Below are positions 1-64,000 of a stretch of 64,000 nucleotides of DNA, one piece after another. The translations under genes were made by a program, and so were the position numbers. Below the pieces are notes generated by a model. That model saw only the letters and a list, made by a program, of their open reading frames with translations, did no database searches and had not been told where the DNA came from. The stretch is from Sipunculus nudus (taxonomy: Eukaryota > Annelida > Sipuncula > Golfingiida > Sipunculidae), in NCBI GenBank assembly GCA_026874595.1, contig CM049318.1, forward strand, positions 43,442,456-43,506,455. The letters run 5' to 3'. Position 1 is the stretch's first letter; each line of letters begins with the position of its first letter.

Positions 1-28
1 TCGGACCAAATTAGTGGTCGTAAAACGG

Positions 29-1790
29 AACAAGTGACCCATGGGTCATGACGCCCAGCCGACTGAAATGTTGACAATATGTCCTTGCACAGACAACTTA
101 TTAAGGTAATGTAGGTGGCATCATTGTTCATGCATATTAGCTAAAGTTTATCAAGACCCATAAGTACAACAAATCTGATGACAAACCAACCGGCCTTTCA
201 TGAGGAATCTGGCAATTTGTGTGTATTTTGCATTATTTCTAGGGTGCTCAAACATACCCCAAGACCCTGAGAATATAGATTAACTGTGAACCAATTTCAG
301 GTTTCTGTGGAGAACTTTTGAGAAAGTCTCAGGATGTCAAGTTAGAATATTATGGGCCAAAAGGTTATGATTTGTGCCCTACTTTGGTATCAAATTTTTT
401 AATTATTCTGAGGGGTCCTTAAATTTATAAGCCCCATAGCTCAGAAAATATGGGTAACAAAGACCTAAATACATGTTTCCAAGGAGATTTTCATAGACCT
501 CCCTGGATTTTTGATTAGAAGATTCCAGGTCTAATGTTTATGATTTGTGCCCTGCTTTGGTATATAATTTTTAATTATGATGGGGGAGCCCAATAGCTCA
601 GAGAATATGGGTAACAGAGACCTTATTTCAGGTTTCCATGGAGACTTTTCATGTACCTCTCTGGATGTACCGGTAAAGTGGGAAGATTCCAGGTCCAGCG
701 ATTACAATTTGTGCCCTGTTAACAGATGACGGAATCTTTTGAGGTCTCAAAAATAGATAAAAAATAGTAAAAAATCGAAAAAAATACAGGTGGCATCACC
801 AGTCTGCAGAAACTGATGAAAAACGCCATGATGAAAGAATCATGCAAAGAATCATGGTGATCAATGCATTAGTTGTTCAGCTACTTGAGCTTTTGTATCA
901 AATTTTTCATTATTCTGGAGGGTTCTTCGGAGCCCCTTAGCTTGATCGAAGAATATGGATACCAGAGACCTATTTCCAGATTTCCAAGGAGACATTTCAT
1001 GGGCCTCCCTGCATGTCGAGACAGGAGTTTTAAGTCCAGCGGTTACGATTTGTGCCCTATGAAAAGAAGTCATCTTTTAAGGTCTCAAAATAGAGAAAAA
1101 AAATCGTTAAAAATTTTTTTAAAAATACAGGTGGCGCCACCAGTCTGCAGAAACTGATAAAACACTCCCTGATTAATATCCACGCAAAGAATCATGGTAA
1201 TCAATGCATTAGTTGTTCAGATACTTGAGCTTTTGTATCAAATTTTTCATTATGCTGGGGGGTACTTCAGAGCCCCTTAGCTGTAAGAATATGGGTAACA
1301 GAGACATAATTCAAGGTTTCCAAGAAGACTTTTCATCGACCTCTCTGGATGTAGAAGATGAGAAGATTCCAGGTCCAGCGGTTAAGATTTGCGCCCCGTT
1401 AACAGTTGACGGCATTTTTGGAGGTCTCAAAAATTGAGAAAAAAATCATTTAAAAAATCGAAAAAATACAGGTGGCGCCACCAGTCTGCAGAAACTGATA
1501 TAACATCCCATGATCAATATCCATGCAAAGAATCATAGTGATCAATGCATTAGTTGTTCAGATATTTGAGCTTTTGTATCTAATTTTTTTATTATTTGGG
1601 GGGGGGGGGGGTACTTGGGAGCCCCATAGCTTGAAGAATTTGGGTAACAGAGACCTAATTCTAGGTTTTTCAATGAGACTTTTCATGGACCTAACTGGAA
1701 GTAAAGTTGGAAGATTCCAGGTCCAGTGTTTACGATTTGTGCCCTATTAACAGATGACGGAATCTTTTACGGTCTCAAAATAGAGGAAAA
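29..1790 (+). mobile_element. F1 Helentron-like element, 3'-truncated
   Basis: It begins AACAAG followed by the palindrome TGACCCATGGGTCA and a diverged subterminal motif (GCCCAGCCGA in place of GCTCAGCTGA). The body is a tandem array. It has no F1 3' hairpin: at 1791 a second F1-type 5' end interrupts the last monomer. No protein-coding capacity is seen. Confidence 0.7.
250..1788 (+). repeat. Tandem array of ~340-bp monomers (F1 core), about 4.5 copies
   Basis: Recurring landmarks are GCCCCATAGCTCAGA, ATGGGTAACAGAGACC, AGATTCCAGGTCCAG, GATTTGTGCCCTGTTAACAG and ACAGGTGGCGCCACCAGTCTGCAGAAACTGA. Copies are about 335-350 bp apart. Exact GGTGGCGCCACC occurs at 1130-1141 and 1471-1482; an earlier copy is diverged (GGTGGCATCACC near 790). 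The same monomer makes up the large array at 28640-35560. Confidence 0.9.
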
Positions 1791-2746
1791 CATGGCCCAT
1801 GGGTCAGGGTGCTCAGCTGATCATGATTGGACTGTAAATGCATCACCATTGTGATACTATATTTAGTCGACAATCCTTATGAATATCATGGACATGTTAG
1901 GCTATTATAAAGGAATATAATGTAATATGTGAGAAAATGATGTATGAAATAACCTGACCGATGGATTAATATGGAGTAAATATAGTGGTTTATTTTTTAT
2001 TTATTTGGGAGCTGTTGAAAATAGGGATATATTTGAGCAAATATGAATGCAAGGACAGTACACTAAGCAGTGGTAGAATGATGATAAGGCTATTTGTTGA
2101 AGGATCTATAGTGTATGGAAGTCCGCAAGATTTCAATTTGACAGATATAATGTTATGACTACCTATGCTGAAGAGGGGATTTATGAATTGTGACTGTATG
2201 ACAGGATATCTCTTAGGTCTTGATTAGGTACATTATATTGATGCCCACCACGTCTACATATTACACAATATTGACATAATTTCTGGCATGTACATAGGTA
2301 ACAAATAGTTATACAATATATAAAAATATGAATATATCTGATTCATCTTGTTCCCGTTTACTGAGGCTGACATTGGGATGGGGTTTGGAGAAGGAAACAG
2401 TGTGGGCAGCAAGGAGGGTTGGATGTAGAGAGAAAAAGAGATAGAGAGAGAGAGGGACGGAGCTACAACAGTTCTTAAACACCTGGAAGGTTGAAATCTA
2501 AAATATTATGAAATGTAGATATAGTCTGAGAGAAAGAGGTTATTTAAGCCATGGTTGGTTAAAATGATTGAAGAAATTGTAGCAAATAATATTTCTATTG
2601 GATACCTTTCTGACAGGCTGTTGACAGTTCAACATTTTACACATTTGTCTAATGGGATTCAATTTTTTTAATAAACTTTTTTTTCTATTTTATGACGTAT
2701 ATACAGTTGCTTTAAAGTCCCCACTCCACAGGCGGAAGGATTTAAT

Positions 2747-2769
2747 GGGGGGGGGGGGGGGGGGGGGGG
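2747..2769 (+). repeat. Poly-G tract, 23 bp
   Basis: This is an uninterrupted G run inside the degenerate 1-kb F1 unit. Equivalent runs occur at 3942-3958 and 4489-4508 at a similar place in the repeat. Confidence 0.95.
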
Positions 2770-3284
2770 TTGGGTTATGATGGTAGTTACAACGCCTTTG
2801 TCTCTCTGTATATCTTTTCTTCAAATTATTAAATTTTATGCTATAGCAATAGAACTATTGTTCACAGTGCCAAGGAGCAAGGACTCAGTGGGGTGGGGGA
2901 AGGGGATTGAGGGAGTTACAATACCCTTGCATATACGTACAGGATATGAAATTAAATTAATCAGTGCTTACAGGAAAAAAAAAAGTTTACTCATAATTAT
3001 TAAATATCTAAAACAGGCAGAAAGCTAGAGAAACAAATCAAATCATTTTAATTCCCATTCTTCTGAGCCAGGAAATTATGAACAATTTTTACATAAATTC
3101 CTTTTTTAATAAAATCATTTTTTTTCCAGGTTTGAAAATGTAACTATACATTTAGAGTATAACATATATATGTGAATATTTCAGTTGATTCACAGTTCTT
3201 AACTGCATCAACATATATATCTTATAAATCAGGTTTATAGTACCTGTCAACAGAATGGGATGGAGGAAGGAAGGGAGGCACAGG

Positions 3285-3288
<4 letters not shown>

Positions 3289-3326
<38 letters not shown>
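3289..3326 (+). repeat. (GA)n microsatellite
   Basis: About 19 GA dinucleotides, followed by further purine-rich GAGA/GAAAGA sequence to about 3375. Confidence 0.95.
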
Positions 3327-3333
<7 letters not shown>

Positions 3334-3516
3334 CTAGACTGCCAGAGAAAGAGAGAAAGGGAAAGAGAGAGAGGAGAAAGGCTCTCTGGTAATTACTGCC
3401 TGACCAAGCCTGACCCAGACACTCACAGAAGCAGTAGGCAAGGAGTGAAGGTGTTATGTAACAGCCTAGAACACTGTTAACCAATGACTTGATGCAAACA
3501 TTCAGGACATGGTGCT

Positions 3517-5332
3517 ATAAATATGGGTCACTGTGCTCAGCTGAAGTTGACTTGAAGGTAAAAATCGAAAATAATATCAAATGGAGATCAAGTCTAAGAG
3601 GAAAAGGTAATAATTGCCATGGCTGGTTGACATGATTGGTTTGTATTGATGAGTAAATAATTGTTGCAAATAATATTTTGTGACCAAACCATGCATTCTC
3701 TAATGTCAAAATTGAAGCATGTGAGCAGTTTGTAAACATAAGATGTATATTATTACCATGATCATTGGCTGGCTTTTTGATAAATTGTTGACAGTTCAGT
3801 AGTTTACACATTTGCTCAACTGGATCTATTTTACATAATATATATTATTAAATATATGTATTTTTTATTTTATAAAGTGTATACAGTTCAAATATAACTG
3901 ATTTCCCCAGTCCCCAGATGCAAGGACATGGTGGTTGTGGTGGGGGGGGGGGGGGGGGAGGAGGGCTGGAATGATGGGAGTTACAACATCTCTGTATTAA
4001 TATAGTGTATATAATATAGGATTTCATCTTAATGCAACAATACTTACAGGATTAAATAGTTCATTTACAATTACATAATATTTAAAAAAGGACAGACAGA
4101 CTGTTAGACAAACAAAGCTGAAAATATATATTAATATTTTAAAGTTTTTCATCTGCAATATTACACATCTGAATACATAAGTTGCTTTCAAATTTCAGAC
4201 TTTAATAGCTTAAATCCATACACATTCAGCATATGAAAGTTATTTCAACAGAGCTTAAAGGAAAAATTTCATAATTAATATATATATTTAATGATAACTG
4301 AGAGATGATGGACAGACAGAGCTGATCACTTTATGTTCCATTCTCCTGAGGCAAGAATATGTTTCAATTAGATCTTATTTTTTTCTAATCCAATTATTTT
4401 TCAAATTAAAAAAATTGTACATATTTGCAATAATAACTAATGTCCAAGTGCAAAGGTGACGGTGAGGTGCAAAGGATCAATGACAGCCGGGGGGGGGGGG
4501 GGGGGGGGATGGTGGGATTAACAACACTTTTGCATATACATTCAGGGCAAACAAAGCCTGATCTCCAATTCTGCTGAGGCTGGAAAATAATAAACACATG
4601 TTTGTATTAGATCCTCATTTTTTTATTTTAAGTTCAATTTGTATACATTTCCAATATAACATATAATTCTGAATATAAACTATGATTCATAATTGCATCA
4701 TCATAAATCTCAATATTGTCATATAACACCACATCATGCATACAAATGTATATTAATATATTTATGGGGGGGGGGGGGTGATATGAGAACAATTGTACAC
4801 CTGTCACAGCAGGGGATCTCCCCCAGTGACTGTAACAAATCAGGAACCCTGGCATAGCTGACTTCCAGTGACCTCAGTGGCCTACCTGCATCTGGAACAA
4901 AGCAAGTGACTACAATAGAGCCTCAAGATAAAATTCAATAACTAGCCTAATTTTAAACCTTTTATTTTCAATTTTCAGATTTAAACAAATAAAATACTTA
5001 TGTTTACATGCTGTGAAAATTGAATCAACAGTACTCAAGGGAAAAAACATGCCTTAGTCAAAGTTGGGTAAAATTTAAGGTACTGATTTTATGTTTATGC
5101 GAATAACTAATAAAATTTACAAAATACAGATCTAATTTTGGGTATACAATTGAATCTTAATTAAACAAAGTTATATACTTGAAAAAAATTCTCTAGCTTC
5201 AATAATTTTTATGTAACGTGAGTAAATATTTTTCCTGATTTTTTACAAATTCCATTATGTTTGGGCCCATAACTTAAAACAATTAAGCAATACTGACATC
5301 ATTTCTGGCATGTGCATAGCGAATGTATAGAA
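3517..5332 (+). mobile_element. F1 copy, 5'-damaged, matching the element at 53578
   Basis: It begins with a damaged 5' end (ATGGGTCACTGTGCTCAGCTGA at about 3523-3544). 3517-3960 matches 53578-53980 and 4540-5270 matches 53980-55075, so the downstream copy lacks a middle piece of roughly 0.6 kb, or this one gained it. It contains poly-G runs at 3942-3958, 4489-4508 and about 4766-4778. It ends where full copy A inserts at 5333. Confidence 0.65.
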
Positions 5333-7947
5333 AACAAGGGACCTATGGGTCACGACGCTCAGCTGTTATATATGATAAAAAAATATTATTTAGAAATGAG
5401 GCACATGCTGGTTTTGTGTGGTAATAAATATAAGCTGTATTATGAGTTGTTGTTGTTTAGCTTATGTATGATTTTGATAGTACCTTTGGAGACAGGGAAG
5501 AGGATTGATTTCATTTATTTTATTAACAAATGGAGTACTACTGTCACACAGATTTTGACTTGGCCATATAACTTATAAGCAGAACATATAATATAAGAGT
5601 TTAACTATTTATTAAAAAAATTACAAATATTGTCCCAAATATAATTTTTATTAAAAATAATAAGAGAATCATATGATTTTTTTTAATGAAATATAACTGA
5701 TATGATTATTAAAATAATATTAAAGAATATATTCATGAATGCATTCATGAATACATTTCGAAAGTATTTGCACGAGTATTCATATACTTTCATTTTTACC
5801 TGAATTCCCATTCTTTATGCAAGAAATTTTATAATGGAGTACATAATCATATTCGTATTTAAATACAATTACAAAGTATTCGCACCATGTCTGGTATTTA
5901 TTCAGTTTTCACCAAACAATGATGTTGAGAATCCAGAATATACAAAATTCACACATTTAAATAATGATCATAAGTACCTGGTTTTATGGCTTTTATTTAT
6001 ATTAAAAAATAACTGTAAAAAATTCATTTTGGACTAATTTCACATCAATGTACACACTAGACACAGTAGGAATCTAGATTAATATTATCAACTGCATCTT
6101 TGTCTATCATTAATTTCCTTCATATAATCCTTAATGATTAGTAATGAATAATATGATTTACTTCTTTATCATTAAAAATGAACTGAAAAATGCCATAGGT
6201 GACTGCATGGTGTTATTTGGAATATGTGACATTCTACCCATCGATACAAGATTCTTATATCATCAGTAACTGCAAGTTAATTTCCTGTTATTATAAACTA
6301 ACAAATTCCTTTTCTATTTTTCTTTAATTTGTTATTAAAAACCAATAAAAATTTATTAATTTATTGTTTATTGTTATGTTGTTGGTTAAAACTACTAGAT
6401 GAGTTGGGTTGAACACCTGGATCAACTGTGGCTGGCCATAAGCTGCCTGGATTCTCCCCACAAGCGTGCATAATTTGATGAAAGGTCAACAAGGTCAACA
6501 TACAGGTGACTCAAGAGGGGCTGGAGAGAGCCAAAGTCTGACAGGGTCTCATAAAAAACATTAATAAAAGCTACAATATTTGGCAAATTTCTTTCAGCTT
6601 TCTAAACTAAAAAGCTGAAATCCTTATGTGTGCATGATATGAAAATTATATCAACAGTGCTCACGGGAAACAAACGTGCCATGGTCACAGTTGGGCAAAA
6701 TTTAAGGTACTAATTTTATATTTATACTAATAACTTATAAAATTTGAAAAATTCAGAACTAATTTTGGGTATTCAATTGAATCTTGATTAAATAATGTTA
6801 CATCCCTGACAAAAAAGATCTCTAGCTTCAGCAATGCCCTTGTTAAGGGAGTAAATATATTTCTTGATTTTTTACAAAGTGCATTATGTTTGGGCCCATA
6901 ACTTAAAAAAAATACACAATACTGACATCATTTCTGGCATGTGCATAGTGAATGTATAGAAAAATATGTATATTATATATGATCAAAGTCAGATCAGTGG
7001 TTTTGATATTAGGCAGTCTTAAAGTGTAACATTGGGTTTTTAATGGAAAAATGAAGTTTTTCATTGATATCTCGAAGGAATTAAGTCCTAGTGACCAAAT
7101 TCTTGGCATGGTAGGGGATTTTGGAGAAATCTAACTGTATGCCAAATTTAAGGAACTTAGAGCTGAAGCTCGGGAGCTGAGCTCTAGCAAACTGCATAAC
7201 ACTAGCAACAAGTGACATGGTGCTTGAAAACTTGAATAAAATCTACAGTTTTTGATCAACTGGTTTCAAATTTTTGGTGTTAACAGTTGAAATGCTAACT
7301 AAAACATGCTGTGAAAATTAAATCTACAGCAGTTACAGCAAAAAAACGTGCAATGGTCAAAGTTGGGCAAAATTTAAGGTACCAATTTTTTATTTTTGCT
7401 AATATTTTAAAAAATTTAAAAGATTTTGATCTAATTTTGGGTATACAATTTAATTTTGATTAATAAAAGTAATATTACTGGAAAAAAAGTACTTAGCTTT
7501 AACAAGTTTTGTGTTAAGTGATAAAATTTCTTTCCTGATTATTTACAAAATGCATTATGTTTGGGCCCATAACTTTTTTAAATTAAACAATACAGACCTA
7601 ATTTCTGGCATGTACATAGGAATTATATAGAGGATTATTTATAGGAAATATGAGGAAAAACAGATGAGTTGTTTTGATATTAGGCAGTCCTAAAGTGTGA
7701 AAATAGGTTTTAAATAAAAAATTGAGGTTTTTCCTTAATTTCTCAAAGGAATGAAGTCGCAAAGACCCAGTTTTCAGCTTGGTAGGAGATCTCGGGGACA
7801 TCTAACATTATGCTGAATTTTGGATTCCTAGGTCTTACGGTTTCAAAACGTGCCACATCTACGGACGGACGGACGGACAGACGGACGGACGACGGACAAT
7901 GGACCACGACTATAGCTCAGACGACTTATAGTCAACTGAGCTAAAAA
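5333..7947 (+). mobile_element. F1 full-length element, copy A (~2.6 kb)
   Basis: The 5' end is AACAAG-GGACCTATGGGTCA with subterminal GCTCAGCTG. The 3' end is an (ACGG)n run, then a hairpin TAGCTCAGACGACT / AGTCAACTGAGCTA and terminal CTAAAAA. It is nearly identical along its length to copies B (24627-27225) and C (55786-58407). The interior holds AT-rich sequence, then two related ~670-bp units marked by GTGCCATGGTCACAGTTGG and CATTATGTTTGGGCCC. Short open frames (for example 5834-6037) are shared by all copies but look non-coding. Confidence 0.85.
7860..7900 (+). repeat. (ACGG)n microsatellite of F1 copy A
   Basis: GGACGGACGGACAGACGG-type tetranucleotides lie just before the 3' hairpin. 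The same position in F1 copies B, C and D and in both F4 copies holds the same kind of run. Confidence 0.9.
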
Positions 7948-8589
7948 TGTATATTATATGTGATCAAAGTCAGATCAGTGGTTTTGATATTAGGCAGTCC
8001 TGAAGTGTAACAATGGGTTTTTAATGGAAAAATGAAGTTTTTCATTAATATCTCGAAGGAATTAAGTCCTAGTGACCAAATTCTAGGCATGGTAGGGAAT
8101 TTTGGAGACATCTAACTGTATGCCAAATTTAAGGAACTTAGAGCTGAAGTTGGGGAACTAGCTCTAGCAAACTGCATAACACTAGCTTGATGTAAACAAT
8201 ATGTGACATGGTGCTTGAAAACTTGAATAAAATCTACAGTTTTTGATCGACTGGTTTCAAATTTTTGATGTTAACAGTTGAAATGCTAACAAAAACATGC
8301 TTTGAAAATTAAATCCATAGCAGTTACAGGAAAAAAAATGTGCCATGGTCAAAGTTGGGCAAAATTTAAGGTACCAATTTTTTATTTTTGCTAATATTTT
8401 AAAAAAATTAAAAGATTTTGATCTAATTTTGGGTATACAATTTAATTTTGATTAATTAAAGTTATATTATTTGAAAAAATGTCCAAAGCTTTAACAAGTT
8501 TAACAGACAGACAGACAGACGGACAGACGGACGATGGACAAAGAGTGATTGCCAAAGCTCAGATGACTTTCAGTCAGCCGAGCTAAAAA
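7948..8589 (+). mobile_element. Second F1 3'-end segment next to copy A
   Basis: It repeats the 6950-7450 part of copy A (from TGTATATTATATGTGATC) and ends in its own ACAGACGG run, a hairpin AAAGCTCAGATGACT / AGTCAGCCGAGCTA and CTAAAAA. It has no 5' end of its own, so it is a tandem duplication of the 3' part or the remnant of an older host copy. Confidence 0.7.
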
Positions 8590-8620
8590 AGTTGTGGGCC
8601 CAAACATAATGCATTTTCTT

Positions 8621-9110
8621 AACAAGGCCTACAGGCCTAATGCAAACCTGTGCAAAGTTTGGGAGTATGAATGGGTTTTTATTTTTAAAATCTAATATTG
8701 ATCCTCTTATATCCTGCATATCTACTTTAGTAGTCATTATGATTTCAGCAAAATGGACTTTTTGGACCTGCAAGTTTCAGACTAGGACATTTTAAAACTA
8801 GGATGTATCAGTCAGGATATTCCAGATATGTTCTTTTTACCAGGGAGGATTATTGGGACAGATGAACGGACAATTTGGCAGCATGGTTTCTGAGAAGATT
8901 TTTTTAAAATGTTTTTTAGCTTCTTCCCTTTAAAATCTAAAAAATGCAGTAAGCTAAGAAATAAGCAAAATCCAAAAGAATTTTTTAGATGACAAATTTT
9001 TTGCAAAAAAATATGGTGATGCTAGCTCCAGCCCTTTTTGAGAAAGCTCTGACGCACGATGGACGACGGAGACGCCACACAAATGCATAAGCTCACAGTT
9101 TCACTAAAAA
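8621..9110 (+). mobile_element. F3 Helentron-like element, short complete copy (490 bp)
   Basis: It begins AACAAG with the palindrome AGGCCTACAGGCCT and the subterminal motif GCAAACCTGTGC. It ends ATGCATAAGCTCACAGTTTCACTAAAAA, whose CACAG-TT-C part is complementary to the 5' motif. ACGATGGACGACGG-type sequence lies before the end. Similar sequence continues after 9110 in other F3 copies, so this may be one module of a longer composite. Confidence 0.65.
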
Positions 9111-9179
9111 TGCAAACCAAGTTTTTTTCAAACAGTTGAAAGATATACTCATAATAGTTCTAATCTAGGCATTCTGTAT

Positions 9180-9245
9180 CTAGAAGATGTGTCTAGACAT
9201 CTAGAGACTGTGTCCAGACATCTAGACACAATGTCTAGACACAAG
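9180..9245 (+). repeat. TCTAGA palindrome cluster
   Basis: Short repeats of GTGTCTAGACATCTAGA and variants. Equivalent clusters lie at about 16445-16510, 37255-37292 and 40812-40876 in other F3 copies. Confidence 0.8.
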
Positions 9246-9663
9246 ACAGAGCCAGGTCAGTTGCCATGATGATGTCTGGACCCCACCTGGTTGTACTGAG
9301 TGACCTCTTGACTTGGTTGCTGAAACTCAGCATGTTGTCAAATCTGTTTTCAAACACAAAGCCTTTTTCAATTGGCTACACTGCTTTTTTAAAGCTGCAT
9401 TTACCCAATCTATTCTTATAAAACCAGCAGAACAATACCATAGAATATTTCTTGTTAAGTTTAAACCAATCAGCTTAACTGTTTCATCATAAAACAGTGT
9501 ATAAGCTAGAAGAATCTAAAATTATATTTTCGCTTGTGAAAAACAGAACAATGTAGGTGGCGCCACCAATACCTCAATTTCAGATTTGACATATGTGACA
9601 AACATTGGCATAAAATTTGGTGATGATAGCTCCAGCCGTTTCTGATATTTTACTTTTAGTATG

Positions 9664-10385
9664 TGTTGCAGGCCCGGCCCGCCGGTTTTACTGGGCAGAC
9701 CAGGACATTCTGCTGCTATAACCATGTACGATTAATCTTATGTTCTTAGGTTTGTCAGGATGGCCTAATTAAAGTTAACCCAAAGGAAATATTATTTCCT
9801 AAGGTACATTGTTATTTTAGGGGATGAATTATAGAATGCTGGGCTAAAATACCTTTTATTAAAGTTGGGAATGATTTAATCGCTCTTGCATACATGCCCA
9901 CACATCATATACTGCTGTTTGCACAATAATAAAGAAGTCCATAGTAAGTTTGAATATTGTTAGAAAACTATATACACATTCTCCTCTAAGGAGGATCCAG
10001 CAAATGGCTGGAACATGCTTATTCATATTTACATTTAATGTTATCCAGGTTACCAATAGTAACAGGGGCACTCAAATACTCTAAATAAATAACAGTCAGC
10101 TGACCAATAAATAATAAGAGCCTGGCTGTAATGAATTTACTAGCCCACTAATCAATCATTCTGCACCAGAGTACAATTATGCAAATATATAACAGTGTAA
10201 TTGTGATTGACTGCACTGTTAATACAAGAAGTGATGACACCATTATCAAAAGCTGTACCAATAAAGCAGCGAAAATGCTCATATTAACACCTATACTGTA
10301 ACTAGTTATAGTTATACCAATTAACACCTTAAACATTATATTATTTATTATGTTAACACTAGGAACGGTTTCAAAAACCGTCACA
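9664..10385. mobile_element. LTR-like insertion (possible solo LTR), 722 bp
   Basis: It interrupts an F3 segment whose uninterrupted form (TTTTAGTGTGCTTTTTTGG) is seen at 41280 and 37710. It starts TGTTGCAGGCCCGG, ends CCGTCACA, and is flanked by TATG on both sides (9660-9663 and 10386-10389). TG...CA ends with a 4-bp target duplication suggest a solo LTR. No coding domain was recognised. Confidence 0.45.
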
Positions 10386-11702
10386 TATGCTTTTTTGGAC
10401 AGATGACTAAGTTCAACCTGCTGTAACTCTGCCAAAAATCTCCGAACTGGAACCATTCAAACAAAATTGAAAAAGACTGTTCCAGGGATCATTTCTGTGA
10501 AATATTGGACAATTTGGCTTGACAGTTTCAGAGAAGAAGATTTTTAAAAGTTTTTAAGGTTTTTCCCTATAAAATCAAAGTTAATGCAGATACCCAAAAA
10601 ATAAGCTTAATAAGATGAAGTTAAACATATAACTGATTCTTACATGCAATTTGGAGCTGCTAGCTCTGATGGTTTCTAAGATAGCATGGGTTTAGGTATG
10701 GACGACAGCGGACAGTGACGCTTCGCCATTGCATAAGCTCACAGGTTTGCTAACAAATTGGCCTCAGTGGCGTCAGTCAAAAAACGTTTTTAACTAATAT
10801 GGGAAAAATACAACCAAATGGCTAAGTTAAGCTTCCCATAACTCAGCCAAAAATCACTGAACCGAAACCATTTGAACAAACTTGAATTATCAACATCTAA
10901 GGATAATTAATGTGTGAGATTTAAAAATTTGGCCCAGTGGTTTTTGAGGAGGAGATCTTTGTATTGCCAAAATGGGCTGTTATGGCATATGACTAAGTTC
11001 AGCTTCCCATAACTCAGTCAAAAGTCACTGAACTGAGACCGTTTGAACAAACTTCAGAAAGCACTCCCCTAGGATCATTTCTGTGCCATATTAAATAATT
11101 AGGCCTTATGGTTTCAGAGAAGAAGTTTTTTGTAGCCGTCAGTATGATACCGGCACTGATGACCCCCATACAAAAAAGGCAGATGCAGGTGGCACCACCA
11201 ATACCTCAATTTCAGATATGACTTATGTGACTAATATTGGCATAAAATTTGGTGATGATAGCTCCTGCCGTTTCTGAGAATCTTATTTTAGTTAGTCGAA
11301 CAAACTTGAGAGAGATTGTTCCAGGAATCATTTATGTGAAATATTGGACAATTTGGCTGAACATTTTTGGAGAAGATGATTTTTAAAGCTTTTTTGGCTT
11401 TTTCTCTATAAAATCTAAGAAGATGCAGTTAGCCAAATAATAAGCAAAATCTGATAGAGTTTGTGATGCTAACTCTTGCCGTTTTCAAGATAGTATGGGT
11501 TAACGTACAGATGGTGGAAGTCGAATGACAGACGACGGACGATGTACAATGCCACACCATCGCATAAGCTCACAGGTTCGCTAAAAATGTCCCATATAAG
11601 TCATGTTAATTAAAATGCTTTTTACAAAGGATGTAACAGTTATTCAATAACTAGACATTTCTTGGCACCGCAGGTGCCAGAGTATCCCCAGACATAGTAC
11701 AG

Positions 11703-11722
11703 CCCCCCCCCCCCCCCCCCCT
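11703..11722 (+). repeat. Poly-C tract, 20 bp
   Basis: This C run lies just inside the F2 5' end, before CTTTAAGAATAGGCCCCC. The same C run follows the 5' end of the other F2 copy (about 43765 and about 44697). Confidence 0.95.
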
Positions 11723-11819
11723 TTAAGAATAGGCCCCCATTTTTAGCATCATATACTGACACTTAGCAAGCAATTATTGTTTCTTCCATCTATAAATCCA
11801 CAATCTTTTTGATTTTTGA

Positions 11820-12860
11820 AGATGTTGGTCCTGTGACCTTGATATTTTTAAAGATGTGTCCTGTGACCTTGACCTTTGACCTCATGACCCCAAAATCAAT
11901 TCGGGTCTTGCTTTTGCAATGGGACATATACAAGTCAAGTTTGAAATCCATACATCAATAAAAACAGGAATTATCACCCAGAAACTAATTTTTGGACAGA
12001 TGGCTCCTGTGGCCTTCACCTTTGACCTTGTGACCTCAAAATTGATAGGGGTCTTCCACTCTTGGCAGTTGAACTATATGTGCAACATGAAAGATCTGAG
12101 ATGAAATGTTTGGCAAAAAATGCATCCACAATCTTTTTAAAGATGTGTCCTGTAACGTTGACCTTTGACCTCATGACCCCAAAATTAATTAGGGCTTGCT
12201 TTTCCAATGGGTCATATACAAGTCAAGTTTGAAATCCATACATCAATAAAAGCAGGAATTATCATCCAGAAACTAATTTTGGACAGATGGCTCCTGTGAC
12301 CTTCACCTTTGACCTTGTGACCTCAAAATTGATAGGGGTCTTCCTCTATTGGCAGATGAACTATATGTGCAAGATGAAAGGTCTAAGATGAAATGTTTGG
12401 CTGAAAATGCATCCACAATCTTTTTAAAGATGTGTCCTGTGACCATGACCTTTGACCCCAAAATCAATTGGAGTCTTGCTTTTTCAATGGGATATATATA
12501 AGTCAAGTTTGAAATCAATACATCAATAAAAGCAGGAATTATCATCCAGAAACTAATTTTTGGACAGATGGCTCCTGTGACCTTCACCTTTGACCTTATG
12601 ACCTCAAAATTGATAGGGGTCTTCCTCTATTGGCAGATGAACTATATGTGCAAGATGGAAGGTCTGAGATGAAATGTTTTGCTGAAAATGCATCCACAAT
12701 CTTTTTAAAGATAAGTCCTGTGACCTTTGACCTCGTGACCCCAAAATCAATTCGGGTCTTGCTTTTTTAATGTTTGAAATCAATACATCAATAAAAGCAA
12801 GAATTATCATCCAGAAACTAATTTTTGGACAGATAGCTCCTGTGGCCTTGACCTTTCACC
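11820..12860 (+). repeat. Tandem array of ~280-290-bp monomers (F2 core)
   Basis: Landmarks are CCTTTGACCTCATGACCCC, AAGTCAAGTTTGAAATC, ACATCAATAAAAGCAGG and CAGAAACTAATTTTTGGACAG, recurring about every 290 bp for 3-4 copies. Open frames inside are by-products of the repeat. Exact TGACCTTTGACCT occurs at 11870-11882, 12159-12171 and 12721-12733, with another just downstream at 12993-13005. Confidence 0.85.
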
Positions 12861-13658
12861 TTGTGACCCCAAAATTCTTTTGGATCATCCACTATTGGCA
12901 AGTGAGCTATATATTCAAGATGGAAGACCTGGGATAAAAGTCTGGAATAAAATGCATCCACAGTATCTTTTAAGATGCAAGTCCAGTGCCCTTGACCTTT
13001 GACCTCATGAACCTAAAACCTATAGGGTTCTTACTTTAGTGGTTGGCCATACATAAGTCACGTTTGAAATCCATATGGCTATCAACACTGGAAATATCAT
13101 AAGAGTTGTGTGATTTTCACCAAATATGGACACATTAAAGGTCAAGGCCACTCTCATGGTAAAGGTCATGACCCAAATGTAAATAGACCTCATCCCATAA
13201 CCCATCTCTCTACATGTGCATAATATGAAAGAAATCTGTCCATTAGTTTTTGACTTATAAAATCAAGTGGCAATTATGGGGGTATTAAAAGGCGTAAAAA
13301 CAAGAAAAGGATAGTATGTGGCGCCACCAGTTTCCGGTATATCACAAGGCTATCCAAGATCTTTAGTTACCTTGATTTTTGGACCAGTCCATGCAAGCTT
13401 ACTTGAGATATTGAAGAATTTGTGTTATTTTCAGCAAAAATGGACCTATTCAAGGTCAAGGTCACTCTCCTAGCATAGGTCATGACCCCATTTTAAATAG
13501 GCTTTGTCCCCTTACCTATATCTATACAAATGTAAAGTTTGGAAAAGATCAGTGAAATATTTTTTTAGTTATCCCGCTCACATGGTTTTTCTGCAGCGGG
13601 GGCAGCAGCGGGACCGTCGTAAAACCATAGTATCCCGACTTTGTCTGGGGATACAATA

Positions 13659-14313
13659 ACAGTTTACCTATAACCAAGGGTAGTACTAGCACAAATGATA
13701 TGGGAGTTTAACTATTTTTTAACAATTAATTGCAATTATTTGGCCAAATATAATTGGTATTAAAACAAGTGACCCAGGGGTCATCAAATTTTCCATTATT
13801 CTGGGGGGTACTTCAAAGCCCCATAGCACAAAGAATATGGGTAACAGAGACCTAATTCCAGGTTTCCAAGGAGACATTTCATGGGCCTCCCTGCATGTCA
13901 ATATACAAGATTCTAGGTCCAGTCGTTATGATTTGTGCCCTGTAAACAGATTACCGCATCTTTTAAGGTTTCAAAATTAGAAAAAAAATATTGTAAAAAA
14001 TCGAAAAATAAAGGTGGCACCACCAGTTTGCTTAAAATGATGAAATACTCCATGATCAATTTCCATGCAAAGAATCATGGTGATCAATCCATAGTTGTTC
14101 AGATACTTGAGCATTTGTATCAAGTTTTCCATTATTCTTATGGGGTACTATGAAGCCCCATTGCATAAGGTTTTGGGTAACAGAGACCTAAAATATTGTT
14201 GGTATCCAAGGAGACATTTCATGGGCCTCCCTGCATGACAAGATACAAGATTCTAGGTCCAGTCATTACAATTTGTGCCCTGTTAACAGATGACCGCATC
14301 TTTTAAGGTCTCA
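13659..14313 (+). mobile_element. F1 fragment with two ~340-bp monomers
   Basis: 13680-13760 resembles the interior of F1 copy A (near 5600). A degraded F1 5' end (AACAAGTGACCCAGGGGTCA) lies near 13764, followed by monomers of the 340-bp type with ACAGAGACCTAA and TAACAGATGACCGCATC. It is interrupted by F3 at 14314. Confidence 0.65.
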
Positions 14314-17229
14314 AACAAGGCCTACAGGCCTAATGCGAACCTCTGCAAAGTTTAGGAGTACAAATGGAGGTTTATTTTTAAAATTTAATATTGATCCTCC
14401 TAAGTCCTGCATATCTACCTTAGTCATTATGATTTCAGCAAAATGGACGTTTCTGACCTGCAAGTTTCGGACTAGGATATTTTAAAACCAGAATATGGGT
14501 AGTCAACAAGCCACTATGTGTATCTGCAGAAATCAGAGTGGGACAGGTGAAGTGAGGCATGGATTAAGTGGCAAGGGGAATAGAGCGTGCTGTGTTGCAT
14601 ATTAGCATGGATGTCTGCAGCTTAAATGTGAATGTAGGTGGTGCCACCTGTCATAAAATCGAGAAATTGTCCAGGATGTATAAACCTGCAAAATTTCAGG
14701 TGGATAAGTCAAACCATTGCTGAGATATGAGTGATTTTATCCCAAAGCAGATGGATGCTATGCATAAGTGGTTGCAGGTGGCGCCACCAGTTTTGCCTAT
14801 GATGAAGAGCTATGTGAGATCTATACACAAGCAAAATTTTGGCTCAATCAGTCAAACGGTTCCCCAGATAGGAGTTTGGATGTCTGCAGAGTAAATGTGA
14901 ATGTAGGTGGTGCCACCTGTCATAAAATCGAGAAAGCTGTCAAGGATGTAAAATACCTGCAAAATTTCAGGTGGAAAAGTCAAACCACTGCTGAGATATG
15001 AGTGATTTTAAACTAAGGCAGATGAACAGATAGATGCTGTGCATAAATGTTTGCAGGTGGCGCCACCAGTTTTGCCTATGATGAAGAGCTATGTGAGATC
15101 TATACACATGCAAAATTTTGGCCTAATCAGTCAAACGGTTCCCCAGATATGAGTTTGGATGTCAGCAGAGTAAATGTGAATGTAGGTGGCGCCACCTGTC
15201 ATAAAATCGAGAAAGCTGTCAAGGATGTAAAATACCTGCAAAATTTCAGGTGGAAAAGTCAAACCACTGCTGAGATATGAGTGATTTTATCCCAAATGCA
15301 GATGAACAGATGGGTGCTGTGCATTAATGGTTGCAGGTGGCACCACCAATTTGCCTATGATGAAGAGCTATGCGAGATCTATACACATGCAAAATTTTGG
15401 CCTAATCGGTCAAACGGTTCCAGAGAATGAGCTTGGATGTCTGCAGAGTAAACATGAATGTAGGTGGTGCCACCTGTCATAAAATCGAGAAGGCTGCCCA
15501 GGATGTATAAACCTGCAAAATTTCAGGTGGATAAGTCAAACCATTGCTGAGATATGAGTGATTTTATCCAAAGGCAGATGAACAGATGGACACTGTGCAT
15601 TAATGGTTGCAGTTGGCGCCACCAGTTTTGCCTAAGATGAAGAGCTATATATACACATGCAAAATTTTGGCCCAATCGTTCAAACAGTTCCCGAGATATG
15701 AGCTTGGATGTCTGCAGAGTAAATGCGAATGTAGGTGGCGCCACCTGTCATAAATCGAGAAAGCTGTCAAGGATGTAAAAACCTGCAAAATTTCAGGTGG
15801 ATATGTCAAACCACTGTTGAGATATGAGTGATTTTATCCAAAGGCAGATGAACAGATGGACGCTGTGCATAAGTGGTTGCAGGTAGTGCCACCAGTTTAG
15901 CCTATGATGAAGAGCTATGTAAGATCTATACACATGTAAAATTTTGCCCCAATCAGTCAAACAGTTCCCGAGATATGAGCTTGGATGTCTGCAGAGTAAA
16001 TGTGAATGTAGGTGGCACCACCTGTCATAAAATGGAGAAAGCTGTCCAGGATGTATAAACCTGCAAAATTTCAGGTGGATAAGTCAAACCACTGCTGAGA
16101 TATGAGTAATATTATCCAAAGGCAGATGAACAGATGGACGCTTTGCAAAAATGGTTGCAGGTGGTGCCACCATTTTTAGTGTATGTTATAAAGCTATCAA
16201 AGGGCTACATTTCTGCAAAATTTTTAGCCTGATCGGTCAAAATGTTCCCAAGATATGTGGGTTTATGTGTGGAAACAGACACACAAATGGACGCTGGGCA
16301 GCAAGGAAAGGTCAGAGGTCAACAAAAAATGAGGATGCAGCAGTTTACATGTGACCTGATGATAAACCCAATTGGCTTAAAATGCAAACCAAGTTTTTTC
16401 AAACAGCTGAAAGATATAGTTCCAATAATCTGGGAATTCTGCATCTAAACATTGTGTCTAGACGTCTAGACGCTGTGTCTAGCCGTCCAGACACATTGTC
16501 TAGACTACCCCCCTAGAGCCAGGTCAGTTGACATGGTGATGTCTGGACCCCACCTGTTTGTACTGAGTGACCTCTTGACTTGGCTGCTGAAACTCAGTAT
16601 GAAGTCAAATCTAGAATAATTCTTGTAAAGTTTAAACCAATCAGCTGAACAGTTTCATCATAAATCAGTGTATAAGCTAGAAGAGTTTAAAATTATTTTT
16701 TTGCTTGTAAAAAACACATCAATGTAGATGGCGCCACCAATACCTCAAAATCAGATATGACATATGTGACAAACATTGGTATAAAATTTGGTCATTATAG
16801 CTCTAGCTGTTTCTGAGATTTTAATTTTAGAGTGCTTTTTTGGACAGATGACTAAGTTCAACCTCCTGTAACTCGGCCAAATATCTCCGAACTGGAACCA
16901 TTCGAACAAACTTGAAAATGATTGTTCCAGGGATCATTTCTGTGAAATATTGGACAATTTGGCTGGACAGTTTCAGAGAAGAAGATTTTTATAGGTTTTT
17001 AAGCTTTTTCTCTATATAATCTAAATTAACGCAGATATCCAATAATAAGCTCAAGGGCACCAAGTTTCACATGTGACGAATTCTTACATGTAATTTGGAT
17101 CTGCCAGCTCCAACAGTTTCTAACTTACAGCCATGGATGGCGGAAAGCCAGCCCTGGACGGCGGACGGCGGATGGCTGATGACAGACGGACAACGCTGCG
17201 CCATTGCATAAGCTCACAGGTTCGCTAAT
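14314..17229 (+). mobile_element. F3 Helentron-like element with ~280-bp array (2.9 kb)
   Basis: The 5' end is AACAAGGCCTACAGGCC with GCGAACCTCTGC. The 3' end is CATTGCATAAGCTCACAGG then TTCGCTAA. It interrupts an F1 monomer at GGTCTCAA. Inside are an AATATGGGTAGTC module near 14500, the array, a TCTAGA cluster and the common F3 tail. The architecture is the same as at 39227-41634. Confidence 0.75.
14630..16340 (+). repeat. Tandem array of ~280-bp monomers, about six copies
   Basis: Each monomer has two palindromes of the GGTGGCGCCACC type: one before TGTCATAAAATCGAGAAAG and one before AGTTTTGCCTATGATGAAGAG. Exact copies lie at 14777-14788, 15056-15067 and 15185-15196. Period is about 279 bp (14768, 15047, ~15330, ~15608, 15873, 16151). 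The open frames of about 77 aa here are repeat by-products. Confidence 0.9.
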
Positions 17230-18120
17230 AATTCTGCCCAGTGGTTATGGAGGAGTTCTCCGGAAACCTATGCAGCGATGGCGGCAGCGTCGGTGTCCAA
17301 CTGAAAACAAAGTTTCCCCAAAATTCTGTTTTGGCGGATACAATGATTGTAGCTGGCACCACCAGTCTTATATACAACAAAGAGATATATAAATATGCCC
17401 AATGTCAGACTGATATGTCAAACCCCTCCTGTAAAATAAGCAGGGACAAACACAGTGCAAAAATTATTGTAGGTGGCACCACCAGTCTTGTACATTGTAA
17501 AGATACCCGATATGTATAACATGCCCAACTTTAGGCTGATGTATCAATTTCCTCTGTAGAAATAAGTTGGCCCATACACTGCAAAAGTCAATGTAGTAGG
17601 CACCACCTGTCTTGTAAATGAGAATATCATCAAAGACGCATAGACAGGTCAAAATATCAGTCCAATACATCAAACTTCCCCAGAGTTTGATGCACTGGGC
17701 TGACAAGGCTTAGGTGAGTAAGGCAGTTGCCCCTGCCCTTGCTGCCTAAAGCAACTGCACTGAGTGAACTCTTGACCTGCACCTGGCTAGACTGAGTGAA
17801 CTTTTGACCTGTACCTGGCTGCACTGAGTGAACTCTTGACCTGTTGCATAATCTGACACAGTTGGCAGTCTACCAAAGCTATAAATAGATTCAGGCTGAA
17901 CTTTGGTGACAAATATGATGCAGTGAGCAGTCTGCCAAAGCTGTAAATAGAATGCAGCTACTGCACTGAGTAAACCCTTGACCTATACTTGGCTGCACTT
18001 CTTCCAATCCTGGCACTGTGCCAAAACTATTTATAGAGCTGACATCATCTTGGCTAATGGCCAACATCAAGGCACTGGCAATCTGCCAATGGTAAACCAA
18101 GTGCTGCCATCTGCACACAA
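17230..18120 (+). repeat. F3-related ~120-bp and ~65-bp tandem units
   Basis: About three ~120-bp units carry GGCACCACCAGTCTTGTA with a cell of TTATTGTAGGTGGCACCACC. They are followed by short units with CACTGAGTGAACTCTTGACC and GGCAGTCTGCCAAAGC. The same two repeat types recur at 22640-23400 and, inverted, at 50920-51560. Confidence 0.75.
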
Positions 18121-18540
18121 AAGTGGTCCCTACTTGAAATAACTTTGAAATTTATTTTCCCAATATAAAATGCTTTTCAGCTGACTTTTTATTAAAAAAA
18201 ACAGGAATATATGTAAAATTATTACAGATGCATACTGAATGCAAAATTAAAATACAGATATATCGCATTGATGGCAAATTCTTGAATTAAGTTGAGTAGG
18301 GATACCAATAATTTATAATCCACTTACAGTTGTCTTTATATAGCCACAGAGAACAGAATATCCATGATTGTAACATTGCCTGGTATGATGAATAACTTAA
18401 ATCATAAATCTAAATTTTTTAAAAGCTTTTAAAAAAAAACTTTCTTTTCAATATTAACCAAAGATAACCTGAAATCTAAATGTCTAATGGCATGATGTAA
18501 TATATGCTGATAAACTGGTGCCAGGCTAGATGTAACAGCA
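18121..18540. other. AT-rich interval, nothing recognised
   Basis: This is AT-rich sequence with no convincing gene, array or element end. It may be internal sequence of the surrounding composite. Confidence 0.5.
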
Positions 18541-19081
18541 TCACACAGCTTACATATATGGTAAAATGACTCAATTCAATCTCCCTAATCCGCCAAAAAC
18601 TCATTCATGTGGAACCATTAATGACAATTATTATAAGAATTATTGTAGGGATTATTCTTGTAAAATATTAAACAAACTGGCTTCAGTGGCATCAGTCGAA
18701 AACTTTTCGCAGGTTTATAACTCATATAGGAAGATACAGCAAATTGGCTAAGTTCAGCTTCCCGTAACTCAGCCAAAAAGCATTGAACCAAAACCATTTG
18801 AACAAATTTGAATTTTCAACATCTGAGGATAATTAATGTGTGAGATTTAAGAATTTGGCCCAGTAGTTTTTGAGAAGAAGATCTTTGTAGCCACCGAGCT
18901 AAAATGGGCTGTTATGGCATATGACTAAATTCAGCTTCCCATTACTTAGCCAAAAGTCACTGAAAAGAGACCATTTGAACAAACTTCAGAAAGCACTACC
19001 CTTGGATCATTTCTGTGCGATATTAAACATTTTGGCCATATGGTTTCAGAGAAGAAGTTTTTTGTAGCCCTCAGTGTGATA

Positions 19082-19532
19082 GGCCGTATCTGCACTTAGT
19101 TCGCAACTAAACCGGATTATGCTAAACCGGTTTACATTAGTCTCGAAGTGGTCCGCTTTGCGTCCGCACTGTAGTTTGCTTTACAAAAGCCTAAACTGGT
19201 TTATGAAACACACTTTGAGTTTGCTGTCCGCACTTGGTTCGTAATCCGATTCAGGCCTACAAATGAGCGCTCCCTTGCGCAACGCATGCTGGGGCAACAT
19301 CACGGCTAGCGATCAAGGCTGTTCGCTGAAACTGGACTCATTCGGGCTAGAAGCAGGTTTGTCTGTACGCACTAGAAACCGGTTTACTGTAACCCAGACT
19401 AAAGTAAACCGGACTACTGTAGACCGCCTTTCAAGCGGACTACAGTAAACCGAACTGATGCAGATCAGTGGCCCAGTGCGGACAGAGTAAACTGATTCAC
19501 GATCCGGATTATTTGCTAGTGCGGACACAGCC
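19082..19532. mobile_element. MITE-like insertion with terminal inverted repeats, 451 bp
   Basis: The ends are GGCCGTATCTGCACT and, read from the other side, GGCTGTGTCCGCACT, followed by more inverted matching (CCGGAT). It is flanked by ATA on both sides (19079-19081 and 19533-19535). The uninterrupted locus is seen at 11140 (GATACCGGCACTGATGACC). The interior has many AAACCGG/CCGGTTT inverted repeats and ACTACTGTAG/CTACAGTA pairs, so it can fold extensively. A DNA-transposon family was not assigned; 3-bp duplications occur in PIF/Harbinger-type and CACTA-type elements. Confidence 0.7.
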
Positions 19533-19886
19533 ATACAGGCACTGATGACCCCCATACAAAAAAGGCCAATGCAGGTGGCACCACCAATACCTCAATTTCA
19601 GATATGACCTATGTGACCAACATTGGCATAAAATTTAGTGATGATAGCTCCAGCCGTTTCTGAGATTTGAATTTTAATTTGCTTTTTTGCACAATTAACA
19701 AAGTTCAACCTCCTGTAACTTGGCCAAAAATCTCCAAACTGGAACCATTCGAACAAACTTGAGAAAGATTGTTCCAGGGATCATTTCTGTGAAATATTGG
19801 ACAATTTGGCTGGACAGTTTCGGAGAAGAAGATTATTAAAGCTTTTTTAGCTTTTTCCCTATAAAATCTAAGAAAATGCAGTTAGA

Positions 19887-20920
19887 AACTAGAATATCGG
19901 CAGAAGCTGACAAAAGCCCTCAGCCAAAAGAACAGTGTTTAGAGGTGGTAACAGTAACAAGTACTAAATATCTGTTCTCACATGGATGTATATCTGTACA
20001 TGTCTCAGTTATAAATTTAAAATTGATATTACCATGATTAATAACAATCCACCAAATGCTTCCTGAAAAATAAGCTTCGAAGTTTTATTCTATTATAAGC
20101 TCTGTGATCTTGAAAAGTAGGTCAAAGTCACCCATCTTCGAACTTGATCAAGATTTTGTCGATATACATCTTCACCAAAGAAATAAAATTCCTATTATGA
20201 ATCCTTTTAGAGATATCCTGCTCACAAGGCCAAAGTTGAAAAATCCAAGAAAAATTCATTAAAAATCAGAAATTGTAGGTGGCGCCCCCAAACTTGGGCA
20301 GCAGTTACAGACCATCAGTCCCTATGATCATTGTAAGTATTCTGAAAATCCACCCAATGGTTCCTGAGAAATAAGCTTCTAAATGTTTTTTCTATAATCA
20401 GCTCTAAAACATAGAAAAATAGGTCAAGGTCACCCATCTTTGAACTTCACCTAGATTTAGTCAATATACATCTTCACCGAAAAAATAAAATTCCTACTGT
20501 GAATCCTTTTAGAGATATCCTGCTCACAAGGCCAAAGTTGAAAAATCTGATAAAACTTCATTAAAAATCAGAAATTGTAGTTGGCGCCACCAAACTTGTG
20601 TAGCAGGTACAGACTATCAGTCCTAATAATCATAGTAAGTTTTGTGAAAATCCACCAAATGGTTCCCGAGTAATAATCATCTAATTGTTTTTCTATAATC
20701 AGCTCTAAAATGTAGAAAAATAGGTCAACGTCACCCATCATCGAACTTGACCGAGATTTTGTCGATATACATCTTTACCGAGGAAATAAAATTCTGACAG
20801 TGAATCCTTTTCAAGATATCCTGCTCACAAGGTAAAAGTTAACAGACGCCAGACGGACGGACGGACGGACAGCTTGGGTGACGACAACAGCCCATCAGCC
20901 TAAGGGCTTAGGGCTAAAAA
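19887..20920 (+). mobile_element. F4 Helentron-like element (1.0 kb)
   Basis: It begins AACTAGAATATCGGCAG with the subterminal motif AGCCCTCAGCC. It ends with GACGGACGGACGGACGGAC, a hairpin AGCCCATCAGCCTAAGGGCTTAGGGCT and CTAAAAA. The core is a ~330-bp tandem unit, about 2.5 copies, with GTAGGTGGCGCCCCCAAACTT in one and GTAGTTGGCGCCACCAAACTT in the next. It is inserted in an F3 tail; the empty form (CAGTTAGAAAAAA) is seen at 39030 and 41495, with no target duplication. Confidence 0.8.
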
Positions 20921-21093
20921 AATGAACAAAATCCGATATAGTCTTTTGGATGACTGATTATTTGCAAAAGATTTGGTAATGCTAACTCCTGCCGTATTTG
21001 AGATAGCTACGGTTAATGTACAGATGACACACGACGCACAACACACGACGCACGACGCCTCACCATCGCACAAGCTCACAGGTTCGCAAAAAA

Positions 21094-21531
21094 TGTGTAT
21101 AAATGAATATAGCATAGGCTACACCACTATTCTTATACACGTTTAAAGTTATCAAACTAGAACAATATGTATATACATTTTAAGACAATATAAGCATAAA
21201 TATAAGCATTAAAGTATTTGAGCTTTTGAACAAAACTTTTTATTCAAAATAGAGCCATAGCAAAGAAACTTTGATAATTGTTAGTCACATTTCTGAAGAT
21301 ATGGTTGGGCCACACTGTTATTTTATCATTACCATCGGCATGCCTAGCAACCAACTGCACGAGAGAGCCATTTTACCACAGAAGGTATTCATATCACACT
21401 GCAATGCTGAATTGTGCTGGTGACAGCCCAAACTGATGAATTTCGAAATCTTCATATATGAGGAGTTCAGGATGGAACAAAAAAAAACAAGATTCCATAA
21501 GGTTGTTTAGATGAACCAATATAACTATTAC
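21094..21531. other. Intronic or flanking sequence downstream of the C1GALT1-like exon
   Basis: This is non-repetitive as far as can be seen. I searched the minus strand for a continuation encoding a GPGCCSD-type segment and did not find one here. Confidence 0.5.
21524..21531 (-). other. Splice donor of the C1GALT1-like exon
   Basis: Minus-strand GTAATAGT follows AAAGAG. The protein similarity stops here, at the point where known family members continue in another exon. The frame stays open to 21394, but that extension is not family-like and is taken as intron. Confidence 0.75.
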
Positions 21532-22205
21532 CTCTTTAGCTGTGTAGTAGTTGTAGGACCAGTACCAGTTATCCCTGGGGACTAATCCTGGTATCAGGTG
21601 GTATTCTGGTACAAATGGATGAAAAGTTTCACGAGAAAGTGCATCACGTGTGTCCCCAATATCCACACCAACATTTTGCATGCAGTTTCCCATCTCTAAA
21701 TCCTCAGCACCACCAGCATCTGGCCGGCACTTGCTTGGGGAGGGTAAACCTATTTCAACAAATCTCTTCACGGCTTCTTTACTGAGAACATACCCAGCAC
21801 CACCACTCATATACCCCTGCCGCACATATGGTTTAAAACGTCTTCCAAAATATAATGGCTTTGCTGAGTCACAGTCATGCAATAAAAATCTTAAATTTTC
21901 TAGCACCACGTATGTGTCATCATCTGCTTTCATGAACCAGTCAGCATCATTGAAATGATGGTCATATACATATTTAAAGGCAGCTCTCGTCTTTCCCCAT
22001 AGAAAATCTCTGCCTTCATGAACCTTGAGACCAACCGCTGGCAAGCTGGGTTCATCTTCAGAACTTATAAATAATAGCTTATTGCATCGTTTCCCCCAGG
22101 TCGCTTTAACATGGCGGGCCTTAGTGTGTATATTACTTGGGTTGGTCATCACCCAGCACAAAACTGTGACTTTCTTATATAAATCTTTGGCAAGTGCATC
22201 ATCAT
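21532..22205 (-). CDS. C1GALT1: C1GALT1-like core-1 beta-1,3-galactosyltransferase, internal exon (partial gene)
   Basis: The enzyme family transfers galactose from UDP-Gal to O-linked GalNAc on Ser/Thr, making core-1 (T antigen) glycans in the Golgi as a type II membrane protein. This exon encodes 224 whole codons plus two bases and covers most of the GT31 catalytic domain. In order it shows LCWVMT, HVKATWGKRCNK, an acidic DDD in KADDDTYV (metal/UDP-sugar site, about 21916-21924), YFGRRFKPY, GYMSGGAGYVLSKEA, a GGAEDLEMG acidic motif and ETFHPFVPEYHLI, ending at WYWSYNYYTAKE. These match the known T-synthase order. The frame is open with no stop or frameshift. The 5' edge follows a TTTCAG acceptor (phase 1); the 3' edge is AAAGAG before GTAATAG (phase 0), where vertebrate proteins continue into a GPGCCSD-type segment. 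The N-terminal membrane anchor and the C-terminal part are on other exons that I could not find. Whether it is the orthologue or one of several paralogues cannot be told. It is embedded in repeats. Confidence 0.9.
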
Positions 22206-22232
22206 CTGAAAGTACAATAAATAAATTTGTAG
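22206..22232 (-). other. Splice acceptor and polypyrimidine tract of the C1GALT1-like exon
   Basis: Read on the minus strand, a T-rich run ends in TGTACTTTCAG just before the first exon base at 22205. Upstream of it the open frame becomes low-complexity and loses similarity to GT31, which supports the boundary. Confidence 0.75.
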
Positions 22233-22261
22233 TGCCAACATATACATGTATATTCAGTTTA

Positions 22262-22290
22262 TATATGTATAAATATATATATATATATGT
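22262..22290 (+). repeat. (TA)n-rich run
   Basis: TATATATATAT-type low-complexity sequence in the intron, close to the splice acceptor. It produces the low-complexity start of the open frame. Confidence 0.8.
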
Positions 22291-22294
22291 CAAG

Positions 22295-22562
22295 GCCCAG
22301 TTTAGAATCTGGCCCAATTTAAAACTGGGCCAGCCCAGATCAAAATATTGATTTGGACTGGCCCAGATCAAAATTCTTATCTGGGTCAGACCAGTTTTAA
22401 ACTGGGCTTCCCAGATTAAAATTTTGATCTGGGCCAGTCCAGATTACAATCCTGTGGTGAAGACTTCAGGATTTAAATCTGGTCTGGACTGTTTTCAAAC
22501 TGGGCCAGCCTAGATTAGAATTTTGATCTGGGCCGGTCAAGTTTAAAATCCTGTGGTGGACA
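22295..22562. repeat. Degenerate palindrome cluster (CTGGGCC / ATTTTGAT type)
   Basis: Alternating CTGGGCCAG and AGATCAAAATTTTGATCTG-like units make a chain of imperfect palindromes. The clearest, 22410-22433, has arms CCCAGAT and ATCTGGG around TAAAATTTTG. It sits in the intron about 90 bp upstream of the acceptor. It does not match the four element families. Confidence 0.8.
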
Positions 22563-23400
22563 TGTGTGACATGTACATTTACAAAGCAAGTACTAAAAAT
22601 TTTGAAAAAGTACCAGTAACACAAACATCACTACTGGCATTGATGTACACTTTGCAAGAATTATTGCAGTTGGCATAACCAGTCTTGTGTATGTGAAAGC
22701 TCTTGAAGATGTATGGACATGCAAAATTTCAGGCAGATACTTTTAACCAATCTTGAGCTATGTGCACAGAAGCATGAAACCCAAACAATGTCAGTGGTCC
22801 CACAAGTCTTGTATTCAACTAGACTATTTGAGATGTATGGACCTGCACAATTTCAGGCTGAAAGGTCAAATTATTCCTGAGAAATAAGTGGGGACAAACA
22901 CTGTGCAAAAATTATTATGGTAGGTGGCGCCAACAGTCTTGTATATGACAAAGCTCTACAAGATATATAGACATGCACAATTTCAGGCGATTATATAAAA
23001 TCCCTTCTGAGATATAAGACATACACTGTGCTAAAATCATGGTGGCGATACAAGACTTGTGTATGAGAAAGCCATCAAAAATGCATAGGCAGGCCAAAAT
23101 TTTAGGCTGATACATCACACTCCTCAGTCAGGGGCACTCAGATAACCTAGATCTACTAAGGAAGGCAGTTGCACTTGCACCCAAGTGAACCAAAACTTAT
23201 TTGCAGGTGCAGCTAATACACTGAGTGAACTCTTGACCTGTACCTGGCTGCAATGAGTGAATTTTGACCTGTTGTCAAATCTAATAATTTTGGCTGTTAA
23301 ATAGATACAGACTGAATGTTTTCCTGTTGTCAAATTTATCTGAAATGGTTGGCAGTCTGCCAAGCTATTTATAGATACAGACAACATCTTGGCCTGTTGT
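22563..23400 (+). mobile_element. F3-variant interior, without recognised ends
   Basis: It shares ACACAAACATCACT with 42990 and the ~120-bp units (CAGTCTTGTATATGACAAAGC, GGTGGCGCCAACAG) and ~65-bp units (GGCAGTCTGCCAAGC) with 17340-18120. The 5' part seems lost near the palindrome cluster. Confidence 0.6.
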
Positions 23401-23679
23401 CAAATCTGTTTACACATACTGACAGACTTTGGCTACATTGCTTTTTTCATGCTGACATATTCATAAGATTTTTTGTTTTGAATAATATTTTATAACAAAT
23501 ACCCATTAAAAGCAAAATCAGATCTATATAAACTTCAATAAAGGACACCTAAGAATAAATTTTGTGCAATGTTACAGAATTATAAACATCAGTTTTGCAG
23601 AAGCAGACTTTTGAAGCCCCTCAGTTTGATAGAGTCTCAATTGGCCACAAGACCAACTTCAGCTTTCCATGACTCTACC
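23401..23679. other. Weakly F3-like sequence, nothing further recognised
   Basis: The end (GAAGCCCCTCAGTTTGATAG, GACCAACTTCAGC) resembles the GTAGCC-CTCAGTGTGATA and AAGTTCAGCTTCCCATAACTC parts of F3 tails, strongly diverged. Confidence 0.4.
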
Positions 23680-23968
23680 AACAAGTGACCCATGGGTCAT
23701 GACGCTCAGCTGCCAAGCATGACTTGTGACATCATGGGCTGTGATTCACCATTTCCAGTCAAACTGTTGAAGAACCTATATGCCAATTCTGTTGAAACGT
23801 TCTACGTTGACATAAATATATATCATATGTCTGGTTAAAACACAGTCAATTCATGGACCGAGGAAAAATGTATGGTTGCTGAGCTATCAGGAACTAATCC
23901 TACAGCTTGCTTGATACCTGTCAGTCTCAAAAGGAATCCCACACAGGCCAAATGTAAGATCAAACTAG
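23680..23968 (+). mobile_element. F1 5' end, outermost host of a four-deep nest
   Basis: It begins AACAAGTGACCCATGGGTCA then TGACGCTCAGCTG. 23710-23965 matches 55245-55500 (GACATCATGG, TGTCTGGTTAAAACACAGT, CCTGTCAGTCTCAAAAGGAA). The match breaks at 23969, where another element starts. Confidence 0.75.
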
Positions 23969-24168
23969 AAATCGGGTAGTAGACAAGCGACTACGTGTAT
24001 CCTCCGAAATCAGAGTGGGACAGGTGAAGTGAGGCATGGATTGAGTAACAAGGGGAAATAGAGTGAGGTGTGTTGCATATAAGCATGGATGTCTGCAGCC
24101 TAAATGTGTATGTAGGTTGTGCTACCTACCACAAAATCCACAAAGCCATCAACGTTGTATACAAATGC

Positions 24169-27100
24169 AACTAGAATATCGGCAGAAGCTGACAAAAGCC
24201 CTCAGCCAAAAGAACAGTGTTTTTAGGCGGTAACAGTAACAAGTATGAAATATTTATTCTCACATGGATGTATATCTGTACATGTCTCAGTTATAAATTT
24301 AAACTGGAGAGGTATGTACCATGTTTCATAACAATCCACCAAAAGCTTCCTGAGAAATAAGCTCCTAAGTTTTACTCTATTCTAAGCTAGGTGACCTTGA
24401 AAAGTAGGTCAATAACTTTGGAGACATCCTGCTCACAAGGCAAAAGTTGAAAAATCCAGGAAAAATTCATTCAAAATCAGAAATCATAGGTAGCGCCCCC
24501 TTACTAGTGAAGCAGGTACAGACCATCACTCCCTATAATTATAGTAAGTTTTGTAAAAAAAATCCACCCAATGGTTCCTGAGAAATAAGCTTGTAATTGT
24601 TTTTTAAAATCGGCTCTAAAACGTAGAACAAGGGACCTATGGGTCACTACGCTCATCTGTTATATATGATAAAAAAATATTATTTAGAAATGAGGCACAT
24701 GCTGGTTTTGTGTGGTAATAAATATAAGCTGTATTATGAGTTGTTGTTGTTTAGCTTATGTATGATTTTGATAGTACCTTTGGAGACAGGGAAGAGGATT
24801 GATTTCATTTATTTTATTAACAAATGGAGTACTACTGTCACACAGATTTTGACTTGGCCATATAACTTAAAAGCAGAACATATAATATAAGAGTTTAACT
24901 ATTTATTAAAAAAATTACAAATATTGTCCCAAATATAATTTTTATTAAAAATAATAAGAGAATCGTATGATTTTTTAAAATGAAATATAACTGATATGAT
25001 TATTTAAATAATATTAAAGAATATATTCATGAATGCATTCATGAATACATTTTGAAAGTATCTGCACGAGTATTCATATACTTTCATTTTTACCTGAATT
25101 CCCATTCTTTATGCAAGAAATTTAATGGAGTACATAATCATATTCGTATTTAAATACAATTACAAAGTATTCGCACCATGTCTGGTATTTATTCAGTTTT
25201 CACCAAACAATAATGTTGAGAATCCAGAATATACAAAATTCACACATTTAAATAATGATCATAAGTACCTGGTTTTATGGCTTTTATTTATATTAAAAAA
25301 TAACTGTAAAAAATTCATTCTGGACTTATTTCACATCAATGTACACACTAGACACAGTAGGAATCTAGATTAATATTATCAACTGCATCTTTGTCTATCA
25401 TTAATTTCCTTCATATAATCCCTAATGATTAGTACTGAATAATATGATTTACTTCTTTATCATTAAAATTGAACTGAAAATGCCATAGGTGACTGCATGG
25501 TGTTATTTGGAATATGTGACATTCTACCCATCGATACAAGATTCTTATATCATCAGTAACTGCAAGTTAATTTCCTGTTATTATAAACTAACAAATTCCT
25601 TTTCTATTTTTCTTTAATTTGTTATTAAAAACCAATAAAAATTTATTAATTTATTGTTTATTGTTATGTTGTTGGTTAAAACGACTAGATGAGTTGGGTT
25701 GGACACCTGGATCAACTGTGGCTGGCCATAAGCTGCCTGGAATCTCGCCTCAAGCGTGCATAATTTGATGAAAGGTCAACAAGGTCAACATACAGGTGAC
25801 TCAAGAGGGGCTGGAGAGAGCCAAAGTCTGACAGGGTCTCATAAAAACATTAATAAAGGTACAATATTTGGCCAATTTCTTTAAGCTTTCTAAACTAAAA
25901 AGCTGAAATCCTTATGTGTGCATGATATGAAAATTATATCAACAGTGCTCACGGGAAACAAACGTGCCATGGTCACAGTTGGGCAAAATTTAAGGTACTA
26001 ATTTTATATTTATACTAATAACTTATAAAATTTGAAAAATTCAGAACTAATTTTGGGTATTCAATTGAATCTTGATTAAATAATGTTACATCCCTGACAA
26101 AAAAATCTCTAGCTTCAGCAATGCCCTTGTTAAGGGAGTAAATATATTTCTTGATTTTTTACAAAGTGCATTATGTTTGGGCCCATAACTTAAAACAATT
26201 ATGCAATACTGACATCATTCTGGCATGTGCATAGCGAATGTATAGAAAAATATGTATATTATTTATGATTAAAGTTCAGTGGTTTTGATATTAGGCAGTC
26301 TTAAAGTGTAACAATGGGTTTTTAATGGAAAAATGAAGTTTTTCATTGATATCTCGAAGGAATTAAGTCCTAGTGACCAAATTCTTGGCATGGTAGGGGA
26401 TTTTGGAGAAATCTAACTGTATGCCAAATTTAAGGAACTTAGAGCTGAAGCTCGGGAGCTGAGCTCTAGCAAACTGCATAACACTAGCAATATGTGACAT
26501 GGTGCTTGAAAACTTGAATAAAATCTACAGTTTTTGATCAACTGATTTCAAAGTTTTGGTGTTAACAGTTGAAATGCTAACAAAAACATGCTGTGAAAAT
26601 TAAATCCACAGCAGTTACAGCAAAAAAAGTGCCATGGTCAAAGTTGGGCAAAATTTAAGGTACCAATTTTTTATTTTTGCTAATATTTTAAAAAATTTAA
26701 AAGATTTTGATCTAATTTTGGGTATACAATTTAATTTTGATTAATAAAAGTAATATTACTGGAAAAAAAGTGCTTAGCTTTAACAAGTTTTGTGTTAAGT
26801 GATAAAATTTCTTTCCTGATTATTTACAAAATGCATTATGTTTGGGCCCATAACTTTTTTAATTTATATAATACAGACCTAATTTCTGGCATGTATATAG
26901 GAATTATATAGAGGATTATTTATAGGAAATATGAGGAAAAACAGATGAGTGGTTTTGATATTAGGCAGTCCTGAAGTGTGAATATAGGTTTTAAATAAAA
27001 AACTGAGGTTTTTCCTTAATTTCTCAAAGGAATGAAGTCACAAAGACCCAGTTTTCAGCTTGGTAGGAGATCTTGGGGACATCTAACATTATGCTGAATT

Positions 27101-27737
27101 TTGGATTCCTAGGTCTTACGGTTTCAAAACGTGCCACATCTACGGACGGACGGACGGACGGACAGACGGACGGACGACGGACCACGACTATAGCTCAGAT
27201 GACTTATAGTCAGCTGAGCTAAAAATAGGTCCAGGTCACCCATCTTTGAACTTGAACGAGATTTTCTTGATGTACATCTTCACCAAGGAAATAAAATTCC
27301 TACAGTGAAACCTTTTAGAGATATCCCGCTCACAAGGCCAAAGTGGAAAAATCCGAGAAAAATTCATAAAAAATCAGAAAACTGTAGGTGGCGCCCCCTT
27401 ACTTGTGCAGCAGGTTCAGACCATCAGTCCCAATGATCACAGTAAGTTTTGTGAAAATCCTTCCAATGGTTCCTGAGAAATAAGCTTCTACCGGTAAGTG
27501 TTTTTCTATAATTTGCTATAAAACGTAGAAAAGTAGGTCAAGGTCACCCATCTTCGAACTTTACCAAGATTTTGTCAAGACACATCTTCAACGAAGAAAT
27601 AAAATTTCTATGGTGAATCCTTTTAGAGATATCCCGCTCACAAGGTAAAAGTTAACGGACGCCAGACGGACAGACGGATGGACGGACAGCTTGGGTGTCG
27701 ACAATAGCCCATCAGCCTAAGGACTGAGGGCTAAAAA
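24169..27737 (+). mobile_element. F4 element split by nested F1 copy B (third level)
   Basis: 5' AACTAGAATATCGGCAG and AGCCCTCAGCC. 3' ACGCCAGACGGACAGACGG, then TAGCCCATCAGCC and CTGAGGGCTAAAAA. The ~330-bp monomers stop at 24626 and resume at 27226 in the same register (ATAGGTCCAGGTCACCC). Confidence 0.8.
24627..27225 (+). mobile_element. F1 full-length element, copy B (~2.6 kb, innermost)
   Basis: 5' AACAAGGGACCTATGGGTCA with GCTCATCTG; 3' (ACGG)n, hairpin TAGCTCAGATGACT / AGTCAGCTGAGCTA and CTAAAAA. It is nearly identical to copies A and C. The intact F4 monomer (GTAGAAAAATAGGTCAA, 20420 and 20715) is split into GTAG + element + ATAGGTCC, giving exact ends. Confidence 0.9.
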
Positions 27738-28300
27738 GTCAAACCACTGCCCAGATATGAGTGATTTTATTCCATGGCAGACAAACAGACCCTGTGCAAA
27801 ACTAGTTGCAGGTGGCCCCAACAGTTTTGCGTATGATAAAGAGCTATGTGAGATCTATACACATGCAAAATATTGGCCCAATTAGCCAAAGGGTTCCAGA
27901 GATATGTTCTTGGATGTCTGCAGCTTAAACGTGATGTCGGCGGCGCCACCTGTCATAAAATCAAGAAAGCTGTCCAAGATGTATACACATGCAAAATTTC
28001 AGGTCGATAGGTCCAACCAATGCAGAGATACGAGCCTTTTATCCCAAGGCAGATGAACAGATGGACACTGTGCAAAAATCTAAGAAAATGCAGTTGGAAA
28101 AAAAATAAACAAATGATGACTGATGATTGATTATTTGCAAAACATTTGGTGATACTAGCTGCTGCCACTTTTGATATAGGTATGGTTAACTAGAGATGAC
28201 GCACGACGCACTGACGCATGATGGACAATGCAGCAACATTGCATAAGCTCACAGGTTCACTAAAAATCTGATAACTTTTTAGATGACAAATCTTTTGCAA

Positions 28301-28529
28301 AACAAGGGACCCATGGGTCACATCGCTCAGCTGAATTTTGGAAAATTTTAGTAACTGCAAAATATTTTTATTTCTTTTGGTTTTTCATGTATATTATCAT
28401 TAGAAAAGCTATGAAAAAATGGCTCTGCTAAAATGAAACTCTGTAATTTATAGAGCTAAACCATTTAGTGATGCACCAAGGGAACAAATAGGCCTACGTT
28501 AAGTGTTATATAAAAGTAACATTTCATAA
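28301..28529 (+). mobile_element. F1 5' end, truncated
   Basis: AACAAGGGACCCATGGGTCA followed by GCTCAGCTGA. After about 195 bp it is interrupted by the next F1 5' end at 28530. Confidence 0.7.
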
Positions 28530-28639
28530 AACAAGTGACCCAGGGGTCATGACGCTCAGCTGACCAGGAAGACATTGACAAAAGTAATTTTATCATCTGA
28601 ATGTCAAATTTGAATGAAATACTTTTTCCAAACTTGACC

Positions 28640-31600
28640 TTTTGTATAAAATCATCCAATATTCATTGGGGTACTATGGAGCTCTGTAGCATGAAGGATA
28701 TGGGTAACAGACACCTATTTTCAAGGTTTACAATATGACTTTTCAGGGGTCTCCCAGCATGTCAAAAAATAAAATTCTCGGTCCAGTTATTATGATTTGT
28801 GCCCTGTTAACAGATGACCAAATGTTTATTCTGGGGGGTATTTCAAAGCCGCATAGGATGAAGGATATGGGTAACAGAGATGTAATTTCAGGTGCACAAG
28901 GAGACTTTTCAGGGGCCTCCCAGCATATCAAGAAAGGAGATTCTAGGTCAAGTCATTATAATTTGTGCTCTGTTAACAGATGACTTAATCTTTACTCTGG
29001 GGAGTACTTCGGAGCCCCAGAGCATGAAGGATATGGGTAACAGAGACCTAATTTTAGGTTTCCAAGATGTTTCATGGACCTCCCTGCATGTTAAGAAAGA
29101 AGATTCTAGGTCAAGTCATTATGATTTTTTGGCCTGTTAACAGATGACCAAATGTTTAAAGGTCTCAAAAATCAAGAAAAAAATTCTTAAAAAATCAAAA
29201 TACAGGTGGCACCACCAGTCTACAGAAACTGATGAAACAAGCCATTATCAATACAAATGTAGACAATCATGGTGATCAATGCATTAGTTAGTGCATCAAT
29301 TTTTGCATTATTCTGGGAGGAACTTCCGAGCCTCATAGCTGAAAGGATATCAGTAACAGAGACCTTGTATCAGGTTTCCATATTGACTTTTTATGACCGT
29401 CCTTGCATGTCATGACAGAAGATTCTAGGTCCAGTTGATATTATTTGTGCCCTGTTAACAGATGACCAAATCTTAAAAGGTTTCAAAAATAGAGAAAAAA
29501 AACTTTAAAAAATCGAAAAAATACAGGTGGCGCCACCAGAATGCAGAAACTGATGAAACATTTCATGATCAATATCCATGCAAAGAATCATGGTGATCAA
29601 TATAATAATTGTTCAGATACTTGAGCTTTTGTATCAAATTTTCCATTATTCTGGGGGGTACTTCGGAGCCCCATAGCTCAGAGGTTATGGGTAACAGAGA
29701 CCTAATTTCAAGTTTTTAAGGAGACTTTTCATGGGCCTCTCAGCATGTCAAGAGAGAAGATTCTAGGTCCAGTTGTTACCATTTGTGCCATGTTAACAGA
29801 TGACCGCATCTTATGAGGTCTCAAAAATAGAGAAAAAAATTCGTAAAAATAAAAATAAATACAGGTGGCGCCACCATACTGCAGAAACTGATGACACATT
29901 CCATGATCAATATCCATGCAAAGAATCATGGTGATCACTGCAATAGTTGTTTAGATACTTGAGCTTTTGTATCAAATTTTCCATTATTCTGGAGGGTACT
30001 TCGGAGCCCCATAGCTCAAAGGTTATGGGTAACAGAGACCTAATTTCAGGTTTCCAAAGAGACTTTTTATGGGCCTCCCTGCATGTCAAGAGAGAAGATT
30101 CTAGGTGTAGTCGTTACGATTTGTGCCCTGTTAACAGATGGCCACATCTTCAAAGGTCTCGAAAAAAGAGAAAAAAATAGAGGAAAAATTTGAAAAAAAT
30201 ACAGGTGGCGCCACAAGTCTGCAGGAACTGACGGACCATCTCATGATCAATATGTATGCCAAAAATCATGACCATCAGTGATGTAGTTATTGAGATATTG
30301 AAGTTTTTGTATGAAATTTTTGACTACTCTGGGAGGGGGGTACTTAAGGGCCCCATAGCTCGAAGTATATGGTTAACAGAGACCTAATTTCAGGTTTCCA
30401 TGGAGAATTTTCATGGGTCTCCCTGTGTGTCAAGAATGAAGATTCTAGGTCCAGTTTTAATGATTTGTGCCCTGTTAACAGATGTTCATATCTTTAAAGG
30501 TCTCAAAAATAGATAAAACATTCGTAAAAAAAAAAAACCCAAACAAATACAGGTTGTGCCACTAGTCTGCAGGAACTGATGGAACACCTCTTGATCAATA
30601 GTTATGCCAAAAATATTGACCATCAGTCAAGTAGTTAATGAGATATTGAAGTTTTTGTATGAAATTTTGGACTTTTCTGGGGGGTACTTTGGGGCCCCAT
30701 AGCTCGAAGGATATGGGTAACAGAGACCTAATTTCTGGTTTCCATGGAGAATTTTTATAGGTCTCTCAGTGTATTGAGAATGAAGATTCTAGGTCCAGTC
30801 GTTATGATTTGTGCCATGCTAACAGATGACAGCATCCTTAAAGGTCTCAAAAACAGAGGAAGAAATCGTAAAAAAATCAAACAATATAGGTGGCGCCACC
30901 AGTCTGCAGGAACTGATGGAACATCTCATAATCAATATGTATGCCAAAAATCATGACCATCAGTGATGTAGTTATTAAGACATTGAAGTTTTTGTATGAA
31001 ATTTTTTACTACTCTGGGGGGGTACTTTGGGGCCCCATAGCTCGAAGGATATGGGTAACAGAGACCTTATTTCTGGTACCATGGAGACTTTTCATAGGTC
31101 TTCTAGTGTGTCGAGAATGAAGATTCTAGGTCCAGTCGTTACGATTTGTGCCTTGCTAACAGATGACAGCATCCTTAAAGGTCTCAAAAATAGAGGAAAA
31201 AATCGTAAAAAATCGAACAATACAGGTGGCGCCACCAGTCTGCAGGAACAGATGACACATCTCATGATCAATAGTTATGCCACAAATCATGACCATCAGT
31301 CAAGTAGTTAATGAGATATTGAAGTTTTTGTATGAAATTTTTTACTTTTCTTGGGGGTAATCTGGGGCTCCATAGCTCGAAGAATATGGGTAACAGAGAC
31401 CTAATTTTGGTTTCCATGGAGACTTTTCGTAGGTCTCTCAGTGTGTTGAGAATGAAGATTCTAGGTCCAGTCATTATGATTTGTGCCACGTTAACAGATG
31501 ACAGCATCCTTAAAGGTCTCAAAAACAGAAGAAAAAATCGTAAAAAATCGAACAATACAGGTGGCGCCACAAGTCTGCAGGAACTGATGGAACATCTCAT

Positions 31601-34600
31601 AATTAATATGTATGCCAAAAATCATGACCATCAGTGATGTAGTTATTGAGATATTGAAGTTTTTGTATGAAATTTTTGACTACTCTGGGGAGGGGGGGGG
31701 GGGGGTACTTTGGGGCCCAATAGCTCGAAGGATATGGTTAACAGAGACCTAATTTCTGGTTTCCAAGGATATTTTTCATGGACCTCTCAGTGTGTCAAGA
31801 ATGAAGATTCTAGGTCCAGTAGTTACGATTTGTGCCATGCTAACAGATGACAGCATCCTTAAAGGTCTCAAAAATAGAGGAAAAAATCGTAAAAAAACAA
31901 ATGATAAAGGTGGCACCACCAGTCTGCAGGAAGTGATGACACATCTCATGATCAATAGTTATGCCACAAATCATGACCATCAGTCAAGTAGTTAATGAGA
32001 TATTGAAGTTTTTGTATGAAATTTTTTACTTTTCTTGGGGGTAATTTGGGGCTCCATAGCTCGAAGAATATGGGTAACAGAGACCTAATTTCTGGATTCC
32101 ATGGAGACTTTTCATAGGACTCTCAGTGTGTTGAGAATGAAGATTCTAGGTCCATTCGTTATGATTTGTGCCACGTTAACAGATGACAGCATCCTTAAAG
32201 TTCTAAAAAATAGAGGAAAAAAATCGTAAAAAATCAAACAATACAGGTGGCGCCACAAGTCTGCAGGAACTGACGGACCATCTCATGATCAATATGTATG
32301 CCAAAAATCATGACCATCAGTGATGTAGTTATTGAGATATTGAAGTTTTTGTATGAAATTTTTGACTACTCTGGGAGGGGGGTACTTAAGGGCCCCATAG
32401 CTCGAAGTATATGGTTAACAGAGACCTAATTTCTGGTTTCCAAGGATATTTTTCATGGACCTCACAGTGTGTCAAGAATTAAGATTCTAGGTCCAGTCTT
32501 TATGATTTGTGCCTTGTTAACAGATGTTTACATTTTGAAAGGTCTCAAAAATAGAGAAAAAAATTCGTAAAAAATCGAAAAATACAGGTGGCACCACCAG
32601 TCTTCAGGAACTGATGGAACCTCTCATGATCAATATGTATGCCAAACATCATGACCATCAGTCAAGTAGTTAATGAGATATTGAAGTTTTTGTATGAAAT
32701 TTTGGACTTTTTTTAGGGGGTACTTTGGGGCCCCATAGCTCGAAGGATATGGGTAACAGAGACCTAATTTCTGGTTTCCATGGAGACTTTTTATAGGTCT
32801 CTCAGTGTGTCGAGAATGAAGATTCTAAGTCCAGTCGTTATGATTTGTGCCTTGTTAACAGATGTTCACATTTTTAAAGGTCTCAAAAATAGAGAAAAAA
32901 ATTCGTAAAAAATCGAAAAATACAGGTGGCGCCACCAGTCTTCAGGAACTGATGGAACCTTTCATGATCAATATGTATGCCAAAAATATTGACCATCAGT
33001 CAAGTAGTTAATGAGATATTGAAGTTTTTGTATGAAATTTTGGACTTTTCTGGGGGGTACTTTGGGGCCCCATAGCTCGAAGGATATGGGTAACAGAGAC
33101 CTAATTTCTGGTTTCCATGGAGACTTTTTATAGGTCTCTCAGTGTATTGAGAATGAAGATTCTAGGTCCAGTCGTTATGATTTGTGCCATGCTAACAGAT
33201 GACAGCATCCTTAAAGGTCTCAAAAATAGAGGAAAAAATCGTAAAAAATCGAACAATACAGGTGGCGCCACAAGTCTGCAGGAACTGATGGAACATCTCA
33301 TAATTAATATGTATGCCAAAAATCATGACCATCAGTGATGTAGTTATTGAGATATTGAAGTTTTTGTATGAAATTTTTGACTACTCTGGGGAGGGGGGGT
33401 GGTACTTTGGGGCCCAATAGCTCGAAGGATATGGGTAACAGAGACCTAATTTCTGGTTTCCATGGAGACTTTTTATAGGTCTCTCAGTGTGTCGAGAATG
33501 AAGATTCTAGGTCCAGTCGTTACGATTTGTGCCTTGCTAACAGATGACAGCATCCTTAAAGGTCTCAAAAATAGAGGAAAAAATCGTAAAAAATCGAACG
33601 ATACAGGTGGCGCCACCAGTCTGCAGGAACAGATGACACATCTCATGATCAATAGTTATGCCACAAATCATGACCATCAGTCAAGTAGTTAATGAGATAT
33701 TGAAGTTTTTGTATGAAATTTTTTACTTTTCTTGGGGGTAATCTGGGGCTCCATAGCTCGAAGAATATGGGTAACAGAGACCTAATTTTGGTTTCCATGG
33801 AGACTTTTCATAGGTCTCTCAGTGTGTTGAGAATGAAGATTCTAGGTCCAGTCATTATGATTTGTGCCACGTTAACAGATGACAGCATCCTTAAAGGTCT
33901 CAAAAACAGAAGAAAAAATCGTAAAAAATCGAACAATACAGGTGGCGCCACAAGTCTGCAGGAACTGATGGAACATCTCATAATTAATATGTATGCCAAA
34001 AATCATGACCATCAGTGATGTAGTTATTGAGATATTGAAGTTTTTGTATGAAATTTTTGACTACTCTGGGGAGGGGGGGGGGGGTACTTTGGGGCCCAAT
34101 AGCTCGAAGGATATGGTTAACAGAGACCTAATTTCTGGTTTCCAAGGATATTTTTCATGGACCTCTCAGTGTGTCAAGAATGAAGATTCTAGGTCCAGTA
34201 GTTACGATTTGTGCCATGCTAACAGATGACAGCATCCTTAAAGGTCTCAAAAATAGAGGAAAAAATCGTAAAAAAACGAACGATAAAGGTGGCACCACCA
34301 GTCTGCAGGAAGTGATGACACATCTCATGATCAATAGTTATGCCACAAATCATGACCATCAGTCAAGTAGTTAATGAGATATTGAAGTTTTTGTATGAAA
34401 TTTTTTACTTTTCTTGGGGGTAATTTGGGGCTCCATAGCTCGAAGAATATGGGTAACAGAGACCTAATTTCTGGATTCCATGGAGACTTTTCATAGGACT
34501 CTCAGGGTGTTGAGAATGAAGATTCTAGGTCCATTCGTTATGATTTGTGCCACGTTAACAGATGACAGCATCCTTAAAGTTCTAAAAAATAGAGGAAAAA

Positions 34601-35560
34601 AATCGTAAAAAATCAAACAATACAGGTGGCACCACAAGTCTGCAGGAACTGACGGACCATCTCATGATCAATATGTATGCCAAAAATCATGACCATCAGT
34701 GATGTAGTTATTGAGATATTGAAGTTTTTGTATGAAATTTTTGACTACTCTGGGAGGGGGGTACTTAAGGGCCCCATAGCTCGAAGTATATGGTTAACAG
34801 AGACCTAATTTCTGGTTTCCAAGGATATTTTTCATGGACCTCACAGTGTGTCAAGAATTAAGATTCTAGGTCCAGTCTTTATGATTTGTGCCTTGTTAAC
34901 AGATGTTTACATTTTGAAAGGTCTCAAAAATAGAGAAAAAAATTCGTAAAAAATCGAAAAATACAGGTGGCACCACCAGTCTTCAGGAACTGATGGAACC
35001 TCTCATGATCAATATGTATGCCAAACATCATGACCATCAGTCAAGTAGTTAATGAGATATTGAAGTTTTTGTATGAAATTTTGGACTTTTTATAGGGGGT
35101 ACTTTGGGGTCCCATAGCTCGAAGGATATGGGTAACAGAGACCTAATTTCTGGTTTCCATTGAGACTTTTTATAGGTCTCTCAGTGTGTCGAGAATGAAG
35201 ATTCTAAGTCCAGTCGTTACGATTTGTGCCTTGTTAACAGATGTTCACATTTTTAAAGGTCTCAAAATTAGAGAAAAAAATTCGTAAAAAATCGAAAAAA
35301 TACAGGTGGCGCCACCAGTCTTCAGGAACTGATGGAACCTCTCATGATCAATATGTATGCCAAAAATCATGACCATCAGTCAAGTAGTTAATGAGATATT
35401 GAAGTTTTTGTATGAAATTTTGGACTTTTCTGGGGGGTTCTTCGGAGCCCCATAGCTCAGAGGTTATGGGTAACAGAGACCTAATTTCAGGTTTCCAAGG
35501 AGATTTTTCATGGTACTCCCTGGATGTAAAGTTAGAAGATTCCAGGTCCAGTGGTTACGA
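28640..35560 (+). repeat. Tandem array of ~340-bp monomers with higher-order repeat
   Basis: ATGGGTAACAGAGACCTAAT or close variants recur about every 340 bp from 28868 to 35468, about 20 times. Most monomers carry ACAGGTGGCGCCACCAGTCTG or a one-base variant (GGTGGCACCACC, or GGCGCCACAAG). Segment ~31030-33005 is repeated almost exactly at ~33410-35385, a shift of about 2380 bp, that is seven monomers. Open frames of 60-116 aa on both strands follow the period and are not genes. Confidence 0.95.
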
Positions 35561-35573
35561 TTTGTGCCTGGTT

Positions 35574-35625
35574 AACGGACAGACAGACGGACAGACGGAC
35601 AGACAGACAGACAGATGGACGACGG
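35574..35625 (+). repeat. (ACGG/ACAG)n microsatellite of F1 copy D
   Basis: Tetranucleotides GGAC, AGAC and AGAT just before the 3' hairpin. Confidence 0.9.
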
Positions 35626-35677
35626 ACAAAGAGTGATCGCTATAGCTCAGATGACTTTCAGTCAGCTGAGCTAAAAA

Positions 35678-36009
35678 TAATGTGTGAAGGTAATTTAGTT
35701 GTCAAAAAATAAATATATGGCAATATGAGTTAAAAATTAGTCCCACAAAGTTTGCCCAATATTCCTAATTTTAATACTAAGTTAACAGTGTTATTCACAC
35801 CTAGGCCCCGCCAACTTTAAGAGATATGAATGAAATGCTACAAAGTATTTATATCTTCTTAAATCTTGTCAATTAGCACTTACATTAGATCCTAATATTT
35901 TATCACATTTGAATATAAGGATTAAATTCCTGAGTTTTTTTTCTTTTAAAAAAAATCAAAATTGTCCAAGTCTTATCAAAAAGAATTTATTTAACATTAA
36001 AATTATAAG
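35678..36009. other. AT-rich interval, nothing recognised
   Basis: No gene, array or element end was seen. Confidence 0.5.
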
Positions 36010-37083
36010 ATTCATCGTTTATTAGTCCTGTGTATTGAAGGGTTTGGGGAGGGGTCTCCACTGTTACTGCTTATTGCTAAAAAAAATGTAAATTTTAAGA
36101 TTCATCTAGTTCATAGTACAGGTCTGTCAACAGAATGGGGGGGGGGGGGGGGGGGAGAGAAAAAGACTCCCTGTGGTATGGTATTAACTGCAGACAGCCT
36201 GATCAAGCTTAACTTAGTGGAGAGAGGGCTTGCCCTAGTGATGGGATTGCATAACATTATGCCAACAGCCTGGGGAGCATAGAGAGTTGCACTGAATGAC
36301 CTACAGTGACCAAAGTGGACTGTTTGACAATGTAAGGGAATAAAACAAGAGCCTCCAAAAAAATTCAATAACTAGCCTAATTTTGCAGCTTTTATTTTCA
36401 AATTTCAGATTTTAACATATTAAATCCTTATGTGCACATGCTGTGAAAATTAAATCCACAGTACTTACAGGAATAAAACGTGCCGTGGCCAAAGTTGGGC
36501 AAAATTTAAGGTAACAATTATTTATTTTTGCTAATATTTTTATAAAATTTAAAAGATTTTGATCTAATTTTGAGTATACAATTTAATTTTGATAAATTAA
36601 AGTTATATTACTGGAAAAAAGTCCTTAGCTTTAACATGTTTTGTGTTCAGCCATCAAATATCTTTCCTGATTTTTTACAAAATGCATCATGTTTGAGCCT
36701 ATAACTTTTTTTTTTATAAAACAGACCTTATTTCTGGCATTTACATAGGAACTATATAGAGGAATATTTATGGTAAATATGAGGAAAAACAGATTAGTGG
36801 TTTTGATATTAGGCAGTCCTGAAGTGTAAAAATAGGTTTTTAATGAAAAATTGAGGTTTTTCCTTAATTTCTCAAAGGAATAAAGTCGCAAGTCGCAAGT
36901 CGGAAAGACCCTGTTTTCGGCTTGGTAGGAGATCTTGGGGACATCAAACATTATGCCAAATTTTGGATTCCTAGGTCTTACGGTTTCAAAACGTGCCACA
37001 TCTATGGACGGCAGGACGGACAGATGGACGGACAACGGACCACAACTATAGCTCAGATGACTTATTGTCAGCTGAGCTAAAAA
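36010..37083 (+). mobile_element. F1 3' part, 5'-truncated
   Basis: 36100-36155 resembles 3230-3260 (CTGTCAACAGAATGGG) with a poly-G run at 36137-36155. 36360-37020 matches 4931 onward and 54730 onward, then the end of copy A. It ends with GACGGACAGATGGACGG, hairpin TAGCTCAGATGACT / TGTCAGCTGAGCTA and CTAAAAA. Confidence 0.75.
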
Positions 37084-39210
37084 TTGGTGATGCTAGCTCC
37101 TGGCCTTTTTGAGATACCTATGATGCACGAGGGACGAGGAAAGAAGGACGATGGACGACGCCACACCATTGCATAAGCTCACAGATTTGCTAAAAATGCA
37201 AACCAAAATTTTTCAAACAGCTGAAAGATATAGATCCAATAATCTGGGAATTCTGCGTCTAGGCACAATGTCTAGACACATTGTCTAGACACCTGCCAGA
37301 ACCAGGTCAGTTGCAATGGTGAAGTCTGGACCCCACCTAGTTAAATTGAGTGACCTCTTGACGTGGCTGCTGAAACTCAGCATGTTGTCAAATCTGTTTT
37401 CAAACACAGAAAGCCTTTTTCAATAGGCTACAATGCTTTTTTTAAAGCTGTATTTACCCAATCTTTTCTTATAAAACTGGCAGAACCCTACCATAGAATA
37501 ATTCTTGTAAAGTTTAAACCAATCAGCTTAACAGTTTCATCATAAATCAGTGTATAAGCTAGAAGAGCTTTAAAATTACATTTTCGCTTGTAAAAAAACA
37601 GATCAATGTAGGTGGCGCCACCAATACCTTAATTTCAGATATGACATATGTGACAAACATTGGTATAAAATTTGGTGATTATAGCTCTAGCTGTTTCTGA
37701 GATTTTAATTTTGGTGTGCTTTCTTGGACAGATGACTAAGTTCAACCTCCTGTAACTCTGTCACAAAATTTTGTATGATAAGATAAATCTATAAAAGTTT
37801 GTGACATAGGTTTACTGCTGCATTGTAAATAATTGGAAGTGCATTCAATAAATTAATCTGGCACCAGTATGTATGGTTCAGTTGTACTTGCCAGGGTTCA
37901 TACAGCTTAGTATGGGGCTTCCCTTGTACAGTTATTTTGGTTGGAGGGGTCTATTCAGCATGTGGATCCCTTGCCCAGTCATCTGTATCACCTTTATTGG
38001 TCCTGTAAGGCCATTCAGTATGAAGCTATTTTAGGCTGTAGATTTCAGAGGTTGTGAGATCTTTAACTTGAGATTCAGGTTTTGCTGTTTTGGTTGGGCT
38101 TGCCAAGGCACCCTGGCCACTGCTGGGAAAGTCAGTTGGCAAGAGGCTCTCTCCGTGGAGGGACACGCTTGATACCTGCAGGGCAGAATGGACATTTATA
38201 ATATAGGCCTGGTGGCTTGTTAATTTGATGTAGGGGATAACCAGCGACCTGCCTTGAGTTTCATTTCTCAAGCACCATGTACAGTGTGCATGGACATCAT
38301 ATAAATACTCTATATACGTGAGACTATATACTAATATATATTCAGAAGTTCTCATTTGAGATCTATTTGCCTGTATACACAAGTGCCTGGCTGTGGCTGC
38401 CTAGTTTTTCCTGAGGACGAATATGCCAAGAAGGGTGTGGCTATCAATGGTTCACCAACAACCCCCAGGGGCGGATCCTGTGGAGGTCCATTGGAGGGCA
38501 TGGTAGAGGACACCATACAGCACAGGGCCAGTAGGAAACCTTGTGTTGCTTCACCTTTTACCAGTCGAGGGGTATAATAACTGGATACTGTGGGACATTG
38601 GCCGTGCCGGAGATCTTTGATATTCTACTTTTATTTTGTGTACAGTATTAATAAACTAGTATTAAGTATCATTCTGGCTTGTTTCTTTGCTTAAATATCG
38701 ATGCTGATATGAGAGGGCGGATAATGCTGGTTTGGTCCATAAAATCCCCTTTTTTATAATCATATAACTCGATCTTACGACCAAATTGGTCTTTAATTCT
38801 AAGTCCAATATTAATAGAACCTGAAGTCCGGAAATGATCTAGAGAAGGCTGGATCCTATCCGTGACAAACTCGGCCAAAAATCTCCAAACTGGAACTATT
38901 CAAACAAACTTGAGAGAGATTGTTCCAGGGATCATTTCTGAGAAATATTGGACAATTAGGCTAAACAATTTCGGAGAAGTTTTTTAAAGCTTTTTTAGCT
39001 TTTTTCCTATTAAATATAAGAAAATGCAGTTAGAAAAAATTAAACAAAAAGTTTTTCAGATGACTGATTATTTGCAAAAAATTTGGTGATGCTAGCTCCT
39101 GCCATTTTTGAGATAGCTATGGTTAATATACAGACGACGCATGACGTATGACACACGACACACAACATACGACGCCACACCATTGCACAAGCTCACAGGT
39201 TCGCTAAAAA
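37084..39210 (+). mobile_element. F3 tail with LTR-like insertion
   Basis: An F3 3' end lies at about 37165-37197 (CATTGCATAAGCTCACAGA), followed by the common tail (TCTAGA cluster, GTAGGTGGCGCCACCAATACC at about 37610) and a second F3 3' end at 39204-39210 (CACAGG then TTCGCTAAAAA). The tail is split by the insertion 37759-38867. Confidence 0.65.
37759..38867. mobile_element. LTR-like insertion with 5-bp target duplication, 1109 bp
   Basis: It splits the F3 tail sequence CCTGTAACTCGGCCAAAAATC. It starts TGTCAC, ends GTGACA, and AACTC is on both sides (37754-37758 and 38868-38872). TG...CA ends with short inverted repeats and a 5-bp duplication fit an LTR, probably a solo LTR. An AATAAA lies near 38650. 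A 69-codon minus-strand open frame (38669-38878) runs out into the flank; I recognise no domain in it. No internal retroelement genes are present. Confidence 0.65.
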
Positions 39211-39226
39211 AAACAAAAACAATTAT

Positions 39227-41634
39227 AACAAGGCCTACAGGCCTAATGCAAATCTGTGCAAAGTTTGGGAGTATGAATGGAGGTTTATTTTTTAAATTTA
39301 ATATTGATCCTTTTAAGTCCTGCATATCTACCTTAGTCATTATGACTTCAGCAAACTGGACATTTTGGACCTGCAAGTTCCAGACTAGGACCTTTTAAAA
39401 CTAGAATATGGGTAGTCGACAAGCGACTATGTGTATCCGCAGAAATCGGAGTGGGACGGGTGAAGTAAGCATAGATTAAGTGGCAAGGGGAATAGAGCGA
39501 GGTGTGTTGCACATTAGCATGGATGTCTGCAGCGTAAACGTGAATGTAGGTGGTGCCTCCTGTCATAAAATTGAGAAAATTGTCCAGGATGTATAAACCT
39601 GCAAAATTTTAGGTGGATAAGTCAAACCACTGCTGAGATATGAGTGATTTTATCCCAAGACAGATGAACAGATGGACAGTGTTCATAAGTGGTTGCAGGT
39701 GGTGCCACCAGTTTGCTTATGATGAAGAGCTATGTAAGATCTACAAACAAGCAAAATTTTGGCCCAATCGGTCAAATGGTTCCCAAGATATGAGCTTGGA
39801 TGTCTGCAGAGTAAACATGAATGTAGGTGGTGCCACCTGTCATAAAATCGAGAAGGCTGCCCAGGATGTATAAACCTGCAAAATTTCAGGTGGATAAGTC
39901 AAACCACTTCTGAGATATGAGTGATTTTATCCCAAGGCAGATGAACAGATGGACGCTGTGCATAGGTGGTTGCAGGTGGCATCACCGGTTTTGCCAATGA
40001 TGAAGAGCTATGTGAGATCTATACACATGCAAAATTTTGGCCCAATCGGTCAAACATTTCCTGAGATATGAGCTTGGATGTCTGCAGAGTAAACATGAAT
40101 GTAGGTGGCGCCACCTGTCATAAAATCTAGAAAGCTTTCCAGGATGTATAAACCTGCAAAATTTCAGGTGGAAAAGTCACACCACTGCTGAGATATGAGT
40201 GATATCATCCCAAGGCAGATGAACAGATGGACACTGTGCAAAAATGGTTGCAGGTGGCGCCACCAGTTTTGTCTATGATGAAGAGCTATGTGAGATCTAT
40301 ACACATGCAAAATTTTGGCCAAATTGGTCAAACAGTTCCCGAGATATGACGTTGGATGTCTCCAGAGTAAACGTGAATGTAGGTGGCCCCACCTATCATA
40401 AAATCGAGAAAGCTGTCCAGGATGTATAAACCTGCAAAATTTCAGATGGAGAAGTCAAACCACTGCTGAGATATGAGTGATGTTATCCCAAGGCAAATGA
40501 ACAGATGGACGCAGTGCAAAAATGGTTGCAGGTGGCGCCACCAGTTTTAATGTATGTTATAAAGCTATCAAAGGGCTACATTTGTGCAAAATTTTTAGCC
40601 TGATCAGTCAAATGGTTCCCGAGATATGTGGTTTTATGTTTGGAAACAGACACACAAATGGACCCTGGGCAGCGAGGAAAGGTCAGAGGTCAACCAAAAA
40701 TGAGGGCGCAGCAGTTCACATGTGACCTGATGATAAACCTGATTCGCTAAAAATGCAAACCCAGTTTTTCAAACAGTTAAAAGATATAGTCCAAATAATC
40801 TGGGAATTTTGCATCTAGACATTGTGTCTAGACATCTAGACGCTGTGTCTAGATGTCTAGACACATTGTCTAGACACCCTCCAGAGCCAGGTCAGTTGCC
40901 ATGGTGATGTCTGGACCCCACCTGTTTGTACTGAGTGACCTCTTGACTTGGCTGCTGAAACTCAGCATGTTGTTTTCAAAACACAGAAAGCCTTTTTCAA
41001 TTGGCTACAATGTTTTTTAAAACTGTATTTGCCCAATCTATTCTTATAAAACTGGCAGAACCCTACCATAGAATAATTCTTGTAAAGTTTAAACCAATCA
41101 GCTTAACAGTTATATCATAAATCAGTGTATAAGCTAGAAGAGTTTTAAATTACATTTTCGCTTGTAAAAAACACATCAATGTAGGTAGCGCCACCATTAC
41201 CTCAATTTAAGATTTGACATATTTGACAAAAATTGGAATGAATATTTGGGATTATAGCTCTAGCCTTTTCTGAGATTTTAATTTTAGTGTGCTTTTTTGG
41301 ACAGATGACTAAGTTCAACCTCCTGTAACTCGGCCCAAAATCTCTTAACTGGAACCATTCAAACAAACTTGAGAGAGATTGTTCTAGGGATCATTTCTGT
41401 GAAATATTGGACAATTTGGCTGGACAGTTTCGCAGAAGAAGATTTTTAAAGCTTTTTTCAGCTTTTTCCCTACAAAATCTAAGAAAATGCAGTTAGAAAA
41501 AAATAAACAATATCCGATAGATTTTTTCAGATGACTGATAATTTGCAAAAATTTGGTGATGCTAGCTTCTGTCGTTTTTAAGATAGCTATGGTTAATGTA
41601 CGCACGACCATTGCATAAGCTCACAGGTTCACTA
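39227..41634 (+). mobile_element. F3 Helentron-like element with ~280-bp array (2.4 kb)
   Basis: AACAAGGCCTACAGGCC with GCAAATCTGTGC at the 5' end, and CATTGCATAAGCTCACAGG then TTCACTAA at the 3' end. Order inside: AACTAGAATATGGGTAGTC module (39399), array, CATGTGACCTGATGATAAAC, TCTAGA cluster, tail. F1 copy E starts at its last bases. Confidence 0.8.
39530..40560 (+). repeat. Tandem array of ~280-bp monomers, about four copies
   Basis: Same monomer as 14630-16340, period about 275 bp (39695, 39971, 40244, 40522). Two palindromes per unit; GGTGGCGCCACC or variants lie near 39698, 39829, 39976, 40106, 40254, 40385 and 40531. Confidence 0.9.
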
Positions 41635-42139
41635 AACAAGTGACCCATGGGTCATGACGCTCAGCTGACAAGCATGACCTGTATTTAAAGCCTGATGGTA
41701 TACCATATGGTATCTGACCATACTTGGAAGATGGAAGGTTTGGGATAAAAAGTCTGACTTGGAATGCATCCACAACTTTTTTCAAGAAGCTGGTCCTGTG
41801 ACATTGACCTTTGACCCTAAGACCTAAATATCAAAAGGTTTGTTCCTCTATTGACATGTAAGGTTTGGGATGATTATTTTGGCTATAAGAATTAATTCTG
41901 GGAGGTGCAAACACACCCCGTAACTCAGAGAATATAGGTCACAGTGACCTAATTTCAGATCTGCAAGGAGATCTTTTTAGAACCTCTAAAACTGCATAGG
42001 GTTCATGTATCTAGCCCTTACAGTTACAATTTGTGCCCTGCTAACAGCCGGACAGCTGGCCAGACTGACAGATGGAAGAACGACGAACAAAGACCCATCG
42101 CTATAGCACAGCATGACTAAAAGTAAGCTGAGCTAAAAA
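41635..42139 (+). mobile_element. F1 short full-length element, copy E (505 bp)
   Basis: 5' AACAAGTGACCCATGGGTCA and GCTCAGCTGA. 3' hairpin region TAGCACAGCATGACT / AAGTAAGCTGAGCTA and CTAAAAA. Its microsatellite is eroded (GACTGACAGATGG). The core is a single unit of the TGACCTTTGACC type that is repeated at 47100-47700. It abuts the 3' end of the preceding F3. Confidence 0.8.
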
Positions 42140-42858
42140 TCACTAAAACTGCACTGACAAAAGGATTTCTAAGGTGGCTAACTGGCAGACAATGGATTTC
42201 TGACATGTCTGACATTTGATATCACACATCCTCCAACAAGAGACCAAACTTGTAAGAAATTCTCCAAAGGATGTTACAGTAATGAATGTCCAAAACAATT
42301 CAAAAGGCATTTTCAGGCCCTCATTTTAGATTTATAGATATGCAAATGTAAAAAGTGTAAGTCCAATATTTTTTATTATCAATCTGCTTTTCAATGGGAT
42401 CAGCGGGGTTGGTAAACTGCAAAACCTGAAAGAAAAGAAATGCAGAAAGCATGACTAAAGGTCTTGTAATAAAAAAAAAGCCATCCTAAATCCAGGTACA
42501 CATCCACATATTATGAGAACAAACATTTGCTTTTATATCTGGTGATTTATATAAAAATATTCAGATATCTAGGAAACTAAGTTTATTGCTATGATTCCAT
42601 AAAATAAACTACAAAATGTTCCCATCATTGTATAAATCAGTAGCTAAACCTTAATACTATACTCTCAACTATACTCTCAGTCTTAATGCCTGGCTGAAGC
42701 ATTCCGGCAACAGTGTTTAAGTTATGCAGTAACGAGGTATTTATCACTCAGCCTTTTCACTTAACAGGCTGATACAAAAGAGAGTCATATGTCACCAGCA
42801 TCACTCACAATTACAGCCACACAGTGAGATGTACCATAACCAATGGTTGTATGTACAA
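42140..42858 (+). repeat. Dispersed ~700-bp repeat shared with 58408-59100
   Basis: Shared landmarks are TTTCTAAGGTGGCTAACTGGC, AAAAGTGTAAGTCCAATATT, TGCCTGGCTGAAGCATTC and CACTCACAATTACAGCCAC. In both places it follows an F1 3' end. Ends were not defined; here an F3 5' end interrupts it at about 42859. Confidence 0.75.
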
Positions 42859-43100
42859 GACAAGGCCTACAGGCCTTATGCGAACCTGTGCATTGGGAAA
42901 TACACCAGGTATAATGCTTCAATGCTGGACCATTACTTCTCATATAATGAACAATGCACGTACTAAACATTATGAATAAGAAACAATTACACAAACATCA
43001 CTGTTGAAATTCTGGCATGGGTGCACACAACACAAAAATGATTGTAACTGGCACCACCAGTCTTGTATACAACAAAGCTATCAGAGATATATATGTCAGA
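42859..43100 (+). mobile_element. F3 5' part, truncated
   Basis: ACAAGGCCTACAGGCC and GCGAACCTGTGC, then one ~120-bp unit with GGCACCACCAGTCTTGTATAC. It matches the inverted copy that ends at 51791. It breaks at the palindrome cluster. Confidence 0.7.
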
Positions 43101-43400
43101 GACGAGATTGAAATCAAGGCGGATTTTAAATTCACCTAGACAAGATTGCGATTGTGATCTCGCCTAGGCGAGATTACGATTGTGATCTCGCCTAGACAGA
43201 TTCTAAACTCGCCTAGACGAGATCACAATCGCAATCTCGCCTAGGCGAGATTAAAATCCATCATGGAGCAGGCCAGGATTTTAATCTCATCTAGGCAAGT
43301 TTAAAATCCGTCTGGTATCATCCAGGCGAGTTTAAAATCTGCCTGATATCACTTAGGCGAGTTTTAAATCTGCCTAGGCAAGAATAAAATAGTGATCTAA
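43101..43400. repeat. Palindrome cluster (CGCCTAGGCG type)
   Basis: A chain of palindromes built on ATCTCGCCTAGGCGAGAT, perfect at 43157-43174 and, as a 20-bp palindrome, at 43233-43252, linked by ACGATTGTG and TTTAAAATC segments that are also self-complementary. Similar in design, not in sequence, to 22295-22562. Confidence 0.85.
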
Positions 43401-43489
43401 TCAAATTTTTTAATATATTATGCATTGTAATTGACATTTTTCAATTAAAAATGTTTTCAGTCAGATTTTCAATATTTTAACACTGAATG

Positions 43490-43711
43490 GTTATGTATAG
43501 TTGACAGGTAATATATTTATTAATTTTACAGAATATCATAATATTAATGTAATAATTAACATTATTTTTGGAAATGGATTTTTTTCATTATATAGTTTTA
43601 TTAATATAGTTATGTATAGTTCACAAGTGATATATTTATTAATATTTACAGAATATTATATTATTAATGAAATAATTTACATTATTTTTTATATTTATGT
43701 TTTTATTAATA
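43490..43711 (+). repeat. AT-rich tandem dimer, ~121-bp period
   Basis: TTATGTATAGTTGACAGGTAA at about 43491 recurs as TTATGTATAGTTCACAAGTGA at about 43612, followed by matching ATATTTATTAAT and ACAGAATAT stretches. The 108-aa open frame here is a by-product. Confidence 0.8.
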
Positions 43712-43989
43712 AACTAGATATTTCTTGGCACCGCAGGTGCCATAGTATCGCCAGACAATTAATCCCCCCCCCTTTAAGAATAGGCCCCCCATCTTCAGCA
43801 ACAATTAATATCAGACCACACTCATAAAAAAGGTCATTCTCATAGAAAAGGTCATGATCCAAATTTCAATATACATCATCCCCTAACCTATGTCTATGTA
43901 TATGCAAGAAATCTGTCCATTAGTTTTTGACTTATAATGCTCACAATACTGTTAAGTGGCAATGATGGGGTATTAAACGGCACGAAAAC

Positions 43990-46600
43990 AAGTAAAAGAA
44001 TAACAGGTGGCACCACCTGTTTCCCGTTCATGACAACACTATCCAAGATCTTCGTTCAAGTTGATTTTTGGACCAATCAATGCATCCCTTATTGGGAAAT
44101 TAATGATTTTGTGTGATTTTCACCATATATGGCAATACTCAAGGTCAAGGCCACTCACTGGAAAGGTCATGACCCCTATTCAAATAAACATTATCCTATA
44201 ACCCATATCCATGTATATGCATAATATGAAAGAAATTTGTCCATTAGTTTTTGACTTATAATGCTCACAGTACTGATAAATGGCAAAGATGGGGTATTAA
44301 ACGGCACAAAACAAGTAAAAGAAAAACAGGTGGCGCCACCTGTTTTCGGTACATGACAATACTTTCCAAGATCTTCGAACATGTTGATTTTTGGACCAAT
44401 GCATGCATCCCTTATTGAGATATTAATGATTTTGTGTAATTTTCACCATATATGGCAATATTCAAGGTCAAGGCCACTCTAATAGGAAAGGTCATGACCC
44501 CAATTTATATATACATTATCCCATAACCCATGTCTATGTATATGCATAATATGAAAGAAATCTGTCCATTAGTTTTTGACTTATAATGCTCACAGGTTAT
44601 AAATGTACTGTTAAGTGGCAATGATGGGGTATTAAACGGCACGAAAACAAGTAAAAGAATAACAGGTGGCGCCATAGTATCGCCAGACAATTAATCCCCC
44701 CCCCCCCCTTTAAGAATAGGCCCCCCATCTTCAGCAACAATTAATATCAGACCACACTCATAGAAAAGGTCATTCTCATAGAAAAGGTCAAGATCCAAAT
44801 TTCAATATACATCATCCCCTAACCCATGTCTATGTATATGCAAGAAATCTGTCCAATAGTTTTTGACTTATAATGCTCACAGTACTGTTAAATGGCAATG
44901 ATGGGGTATTAAACGGCACGAAAACAAGTAAAAGAATAACAGGTGGCACCACCTGTTTCCCATACATGACAACACTATCCAAGATCTTCGTTCAAGTTGA
45001 TTTTTGGACCAATCAATGCATCCCTTATTGAGAAATTAATGATTTTGTGTGATTTTCATCATATATGGCAATATTCAAGGTCAAGGCCACTCATTGGAAA
45101 GGTCATGACCCCTATTCAAATAAACATTATCCTATAACCCATATCCATGTATATGCATAATATGAAAGAAATTTGTCCATTAGTTTTTGACTTATAATGC
45201 TCACAGTACTGATAAATGGCAAAGATGGGGTATTAAACGGCACAAAACAAGTAAAAGAATAACAGGTGGCGCCACCTGTTTTCGGTACATGACAATACTT
45301 TCCAAGATCTTCGAACATGTTGATTTTTGGACCAATGCATGCATCCCTTATTGAGATATTAATGATTTTGTGTAATTTTCACCATATATGGCAATATTCA
45401 AGGTTAAGGCCACACTAATAGGAAAGGTCATGACCCCAATTTATATATACATTTTCCCATAACCCATGTCTATGTATATGCATAATATGAAAGAAATCTG
45501 TCCATTAGGTTTTGACTTATAATGCTCACAGGTTATAAATGTACTGTTAAGTGGCAATGATGGGTTTTAAACGGCACAAAAACAAGTAAAAGAATAACAG
45601 GTGGCGCCACCTGTTTCCGGTACATGACATAACTATCCAAGATCTTGGGTCAAGTTGATTTTTGGACCAATGCATGCATTCCTTATTGAGAAATTAATGA
45701 TTTTATGTGATTTTCACCATATATGGCAATATTTAAGGTCAAGGCCACTCATTGGAAAGGTCATGACCCCTATTCAAATAAACATTATCCTATAACCCAT
45801 ATCCATGTATATGCATAATATGAAAGAAATTTGTCCATTAGTTTTTGACTTATAATGCTCACAGTACTGATAAATGGCAAGATGGGGTATTAAACGGCAC
45901 AAAACAAGTAAAAGAATAACAGGTGGCGCCACCTGTTTCCGGTACATGACAATACTTTCCAAGATCTTCGAATATGTTGATTTTTGGACCAATGCATGCA
46001 TCCCTTATTGAGATATTAATGATTTTGTGTAATTTTCACCATATATGGCAATATTCAAGGTCAAGGCCACTCTAATAGGAAAGGTCATGACCCCAATTTA
46101 TATATACATCATCCCATAACCCATGTCTATGTATATGCATAATATGAAAGAAATCTGTCCATCAGTTTTTGACTTATAATGCTCACAGTTTATAAATGTA
46201 CTGTTAAGTGGCAATGATGGGGTATTAAACGGCACGAAAACAAGTAAAAGAATAACAGGTGGCACCACCTGTTTCCGGTACATGACATTACTATCCAAGA
46301 TCTTCAGTCAAGTTGATTTTTGGACCAATGCATGCATCCCTTATTGAGAAATTAATGATTTTGTGTGATTTTCACCATATATGGCAATATTCAAGGTCAA
46401 GGCCACTCTCATAGGAAAGGTCATGACCCCAATTTAAATAAACATCATCCCATAACCCATATCTATGTATTTGCATAATATGAAAGAAATCTGTCCATTA
46501 GTTTTTGACTTATAATGCTCACAGTACTGTCAAGTAGCAATTTTGGGGATATTAAACGGCATGAAACAAGTAAAGAATAATAGGTGGCGCCACCAGTTTC
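43990..46600 (+). repeat. Tandem array of ~320-335-bp monomers with 935-bp higher-order unit
   Basis: AACAGGTGGCGCCACCTGTTT or variants lie near 44008, 44329, 44665, 44943, 45265, 45600, 45923, 46259 and 46586. The triplets 44008/44329/44665 and 44943/45265/45600 are shifted by exactly 935 bp, showing a three-monomer unit. In 44665-44800 part of the F2 5' region (AGTATCGCCAGACAATTAATC, poly-C) is embedded in the array after GGTGGCGCCA. Short minus-strand frames of ~63 aa are by-products. Confidence 0.9.
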
Positions 46601-46857
46601 TGGAAAATGACAACCCTATCCATGATCTTCGATCAACTTGATTTTGGGATCAATCCATGCAAGTTTTCTTGAGATAATTAAGAATTTGTGTGATTTTCCC
46701 CAAAATTGAACCTATTCAAGGTCAAGGTCACTCTCCTAGTTGAGGTCATGACCTCATTTTAAATAGGCGTCGTCCTCTCACCCATATCTATACATATACC
46801 AAGTTTGGTAAAGATCCGTGAAATATTTGTTGAGTTATTGTGTCCAAAAGAAATCTC

Positions 46858-46879
46858 TGCGGCGGCGGCGGCGGCGGCG
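46858..46879 (+). repeat. (CGG)n microsatellite of F2
   Basis: GCGGCGGCGGCGGCGGCGGC just before the 3' hairpin. The truncated F2 at 60515-61595 has a shorter GGCGGCGGCGG run at 61534 in the same position. Confidence 0.9.
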
Positions 46880-46928
46880 CGACCGTGCCTAAACCATAGT
46901 ATCTCCAGACTATGTCTGGCGATACAAT

Positions 46929-47934
46929 GATGGGTAACTACTAACCACTTACATCTGGCCCACTGTAATTACTTGGCAACCAATGAGTGAATAACTTAGC
47001 CCTGCAACCTTTAACCTCCTGACCAGCTGACCTCAAAATCAATTAGTTATTTCTTCATGCAAAAAGACCCATAAATATGAAGTTTGAATCACATTCAGTG
47101 ATGCATAGATGTGGCATATGTGAAAGACTGAAGGTTTGGGTTGAACAGTTTCACTTGAAATATGTTCACAAGCATTTAGAACAATATTGTGACCTTGACC
47201 TTTGACCTTTTGAACTCAACTTCAATAGGCTTCTTCCCCTATTGGTAGGTAAGTCATATATGACAGATGGAAGTAGATTGAAAAGTTTGCCTGAAAATGA
47301 CTCCACGCAAGAAGAGGGTGCTGTGAACTTGACCTTTGACCTCAAAATCAACAGGTCTTTTCCCCTGTTGGCAGAGAAGCGATATCAGTGCTAAAAGGTT
47401 TGGAATGAAAGGTCTAGCTTGAAATGTGTCCACAACATTTTCAAAGAAGTGGATCCTGTGACCCTGACCTTTGACCTTGTGACCTCAACATCTATAGGAT
47501 TCTTCTCCCACTTAGTAGGTGAGCTATATGTGAAAGATCAAAGAATTGGGATGAAAGGTTTGGCTTAAAATGCATCCACAGGCTTTTCAAAGAAGTTGGT
47601 TCTGTGACCTTGACCTTTGACCTTGTTGGTAGGTGAGCTGTATGTGAAAGATGGAAGGTTTGGGATGAAAATTTTGGCTAAAAGAATTATTTCTGGGAGG
47701 TGCAAACACACCCCATAACTTCGAGAATATAGGTCGCAGTGACCTAATTTCAGGTTTGCAAGGAGATCTTTTAGAACCTCTTAAGACTTACTAGGGTTCA
47801 TGGCCCTAGCCCCTACGGTTACGATTTGTGCCCTGCTAACGGATGGATGGCCGGCCGGACGGACAGACGGAAGGACGACGGACAAAGACCCATCGCTATA
47901 GCCCAGCATGACTGAAAGTCAGCCAAGCTAAAAA
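46929..47934 (+). mobile_element. F1 3' part with ~135-140-bp TGACCTTTGACC units
   Basis: Matches 59205-60246 over nearly all its length. It has four to five short units with GTGACCTTGACCTTTGACC and GGTAGGTGAGCTATATGTG; one exact TGACCTTTGACCT is at 47196-47208. It ends GGACGGACAGACGGAAGG, hairpin TAGCCCAGCATGACT / AGTCAGCCAAGCTA and AAAAA. No 5' end was seen: it begins directly after F2. Confidence 0.75.
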
Positions 47935-47998
47935 GCATCGTTCATTCACTGGGGATGTGAACACTTTACTGCCAAAAATTTAGATATATGAAAAGATT

Positions 47999-48430
47999 TC
48001 GACTTTTTAAACCCAGTTTTTTTATATTATATTAATTTACTATTAGGTCTTTCCCCTATTTATAACAGGACAACGGTGAACCTCTTTATGGATCACTGAA
48101 CAGAAATAATTGGAATATACATTTCATTATTATATATTACAGGAAAATGTAAGGTGCAAAAATATATTTGAATGTTAATTTTTAGATTTATCTTAAAGCC
48201 AAACTTTTAAATATAATAAAATGTTTCGACTTTTAAAACCCACTTTTGTTATATTATATTTATTTACAATTAGGTCTTTCCGCCCTTTATAACAGTACAA
48301 TGGTGAACCTCTTTATGGATAAATGAACAAAAATAACTGGAATATACATTTCATTACTATGTATAACAGAAAAAATTAACGTGCAAAAATATATTTGAAT
48401 GTTAATTTTAATATTTATTTTAAAGCCTGG
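47999..48430 (+). repeat. Tandem dimer, ~230-bp period
   Basis: TTCGACTTTTTAAACCCAG at 47998 recurs as TTCGACTTTTAAAACCCAC at 48228, each followed by AGGTCTTTCC, GGTGAACCTCTTTATGGAT and GGAATATACATTTCATTA. It is not related to the element families. Confidence 0.85.
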
Positions 48431-50919
48431 ACAATAAAAGAATGAAAAGATTACTGAATGACGGACTCACTGAGTGAATGAATTAATATGTAAGACAAAT
48501 TGTCACAAAGACTAGATGGTTTTTACAAAACGTACATGATGAACCACTCTTATTGATGAATGAATAGAAACATGCATGGACTTTTAACCGCAAAGACTAT
48601 GTTATGTAGGCGTATTTATTTATTTATTTAAAATTTTTTTGCAAGAGTGGTTATGCCTAGAATTTTTAGACATTTTCTAAGTATATTTACTCAAATTCTA
48701 GAATAAGCACAAAAAACGGTTAAACCTATGGTTTCAACTAAAACGGAAATCAAAGAGAAATGTTCTCAAACAATTAATTATGTCCTCATGAAATAATGGA
48801 GGCAAATCAATCCCGTAATTTCTAAATGATTTTTACATCTCAATTTTGAAGTCCTTTGACAGAAGAAATTCTTAACGTTTTGGTCAGCAATCCTGAACGT
48901 CTGTGGGCTTTCTGATCCAGCATTTGTCTGATTACTAAATACCAGTGCCGCATACAGTGTTTTATGTTTGATTTAAAATAGACATGTGTCACTGACTGAT
49001 ATAATCTCTTATACCTATAAATCTATCACAGTTTAAAAAAAACAAATGTTGACAAGAAATTGGTCTTAGACAACGTATAATATATGTACATGACATATAA
49101 TCAGATTCATTTTCACATAATAATGATTAGCTATAGTGACCAGCTTATTAAGAAAAAGAAGATGACCCAGTTTAAAATGTTTTCCCCCTTTTATTGACAT
49201 GTCTATTTTAACGAATCGATCATTCTTTTACCAGGGAGTGAATGAGATATTCACATGTGCATTAGCGTAAAAAAGTAATCTGAAATAGAACCTATAAAAT
49301 ATTTGCTTTCCAAGGGGGCCGCTTAAAACATCAGAGTAATTTTGGTGACCCAGCATTGATTTCACGCCATGTTTCAACACCTTTTTATCACAAAGCCCAT
49401 GCATCCGTATTAGTGTGAAAATCAAAAGTCAGTTGAGCTACACAAAATAAACACCTTAATTATCAAAAACCTAATATGTAATGTTTATTTTAATTTTCAA
49501 TTTATGTGGTTTATTGTATGATCATTAACAAAATCACAATTAACGAAATCATAAAGCATTATATCTTTAAGTTTAACCCAAGCTATTGTTAATTTAATAT
49601 GCAATAAATAATTTCAATTGCACACAACGTCAGAGGAACTCTACGGGAACTTTTTACTGACAATATTGAATAATTCTATTCCTTTATTTGTAACGTATTT
49701 GGTTTATGCGTGTGATGTTGTTTTGATTCTAATTACAGAGACTGTAAAGTATGTGAAGTCTCGGAAAATGTTATGGTATATGCTTCTCTGGAAGCATATT
49801 TTCTCTGGAGATATTTCTGACCGAATGCTTGCAGCCATATTGAATGCTCAAAAAAAAACTGCTCGTGTGTGTAATGTTTGTTTTCAAGATATTAAGTTAC
49901 TTGTTGAATATCCTGGATTCCATCATAGGTAATCTGTCTTTGTATTTCTTTCAGGTCTTATCATGTCCCCTGCTTATCATGTCCCTTTGCATGGGGTAGT
50001 TGTGTGTAGGTGTGGCCAAAAGCAGGTCTTTAACTGGAAGTCTGGAGTGTTCATCACACATTCTTGTGTACTTTTAGAGCGGTTAGGGATCCATGAAATA
50101 TTTTATAATATGATTTATGTGTTAGTCTGGTAGTAAAAAAATTTGCATATTCATCTGCCTAGAAGGGGCTGCAAGGGACACCCCCTCTCCCACCCCGTTA
50201 AATTCTCAGGAACAGCAAGAGCAAGTATCCCAAAATCTTATGCCAAAGTCAGTGACATGTCATATGTTGAAAGATTGAGTTTTTTTGTGGCACCAACTTC
50301 ATTGACCTGTTTTTACGGGCAAACACCTTTTAATTTTATCCCTTTTCAGCTTCTGCATCAAAATCTGCAACGATGAAACTGCAGGCCGAATGATATAATT
50401 TTTCACAAGAATTATCCTTGGGTAGGGTTGTCACAGTTATATAAGATTTCACCAAGTACATTGATCAAGGAAAGCTGAAGTTCGTCTGTATCAAACTAAG
50501 AATCAAACTGAGGGCTGCAATAGTCTTTTTCTGCAAACCTGTTGTTTCAAATTCTGTAAAATTTGCACCAAAATGATTCTTATATTTTCTTCTTTGATCA
50601 GAGTTTACTTAAATGATTTCAGCTGAATTATTTGACCATTTTAAATAAAAGGACATTTAAATAATTTAGTAAACAAAGCTAGTACATTTGTTGTAGTAAC
50701 AGACTGAGCTCTCTTGGTATAAAAGCAGAGGTCTACTGGCAACATAAAACTTATTGGTCCATGTCTAACTAATGTGTAAGATAAATGCATGAAAAAAAAT
50801 ATCTGTATTCTGGTTTTACTTTCAATAGACTAAACATTTTTAATAAAAATTTTATGAATATGTCAGCATGAAAAAATCATTTTACCAGAGTCTTTCAGTC
50901 TGTGTAAACATTTTTAACA
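48431..50919. other. Low-repeat interval, no gene recognised
   Basis: No element ends or arrays were seen. An open frame on the plus strand, 49618-49932 (104 codons, one hydrophobic stretch of about 20 residues, stop just before GTAATCTG), is possible coding sequence but has no recognised domain and weak codon character. Confidence 0.45.
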
Positions 50920-51791
50920 ACAGGCCAAGATTTTGTCTGTATCTATAAACAGCTTGGCAGACTGCCAACTAATTCAGAGTGGGCGACAGGCGAAGATCAT
51001 GTCTGAATCTATAAACAGCTTTACAGACTGCCGACTAATTCAGAGTTGGCGACAGGCCAAGATTTTCTCTCTATCTATTTTTATCTTTAGCAGAACGCCA
51101 ACTGTTTCAGATTAGGCAACAGATTAAAAGTACAGTCAGTGCAGCCCGGTAAAGGTCAGTAGCTACACCTGGCACTTAGCCACAGCTGACACTGGGGGCA
51201 ACTGCCTTCCTCAGTTGAGCTTTTCAGTGTTGTTGACCAAACTCGAGAACATTTCATGTATCAACCTGAATTGTTGGCCTGTTAATGCATCGTTGATGGC
51301 TGTCACCAACTTAAATGATTTTTGCACAGTGTATGTTCCTGTTTAAAACAGTTGGGATTTTATATTTCAGCCTAAAATTAGGCATATCTGTACATTTTGG
51401 ACAGCTCTGTCATGTACAATACCTGTGGCGCCATCTACAATTGTTTCATGTATCTATGCATATAGCCTAAGAGTGGTTTGAATTATCTTCCTGGAATTTT
51501 GTATGTCCAGACATGCTGAATGGCTTTCTTATACACACAACTGGTGGTGCCATTTACAATCAGTTTTGTGTTGTATATAAGCTTTTTTACCAGGAGTGAC
51601 GCTGTGTAATTGGTGCTTGCACTTGGGTTCAAAATGATTGGTACTTGTTATTTACATGTACGTGTCACACATGTATTGAAAAGCAATCAAGCACTTTTCG
51701 TATAATGATCAAGCATGTTATCATGGAAGCATTATTCTAACTGATGTACATCCCATTGCACAGGTTCACATTAGGCCTGTAGGCCTTGTTT
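50920..51791 (-). mobile_element. F3-variant element, minus strand
   Basis: Read on the minus strand it begins AACAAGGCCTACAGGCCTAA and TGTGAACCTGTGCAATGGG at 51791, continues like 42859-43100, then ~120-bp units (GGTGGCGCC variants near 51420 and 51543), then ~65-bp units at 50920-51120 (GGCAGTCTGCCAAGC). No F3 3' end was found. It is the only element in this window clearly in the opposite orientation. Confidence 0.7.
50923..51120 (-). repeat. Tandem ~65-bp units, three copies
   Basis: AGGCCAAGATTTTGTCTG, AGGCGAAGATCATGTCTG and AGGCCAAGATTTTCTCTC start successive copies; AACAGCTTGGCAGACTGCC is within each. It is the inverted form of the units at 17830-18120 and 23230-23400. Confidence 0.85.
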
Positions 51792-52657
51792 TTTTATGAA
51801 ATCATGATTCTCGTCTAATCAGAAGATATACTTTGCTAGATTTTTCAACATTTTGACAATAAAGGATGATAAAAGGTGACATCTTGACCTCTTTAATGAT
51901 TTATTTTAACTACAATAACTTGATTGCTGACAGCGATATTAGGTGATTTTACTCTTGTTATCACACAGCATCACTTCAAAAGCCTAAAAACTATTAAATA
52001 TTGCTGAAAATATGCCATATCTTGATTATTTTGTATACATAAAAGTAAGGCATTCAAATTATTGGAATATAATAATTATTTTGCAATATATATAAATATA
52101 TTCTAAAAATTATTTTGTTTTTTTTTTAATTTTTAATACAAAATGAATCAATATTTCAATATTCATCTCAAATAATTCATCAAAATTTGTTTGGGTATCT
52201 GTAGAAAGTTATATTTCGCCATTTTATTAGCACTTGGTAAATATTATATGGCCAAGACCGATCAAAAACCAAATTATTACCAAAAATTAAATTGTACACA
52301 CAAAAATTGATATATTTTAAAGATGGCCGCCAAAAAGTCATTTAGCTGGGCATGCTGCATGTCCATCACATGTTTTCATATAGTTCAGATGCTGTAGTAA
52401 CTGAAAAACATAACAGCATTTAGTCCCCCTATTTGGTAGTTAAACCCATATTTTGGGGGTTTGGCTCATCAACTAATGGTACACTTGTGCAAGCGTGCCA
52501 TTCCCAAATGTTAATATCCCACTTATAAATGTATTTATTATCCATAAATGGGCAAATGTGTATTAAAGAGGGGTTTAAAAGAGTTATTTAACTATCTTGA
52601 ATGCATTACCCCAAAGTTTTATTATTCTATAATAAGGAAAAATGAATATAACTAGAG
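51792..52657. other. AT-rich interval, nothing recognised
   Basis: No gene, element end or array was seen. Confidence 0.5.
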
Positions 52658-53110
52658 ATTTCTGGTAATGGAGATGCCTTAGTATCCCCAGACATATAAT
52701 AGGCTCCTGTGACCTTCATTTTTGACCTTGTGACCAAAAAATGGATAGGGGTCTTCCTCCATCTGCAGGTGAACCATATCTGCATGATAAATGGTCTGAG
52801 ATGAAAAGTTTGGCTAAAAATGCATCCACAATCTTTTAAAAGATGTGTTTCCTGTGACCTTGATCTTTGACCTCAAAATCTAAAGGAATCTTGTTATATT
52901 GATGGGCCATATATAAGTCAAGTTTGAAATCCATATATCAATCAAAGCTGGAGTTATCATCAGGAAATAAATTTTTGGACAGATGGTTCCTGTGACCTTC
53001 ACCTTTGACAAGGTGCCATCAAAATGATGGGCACTAGTTTAGCATCTTACTTGTGTGAACTTGTATCTAGACTGGTACCCCATAATAAAATTGTGGTGGC
53101 GCCACCGCGT
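52658..53110 (+). mobile_element. F2 5' fragment
   Basis: AACTAGAGATTTCTGGTAATG and TTAGTATCCCCAGACAT at the start, then two units of the 290-bp F2 core. After about 53010 the sequence changes; an exact GGTGGCGCCACC is at 53095-53106 in a context not seen elsewhere (followed by GCGTGTCTGTG). Confidence 0.6.
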
Positions 53111-53577
53111 GTCTGTGTATGAGACTAAAAAGTGATGTAAAACAGTGTTGTGTGTTCCCGAATCAAAGGATTACACAGGGTTTTTTGTTGCCAAATTTGT
53201 AGTTTTACCAATACCCCATTCTAGAGTTTGAATCACTGGAATCAAAATTATGCAAAAGTATAATCATTAATCAAGTTTGATAAAAAATATTTATGCTCAG
53301 GGTTTGTTTATATGGGACGTGCGCTGCAGAGTAAAGACTGGTCGTAACCCAATTGAGACCTGGATGAAACGCCTCATGAAACAGAAAAGGAATACGTAAT
53401 GATAATTTTATCTATAAGTTACAATATAACCATAATATAACCTTGCAGCAGCAAGCGGAAATGTATGCACAGCTGAGCCACAACATGTAGAGCGAGGTCC
53501 GCTTGGCGTATGTGGTCATGAGCTTGTCTCCTGAAGTACTTTGGAACCGGCCTTTTCTATCGCCTTTAAATAAAAAT
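53111..53577. other. Interval without recognised features
   Basis: Mixed-composition sequence that is not repeated elsewhere in the window. No convincing exon. Confidence 0.45.
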
Positions 53578-55214
53578 AACAAGGGACCTATGGGTCACTG
53601 TGCTCAGCTGACCTTAACCTTGAAGGTAAAAATCTAAAATAATATCTCATGGAGATAAAGTGTAAGAGGAAGAGGTAATAAAGGCCATGGTTGGTTTATA
53701 TGATTGGTTTGAATTGATGAGCAAGAAATTGTTGAAAAAATATTTTGTGACCTGATCATGTGTTTCCTAATGTTGAAACTAAAGCATGTGAGCAGTTTGT
53801 GAACAAATGATCTGTACTATTACCATGATCATTAGTTGGTTTTTCGATTAACTGTTGACATTTCAGTAGTTTACACATTTGTTCAATTGAATCTATTTTT
53901 TTGTATAATATATATTATTAAATATATATGTATTTTTTTATGAAATGTATACAGTTGAAATATAGCTAATTAACAACATAAAACAGGGCAAACAAAGCCT
54001 GATCTCAAATTCTGCTGAGGCAGGAAAATAATGAACAAATGTTTGTATTAAATCCTGATTTTTTTATCACATCAATTATTTTCTAATTTAAGTTTATATT
54101 TCTATCATTTCCAATTTAACATATATATCTGAATATAAAAGTTGATTCATAATTCTCAATTGCATCATCATAAATCTCAATCTTATCAGATAACACCACA
54201 TCATGCATACAAATGTTTATTTATTTTTTACCACAAAAATATATCTTTTAAATCTGCAAACAATAAATATAAAAAAATAATACTTGATTAAGATTTCACA
54301 ATTTGTCTTTATTTATCCATAATGTGCTTCATATTTTATAATAATTTAAGCATACTGATGGGTTCATTTATATTTGTTAAAATCAATTAAAAGAAAATTG
54401 ATTTCTTTAACAATGTTACATTACACAACATTGCATCTTCTGGATTACACCTTGAATTATTTTTTCAAGGAAAGTTTCTGCATATCGGAGTGGAAACGGC
54501 ATTACAATTAAGGAGATACAGTGAAAACAATAACAATTATTGCATAACACTTGGTTGGTTGGGTTTGCAGGGGGGGGGGAGGGAGATTGGGGTGAGAATA
54601 ACTGTACACCTGTCACAGCAGGGGATCTCCCCCAGTGACTGTAACAAATCAGAAACCCTCGCATAGCTGACTTCCAGTGACCTGGAGTGGGACCCTGCAT
54701 CTGTAATCAAAGCAAGTGACTACAGAAAAAAAAATCAATAACTAGCTTAATTTTCAAGCTTTTATTTTCAAATTTCAGATTTAGACAAACTAAATATTTA
54801 TGTTTACATGCTGTGAAAATTAAATCAATGGTGCTTACAGGAAAAAAACGTGCCATGGTCAAAGTTGGGCAAAATTTAAGGTACTGATTTTTTTTTATGC
54901 TAATAACTTAAAAAATTTACAAAATTCAGATCTAATTTTGGGTAAACAATTGAATCTTAATTAAATATAGTTATATACTTGAGAAAATAGACCCTAGTTT
55001 AAAAATTTTTTCATGTTAAGTGAGTTATTATTTTTCCTGATTTTTTACAAAATCCATTATGTTTGGGCCCCTAACTTAAAGAATTTATACTTTACAGACT
55101 TAATTTCTGGCATGTACATAGGAACTATATAGAGGAATATTTATGGTAAATATGAGGAAAAACAGATGAGTGGTTTTGATATAAGGCAATCCTGAAGTGT
55201 GAAAATAGGATTTA
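53578..55214 (+). mobile_element. F1 element, 3'-truncated
   Basis: AACAAGGGACCTATGGGTCA and GCTCAGCTGACC at the 5' end, matching 3517-5270 with one large gap. From 54730 it matches the interior of copy A. It is cut by the next F1 5' end at 55215. Confidence 0.75.
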
Positions 55215-58200
55215 AACAAGTGACCCATGGGTCATGACGCTCAGCTGCCAAGCATGACCTGTGACATCATGGACTGAGATTCACAACTTCCAGTCAAATT
55301 TTGAAGAACCAATTTGCCAATTTGTTGAAAATTTTCTATGACAACAGAAATATATATCACCTATGTCTGGTTAAAACACAGTGAATTGATGGTCTGAGAA
55401 AAATGCATGATTGTTAAGCTATCAGGAACTATTCCAACAGCTTGCTTGAAACCTGTCAGTCTCAAAAGGAACACCACAAAGGGCAAATATAAGATCAAAA
55501 TATATAGCAAAAATCAACGAAATACATGCAAGAATTATTGAGAAACAGGTGCTTCTGTATGAATTTTTATTCAATACAAGCCAACTGTACTGCACTTTTA
55601 TAAATGATGGTAATATTTATTCAGAAATATTTGACCCAATCCTTTACAAGATTACATAAATATACATCCAACTGCATTCACTTTAACTAAGGAATTAAAA
55701 GATGGTTGCCTAGTGGCCATATTGGACTTCTGACAAGTCTGAAATCAGACAACAAACATTCTCTAAATGGGACCAAACATTAAAGAACAAGGGACCTATG
55801 GGTCACGACGCTCAGCTGTTATATATGATAAAAAAATATTTTTTAGAAATGAGGCACATGCTGGTTTTGTGTGGTAATAAATATAAGCTGTATTATGAGT
55901 TGTATGTATGATTTTGATAGTATCTTTGGAGACAGGGAAGAGGATTGATTTCATTTATTTTATTAACAAATAGAGTGCTATTGTCACACAGATTTTGACT
56001 TGGCCATATAACTTATAAGCAGAACATACAATATAAGAGTTTAACTATTTATTAAAAAAATTACAAATATTGTCCCAAATATAATTTTTATTAAAAATAA
56101 TAAGAGAATCATATGATTTTTTAAAATGAAATATAACTGATATGATTATTAAAATAATATTAAAGAATATATTCATGAATGCATTCATGAATACATTTTG
56201 AAAGTATTTGCACGAGTATTCATATACTTTCAGTTTTACCTGAATTTCCATTCTTTATGCAAGAAATTTTATAATGGAGTACATAATCATATTCGTATTT
56301 AAATACAATTACAAAGTATTTGCACCATGTCTGGTATTTATTCAGTTTTCACCAAACAATGATTTTGAGAATCCAGAATATACAAAATTCACACATTTAA
56401 ATAATGATCATAAGTACCTGGTTTTATGGCTTTTATTTATATTAAAAAATAACTGTAAAAAATTCATTTTTGACTAATTTCACATCAATGTACACACTAG
56501 ACACAGTAGGAGACACAGTAGGAATCTAGATTAATATTATCAACTGCATCTTTGTCTATCATTAATTTCCTTCATATAATCCCTAATGATTAGTAATGAA
56601 TAATATGATTTGCTTCTTTATCATTAAAACTGAACTGAAAAATGCCATAGGTGACTGCATGGTGTTATTTGGAATATGTGACATTCTACCCATCGATACA
56701 AGATTCTTATATCATCAGTAACTGCAAGTTAATTTCCTGTTATTATAAACTAACAAATTCCTTTTCTATTTTTCTTTAATTTATTATTAAAAACCAAGAA
56801 AAATTGATTAATTTATTGTTTATTGTTATGTTGTTGGTTAAAACTACTAGATGAGTTGGGTTGGACACCTGGATCAACTGTGGCTGGCCATAAGCTGCCT
56901 GGATTCTCGCCTCAAGCGTGCATAATTTGATGAAAGGTCAACAAGGTCAACATACAGGTGACTCAAGAAGGGCTGGAGAGAGCCAAAGTCTGACAGGGTC
57001 TCATAAAAAACATTAATAAAAGCTACAATATTTGGCCAATTTCTTTCAGCTTTCTAAACTAAAAAGCTGAAATCCTTATGTGTGCATGATATGAAAATTA
57101 TATCAACAGTGCTCTCAGGAAACAAATGTGCCATGGTCACAGTTGGGCAAAATTTAAGGTACTAATTTTATATTTATACTAATAACTTATAAAATTTGAA
57201 AAATTCAGAACTAATTTTGGGTATTCAATTGAATCTTGATTAAATAATGTTACATCCCTGACAATAAAATCTCTAGCTTCAGCAATGCCCTTGTTAAGGG
57301 AGTAAATATATTTCTTGATTTTTTACAAAGTGCATTATGTTTGGGCCCATAACTTAAAAAAAATACACAATACTGACATCATTCCTGGCATGTGCATAGC
57401 GAATGTATAGAAAAATATGTATATTATATATGATCAAAGTCAGATCAGTGGTTTTGATATTAGGCAGTCTTAAAGTGTAACAATGAGTTTTTAATGGAAA
57501 AATGAAGTTTTTCATTGATGTCTCGAAGGAATTAAGTCCTAGTGACCAAATTCTTGGCATGGTAGGGGATTTTGGAGAAATCTAACTGTATGCCAAATTT
57601 AAGGAACTTAGAGCTGAAGCTCGGGAGCTGAGCTCTAACAAACTGCATAACACTAGCAATATGTGACATGGTGCTTGAAAACTTGAATAAAATCTACAGT
57701 TTTTGATCAACTGGTTTCAAATTTTTGGTGTTAACAGTTGAAATGCTAACAAAAACATGCTGTGAAAATTAAATCCACAGCAGTTACAGCAAAAAAACGT
57801 GCCATGGTCAAAGTTGGGCAAAATTTAAGGTACCAAATTTTTATTTTTGCTAATATTTTAAAAAATTTAAAAGATTTTGATCTAATTTTGGGTATACAAT
57901 TTAATTTTGATTAATAAAAGTAATATTACTGGAAAAAAAAGTGCTTAGCTTTAACAAGTTTTGTGTTAAGTGATAAAATTTCTTTCCAGATTATTTACAA
58001 AATGCATTATGTTTGGGCCCATAACTTTTTTAAATTATATAATACAGACCTAATTTCTGGCATGTACATAGGAATTATATAGAGGATTATTTATAGGAAA
58101 TATGAGGAAAAACAGATGAGTGGTTTTGATATTAGGCAGTCCTGAAGTGTGAAAATAGGTTTTTAATAAAAAATTGAGGTTTTTCCTTAATTTCTCAAAG

Positions 58201-60246
58201 GAATGAAGTCGCAAAGACCCAGTTTTAGGCTTGGTAGGAGATCTTGGGGACATCTAACATTATGCTGAATTTTGGATTCCTAGGTCTTACGGTTTCAAAA
58301 CGTGCCACATCTACGGACGGACGGACGGACGGACGGACAGACGGACGGACAACGGACTATGGACCACGACTATAGCTCAGATGACTTATAGTCAGCTGAG
58401 CTAAAAATTACTGAAACTGCCCTGAAGAAAGAATTTCTAAGGTGGCTAACTGGCAGACATAATGGATTTCTGACAAGTATGACATTTTATATCCCACATT
58501 CTCCAATAAGGGACCAAACTTGGGGCAAATTATCCAGTAATAAATGCCCAAAATAATTCAAAAGGCATGTCCAGGCCCTCATATCAGATTTATAGATATG
58601 CAATTGTAAAAAGTGTAAGTCCAATATTTTTTATTATCACTCTGCTTTTCAATGGGGTCAGCAGGGTAGGTAAACTGCCAAACCTGAAAGAAAAGAAATG
58701 CAGAAAGCATGACTAAGAGTCTTGAAATAAAACAAAAAGCCATCCTAAATCAAGGTACACATCCACATATAATGAGAACAAACACTTGCTTTTATATGTG
58801 GTGATATATATTAAAATATTCAGATATCTAAATAACTAAGTTTATTGCTAGGATTCCATAAAATAAACTGCAAAATGTTCCCATCATCTTATAAATCAGT
58901 AGCTAAACCTTAATACTATACTCTCATAGTCTTAATGCCTGGCTGAAGCATTCTGACAACAGTGTTTTTGTTATGAAGTAATGAGGTACTTATCACTGAG
59001 CCTTATCACTTAATAGGCTGATACAAAAGGGAGTCATATGTCACCAGTGTCACTCACAATTACAGCCACACAGGGAGATGTACCAGCTGGAGTGGGATGG
59101 TTATATATACAAGAAAAATAGAGATGGTCTATAAAATAAGTAATTGTGAACATCCCTGACCTATGACCTTGGCCTTTTGCCCATATATCAACTGGATTCT
59201 TTCTAAATGATGGGTAACTACTGACCACTTAAATCTGGTGTAATTACTTGGCAACCAATGGGTGAATAACTTTGACCTGCAACCTTTAACCTGCTGACCA
59301 GCTGACCCCAAAATCAATATGTTATTTATTCAAGCAAAAAGACCCATAAATATGAAGTTTGAGTCAAACTGAGTGATGCATAGATGTGGCATATGTGAAA
59401 GACTGAAGGTTTGGGTTGAATAGTTACACTTGAAATATGCTCACAAGCATTTAGAACAATTAAATATTGTGACCTTGACCTTTGACTTTTTGACCTCAAC
59501 ATCAATAGGTAGGTAAGCCATATATGACAGATGGAAGGTACAGATTGAAAAGTTTGCCTGAAAATGACTCCACGCAAGAAGTGGGTGCTGTGAACTTGAC
59601 CTTTGACCTCAAAATCAACAGGTCTTTTCCCCTGTTGGCAGAGAAGCGATATCAGTGCTGGAAGGTTTGGAATGAAAAGTCTAGCTTGAAATGTGTCCAC
59701 TACCTTTTCAAAGAAGTGGATCCTGTGACCCTGACCTTTGACCTTGTGACCTCAAAATCTATAGGATTCTTCTCCAACTAAGTATGTGAGCTATATGTGA
59801 AAGATCAAAGAATTGGGATGAAAGGGTTGGCTTAAAATGCATCCACAGGCTTTTCAAAGAAGAGGCTCCTGTGACCTTGACCTTTGACCTTTTGACCTAA
59901 AAAAATTATGGTTCTTCCCGTGTTGGTAGGTGAGCTGTATGTGAAGGATGGAAGGTTTGGGATGAAAATTTTGTCTCAAAGAGTTATTTCTGGGGGGTGC
60001 AAACACACCCCATAACTTCGAGAATATAGGTCGCAGTGACCTAATTTCAGGTTTGCAAGGAGATCTTTTAATAACCTCTAAGACTACATAAGGTTCATGG
60101 CCCTAGCCCCTACAGTTACGATTTGTGCCCTGCTAACGGACGGACGGCCGGCCGGACAGCCGGCTAGACGGACAGGCGGAAGGACGCCGGACAAAGACCC
60201 ATCGCTATAGCCCAGCATGACTGAAAGTCAGCTGAGCTAATAAAAA
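55215..60246 (+). mobile_element. F1 host element split by nested copy C
   Basis: 5' AACAAGTGACCCATGGGTCA with GCTCAGCTG; 55245-55500 matches 23710-23965. After copy C it resumes with the ~700-bp repeat (58408-59100) and the ~135-bp TGACCTTTGACC units, and ends GGACAGCCGGCTAGACGG, hairpin TAGCCCAGCATGACT / AGTCAGCTGAGCTA, then ATAAAAA. That the two halves belong to one element is inferred from order. Confidence 0.6.
55786..58407 (+). mobile_element. F1 full-length element, copy C (~2.6 kb)
   Basis: 5' AACAAGGGACCTATGGGTCA with GCTCAGCTG; 3' (ACGG)n at about 58312-58352, hairpin TAGCTCAGATGACT / AGTCAGCTGAGCTA and CTAAAAA. Nearly identical to copies A and B, with only scattered substitutions, a small deletion near 55900 and a short duplication near 56510 (GACACAGTAGGA twice). 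Confidence 0.9.
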
Positions 60247-60477
60247 TTTGAGGTTTTTCCTTAATTTCTCAGAGGAACGAAGTCGCAAAGACCCAGTTTT
60301 CGGCTTGGTAGGAGATCTTGGGGACATCTAACATTATGCTGAATTTAGGATTCCTAGGTCTTACGGTTTCAAAACGTGCCACATCTACGGACGGACGGAC
60401 GGAAGGACAGACGGACGGAAGACGGACAATGGACCACGACTATAGCTCAGATGACTTATAGTCAGCTGAGCTAAAAA
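60247..60477 (+). mobile_element. F1 3'-end fragment
   Basis: Matches the last 230 bp of copy A: GGTAGGAGATCTTGGGGACAT, (ACGG)n, hairpin TAGCTCAGATGACT / AGTCAGCTGAGCTA and CTAAAAA. It directly follows another F1 3' end, so the two ends are stacked. Confidence 0.8.
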
Positions 60478-60514
60478 CTAGTCAGTACCAGTCAAGACAA
60501 AAGAGAGCCGCTAA

Positions 60515-61595
60515 ACTAGTGTCCATCCATCAAAAGTGATACGGGTCTTCCTCTATTGGTAGATAAAAGGTCTGATATGAAAAGTTTGGCTGAAAATGCA
60601 TCAACAATCTTTTAAAAGATGTGTCCTGTGACCTTTGACCTAGTGACCCCCATAATCAATTGGGATCTTGCTTTTTTTATGGGACATATACAAGAAGAGT
60701 TTCAAATCCATACATAAAAAAAGCTTGAATTATCATCCAGAAACTAATTTTTTGACAGATAGCTCCTGTGGCCTTGACCTTTGACGGTGACCTTGTGACC
60801 CCAAAATTGATATGGATCATCCATTATTTGCAAGTGAGCTATATGTTCAAGATGGAAGATCTGAGATGAAAAGATTGGCTTAAAATGCATCCACAATATC
60901 TTTAAAGTTATGAGTCCAGCGACCTTGACCTCTGACCTCATGACCTTAGAACCTATAGGGTCCTTACTTTAGTGGTGGGCCATACATAAGTCACGTTTGA
61001 AATCCATATGGCTATCAACACTGGAGATATCATAAGAGTTGTGTGATTTTCACCATATATGGAAATATTAAAGGTTAAGGCCACTTTCATTTCAAAGGTC
61101 ATGACCCAAATTTAAATAGACCTCATCCCATAACCCATCTCTCTACATGTTCATAATATGAAGAGAAAACTGTCCAATAGTTTTTTAATTATAATTCTCA
61201 CAGTACTGTCAGGTGGCAATTATGGGATTATTTAAAGGCATAAAAACAAGAAAAGGATAATAGGTGGCGCCACCAGTTTCCGGCATATCACAAGGCTATC
61301 CAAGATCTTCAATCACCTTGATTTTTGGACCAATCCATGCAAGCTTTCTTTAGATATTTAAGAATTTGTGTTATTTTCAGCAAAAATGGACCTATTCAAG
61401 GTCACTCTCCTAGCAAAGGTCATGACCCCATTTTAAATAGACTTTGTCCTCTTACCTATATCAATAAAAATGTAAAGTTTGAAAAAGATCAGTGAAATAT
61501 TTTTTGAGTTATCCCGCTCACAAGTTTTTTCTGTGGCGGCGGCGGCGGAACCATCTTAAAACCATATTATCCCTACTTTTTCTGGAGATACAATA
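60515..61595 (+). mobile_element. F2 element, 5'-truncated
   Basis: Matches the 12340-13658 part of the F2 copy at 11649: TGACCTTTGACC units, then GGTGGCGCCACCAGTTTCC (palindrome 61263-61274), GGCGGCGGCGG, and a damaged end with TTTCTGGAGATACAATAA. The 5' hairpin is missing. Confidence 0.75.
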
Positions 61596-63895
61596 AATAA
61601 CTTGTGGAGTTTGGTAATCAATATATTTGATATGTATGAACAAAATGCTCAAATTTATGTTAAAATGCAACGTTTAACTTGGCCACGTCATCAACGTTTT
61701 GAATAAATTTATAAATAACCAAATATGAGCAGATAGAGCCAACTAATAAAAAAATAAACTCATAAAGCAACATCATCCTTCATTATAAAACTTTTTGTCT
61801 AAAATTAAGTATACATCTCCTCTATATATATTACAGAATATTTCCCTGATTTATAATTTGCGTCAAATATGGCAAAAAAGGCCTTTAAAAATTCTTAAAA
61901 ACACATTTACCCATAATCACAGAAAGAACAGACAAACTGAGGGCAACTTACAAAAAAATCACAGATGTCAAAAATTATTAATGTTTTACAGGTAACAATC
62001 CCATTAGTATCTTGCCATAGTCCCAACAGGGTCTAAAACACTACTGGTCTGGTTGGCCACTAAATGTGATGTACATAGTCACCCTATATGCATCAGTGCA
62101 CAGCCACACAACACCATCTAATTAGATGAATAGCTGTATAAACAGATTAACAGATAACCCACAAGGCAATTATCTGATTATATGTGCAGTAGAGTAATTA
62201 CTGGGGTGATGATGTGTATATACCATAGACAATATATTTTCAGTATCCACATACAGAACTTTAAAGAGTCTATTATTTATATATGTGTAACCTTTACTTT
62301 TAAATATTAAATACACAATATGTATAGCCAAACCATGCTTGTTAGCAAAGTTTTACACATTTTAAGTTATTTATTATTAGTAAGATAGCCTTGTGCGACT
62401 GCATGTGGCTGACTACCTTTGAACTTGTTAGGATACAACAGTAAGCTTAAATAAGTTTACTTTTGATGTAACAGTAACCTTTGGAGAGAAGACTGTCTGA
62501 TAGAGAGTCAGTTGTCATACTTATTGATCACAGTACATGAAACGTTTCAGTTACAATATACTTTAAAGGAAGCATGATATATATTACTAACTGATAAACC
62601 CAGTATACCGGGCTTTCTACCGCGGTTTGGGAGATATATTTACTGAGATATTGAATGTTGGCTCAATTTTTATTATAAAAGTTAAAAGAAAATATAGATT
62701 TTATAGTGGGATACTCTAGGAATACGATATGTACAAATAATTTTTACTGTTATTTTGTGGCGCTGTGCTCGTGGCAAAAAATCATATCCCAGTATGTTTA
62801 CCTTGAAGACCTGGTCAGTGATGGTTTACATTGCGAACCGGAATGAGACGCGGAGGCATACAGTGTTTCGTTGAAATTTGACTGGTTTCTATCATTGGTT
62901 GTATAAAGAATAGGTTGATGTGAGGAACACATGAAAGATTAATTAAATGTACGTTGCAAGGAAACTGTTCCTGAAGAAGGAAACAAAAATATGCATACAT
63001 CTTAAGTAGCAGAAGCGAACCCAGCGGGACTCCGTGCAGTGGGTCCGTATCCCGTTTTCAGCCACCGCAACCTTTTTTTCATCGTATCAGACAAATTTTG
63101 AGGCGTGAAACCCCCGACACCACCCCGGCCCTGTTCCTGAAACTGGGAGCTTGAATTAGGTTTTGTCATTAATCCTCCTGGGTTGAACTCTCCATTTCAT
63201 AAAGCAAGAAACTGTTTTTTCTCTTTTACTGACCATGCACGTTGGTCAAATCCCTCATTGAAAGCAAGCGTTATTCATATGAACAGTAGTCTCTAGTGTT
63301 AAAGGTTAAGTAACCACGATGCATGCAAAATTATTCGATGATTGCCGAAGGCAGTTCGGCTGTGTTCGGTAAAAAAACGGAAAAATCACTCACACTCAAT
63401 TATAATTTATGTTAAAAATTATTTATTTTCATAACGCCTATGTCACTGCGGGGATAATAACCTTTAAAATGATGTATGGCACAATATTGTACACAACGCA
63501 GTTATAGAGAACACTGCGAACAAATGTGAACCAAATTCCTTGTATAAGTATTAGATAAATCATTAATATCATTTCATATAAATCATAAAAAATATATTAA
63601 ATGTCCAATACGTACAATAATCGGTACAAACCACACTATACTTATTATCAGTTAGTTACTATTATCCAGATATTTTCAGTTATTCTCTCCAAAAGATGCC
63701 AAATAGTTCCAGCAATAATGTGATAAATCGCTTTAAATATAATGCATCTACAAATTAATGAAGCTGAAAGCTTTACAAGATTGACATCGTTCTTTGCACA
63801 AAAGTTCCAACAAATGGTACTAGATCCAACAAATGACAATAATTTAATAACATTTTATTTAACATATTAACAATATAGCCCATATACTAGATCTA
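61596..63895. other. Interval without recognised features (~2.3 kb)
   Basis: This is the longest stretch with no element ends or arrays apart from 48431-50919. No exon with a recognisable domain was found on either strand. A moderately GC-richer patch at 63010-63180 could be transcribed, but nothing proves it. Confidence 0.45.
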
Positions 63896-64000
63896 AACAA
63901 GGGACCCATGGGTCACGGCGCTCAGCTGATCATGATTGGACTATAAATGTTTCTCCACTGTGATACTATATATCAAGTCGATAAAGCTTATGAATATCAT
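63896..64000 (+). mobile_element. F1 5' end, cut by the window edge
   Basis: AACAAGGGACCCATGGGTCA, GCTCAGCTGA, then TCATGATTGGACTATAAATG. It matches 1791-1891, the same F1 subfamily. Confidence 0.8.

Follow-up and report, generated by a model that had tools for sequence, protein, structure and literature searches.

A 12-bp palindrome in the tandem cores of Helentron-type elements of Sipunculus nudus: a candidate two-fold-symmetric protein-binding site

Palindrome-bearing elements in the window

The window (the whole stretch of 64,000 nucleotides of Sipunculus nudus DNA analysed here) contains repeats of at least six types that carry the 12-bp palindrome GGTGGCGCCACC (Table 1). By their mapped ends, the F1 and F3/X carriers are Helentron-type elements (HINEs). 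They have subterminal inverted repeats (GCTCAGCTGAC / GTCAGCTGAGC in the F1-type and GCGAACCTGTG / CACAGGTTCGC in the F3/X elements), a 3'-end palindrome or hairpin (TGACCCATGGGTCA and AGGCCTACAGGCCT, respectively), a short 5'-side microsatellite and tandem repeats in the centre. The Helentron-like nature of the carriers, proposed in an earlier reading made from the letters of the window (the sequence-only reading), is borne out for these types. Three HINEs that are 96-97% identical to one another (that in Table 1 and those at 24627-27240 and 55786-58420) share their ends with the palindrome-bearing HINEs and contain no palindrome at ≤3 mismatches, and the palindrome is therefore dispensable for movement. 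A search of the window for structured RNA at the Rfam gathering thresholds gave 0 matches.

Table 1. Palindrome-bearing repeats and a related palindrome-free element in the window
Feature	Position	Strand	Details
F1-type tandem core, period ~341	602..1790	-	palindromes 789 (2 mismatches), 1130, 1471; this HINE has its 3' end box at 29-61 and its sense strand on the window minus strand
HINE without palindrome	5333..7960	-	same 3' and 5' boxes
X-type copy	9007..9663	-	exact palindrome 9556; other X copies at 37611 (exact palindrome), 11188 and 19574 (variants)
F4-type repeat	13106..13660	-	palindrome variant 13317
F1-type short piece	13782..14315	-	palindrome variant 14013
F3/X HINE	14314..17048	-	280-bp core, 2 palindromes per unit, spacing ~129 + 149; single X palindrome variant at 16727
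Y-type pair	17342..17495	-	palindrome variants 17352, 17472; relative 22923
F2-type core, period 302	20046..20920	-	palindrome variants 20278, 20580; relatives 24489, 27387
F1-type HINE, large	28530..35676	-	3' box 28530; tandem core 28687-35576 (periods 166, then 338, in two TRF rows); microsatellite ~35578-35628; 5' box ~35645-35676
F3/X HINE, fuller copy	39227..41634	-	hairpin AACAAGGCCTACAGGCCTAATGC at 39227; X palindrome variant 41184; ...CACAGGTTCACTAA at ~41634
F4-type tandem cores, period 323-336	43830..46928	-	palindromes and variants 44006-46583
Old F3/X/Y-like element	50198..51792	+	only reversed one recognised among the matches listed
Isolated exact palindrome	53095..53106	.	right flank resembles shared box by eye
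F4-type repeat	61039..61596	-	exact palindrome 61263

Abundance and conservation of the palindrome

All ten positions at which the sequence-only reading had placed the exact 12-mer hold it. There are 25 exact copies of GGTGGCGCCACC in the window, against 0.00 in 100 dinucleotide-preserving shuffles, and 60 sites at ≤1 mismatch, against 0.03 in the shuffles; as had been claimed, the one-base variants (35) outnumber the exact copies. Among the exact 12-bp palindromes in the window it ranks first (25 of 83), with six copies of the runner-up, GACCCATGGGTC. Across this one genome (1.43 Gb), the exact word is found 111,729 times and its reversed-word control 14 times. The immediate flanks do converge, with a preference for A at -1 and Y at -2, and the 19-mer formed by TRYA, GGTGGCGCCACC and ARW has 37,691 genomic copies (18,940 + 18,751), with a control count of 0. 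In viral contigs this 19-mer has three loci; the 401 bases read at one of them resemble, by eye, the coding DNA of an unrelated contig. The GGTGGCGCCACC string also turns up in the literature in a paper which, judged from its title, concerns chitinase.

The palindrome is under two-sided constraint. In sites picked by their left half (n=179) the right half retains its non-CpG bases at 0.89-0.97, and in sites picked by their right half (n=275) the left half retains its own at 0.86-0.93, which upholds the earlier claim of a self-complementary site that persists in a monomer otherwise largely changed. Within the F1 type (57 monomers, cut at an anchor elsewhere), the 12-mer ranks only 23rd of 326 12-bp windows in conservation because its central CpG decays; windows that overlap it, the block AAGATTCTAGGTC and the anchor itself are among those ranking higher. 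In three of four contexts the hairpin predicted for the palindrome is weak, at -2.3 to -3.4 kcal/mol; only in F4 is it strong, reaching -9.0 kcal/mol. A DNA hairpin was accordingly rejected. Both the weak fold and the fact that the central bases, which a hairpin would place in its loop, are conserved favour recognition of the palindrome as duplex.

Relationship among the monomers

Profiles were compared for F1 (20 monomers), F3 (8), F4 (10), X (6), F2 (4) and Y (3). Most pairs of profiles match in register over the palindrome and ~95-105 bp rightward of it, or about one third of the monomer, while in a few pairs the match is short or weak. The matches of the X profile are mostly 20-36 bp long and once, against F3, ~130 bp. 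Grouped by their flanks, the 192 palindrome sites from the window and the loci form 32 clusters, a number of which are subfamilies of one type; these clusters and the profile alignments use sites chosen by the 12-mer, and the test on half-picked sites is the less biased one. Judged from these alignments, the monomer types look like one ancient family with the palindrome as its best-shared part. The sequence-only reading had taken the cores to be otherwise unrelated, which is not supported given the ~100-bp box common to the monomers; its statement that the rest of the monomers cannot be aligned is only partly right, as most pairs align over the ~100 bp to the right of the palindrome. Within F1, by contrast with the comparison between types, the 12-mer is not the single most conserved block.

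Shared ancestry might by itself explain such conservation, if recent bursts of a few master elements had copied a word that has no current function. Young-looking copies are indeed abundant in a few families (1,694 exact 38-mers in F1 and 1,073 in F3), and some active-looking HINEs carry no site. However, between families the remainder of the monomer is nearly unalignable while the 12-mer stays, as seen in sites picked by the 12-mer, and the less biased half-picked sites also show the 12-mer kept; we consider this explanation highly improbable.

A coding Rep/helicase partner

Four class-B Rep/helicase copies (C5, C10, C13 and C17) carry the F1 array far upstream of the reading frame (4/4), and in three of the four the array adjoins a recognised 5' end box. 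Four palindromes lie upstream in each of C5 and C10 (≤2 mismatches) and three in C17 (≤1 mismatch), while the upstream array of C13 holds five one-mismatch CpG variants. The 3' boxes of C17, C5 and C10, each ~4.71 kb past the Rep match, differ from the common HINE box at 1-2 of 33 bases, and C10 has a second 3' box 45 bp further on. C13 has no 3' box at the expected place and a poor 5' match (8 mismatches). C5 and C10 match C17 at 94-96%, and C13 is collinear with C17 in pieces. The 2342-aa frame of C17, the copy in which the helicase was read, matches Helitron_like_N, PIF1, DUF6570 and Herpes_teg_N, and a candidate C-terminal endonuclease match (Exo_endo_phos) scores 20.8 bits, under its cut-off of 24.5. 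The evidence for this coding partner concerns the F1 type and not F3/X. Around three class-A Rep copies no palindrome was seen at ≤2 mismatches; two of them were read over 10.5 kb upstream and 4 kb downstream and the other over 4 kb on either side, with unread gaps.

The palindrome could be a promoter or enhancer of the Rep/Hel gene that HINEs, as deletion derivatives, carry passively. In its favour, all four class-B copies have the array on the 5' side of the Rep/Hel frame, and F1-type HINEs and class-B copies have the 3' box and core in common. Against it, the array and frame of C17 are ~5 kb apart, and the site is kept even in widely diverged HINE families; we regard it as decidedly unlikely. 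The ~5-kb gap in C17 contains no sense frame of ≥110 aa and includes an inserted F3-like element, and the C5 copy has a 148-aa sense frame at the array edge.

Proposed role of the palindrome

On balance, and with modest confidence, we favour the palindrome as a two-fold-symmetric protein-binding site that helps transposition in cis and originated in an ancient core. On this reading, an ancient tandem monomer forms the 5'-side core in a Helentron lineage and in the HINEs, its non-autonomous derivatives. The array of the coding copies adjoins the 5' terminal repeats, far upstream of the Rep/helicase frame; the F1-type HINEs retain both ends and the core and lack the coding part. Monomer divergence has left only the palindrome and the ~100 bp beside it alignable. 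A putative protein would read the palindrome as double-stranded DNA, two-fold symmetrically and at several sites per element, and its binding may aid the element in cis, in the assembly or timing of the transposition complex, as a help rather than a strict requirement. The enrichment, the anatomy, the collinear coding partner and the constraint on both halves are observed; we infer the binding protein, its dimer form and its role in cis. The suggestion in the sequence-only reading that a kept site implies function is strengthened by the two-sided constraint and weakened by the HINEs that have the same ends and no site. These palindrome-free HINEs, the F1 rank of 23/326, the class-A Rep copies and the ends of C13 count against a binding site acting in cis.

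The binding protein may alternatively be a host factor whose motif was adopted by the element, most likely CTCF, in which case the element would spread architectural sites. CTCF recognises a one-sided core, YAGRKGGCRS, with CCA upstream. TRYA-GGTGGCGC resembles and matches this core, and the flank preference (A at -1, Y at -2) agrees with it, but the upstream CCA is unmatched, conservation is about equally strict in the two halves of the palindrome although a single CTCF site does not need the right one, a ten-base likeness picked out from among hundreds of motifs is weak, and the E2F motif TGGCGCCA fits the palindrome centre equally well. A CTCF-like gene at C11:67037578 has 55-56% identity to the human zinc-finger region (with an approximate query), and its fingers 3-5 share the human helix contact positions, finger numbers and positions being counted by hand. 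Helitrons have spread HSF-1 sites in C. elegans, as excerpts of PMC8896005 describe, and CTCF motifs are top in abundance in annelid open chromatin in those of PMC7854359; the literature search returned nothing pairing CTCF with AGGTGGCGC. Taken together, we consider adoption of a CTCF motif unlikely. Were a host protein to bind, the >100,000 exact copies of the palindrome could reshape regulation. The literature excerpts consulted assign no role to the Helentron tandem cores of bivalves, and in the cores described here one short, directly testable site stands out.

Strand polarity of the insertions

With the 5' end box and the flanks of the palindrome, read for their orientation, as markers, insertions of several rolling-circle families on C1 share strand with their neighbours out to 200-400 kb. 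Their orientation tends to be constant within domains a few hundred kilobases long and flips between domains. Counting against such polarity, minus rows in C1:0.56-2.95 Mb make up 4/13 for the 5' box, where they make up 3/100 for the 19-mer; with C1-C6 pooled, the same-strand share is close to one half at 100 kb and beyond; and Rep matches 10-60 kb apart share strand weakly (9/14 of the pairs among the matches listed, counted by hand; 5/14 do not). Nested insertion alone fits the polarity below 50 kb, and less so at 100-400 kb. A search of the window for a non-Helentron repeat as polarity control found none. A host-like (Fringe-like) exon in the window lies on the minus strand, which is the HINE sense strand (one point only). 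In bacteria, fork direction determines how IS200/IS605 elements, which integrate as single strands, are oriented. By analogy, Helentrons might integrate as single strands oriented by replication-fork direction, with the palindrome elements recording replication polarity, an idea that we hold tentatively and consider rather doubtful. If tied to replication, the orientation domains would allow fork direction in an animal to be read from sequence alone. The available part of PMC5371812 reports no Helitron polarity.

Comparison with known systems

The Cg_HINE elements of Crassostrea gigas are non-autonomous Helentrons with a satDNA-like tandem core, flanked on one side by a subTIR, an IR and often a GTCC-type microsatellite and on the other by a subTIR and a palindrome; excerpts of the source (PMC7492417) thus describe the same ends and tandem-core architecture as in the HINEs studied here. 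Their divergent cores have two conserved segments in common, a likeness to the cores here by description, not by letters (PMC7492417, in part). According to the same excerpts (PMC7492417), no relation could be drawn between the HINEs of C. gigas and autonomous elements, whereas here a Rep/Hel Helentron shares the core with the HINEs and has a 3' box nearly identical to theirs. Excerpts of PMC5139131 describe bivalve tandem repeats of the BIV160/Cg170 satellite family with two conserved motifs, a conserved palindrome near the repeat junction in DTC84 (among the DTC84/pearl elements) and a 12-bp palindrome associated with 13/16 breakpoints in the phBglII400 satDNA, all likened to the GGTGGCGCCACC repeats by description, not by letters. 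The DINE-1/Helentron elements of Drosophila, with Rep, helicase and endonuclease, and HINE derivatives with subTIRs, a 3' stem-loop and central repeats, share this architecture, and the available text of PMC4067079 describes no conserved dyad site in the repeats. The monomers here are mostly 280-340 bp, unlike those of BIV160/Cg170, DTC84/pearl and phBglII400. In maize, the En/Spm protein TNPA assists transposition by binding many short sites near the element ends. The palindromes likewise form multiple short near-end sites, although En/Spm belongs to a different transposon class.

Abundance and conservation of the palindrome

The exact 12-bp palindrome occurs 25 times in the window, and 60 times when up to one mismatch is allowed, against 0.00 and 0.03 occurrences in dinucleotide-preserving shuffles. 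All ten positions listed for it in the sequence-only reading proved correct on re-scanning. Across the genome (1,426,538,692 bases in 153 contigs), in which the window occupies C13:43442456-43506455, 111,729 exact copies are found versus 14 of the reversed word. Counted with its flanks (TRYA and ARW), the word has 18,940 copies on one strand and 18,751 on the other. A 14-bp palindrome, TCTAGACGTCTAGA, is also present, with 12 occurrences in the window and the stretches (loci) fetched from the genome.

When only the left half and flank are used to pick sites (n = 179), the right half is kept at 0.89-0.97 per base outside the CpG (CpG 0.77-0.85); when the right half is used (n = 275), the left half is kept at 0.86-0.93 outside the CpG (CpG 0.75-0.79). 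Central CpG transitions account for 43 of the 65 one-mismatch sites in the left-half-picked set, and CpG in the window reaches 0.384 of the expected frequency. When 57 F1 monomers were delimited by an anchor outside the palindrome, the 12-mer averaged 0.94 in conservation against 0.86 for the median window and ranked 23rd of 326 windows: the word is well conserved but not unique in this.

Relatedness of the palindrome-carrying repeats

Forty loci were fetched, mostly at listed palindrome places, with the last 25 all derived from C1 below 0.95 Mb. When no more than one mismatch is allowed, these loci and the window together contain 199 sites, of which the 192 with sufficient flank form 32 clusters by 30 bases on each side, some clusters being subfamilies of one type. 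The main carriers are the types F1 (340-bp period), F3 (280-bp period, two palindromes per unit), X, F4, F2 and Y, with 33 sites left unassigned. X and F3 lie ~0.9-1.2 kb apart in five paired places, and a minisatellite with TCTAGAC-type palindromes adjoins X-type copies (see table).

In profile searches among the six types with the word present, F1, F3, F4, F2 and Y mostly align in register across the palindrome and ~95-105 bp rightward (F1-F4, E ~1e-10; F3-Y, 1e-21), a few pairs involving F2 or Y giving short or weak matches. Matches of X mostly span 20-36 bp and once, with F3, ~130 bp. When the central word is masked in the targets F3-Y remains strong (1e-14), while the other pairs drop to E 0.0005 or worse, many in register, some not, and some being lost. 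Since pairs align in register with the word present and in part when it is masked, the monomers seem to belong to a single old family. The cores had been considered unalignable; this holds for most of their length, but not for roughly one third of it in most type pairs.

A coding partner for the F1 type

A search of the genome with the Helitron replication protein (Rep) profile gave 143 matches, several in open frames >2,200 aa. Four copies of one Rep class have an F1 array upstream. The C5 and C10 copies share 94-96% identity with that in C17, while C17 and C13 show piecewise collinearity across the 9-kb 5' half (65-90% identity). In C17, C5 and C10 a 3' box, 1-2 bases off the common box of HINEs (non-autonomous Helentron derivatives), follows the Rep match at a distance of ~4.71 kb; it lies ~1 kb beyond the frame end in C17 and is accompanied by an additional box 45 bp away in C10. 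None was found past the match in C13. The 5' box bounds the F1 array in the same three copies, and C13 gives a poor match only. The C17 frame matches the Herpes_teg_N, DUF6570, Helitron_like_N and PIF1 domains, with a sub-threshold endonuclease match. In another Rep class, two copies lack a palindrome over 10.5 kb upstream and over a 4-kb downstream stretch, and a third lacks one in 4-kb stretches on both sides, in all cases with unread gaps. Judged from sequence, a coding partner is identified for the main palindrome carrier, the F1 type.

Coordinates of Rep copies and other features
Feature	Location	Remarks
Rep copy	C17:35630192	frame >2,300 aa; three upstream palindromes (<=1 mismatch)
Rep copy	C13:9109249	frame >2,300 aa; five upstream CpG variants (one mismatch each)
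Rep copy	C5:42912065	four upstream palindromes (<=2 mismatches)
Rep copy	C10:71600289	four upstream palindromes (<=2 mismatches)
HINEs without palindrome	window 5333, 24627, 55786	none within 3 mismatches
Minisatellite beside X	window 16444-16504, 40812-40876, 9176-9241	
5' boxes within F1 arrays	L010 1000, 2047, 3091; L041 820; L063 3377; L064 2718	fetched loci
Exact F3 38-mers	C1:10740611-10826102	28 in ~86 kb, one strand
Host-like exon	window 21394-22443	minus strand; Fringe/Galactosyl_T similarity

Proposed role of the palindrome

The palindrome persists in non-coding derivatives whose cores have otherwise diverged, lies on the 5' side, is repeated several times per element and has dyad symmetry. 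These traits favour a putative cis site bound by a symmetric DNA-binding protein. The palindrome is not strictly required, as three HINEs in the window have the same ends without it. Among host proteins, CTCF is the strongest candidate by resemblance, as the palindrome resembles the CTCF motif and the genome has a CTCF-like gene in which fingers 3-5 keep the same contact positions; recognition by CTCF would, however, leave the second half of the palindrome unexplained. The palindrome is genuine: a dyad site, strongly enriched, that sits in elements of a known kind and whose role can be tested.

Orientation domains

The most surprising by-product of the palindrome analysis is the occurrence of orientation domains. 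At C1:0.14-2.95 Mb the flanked 12-mer lies on one strand in 97 of the 100 rows listed, and the 5' box on that strand in 9/13. On C1:0-20 Mb, F1, F3, X and 5'-box places merged at 15 kb gave 124 clusters, and the strand agreement of pairs was compared with 2,000 shuffles. Same-strand pairs number 18/22 at 0-50 kb (reached by 3 shuffles), 24/38 at 50-100 kb (149), 56/80 at 100-200 kb (1), 94/153 at 200-400 kb (6) and 165/303 at 400-800 kb (161), and approximate half beyond 800 kb. Orientation here is common to neighbouring Helentron insertions up to 200-400 kb and flips between domains. The C1-C6 pool, to which single amplified loci contribute several rows, gives the same picture over short distances (26/27 below 20 kb, 13/14 at 20-50 kb, 17/22 at 50-100 kb), but not from 100 kb on, where it is near half (21/38, 31/54). 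Rep matches 10-60 kb apart share a strand in 9/14 pairs by hand count. The exact F3 38-mers clustered on C1 represent a local amplification.

In the window 121/122 repeat pairs of at least 350 bp have the same orientation, many being from the same arrays and hence not independent, and one old element is reversed. All 12 3' boxes found there point in one direction, with which the 5' boxes are consistent, although the pattern of the latter is nearly symmetric. The host-like exon lies in the HINE sense. In bacterial single-strand transposons orientation is set by replication (PMC5371812); by analogy, replication might set Helentron orientation also, although this is rather doubtful.

Carrier elements and their ends

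Ends were mapped for the F1-type and F3/X carriers. The F3/X elements start with AACAAGGCCTACAGGCCTAATGCGAACCTGTGC, and their other end consists of a GACGC-like microsatellite and CACAGGTTCGCTAAA. In F1-type and other HINEs the 3' box is AACAAGTGACCCATGGGTCATGACGCTCAGCTG, while the 5' box comprises a subTIR, an IR and a GTCC microsatellite. Such 5' boxes recur within F1 arrays, a pattern suggestive of multiplication or tandem insertion of 5' ends. The end features of the F1-type and F3/X carriers match those described for the HINEs of Drosophila, mites and oyster (PMC4067079, PMC7492417).
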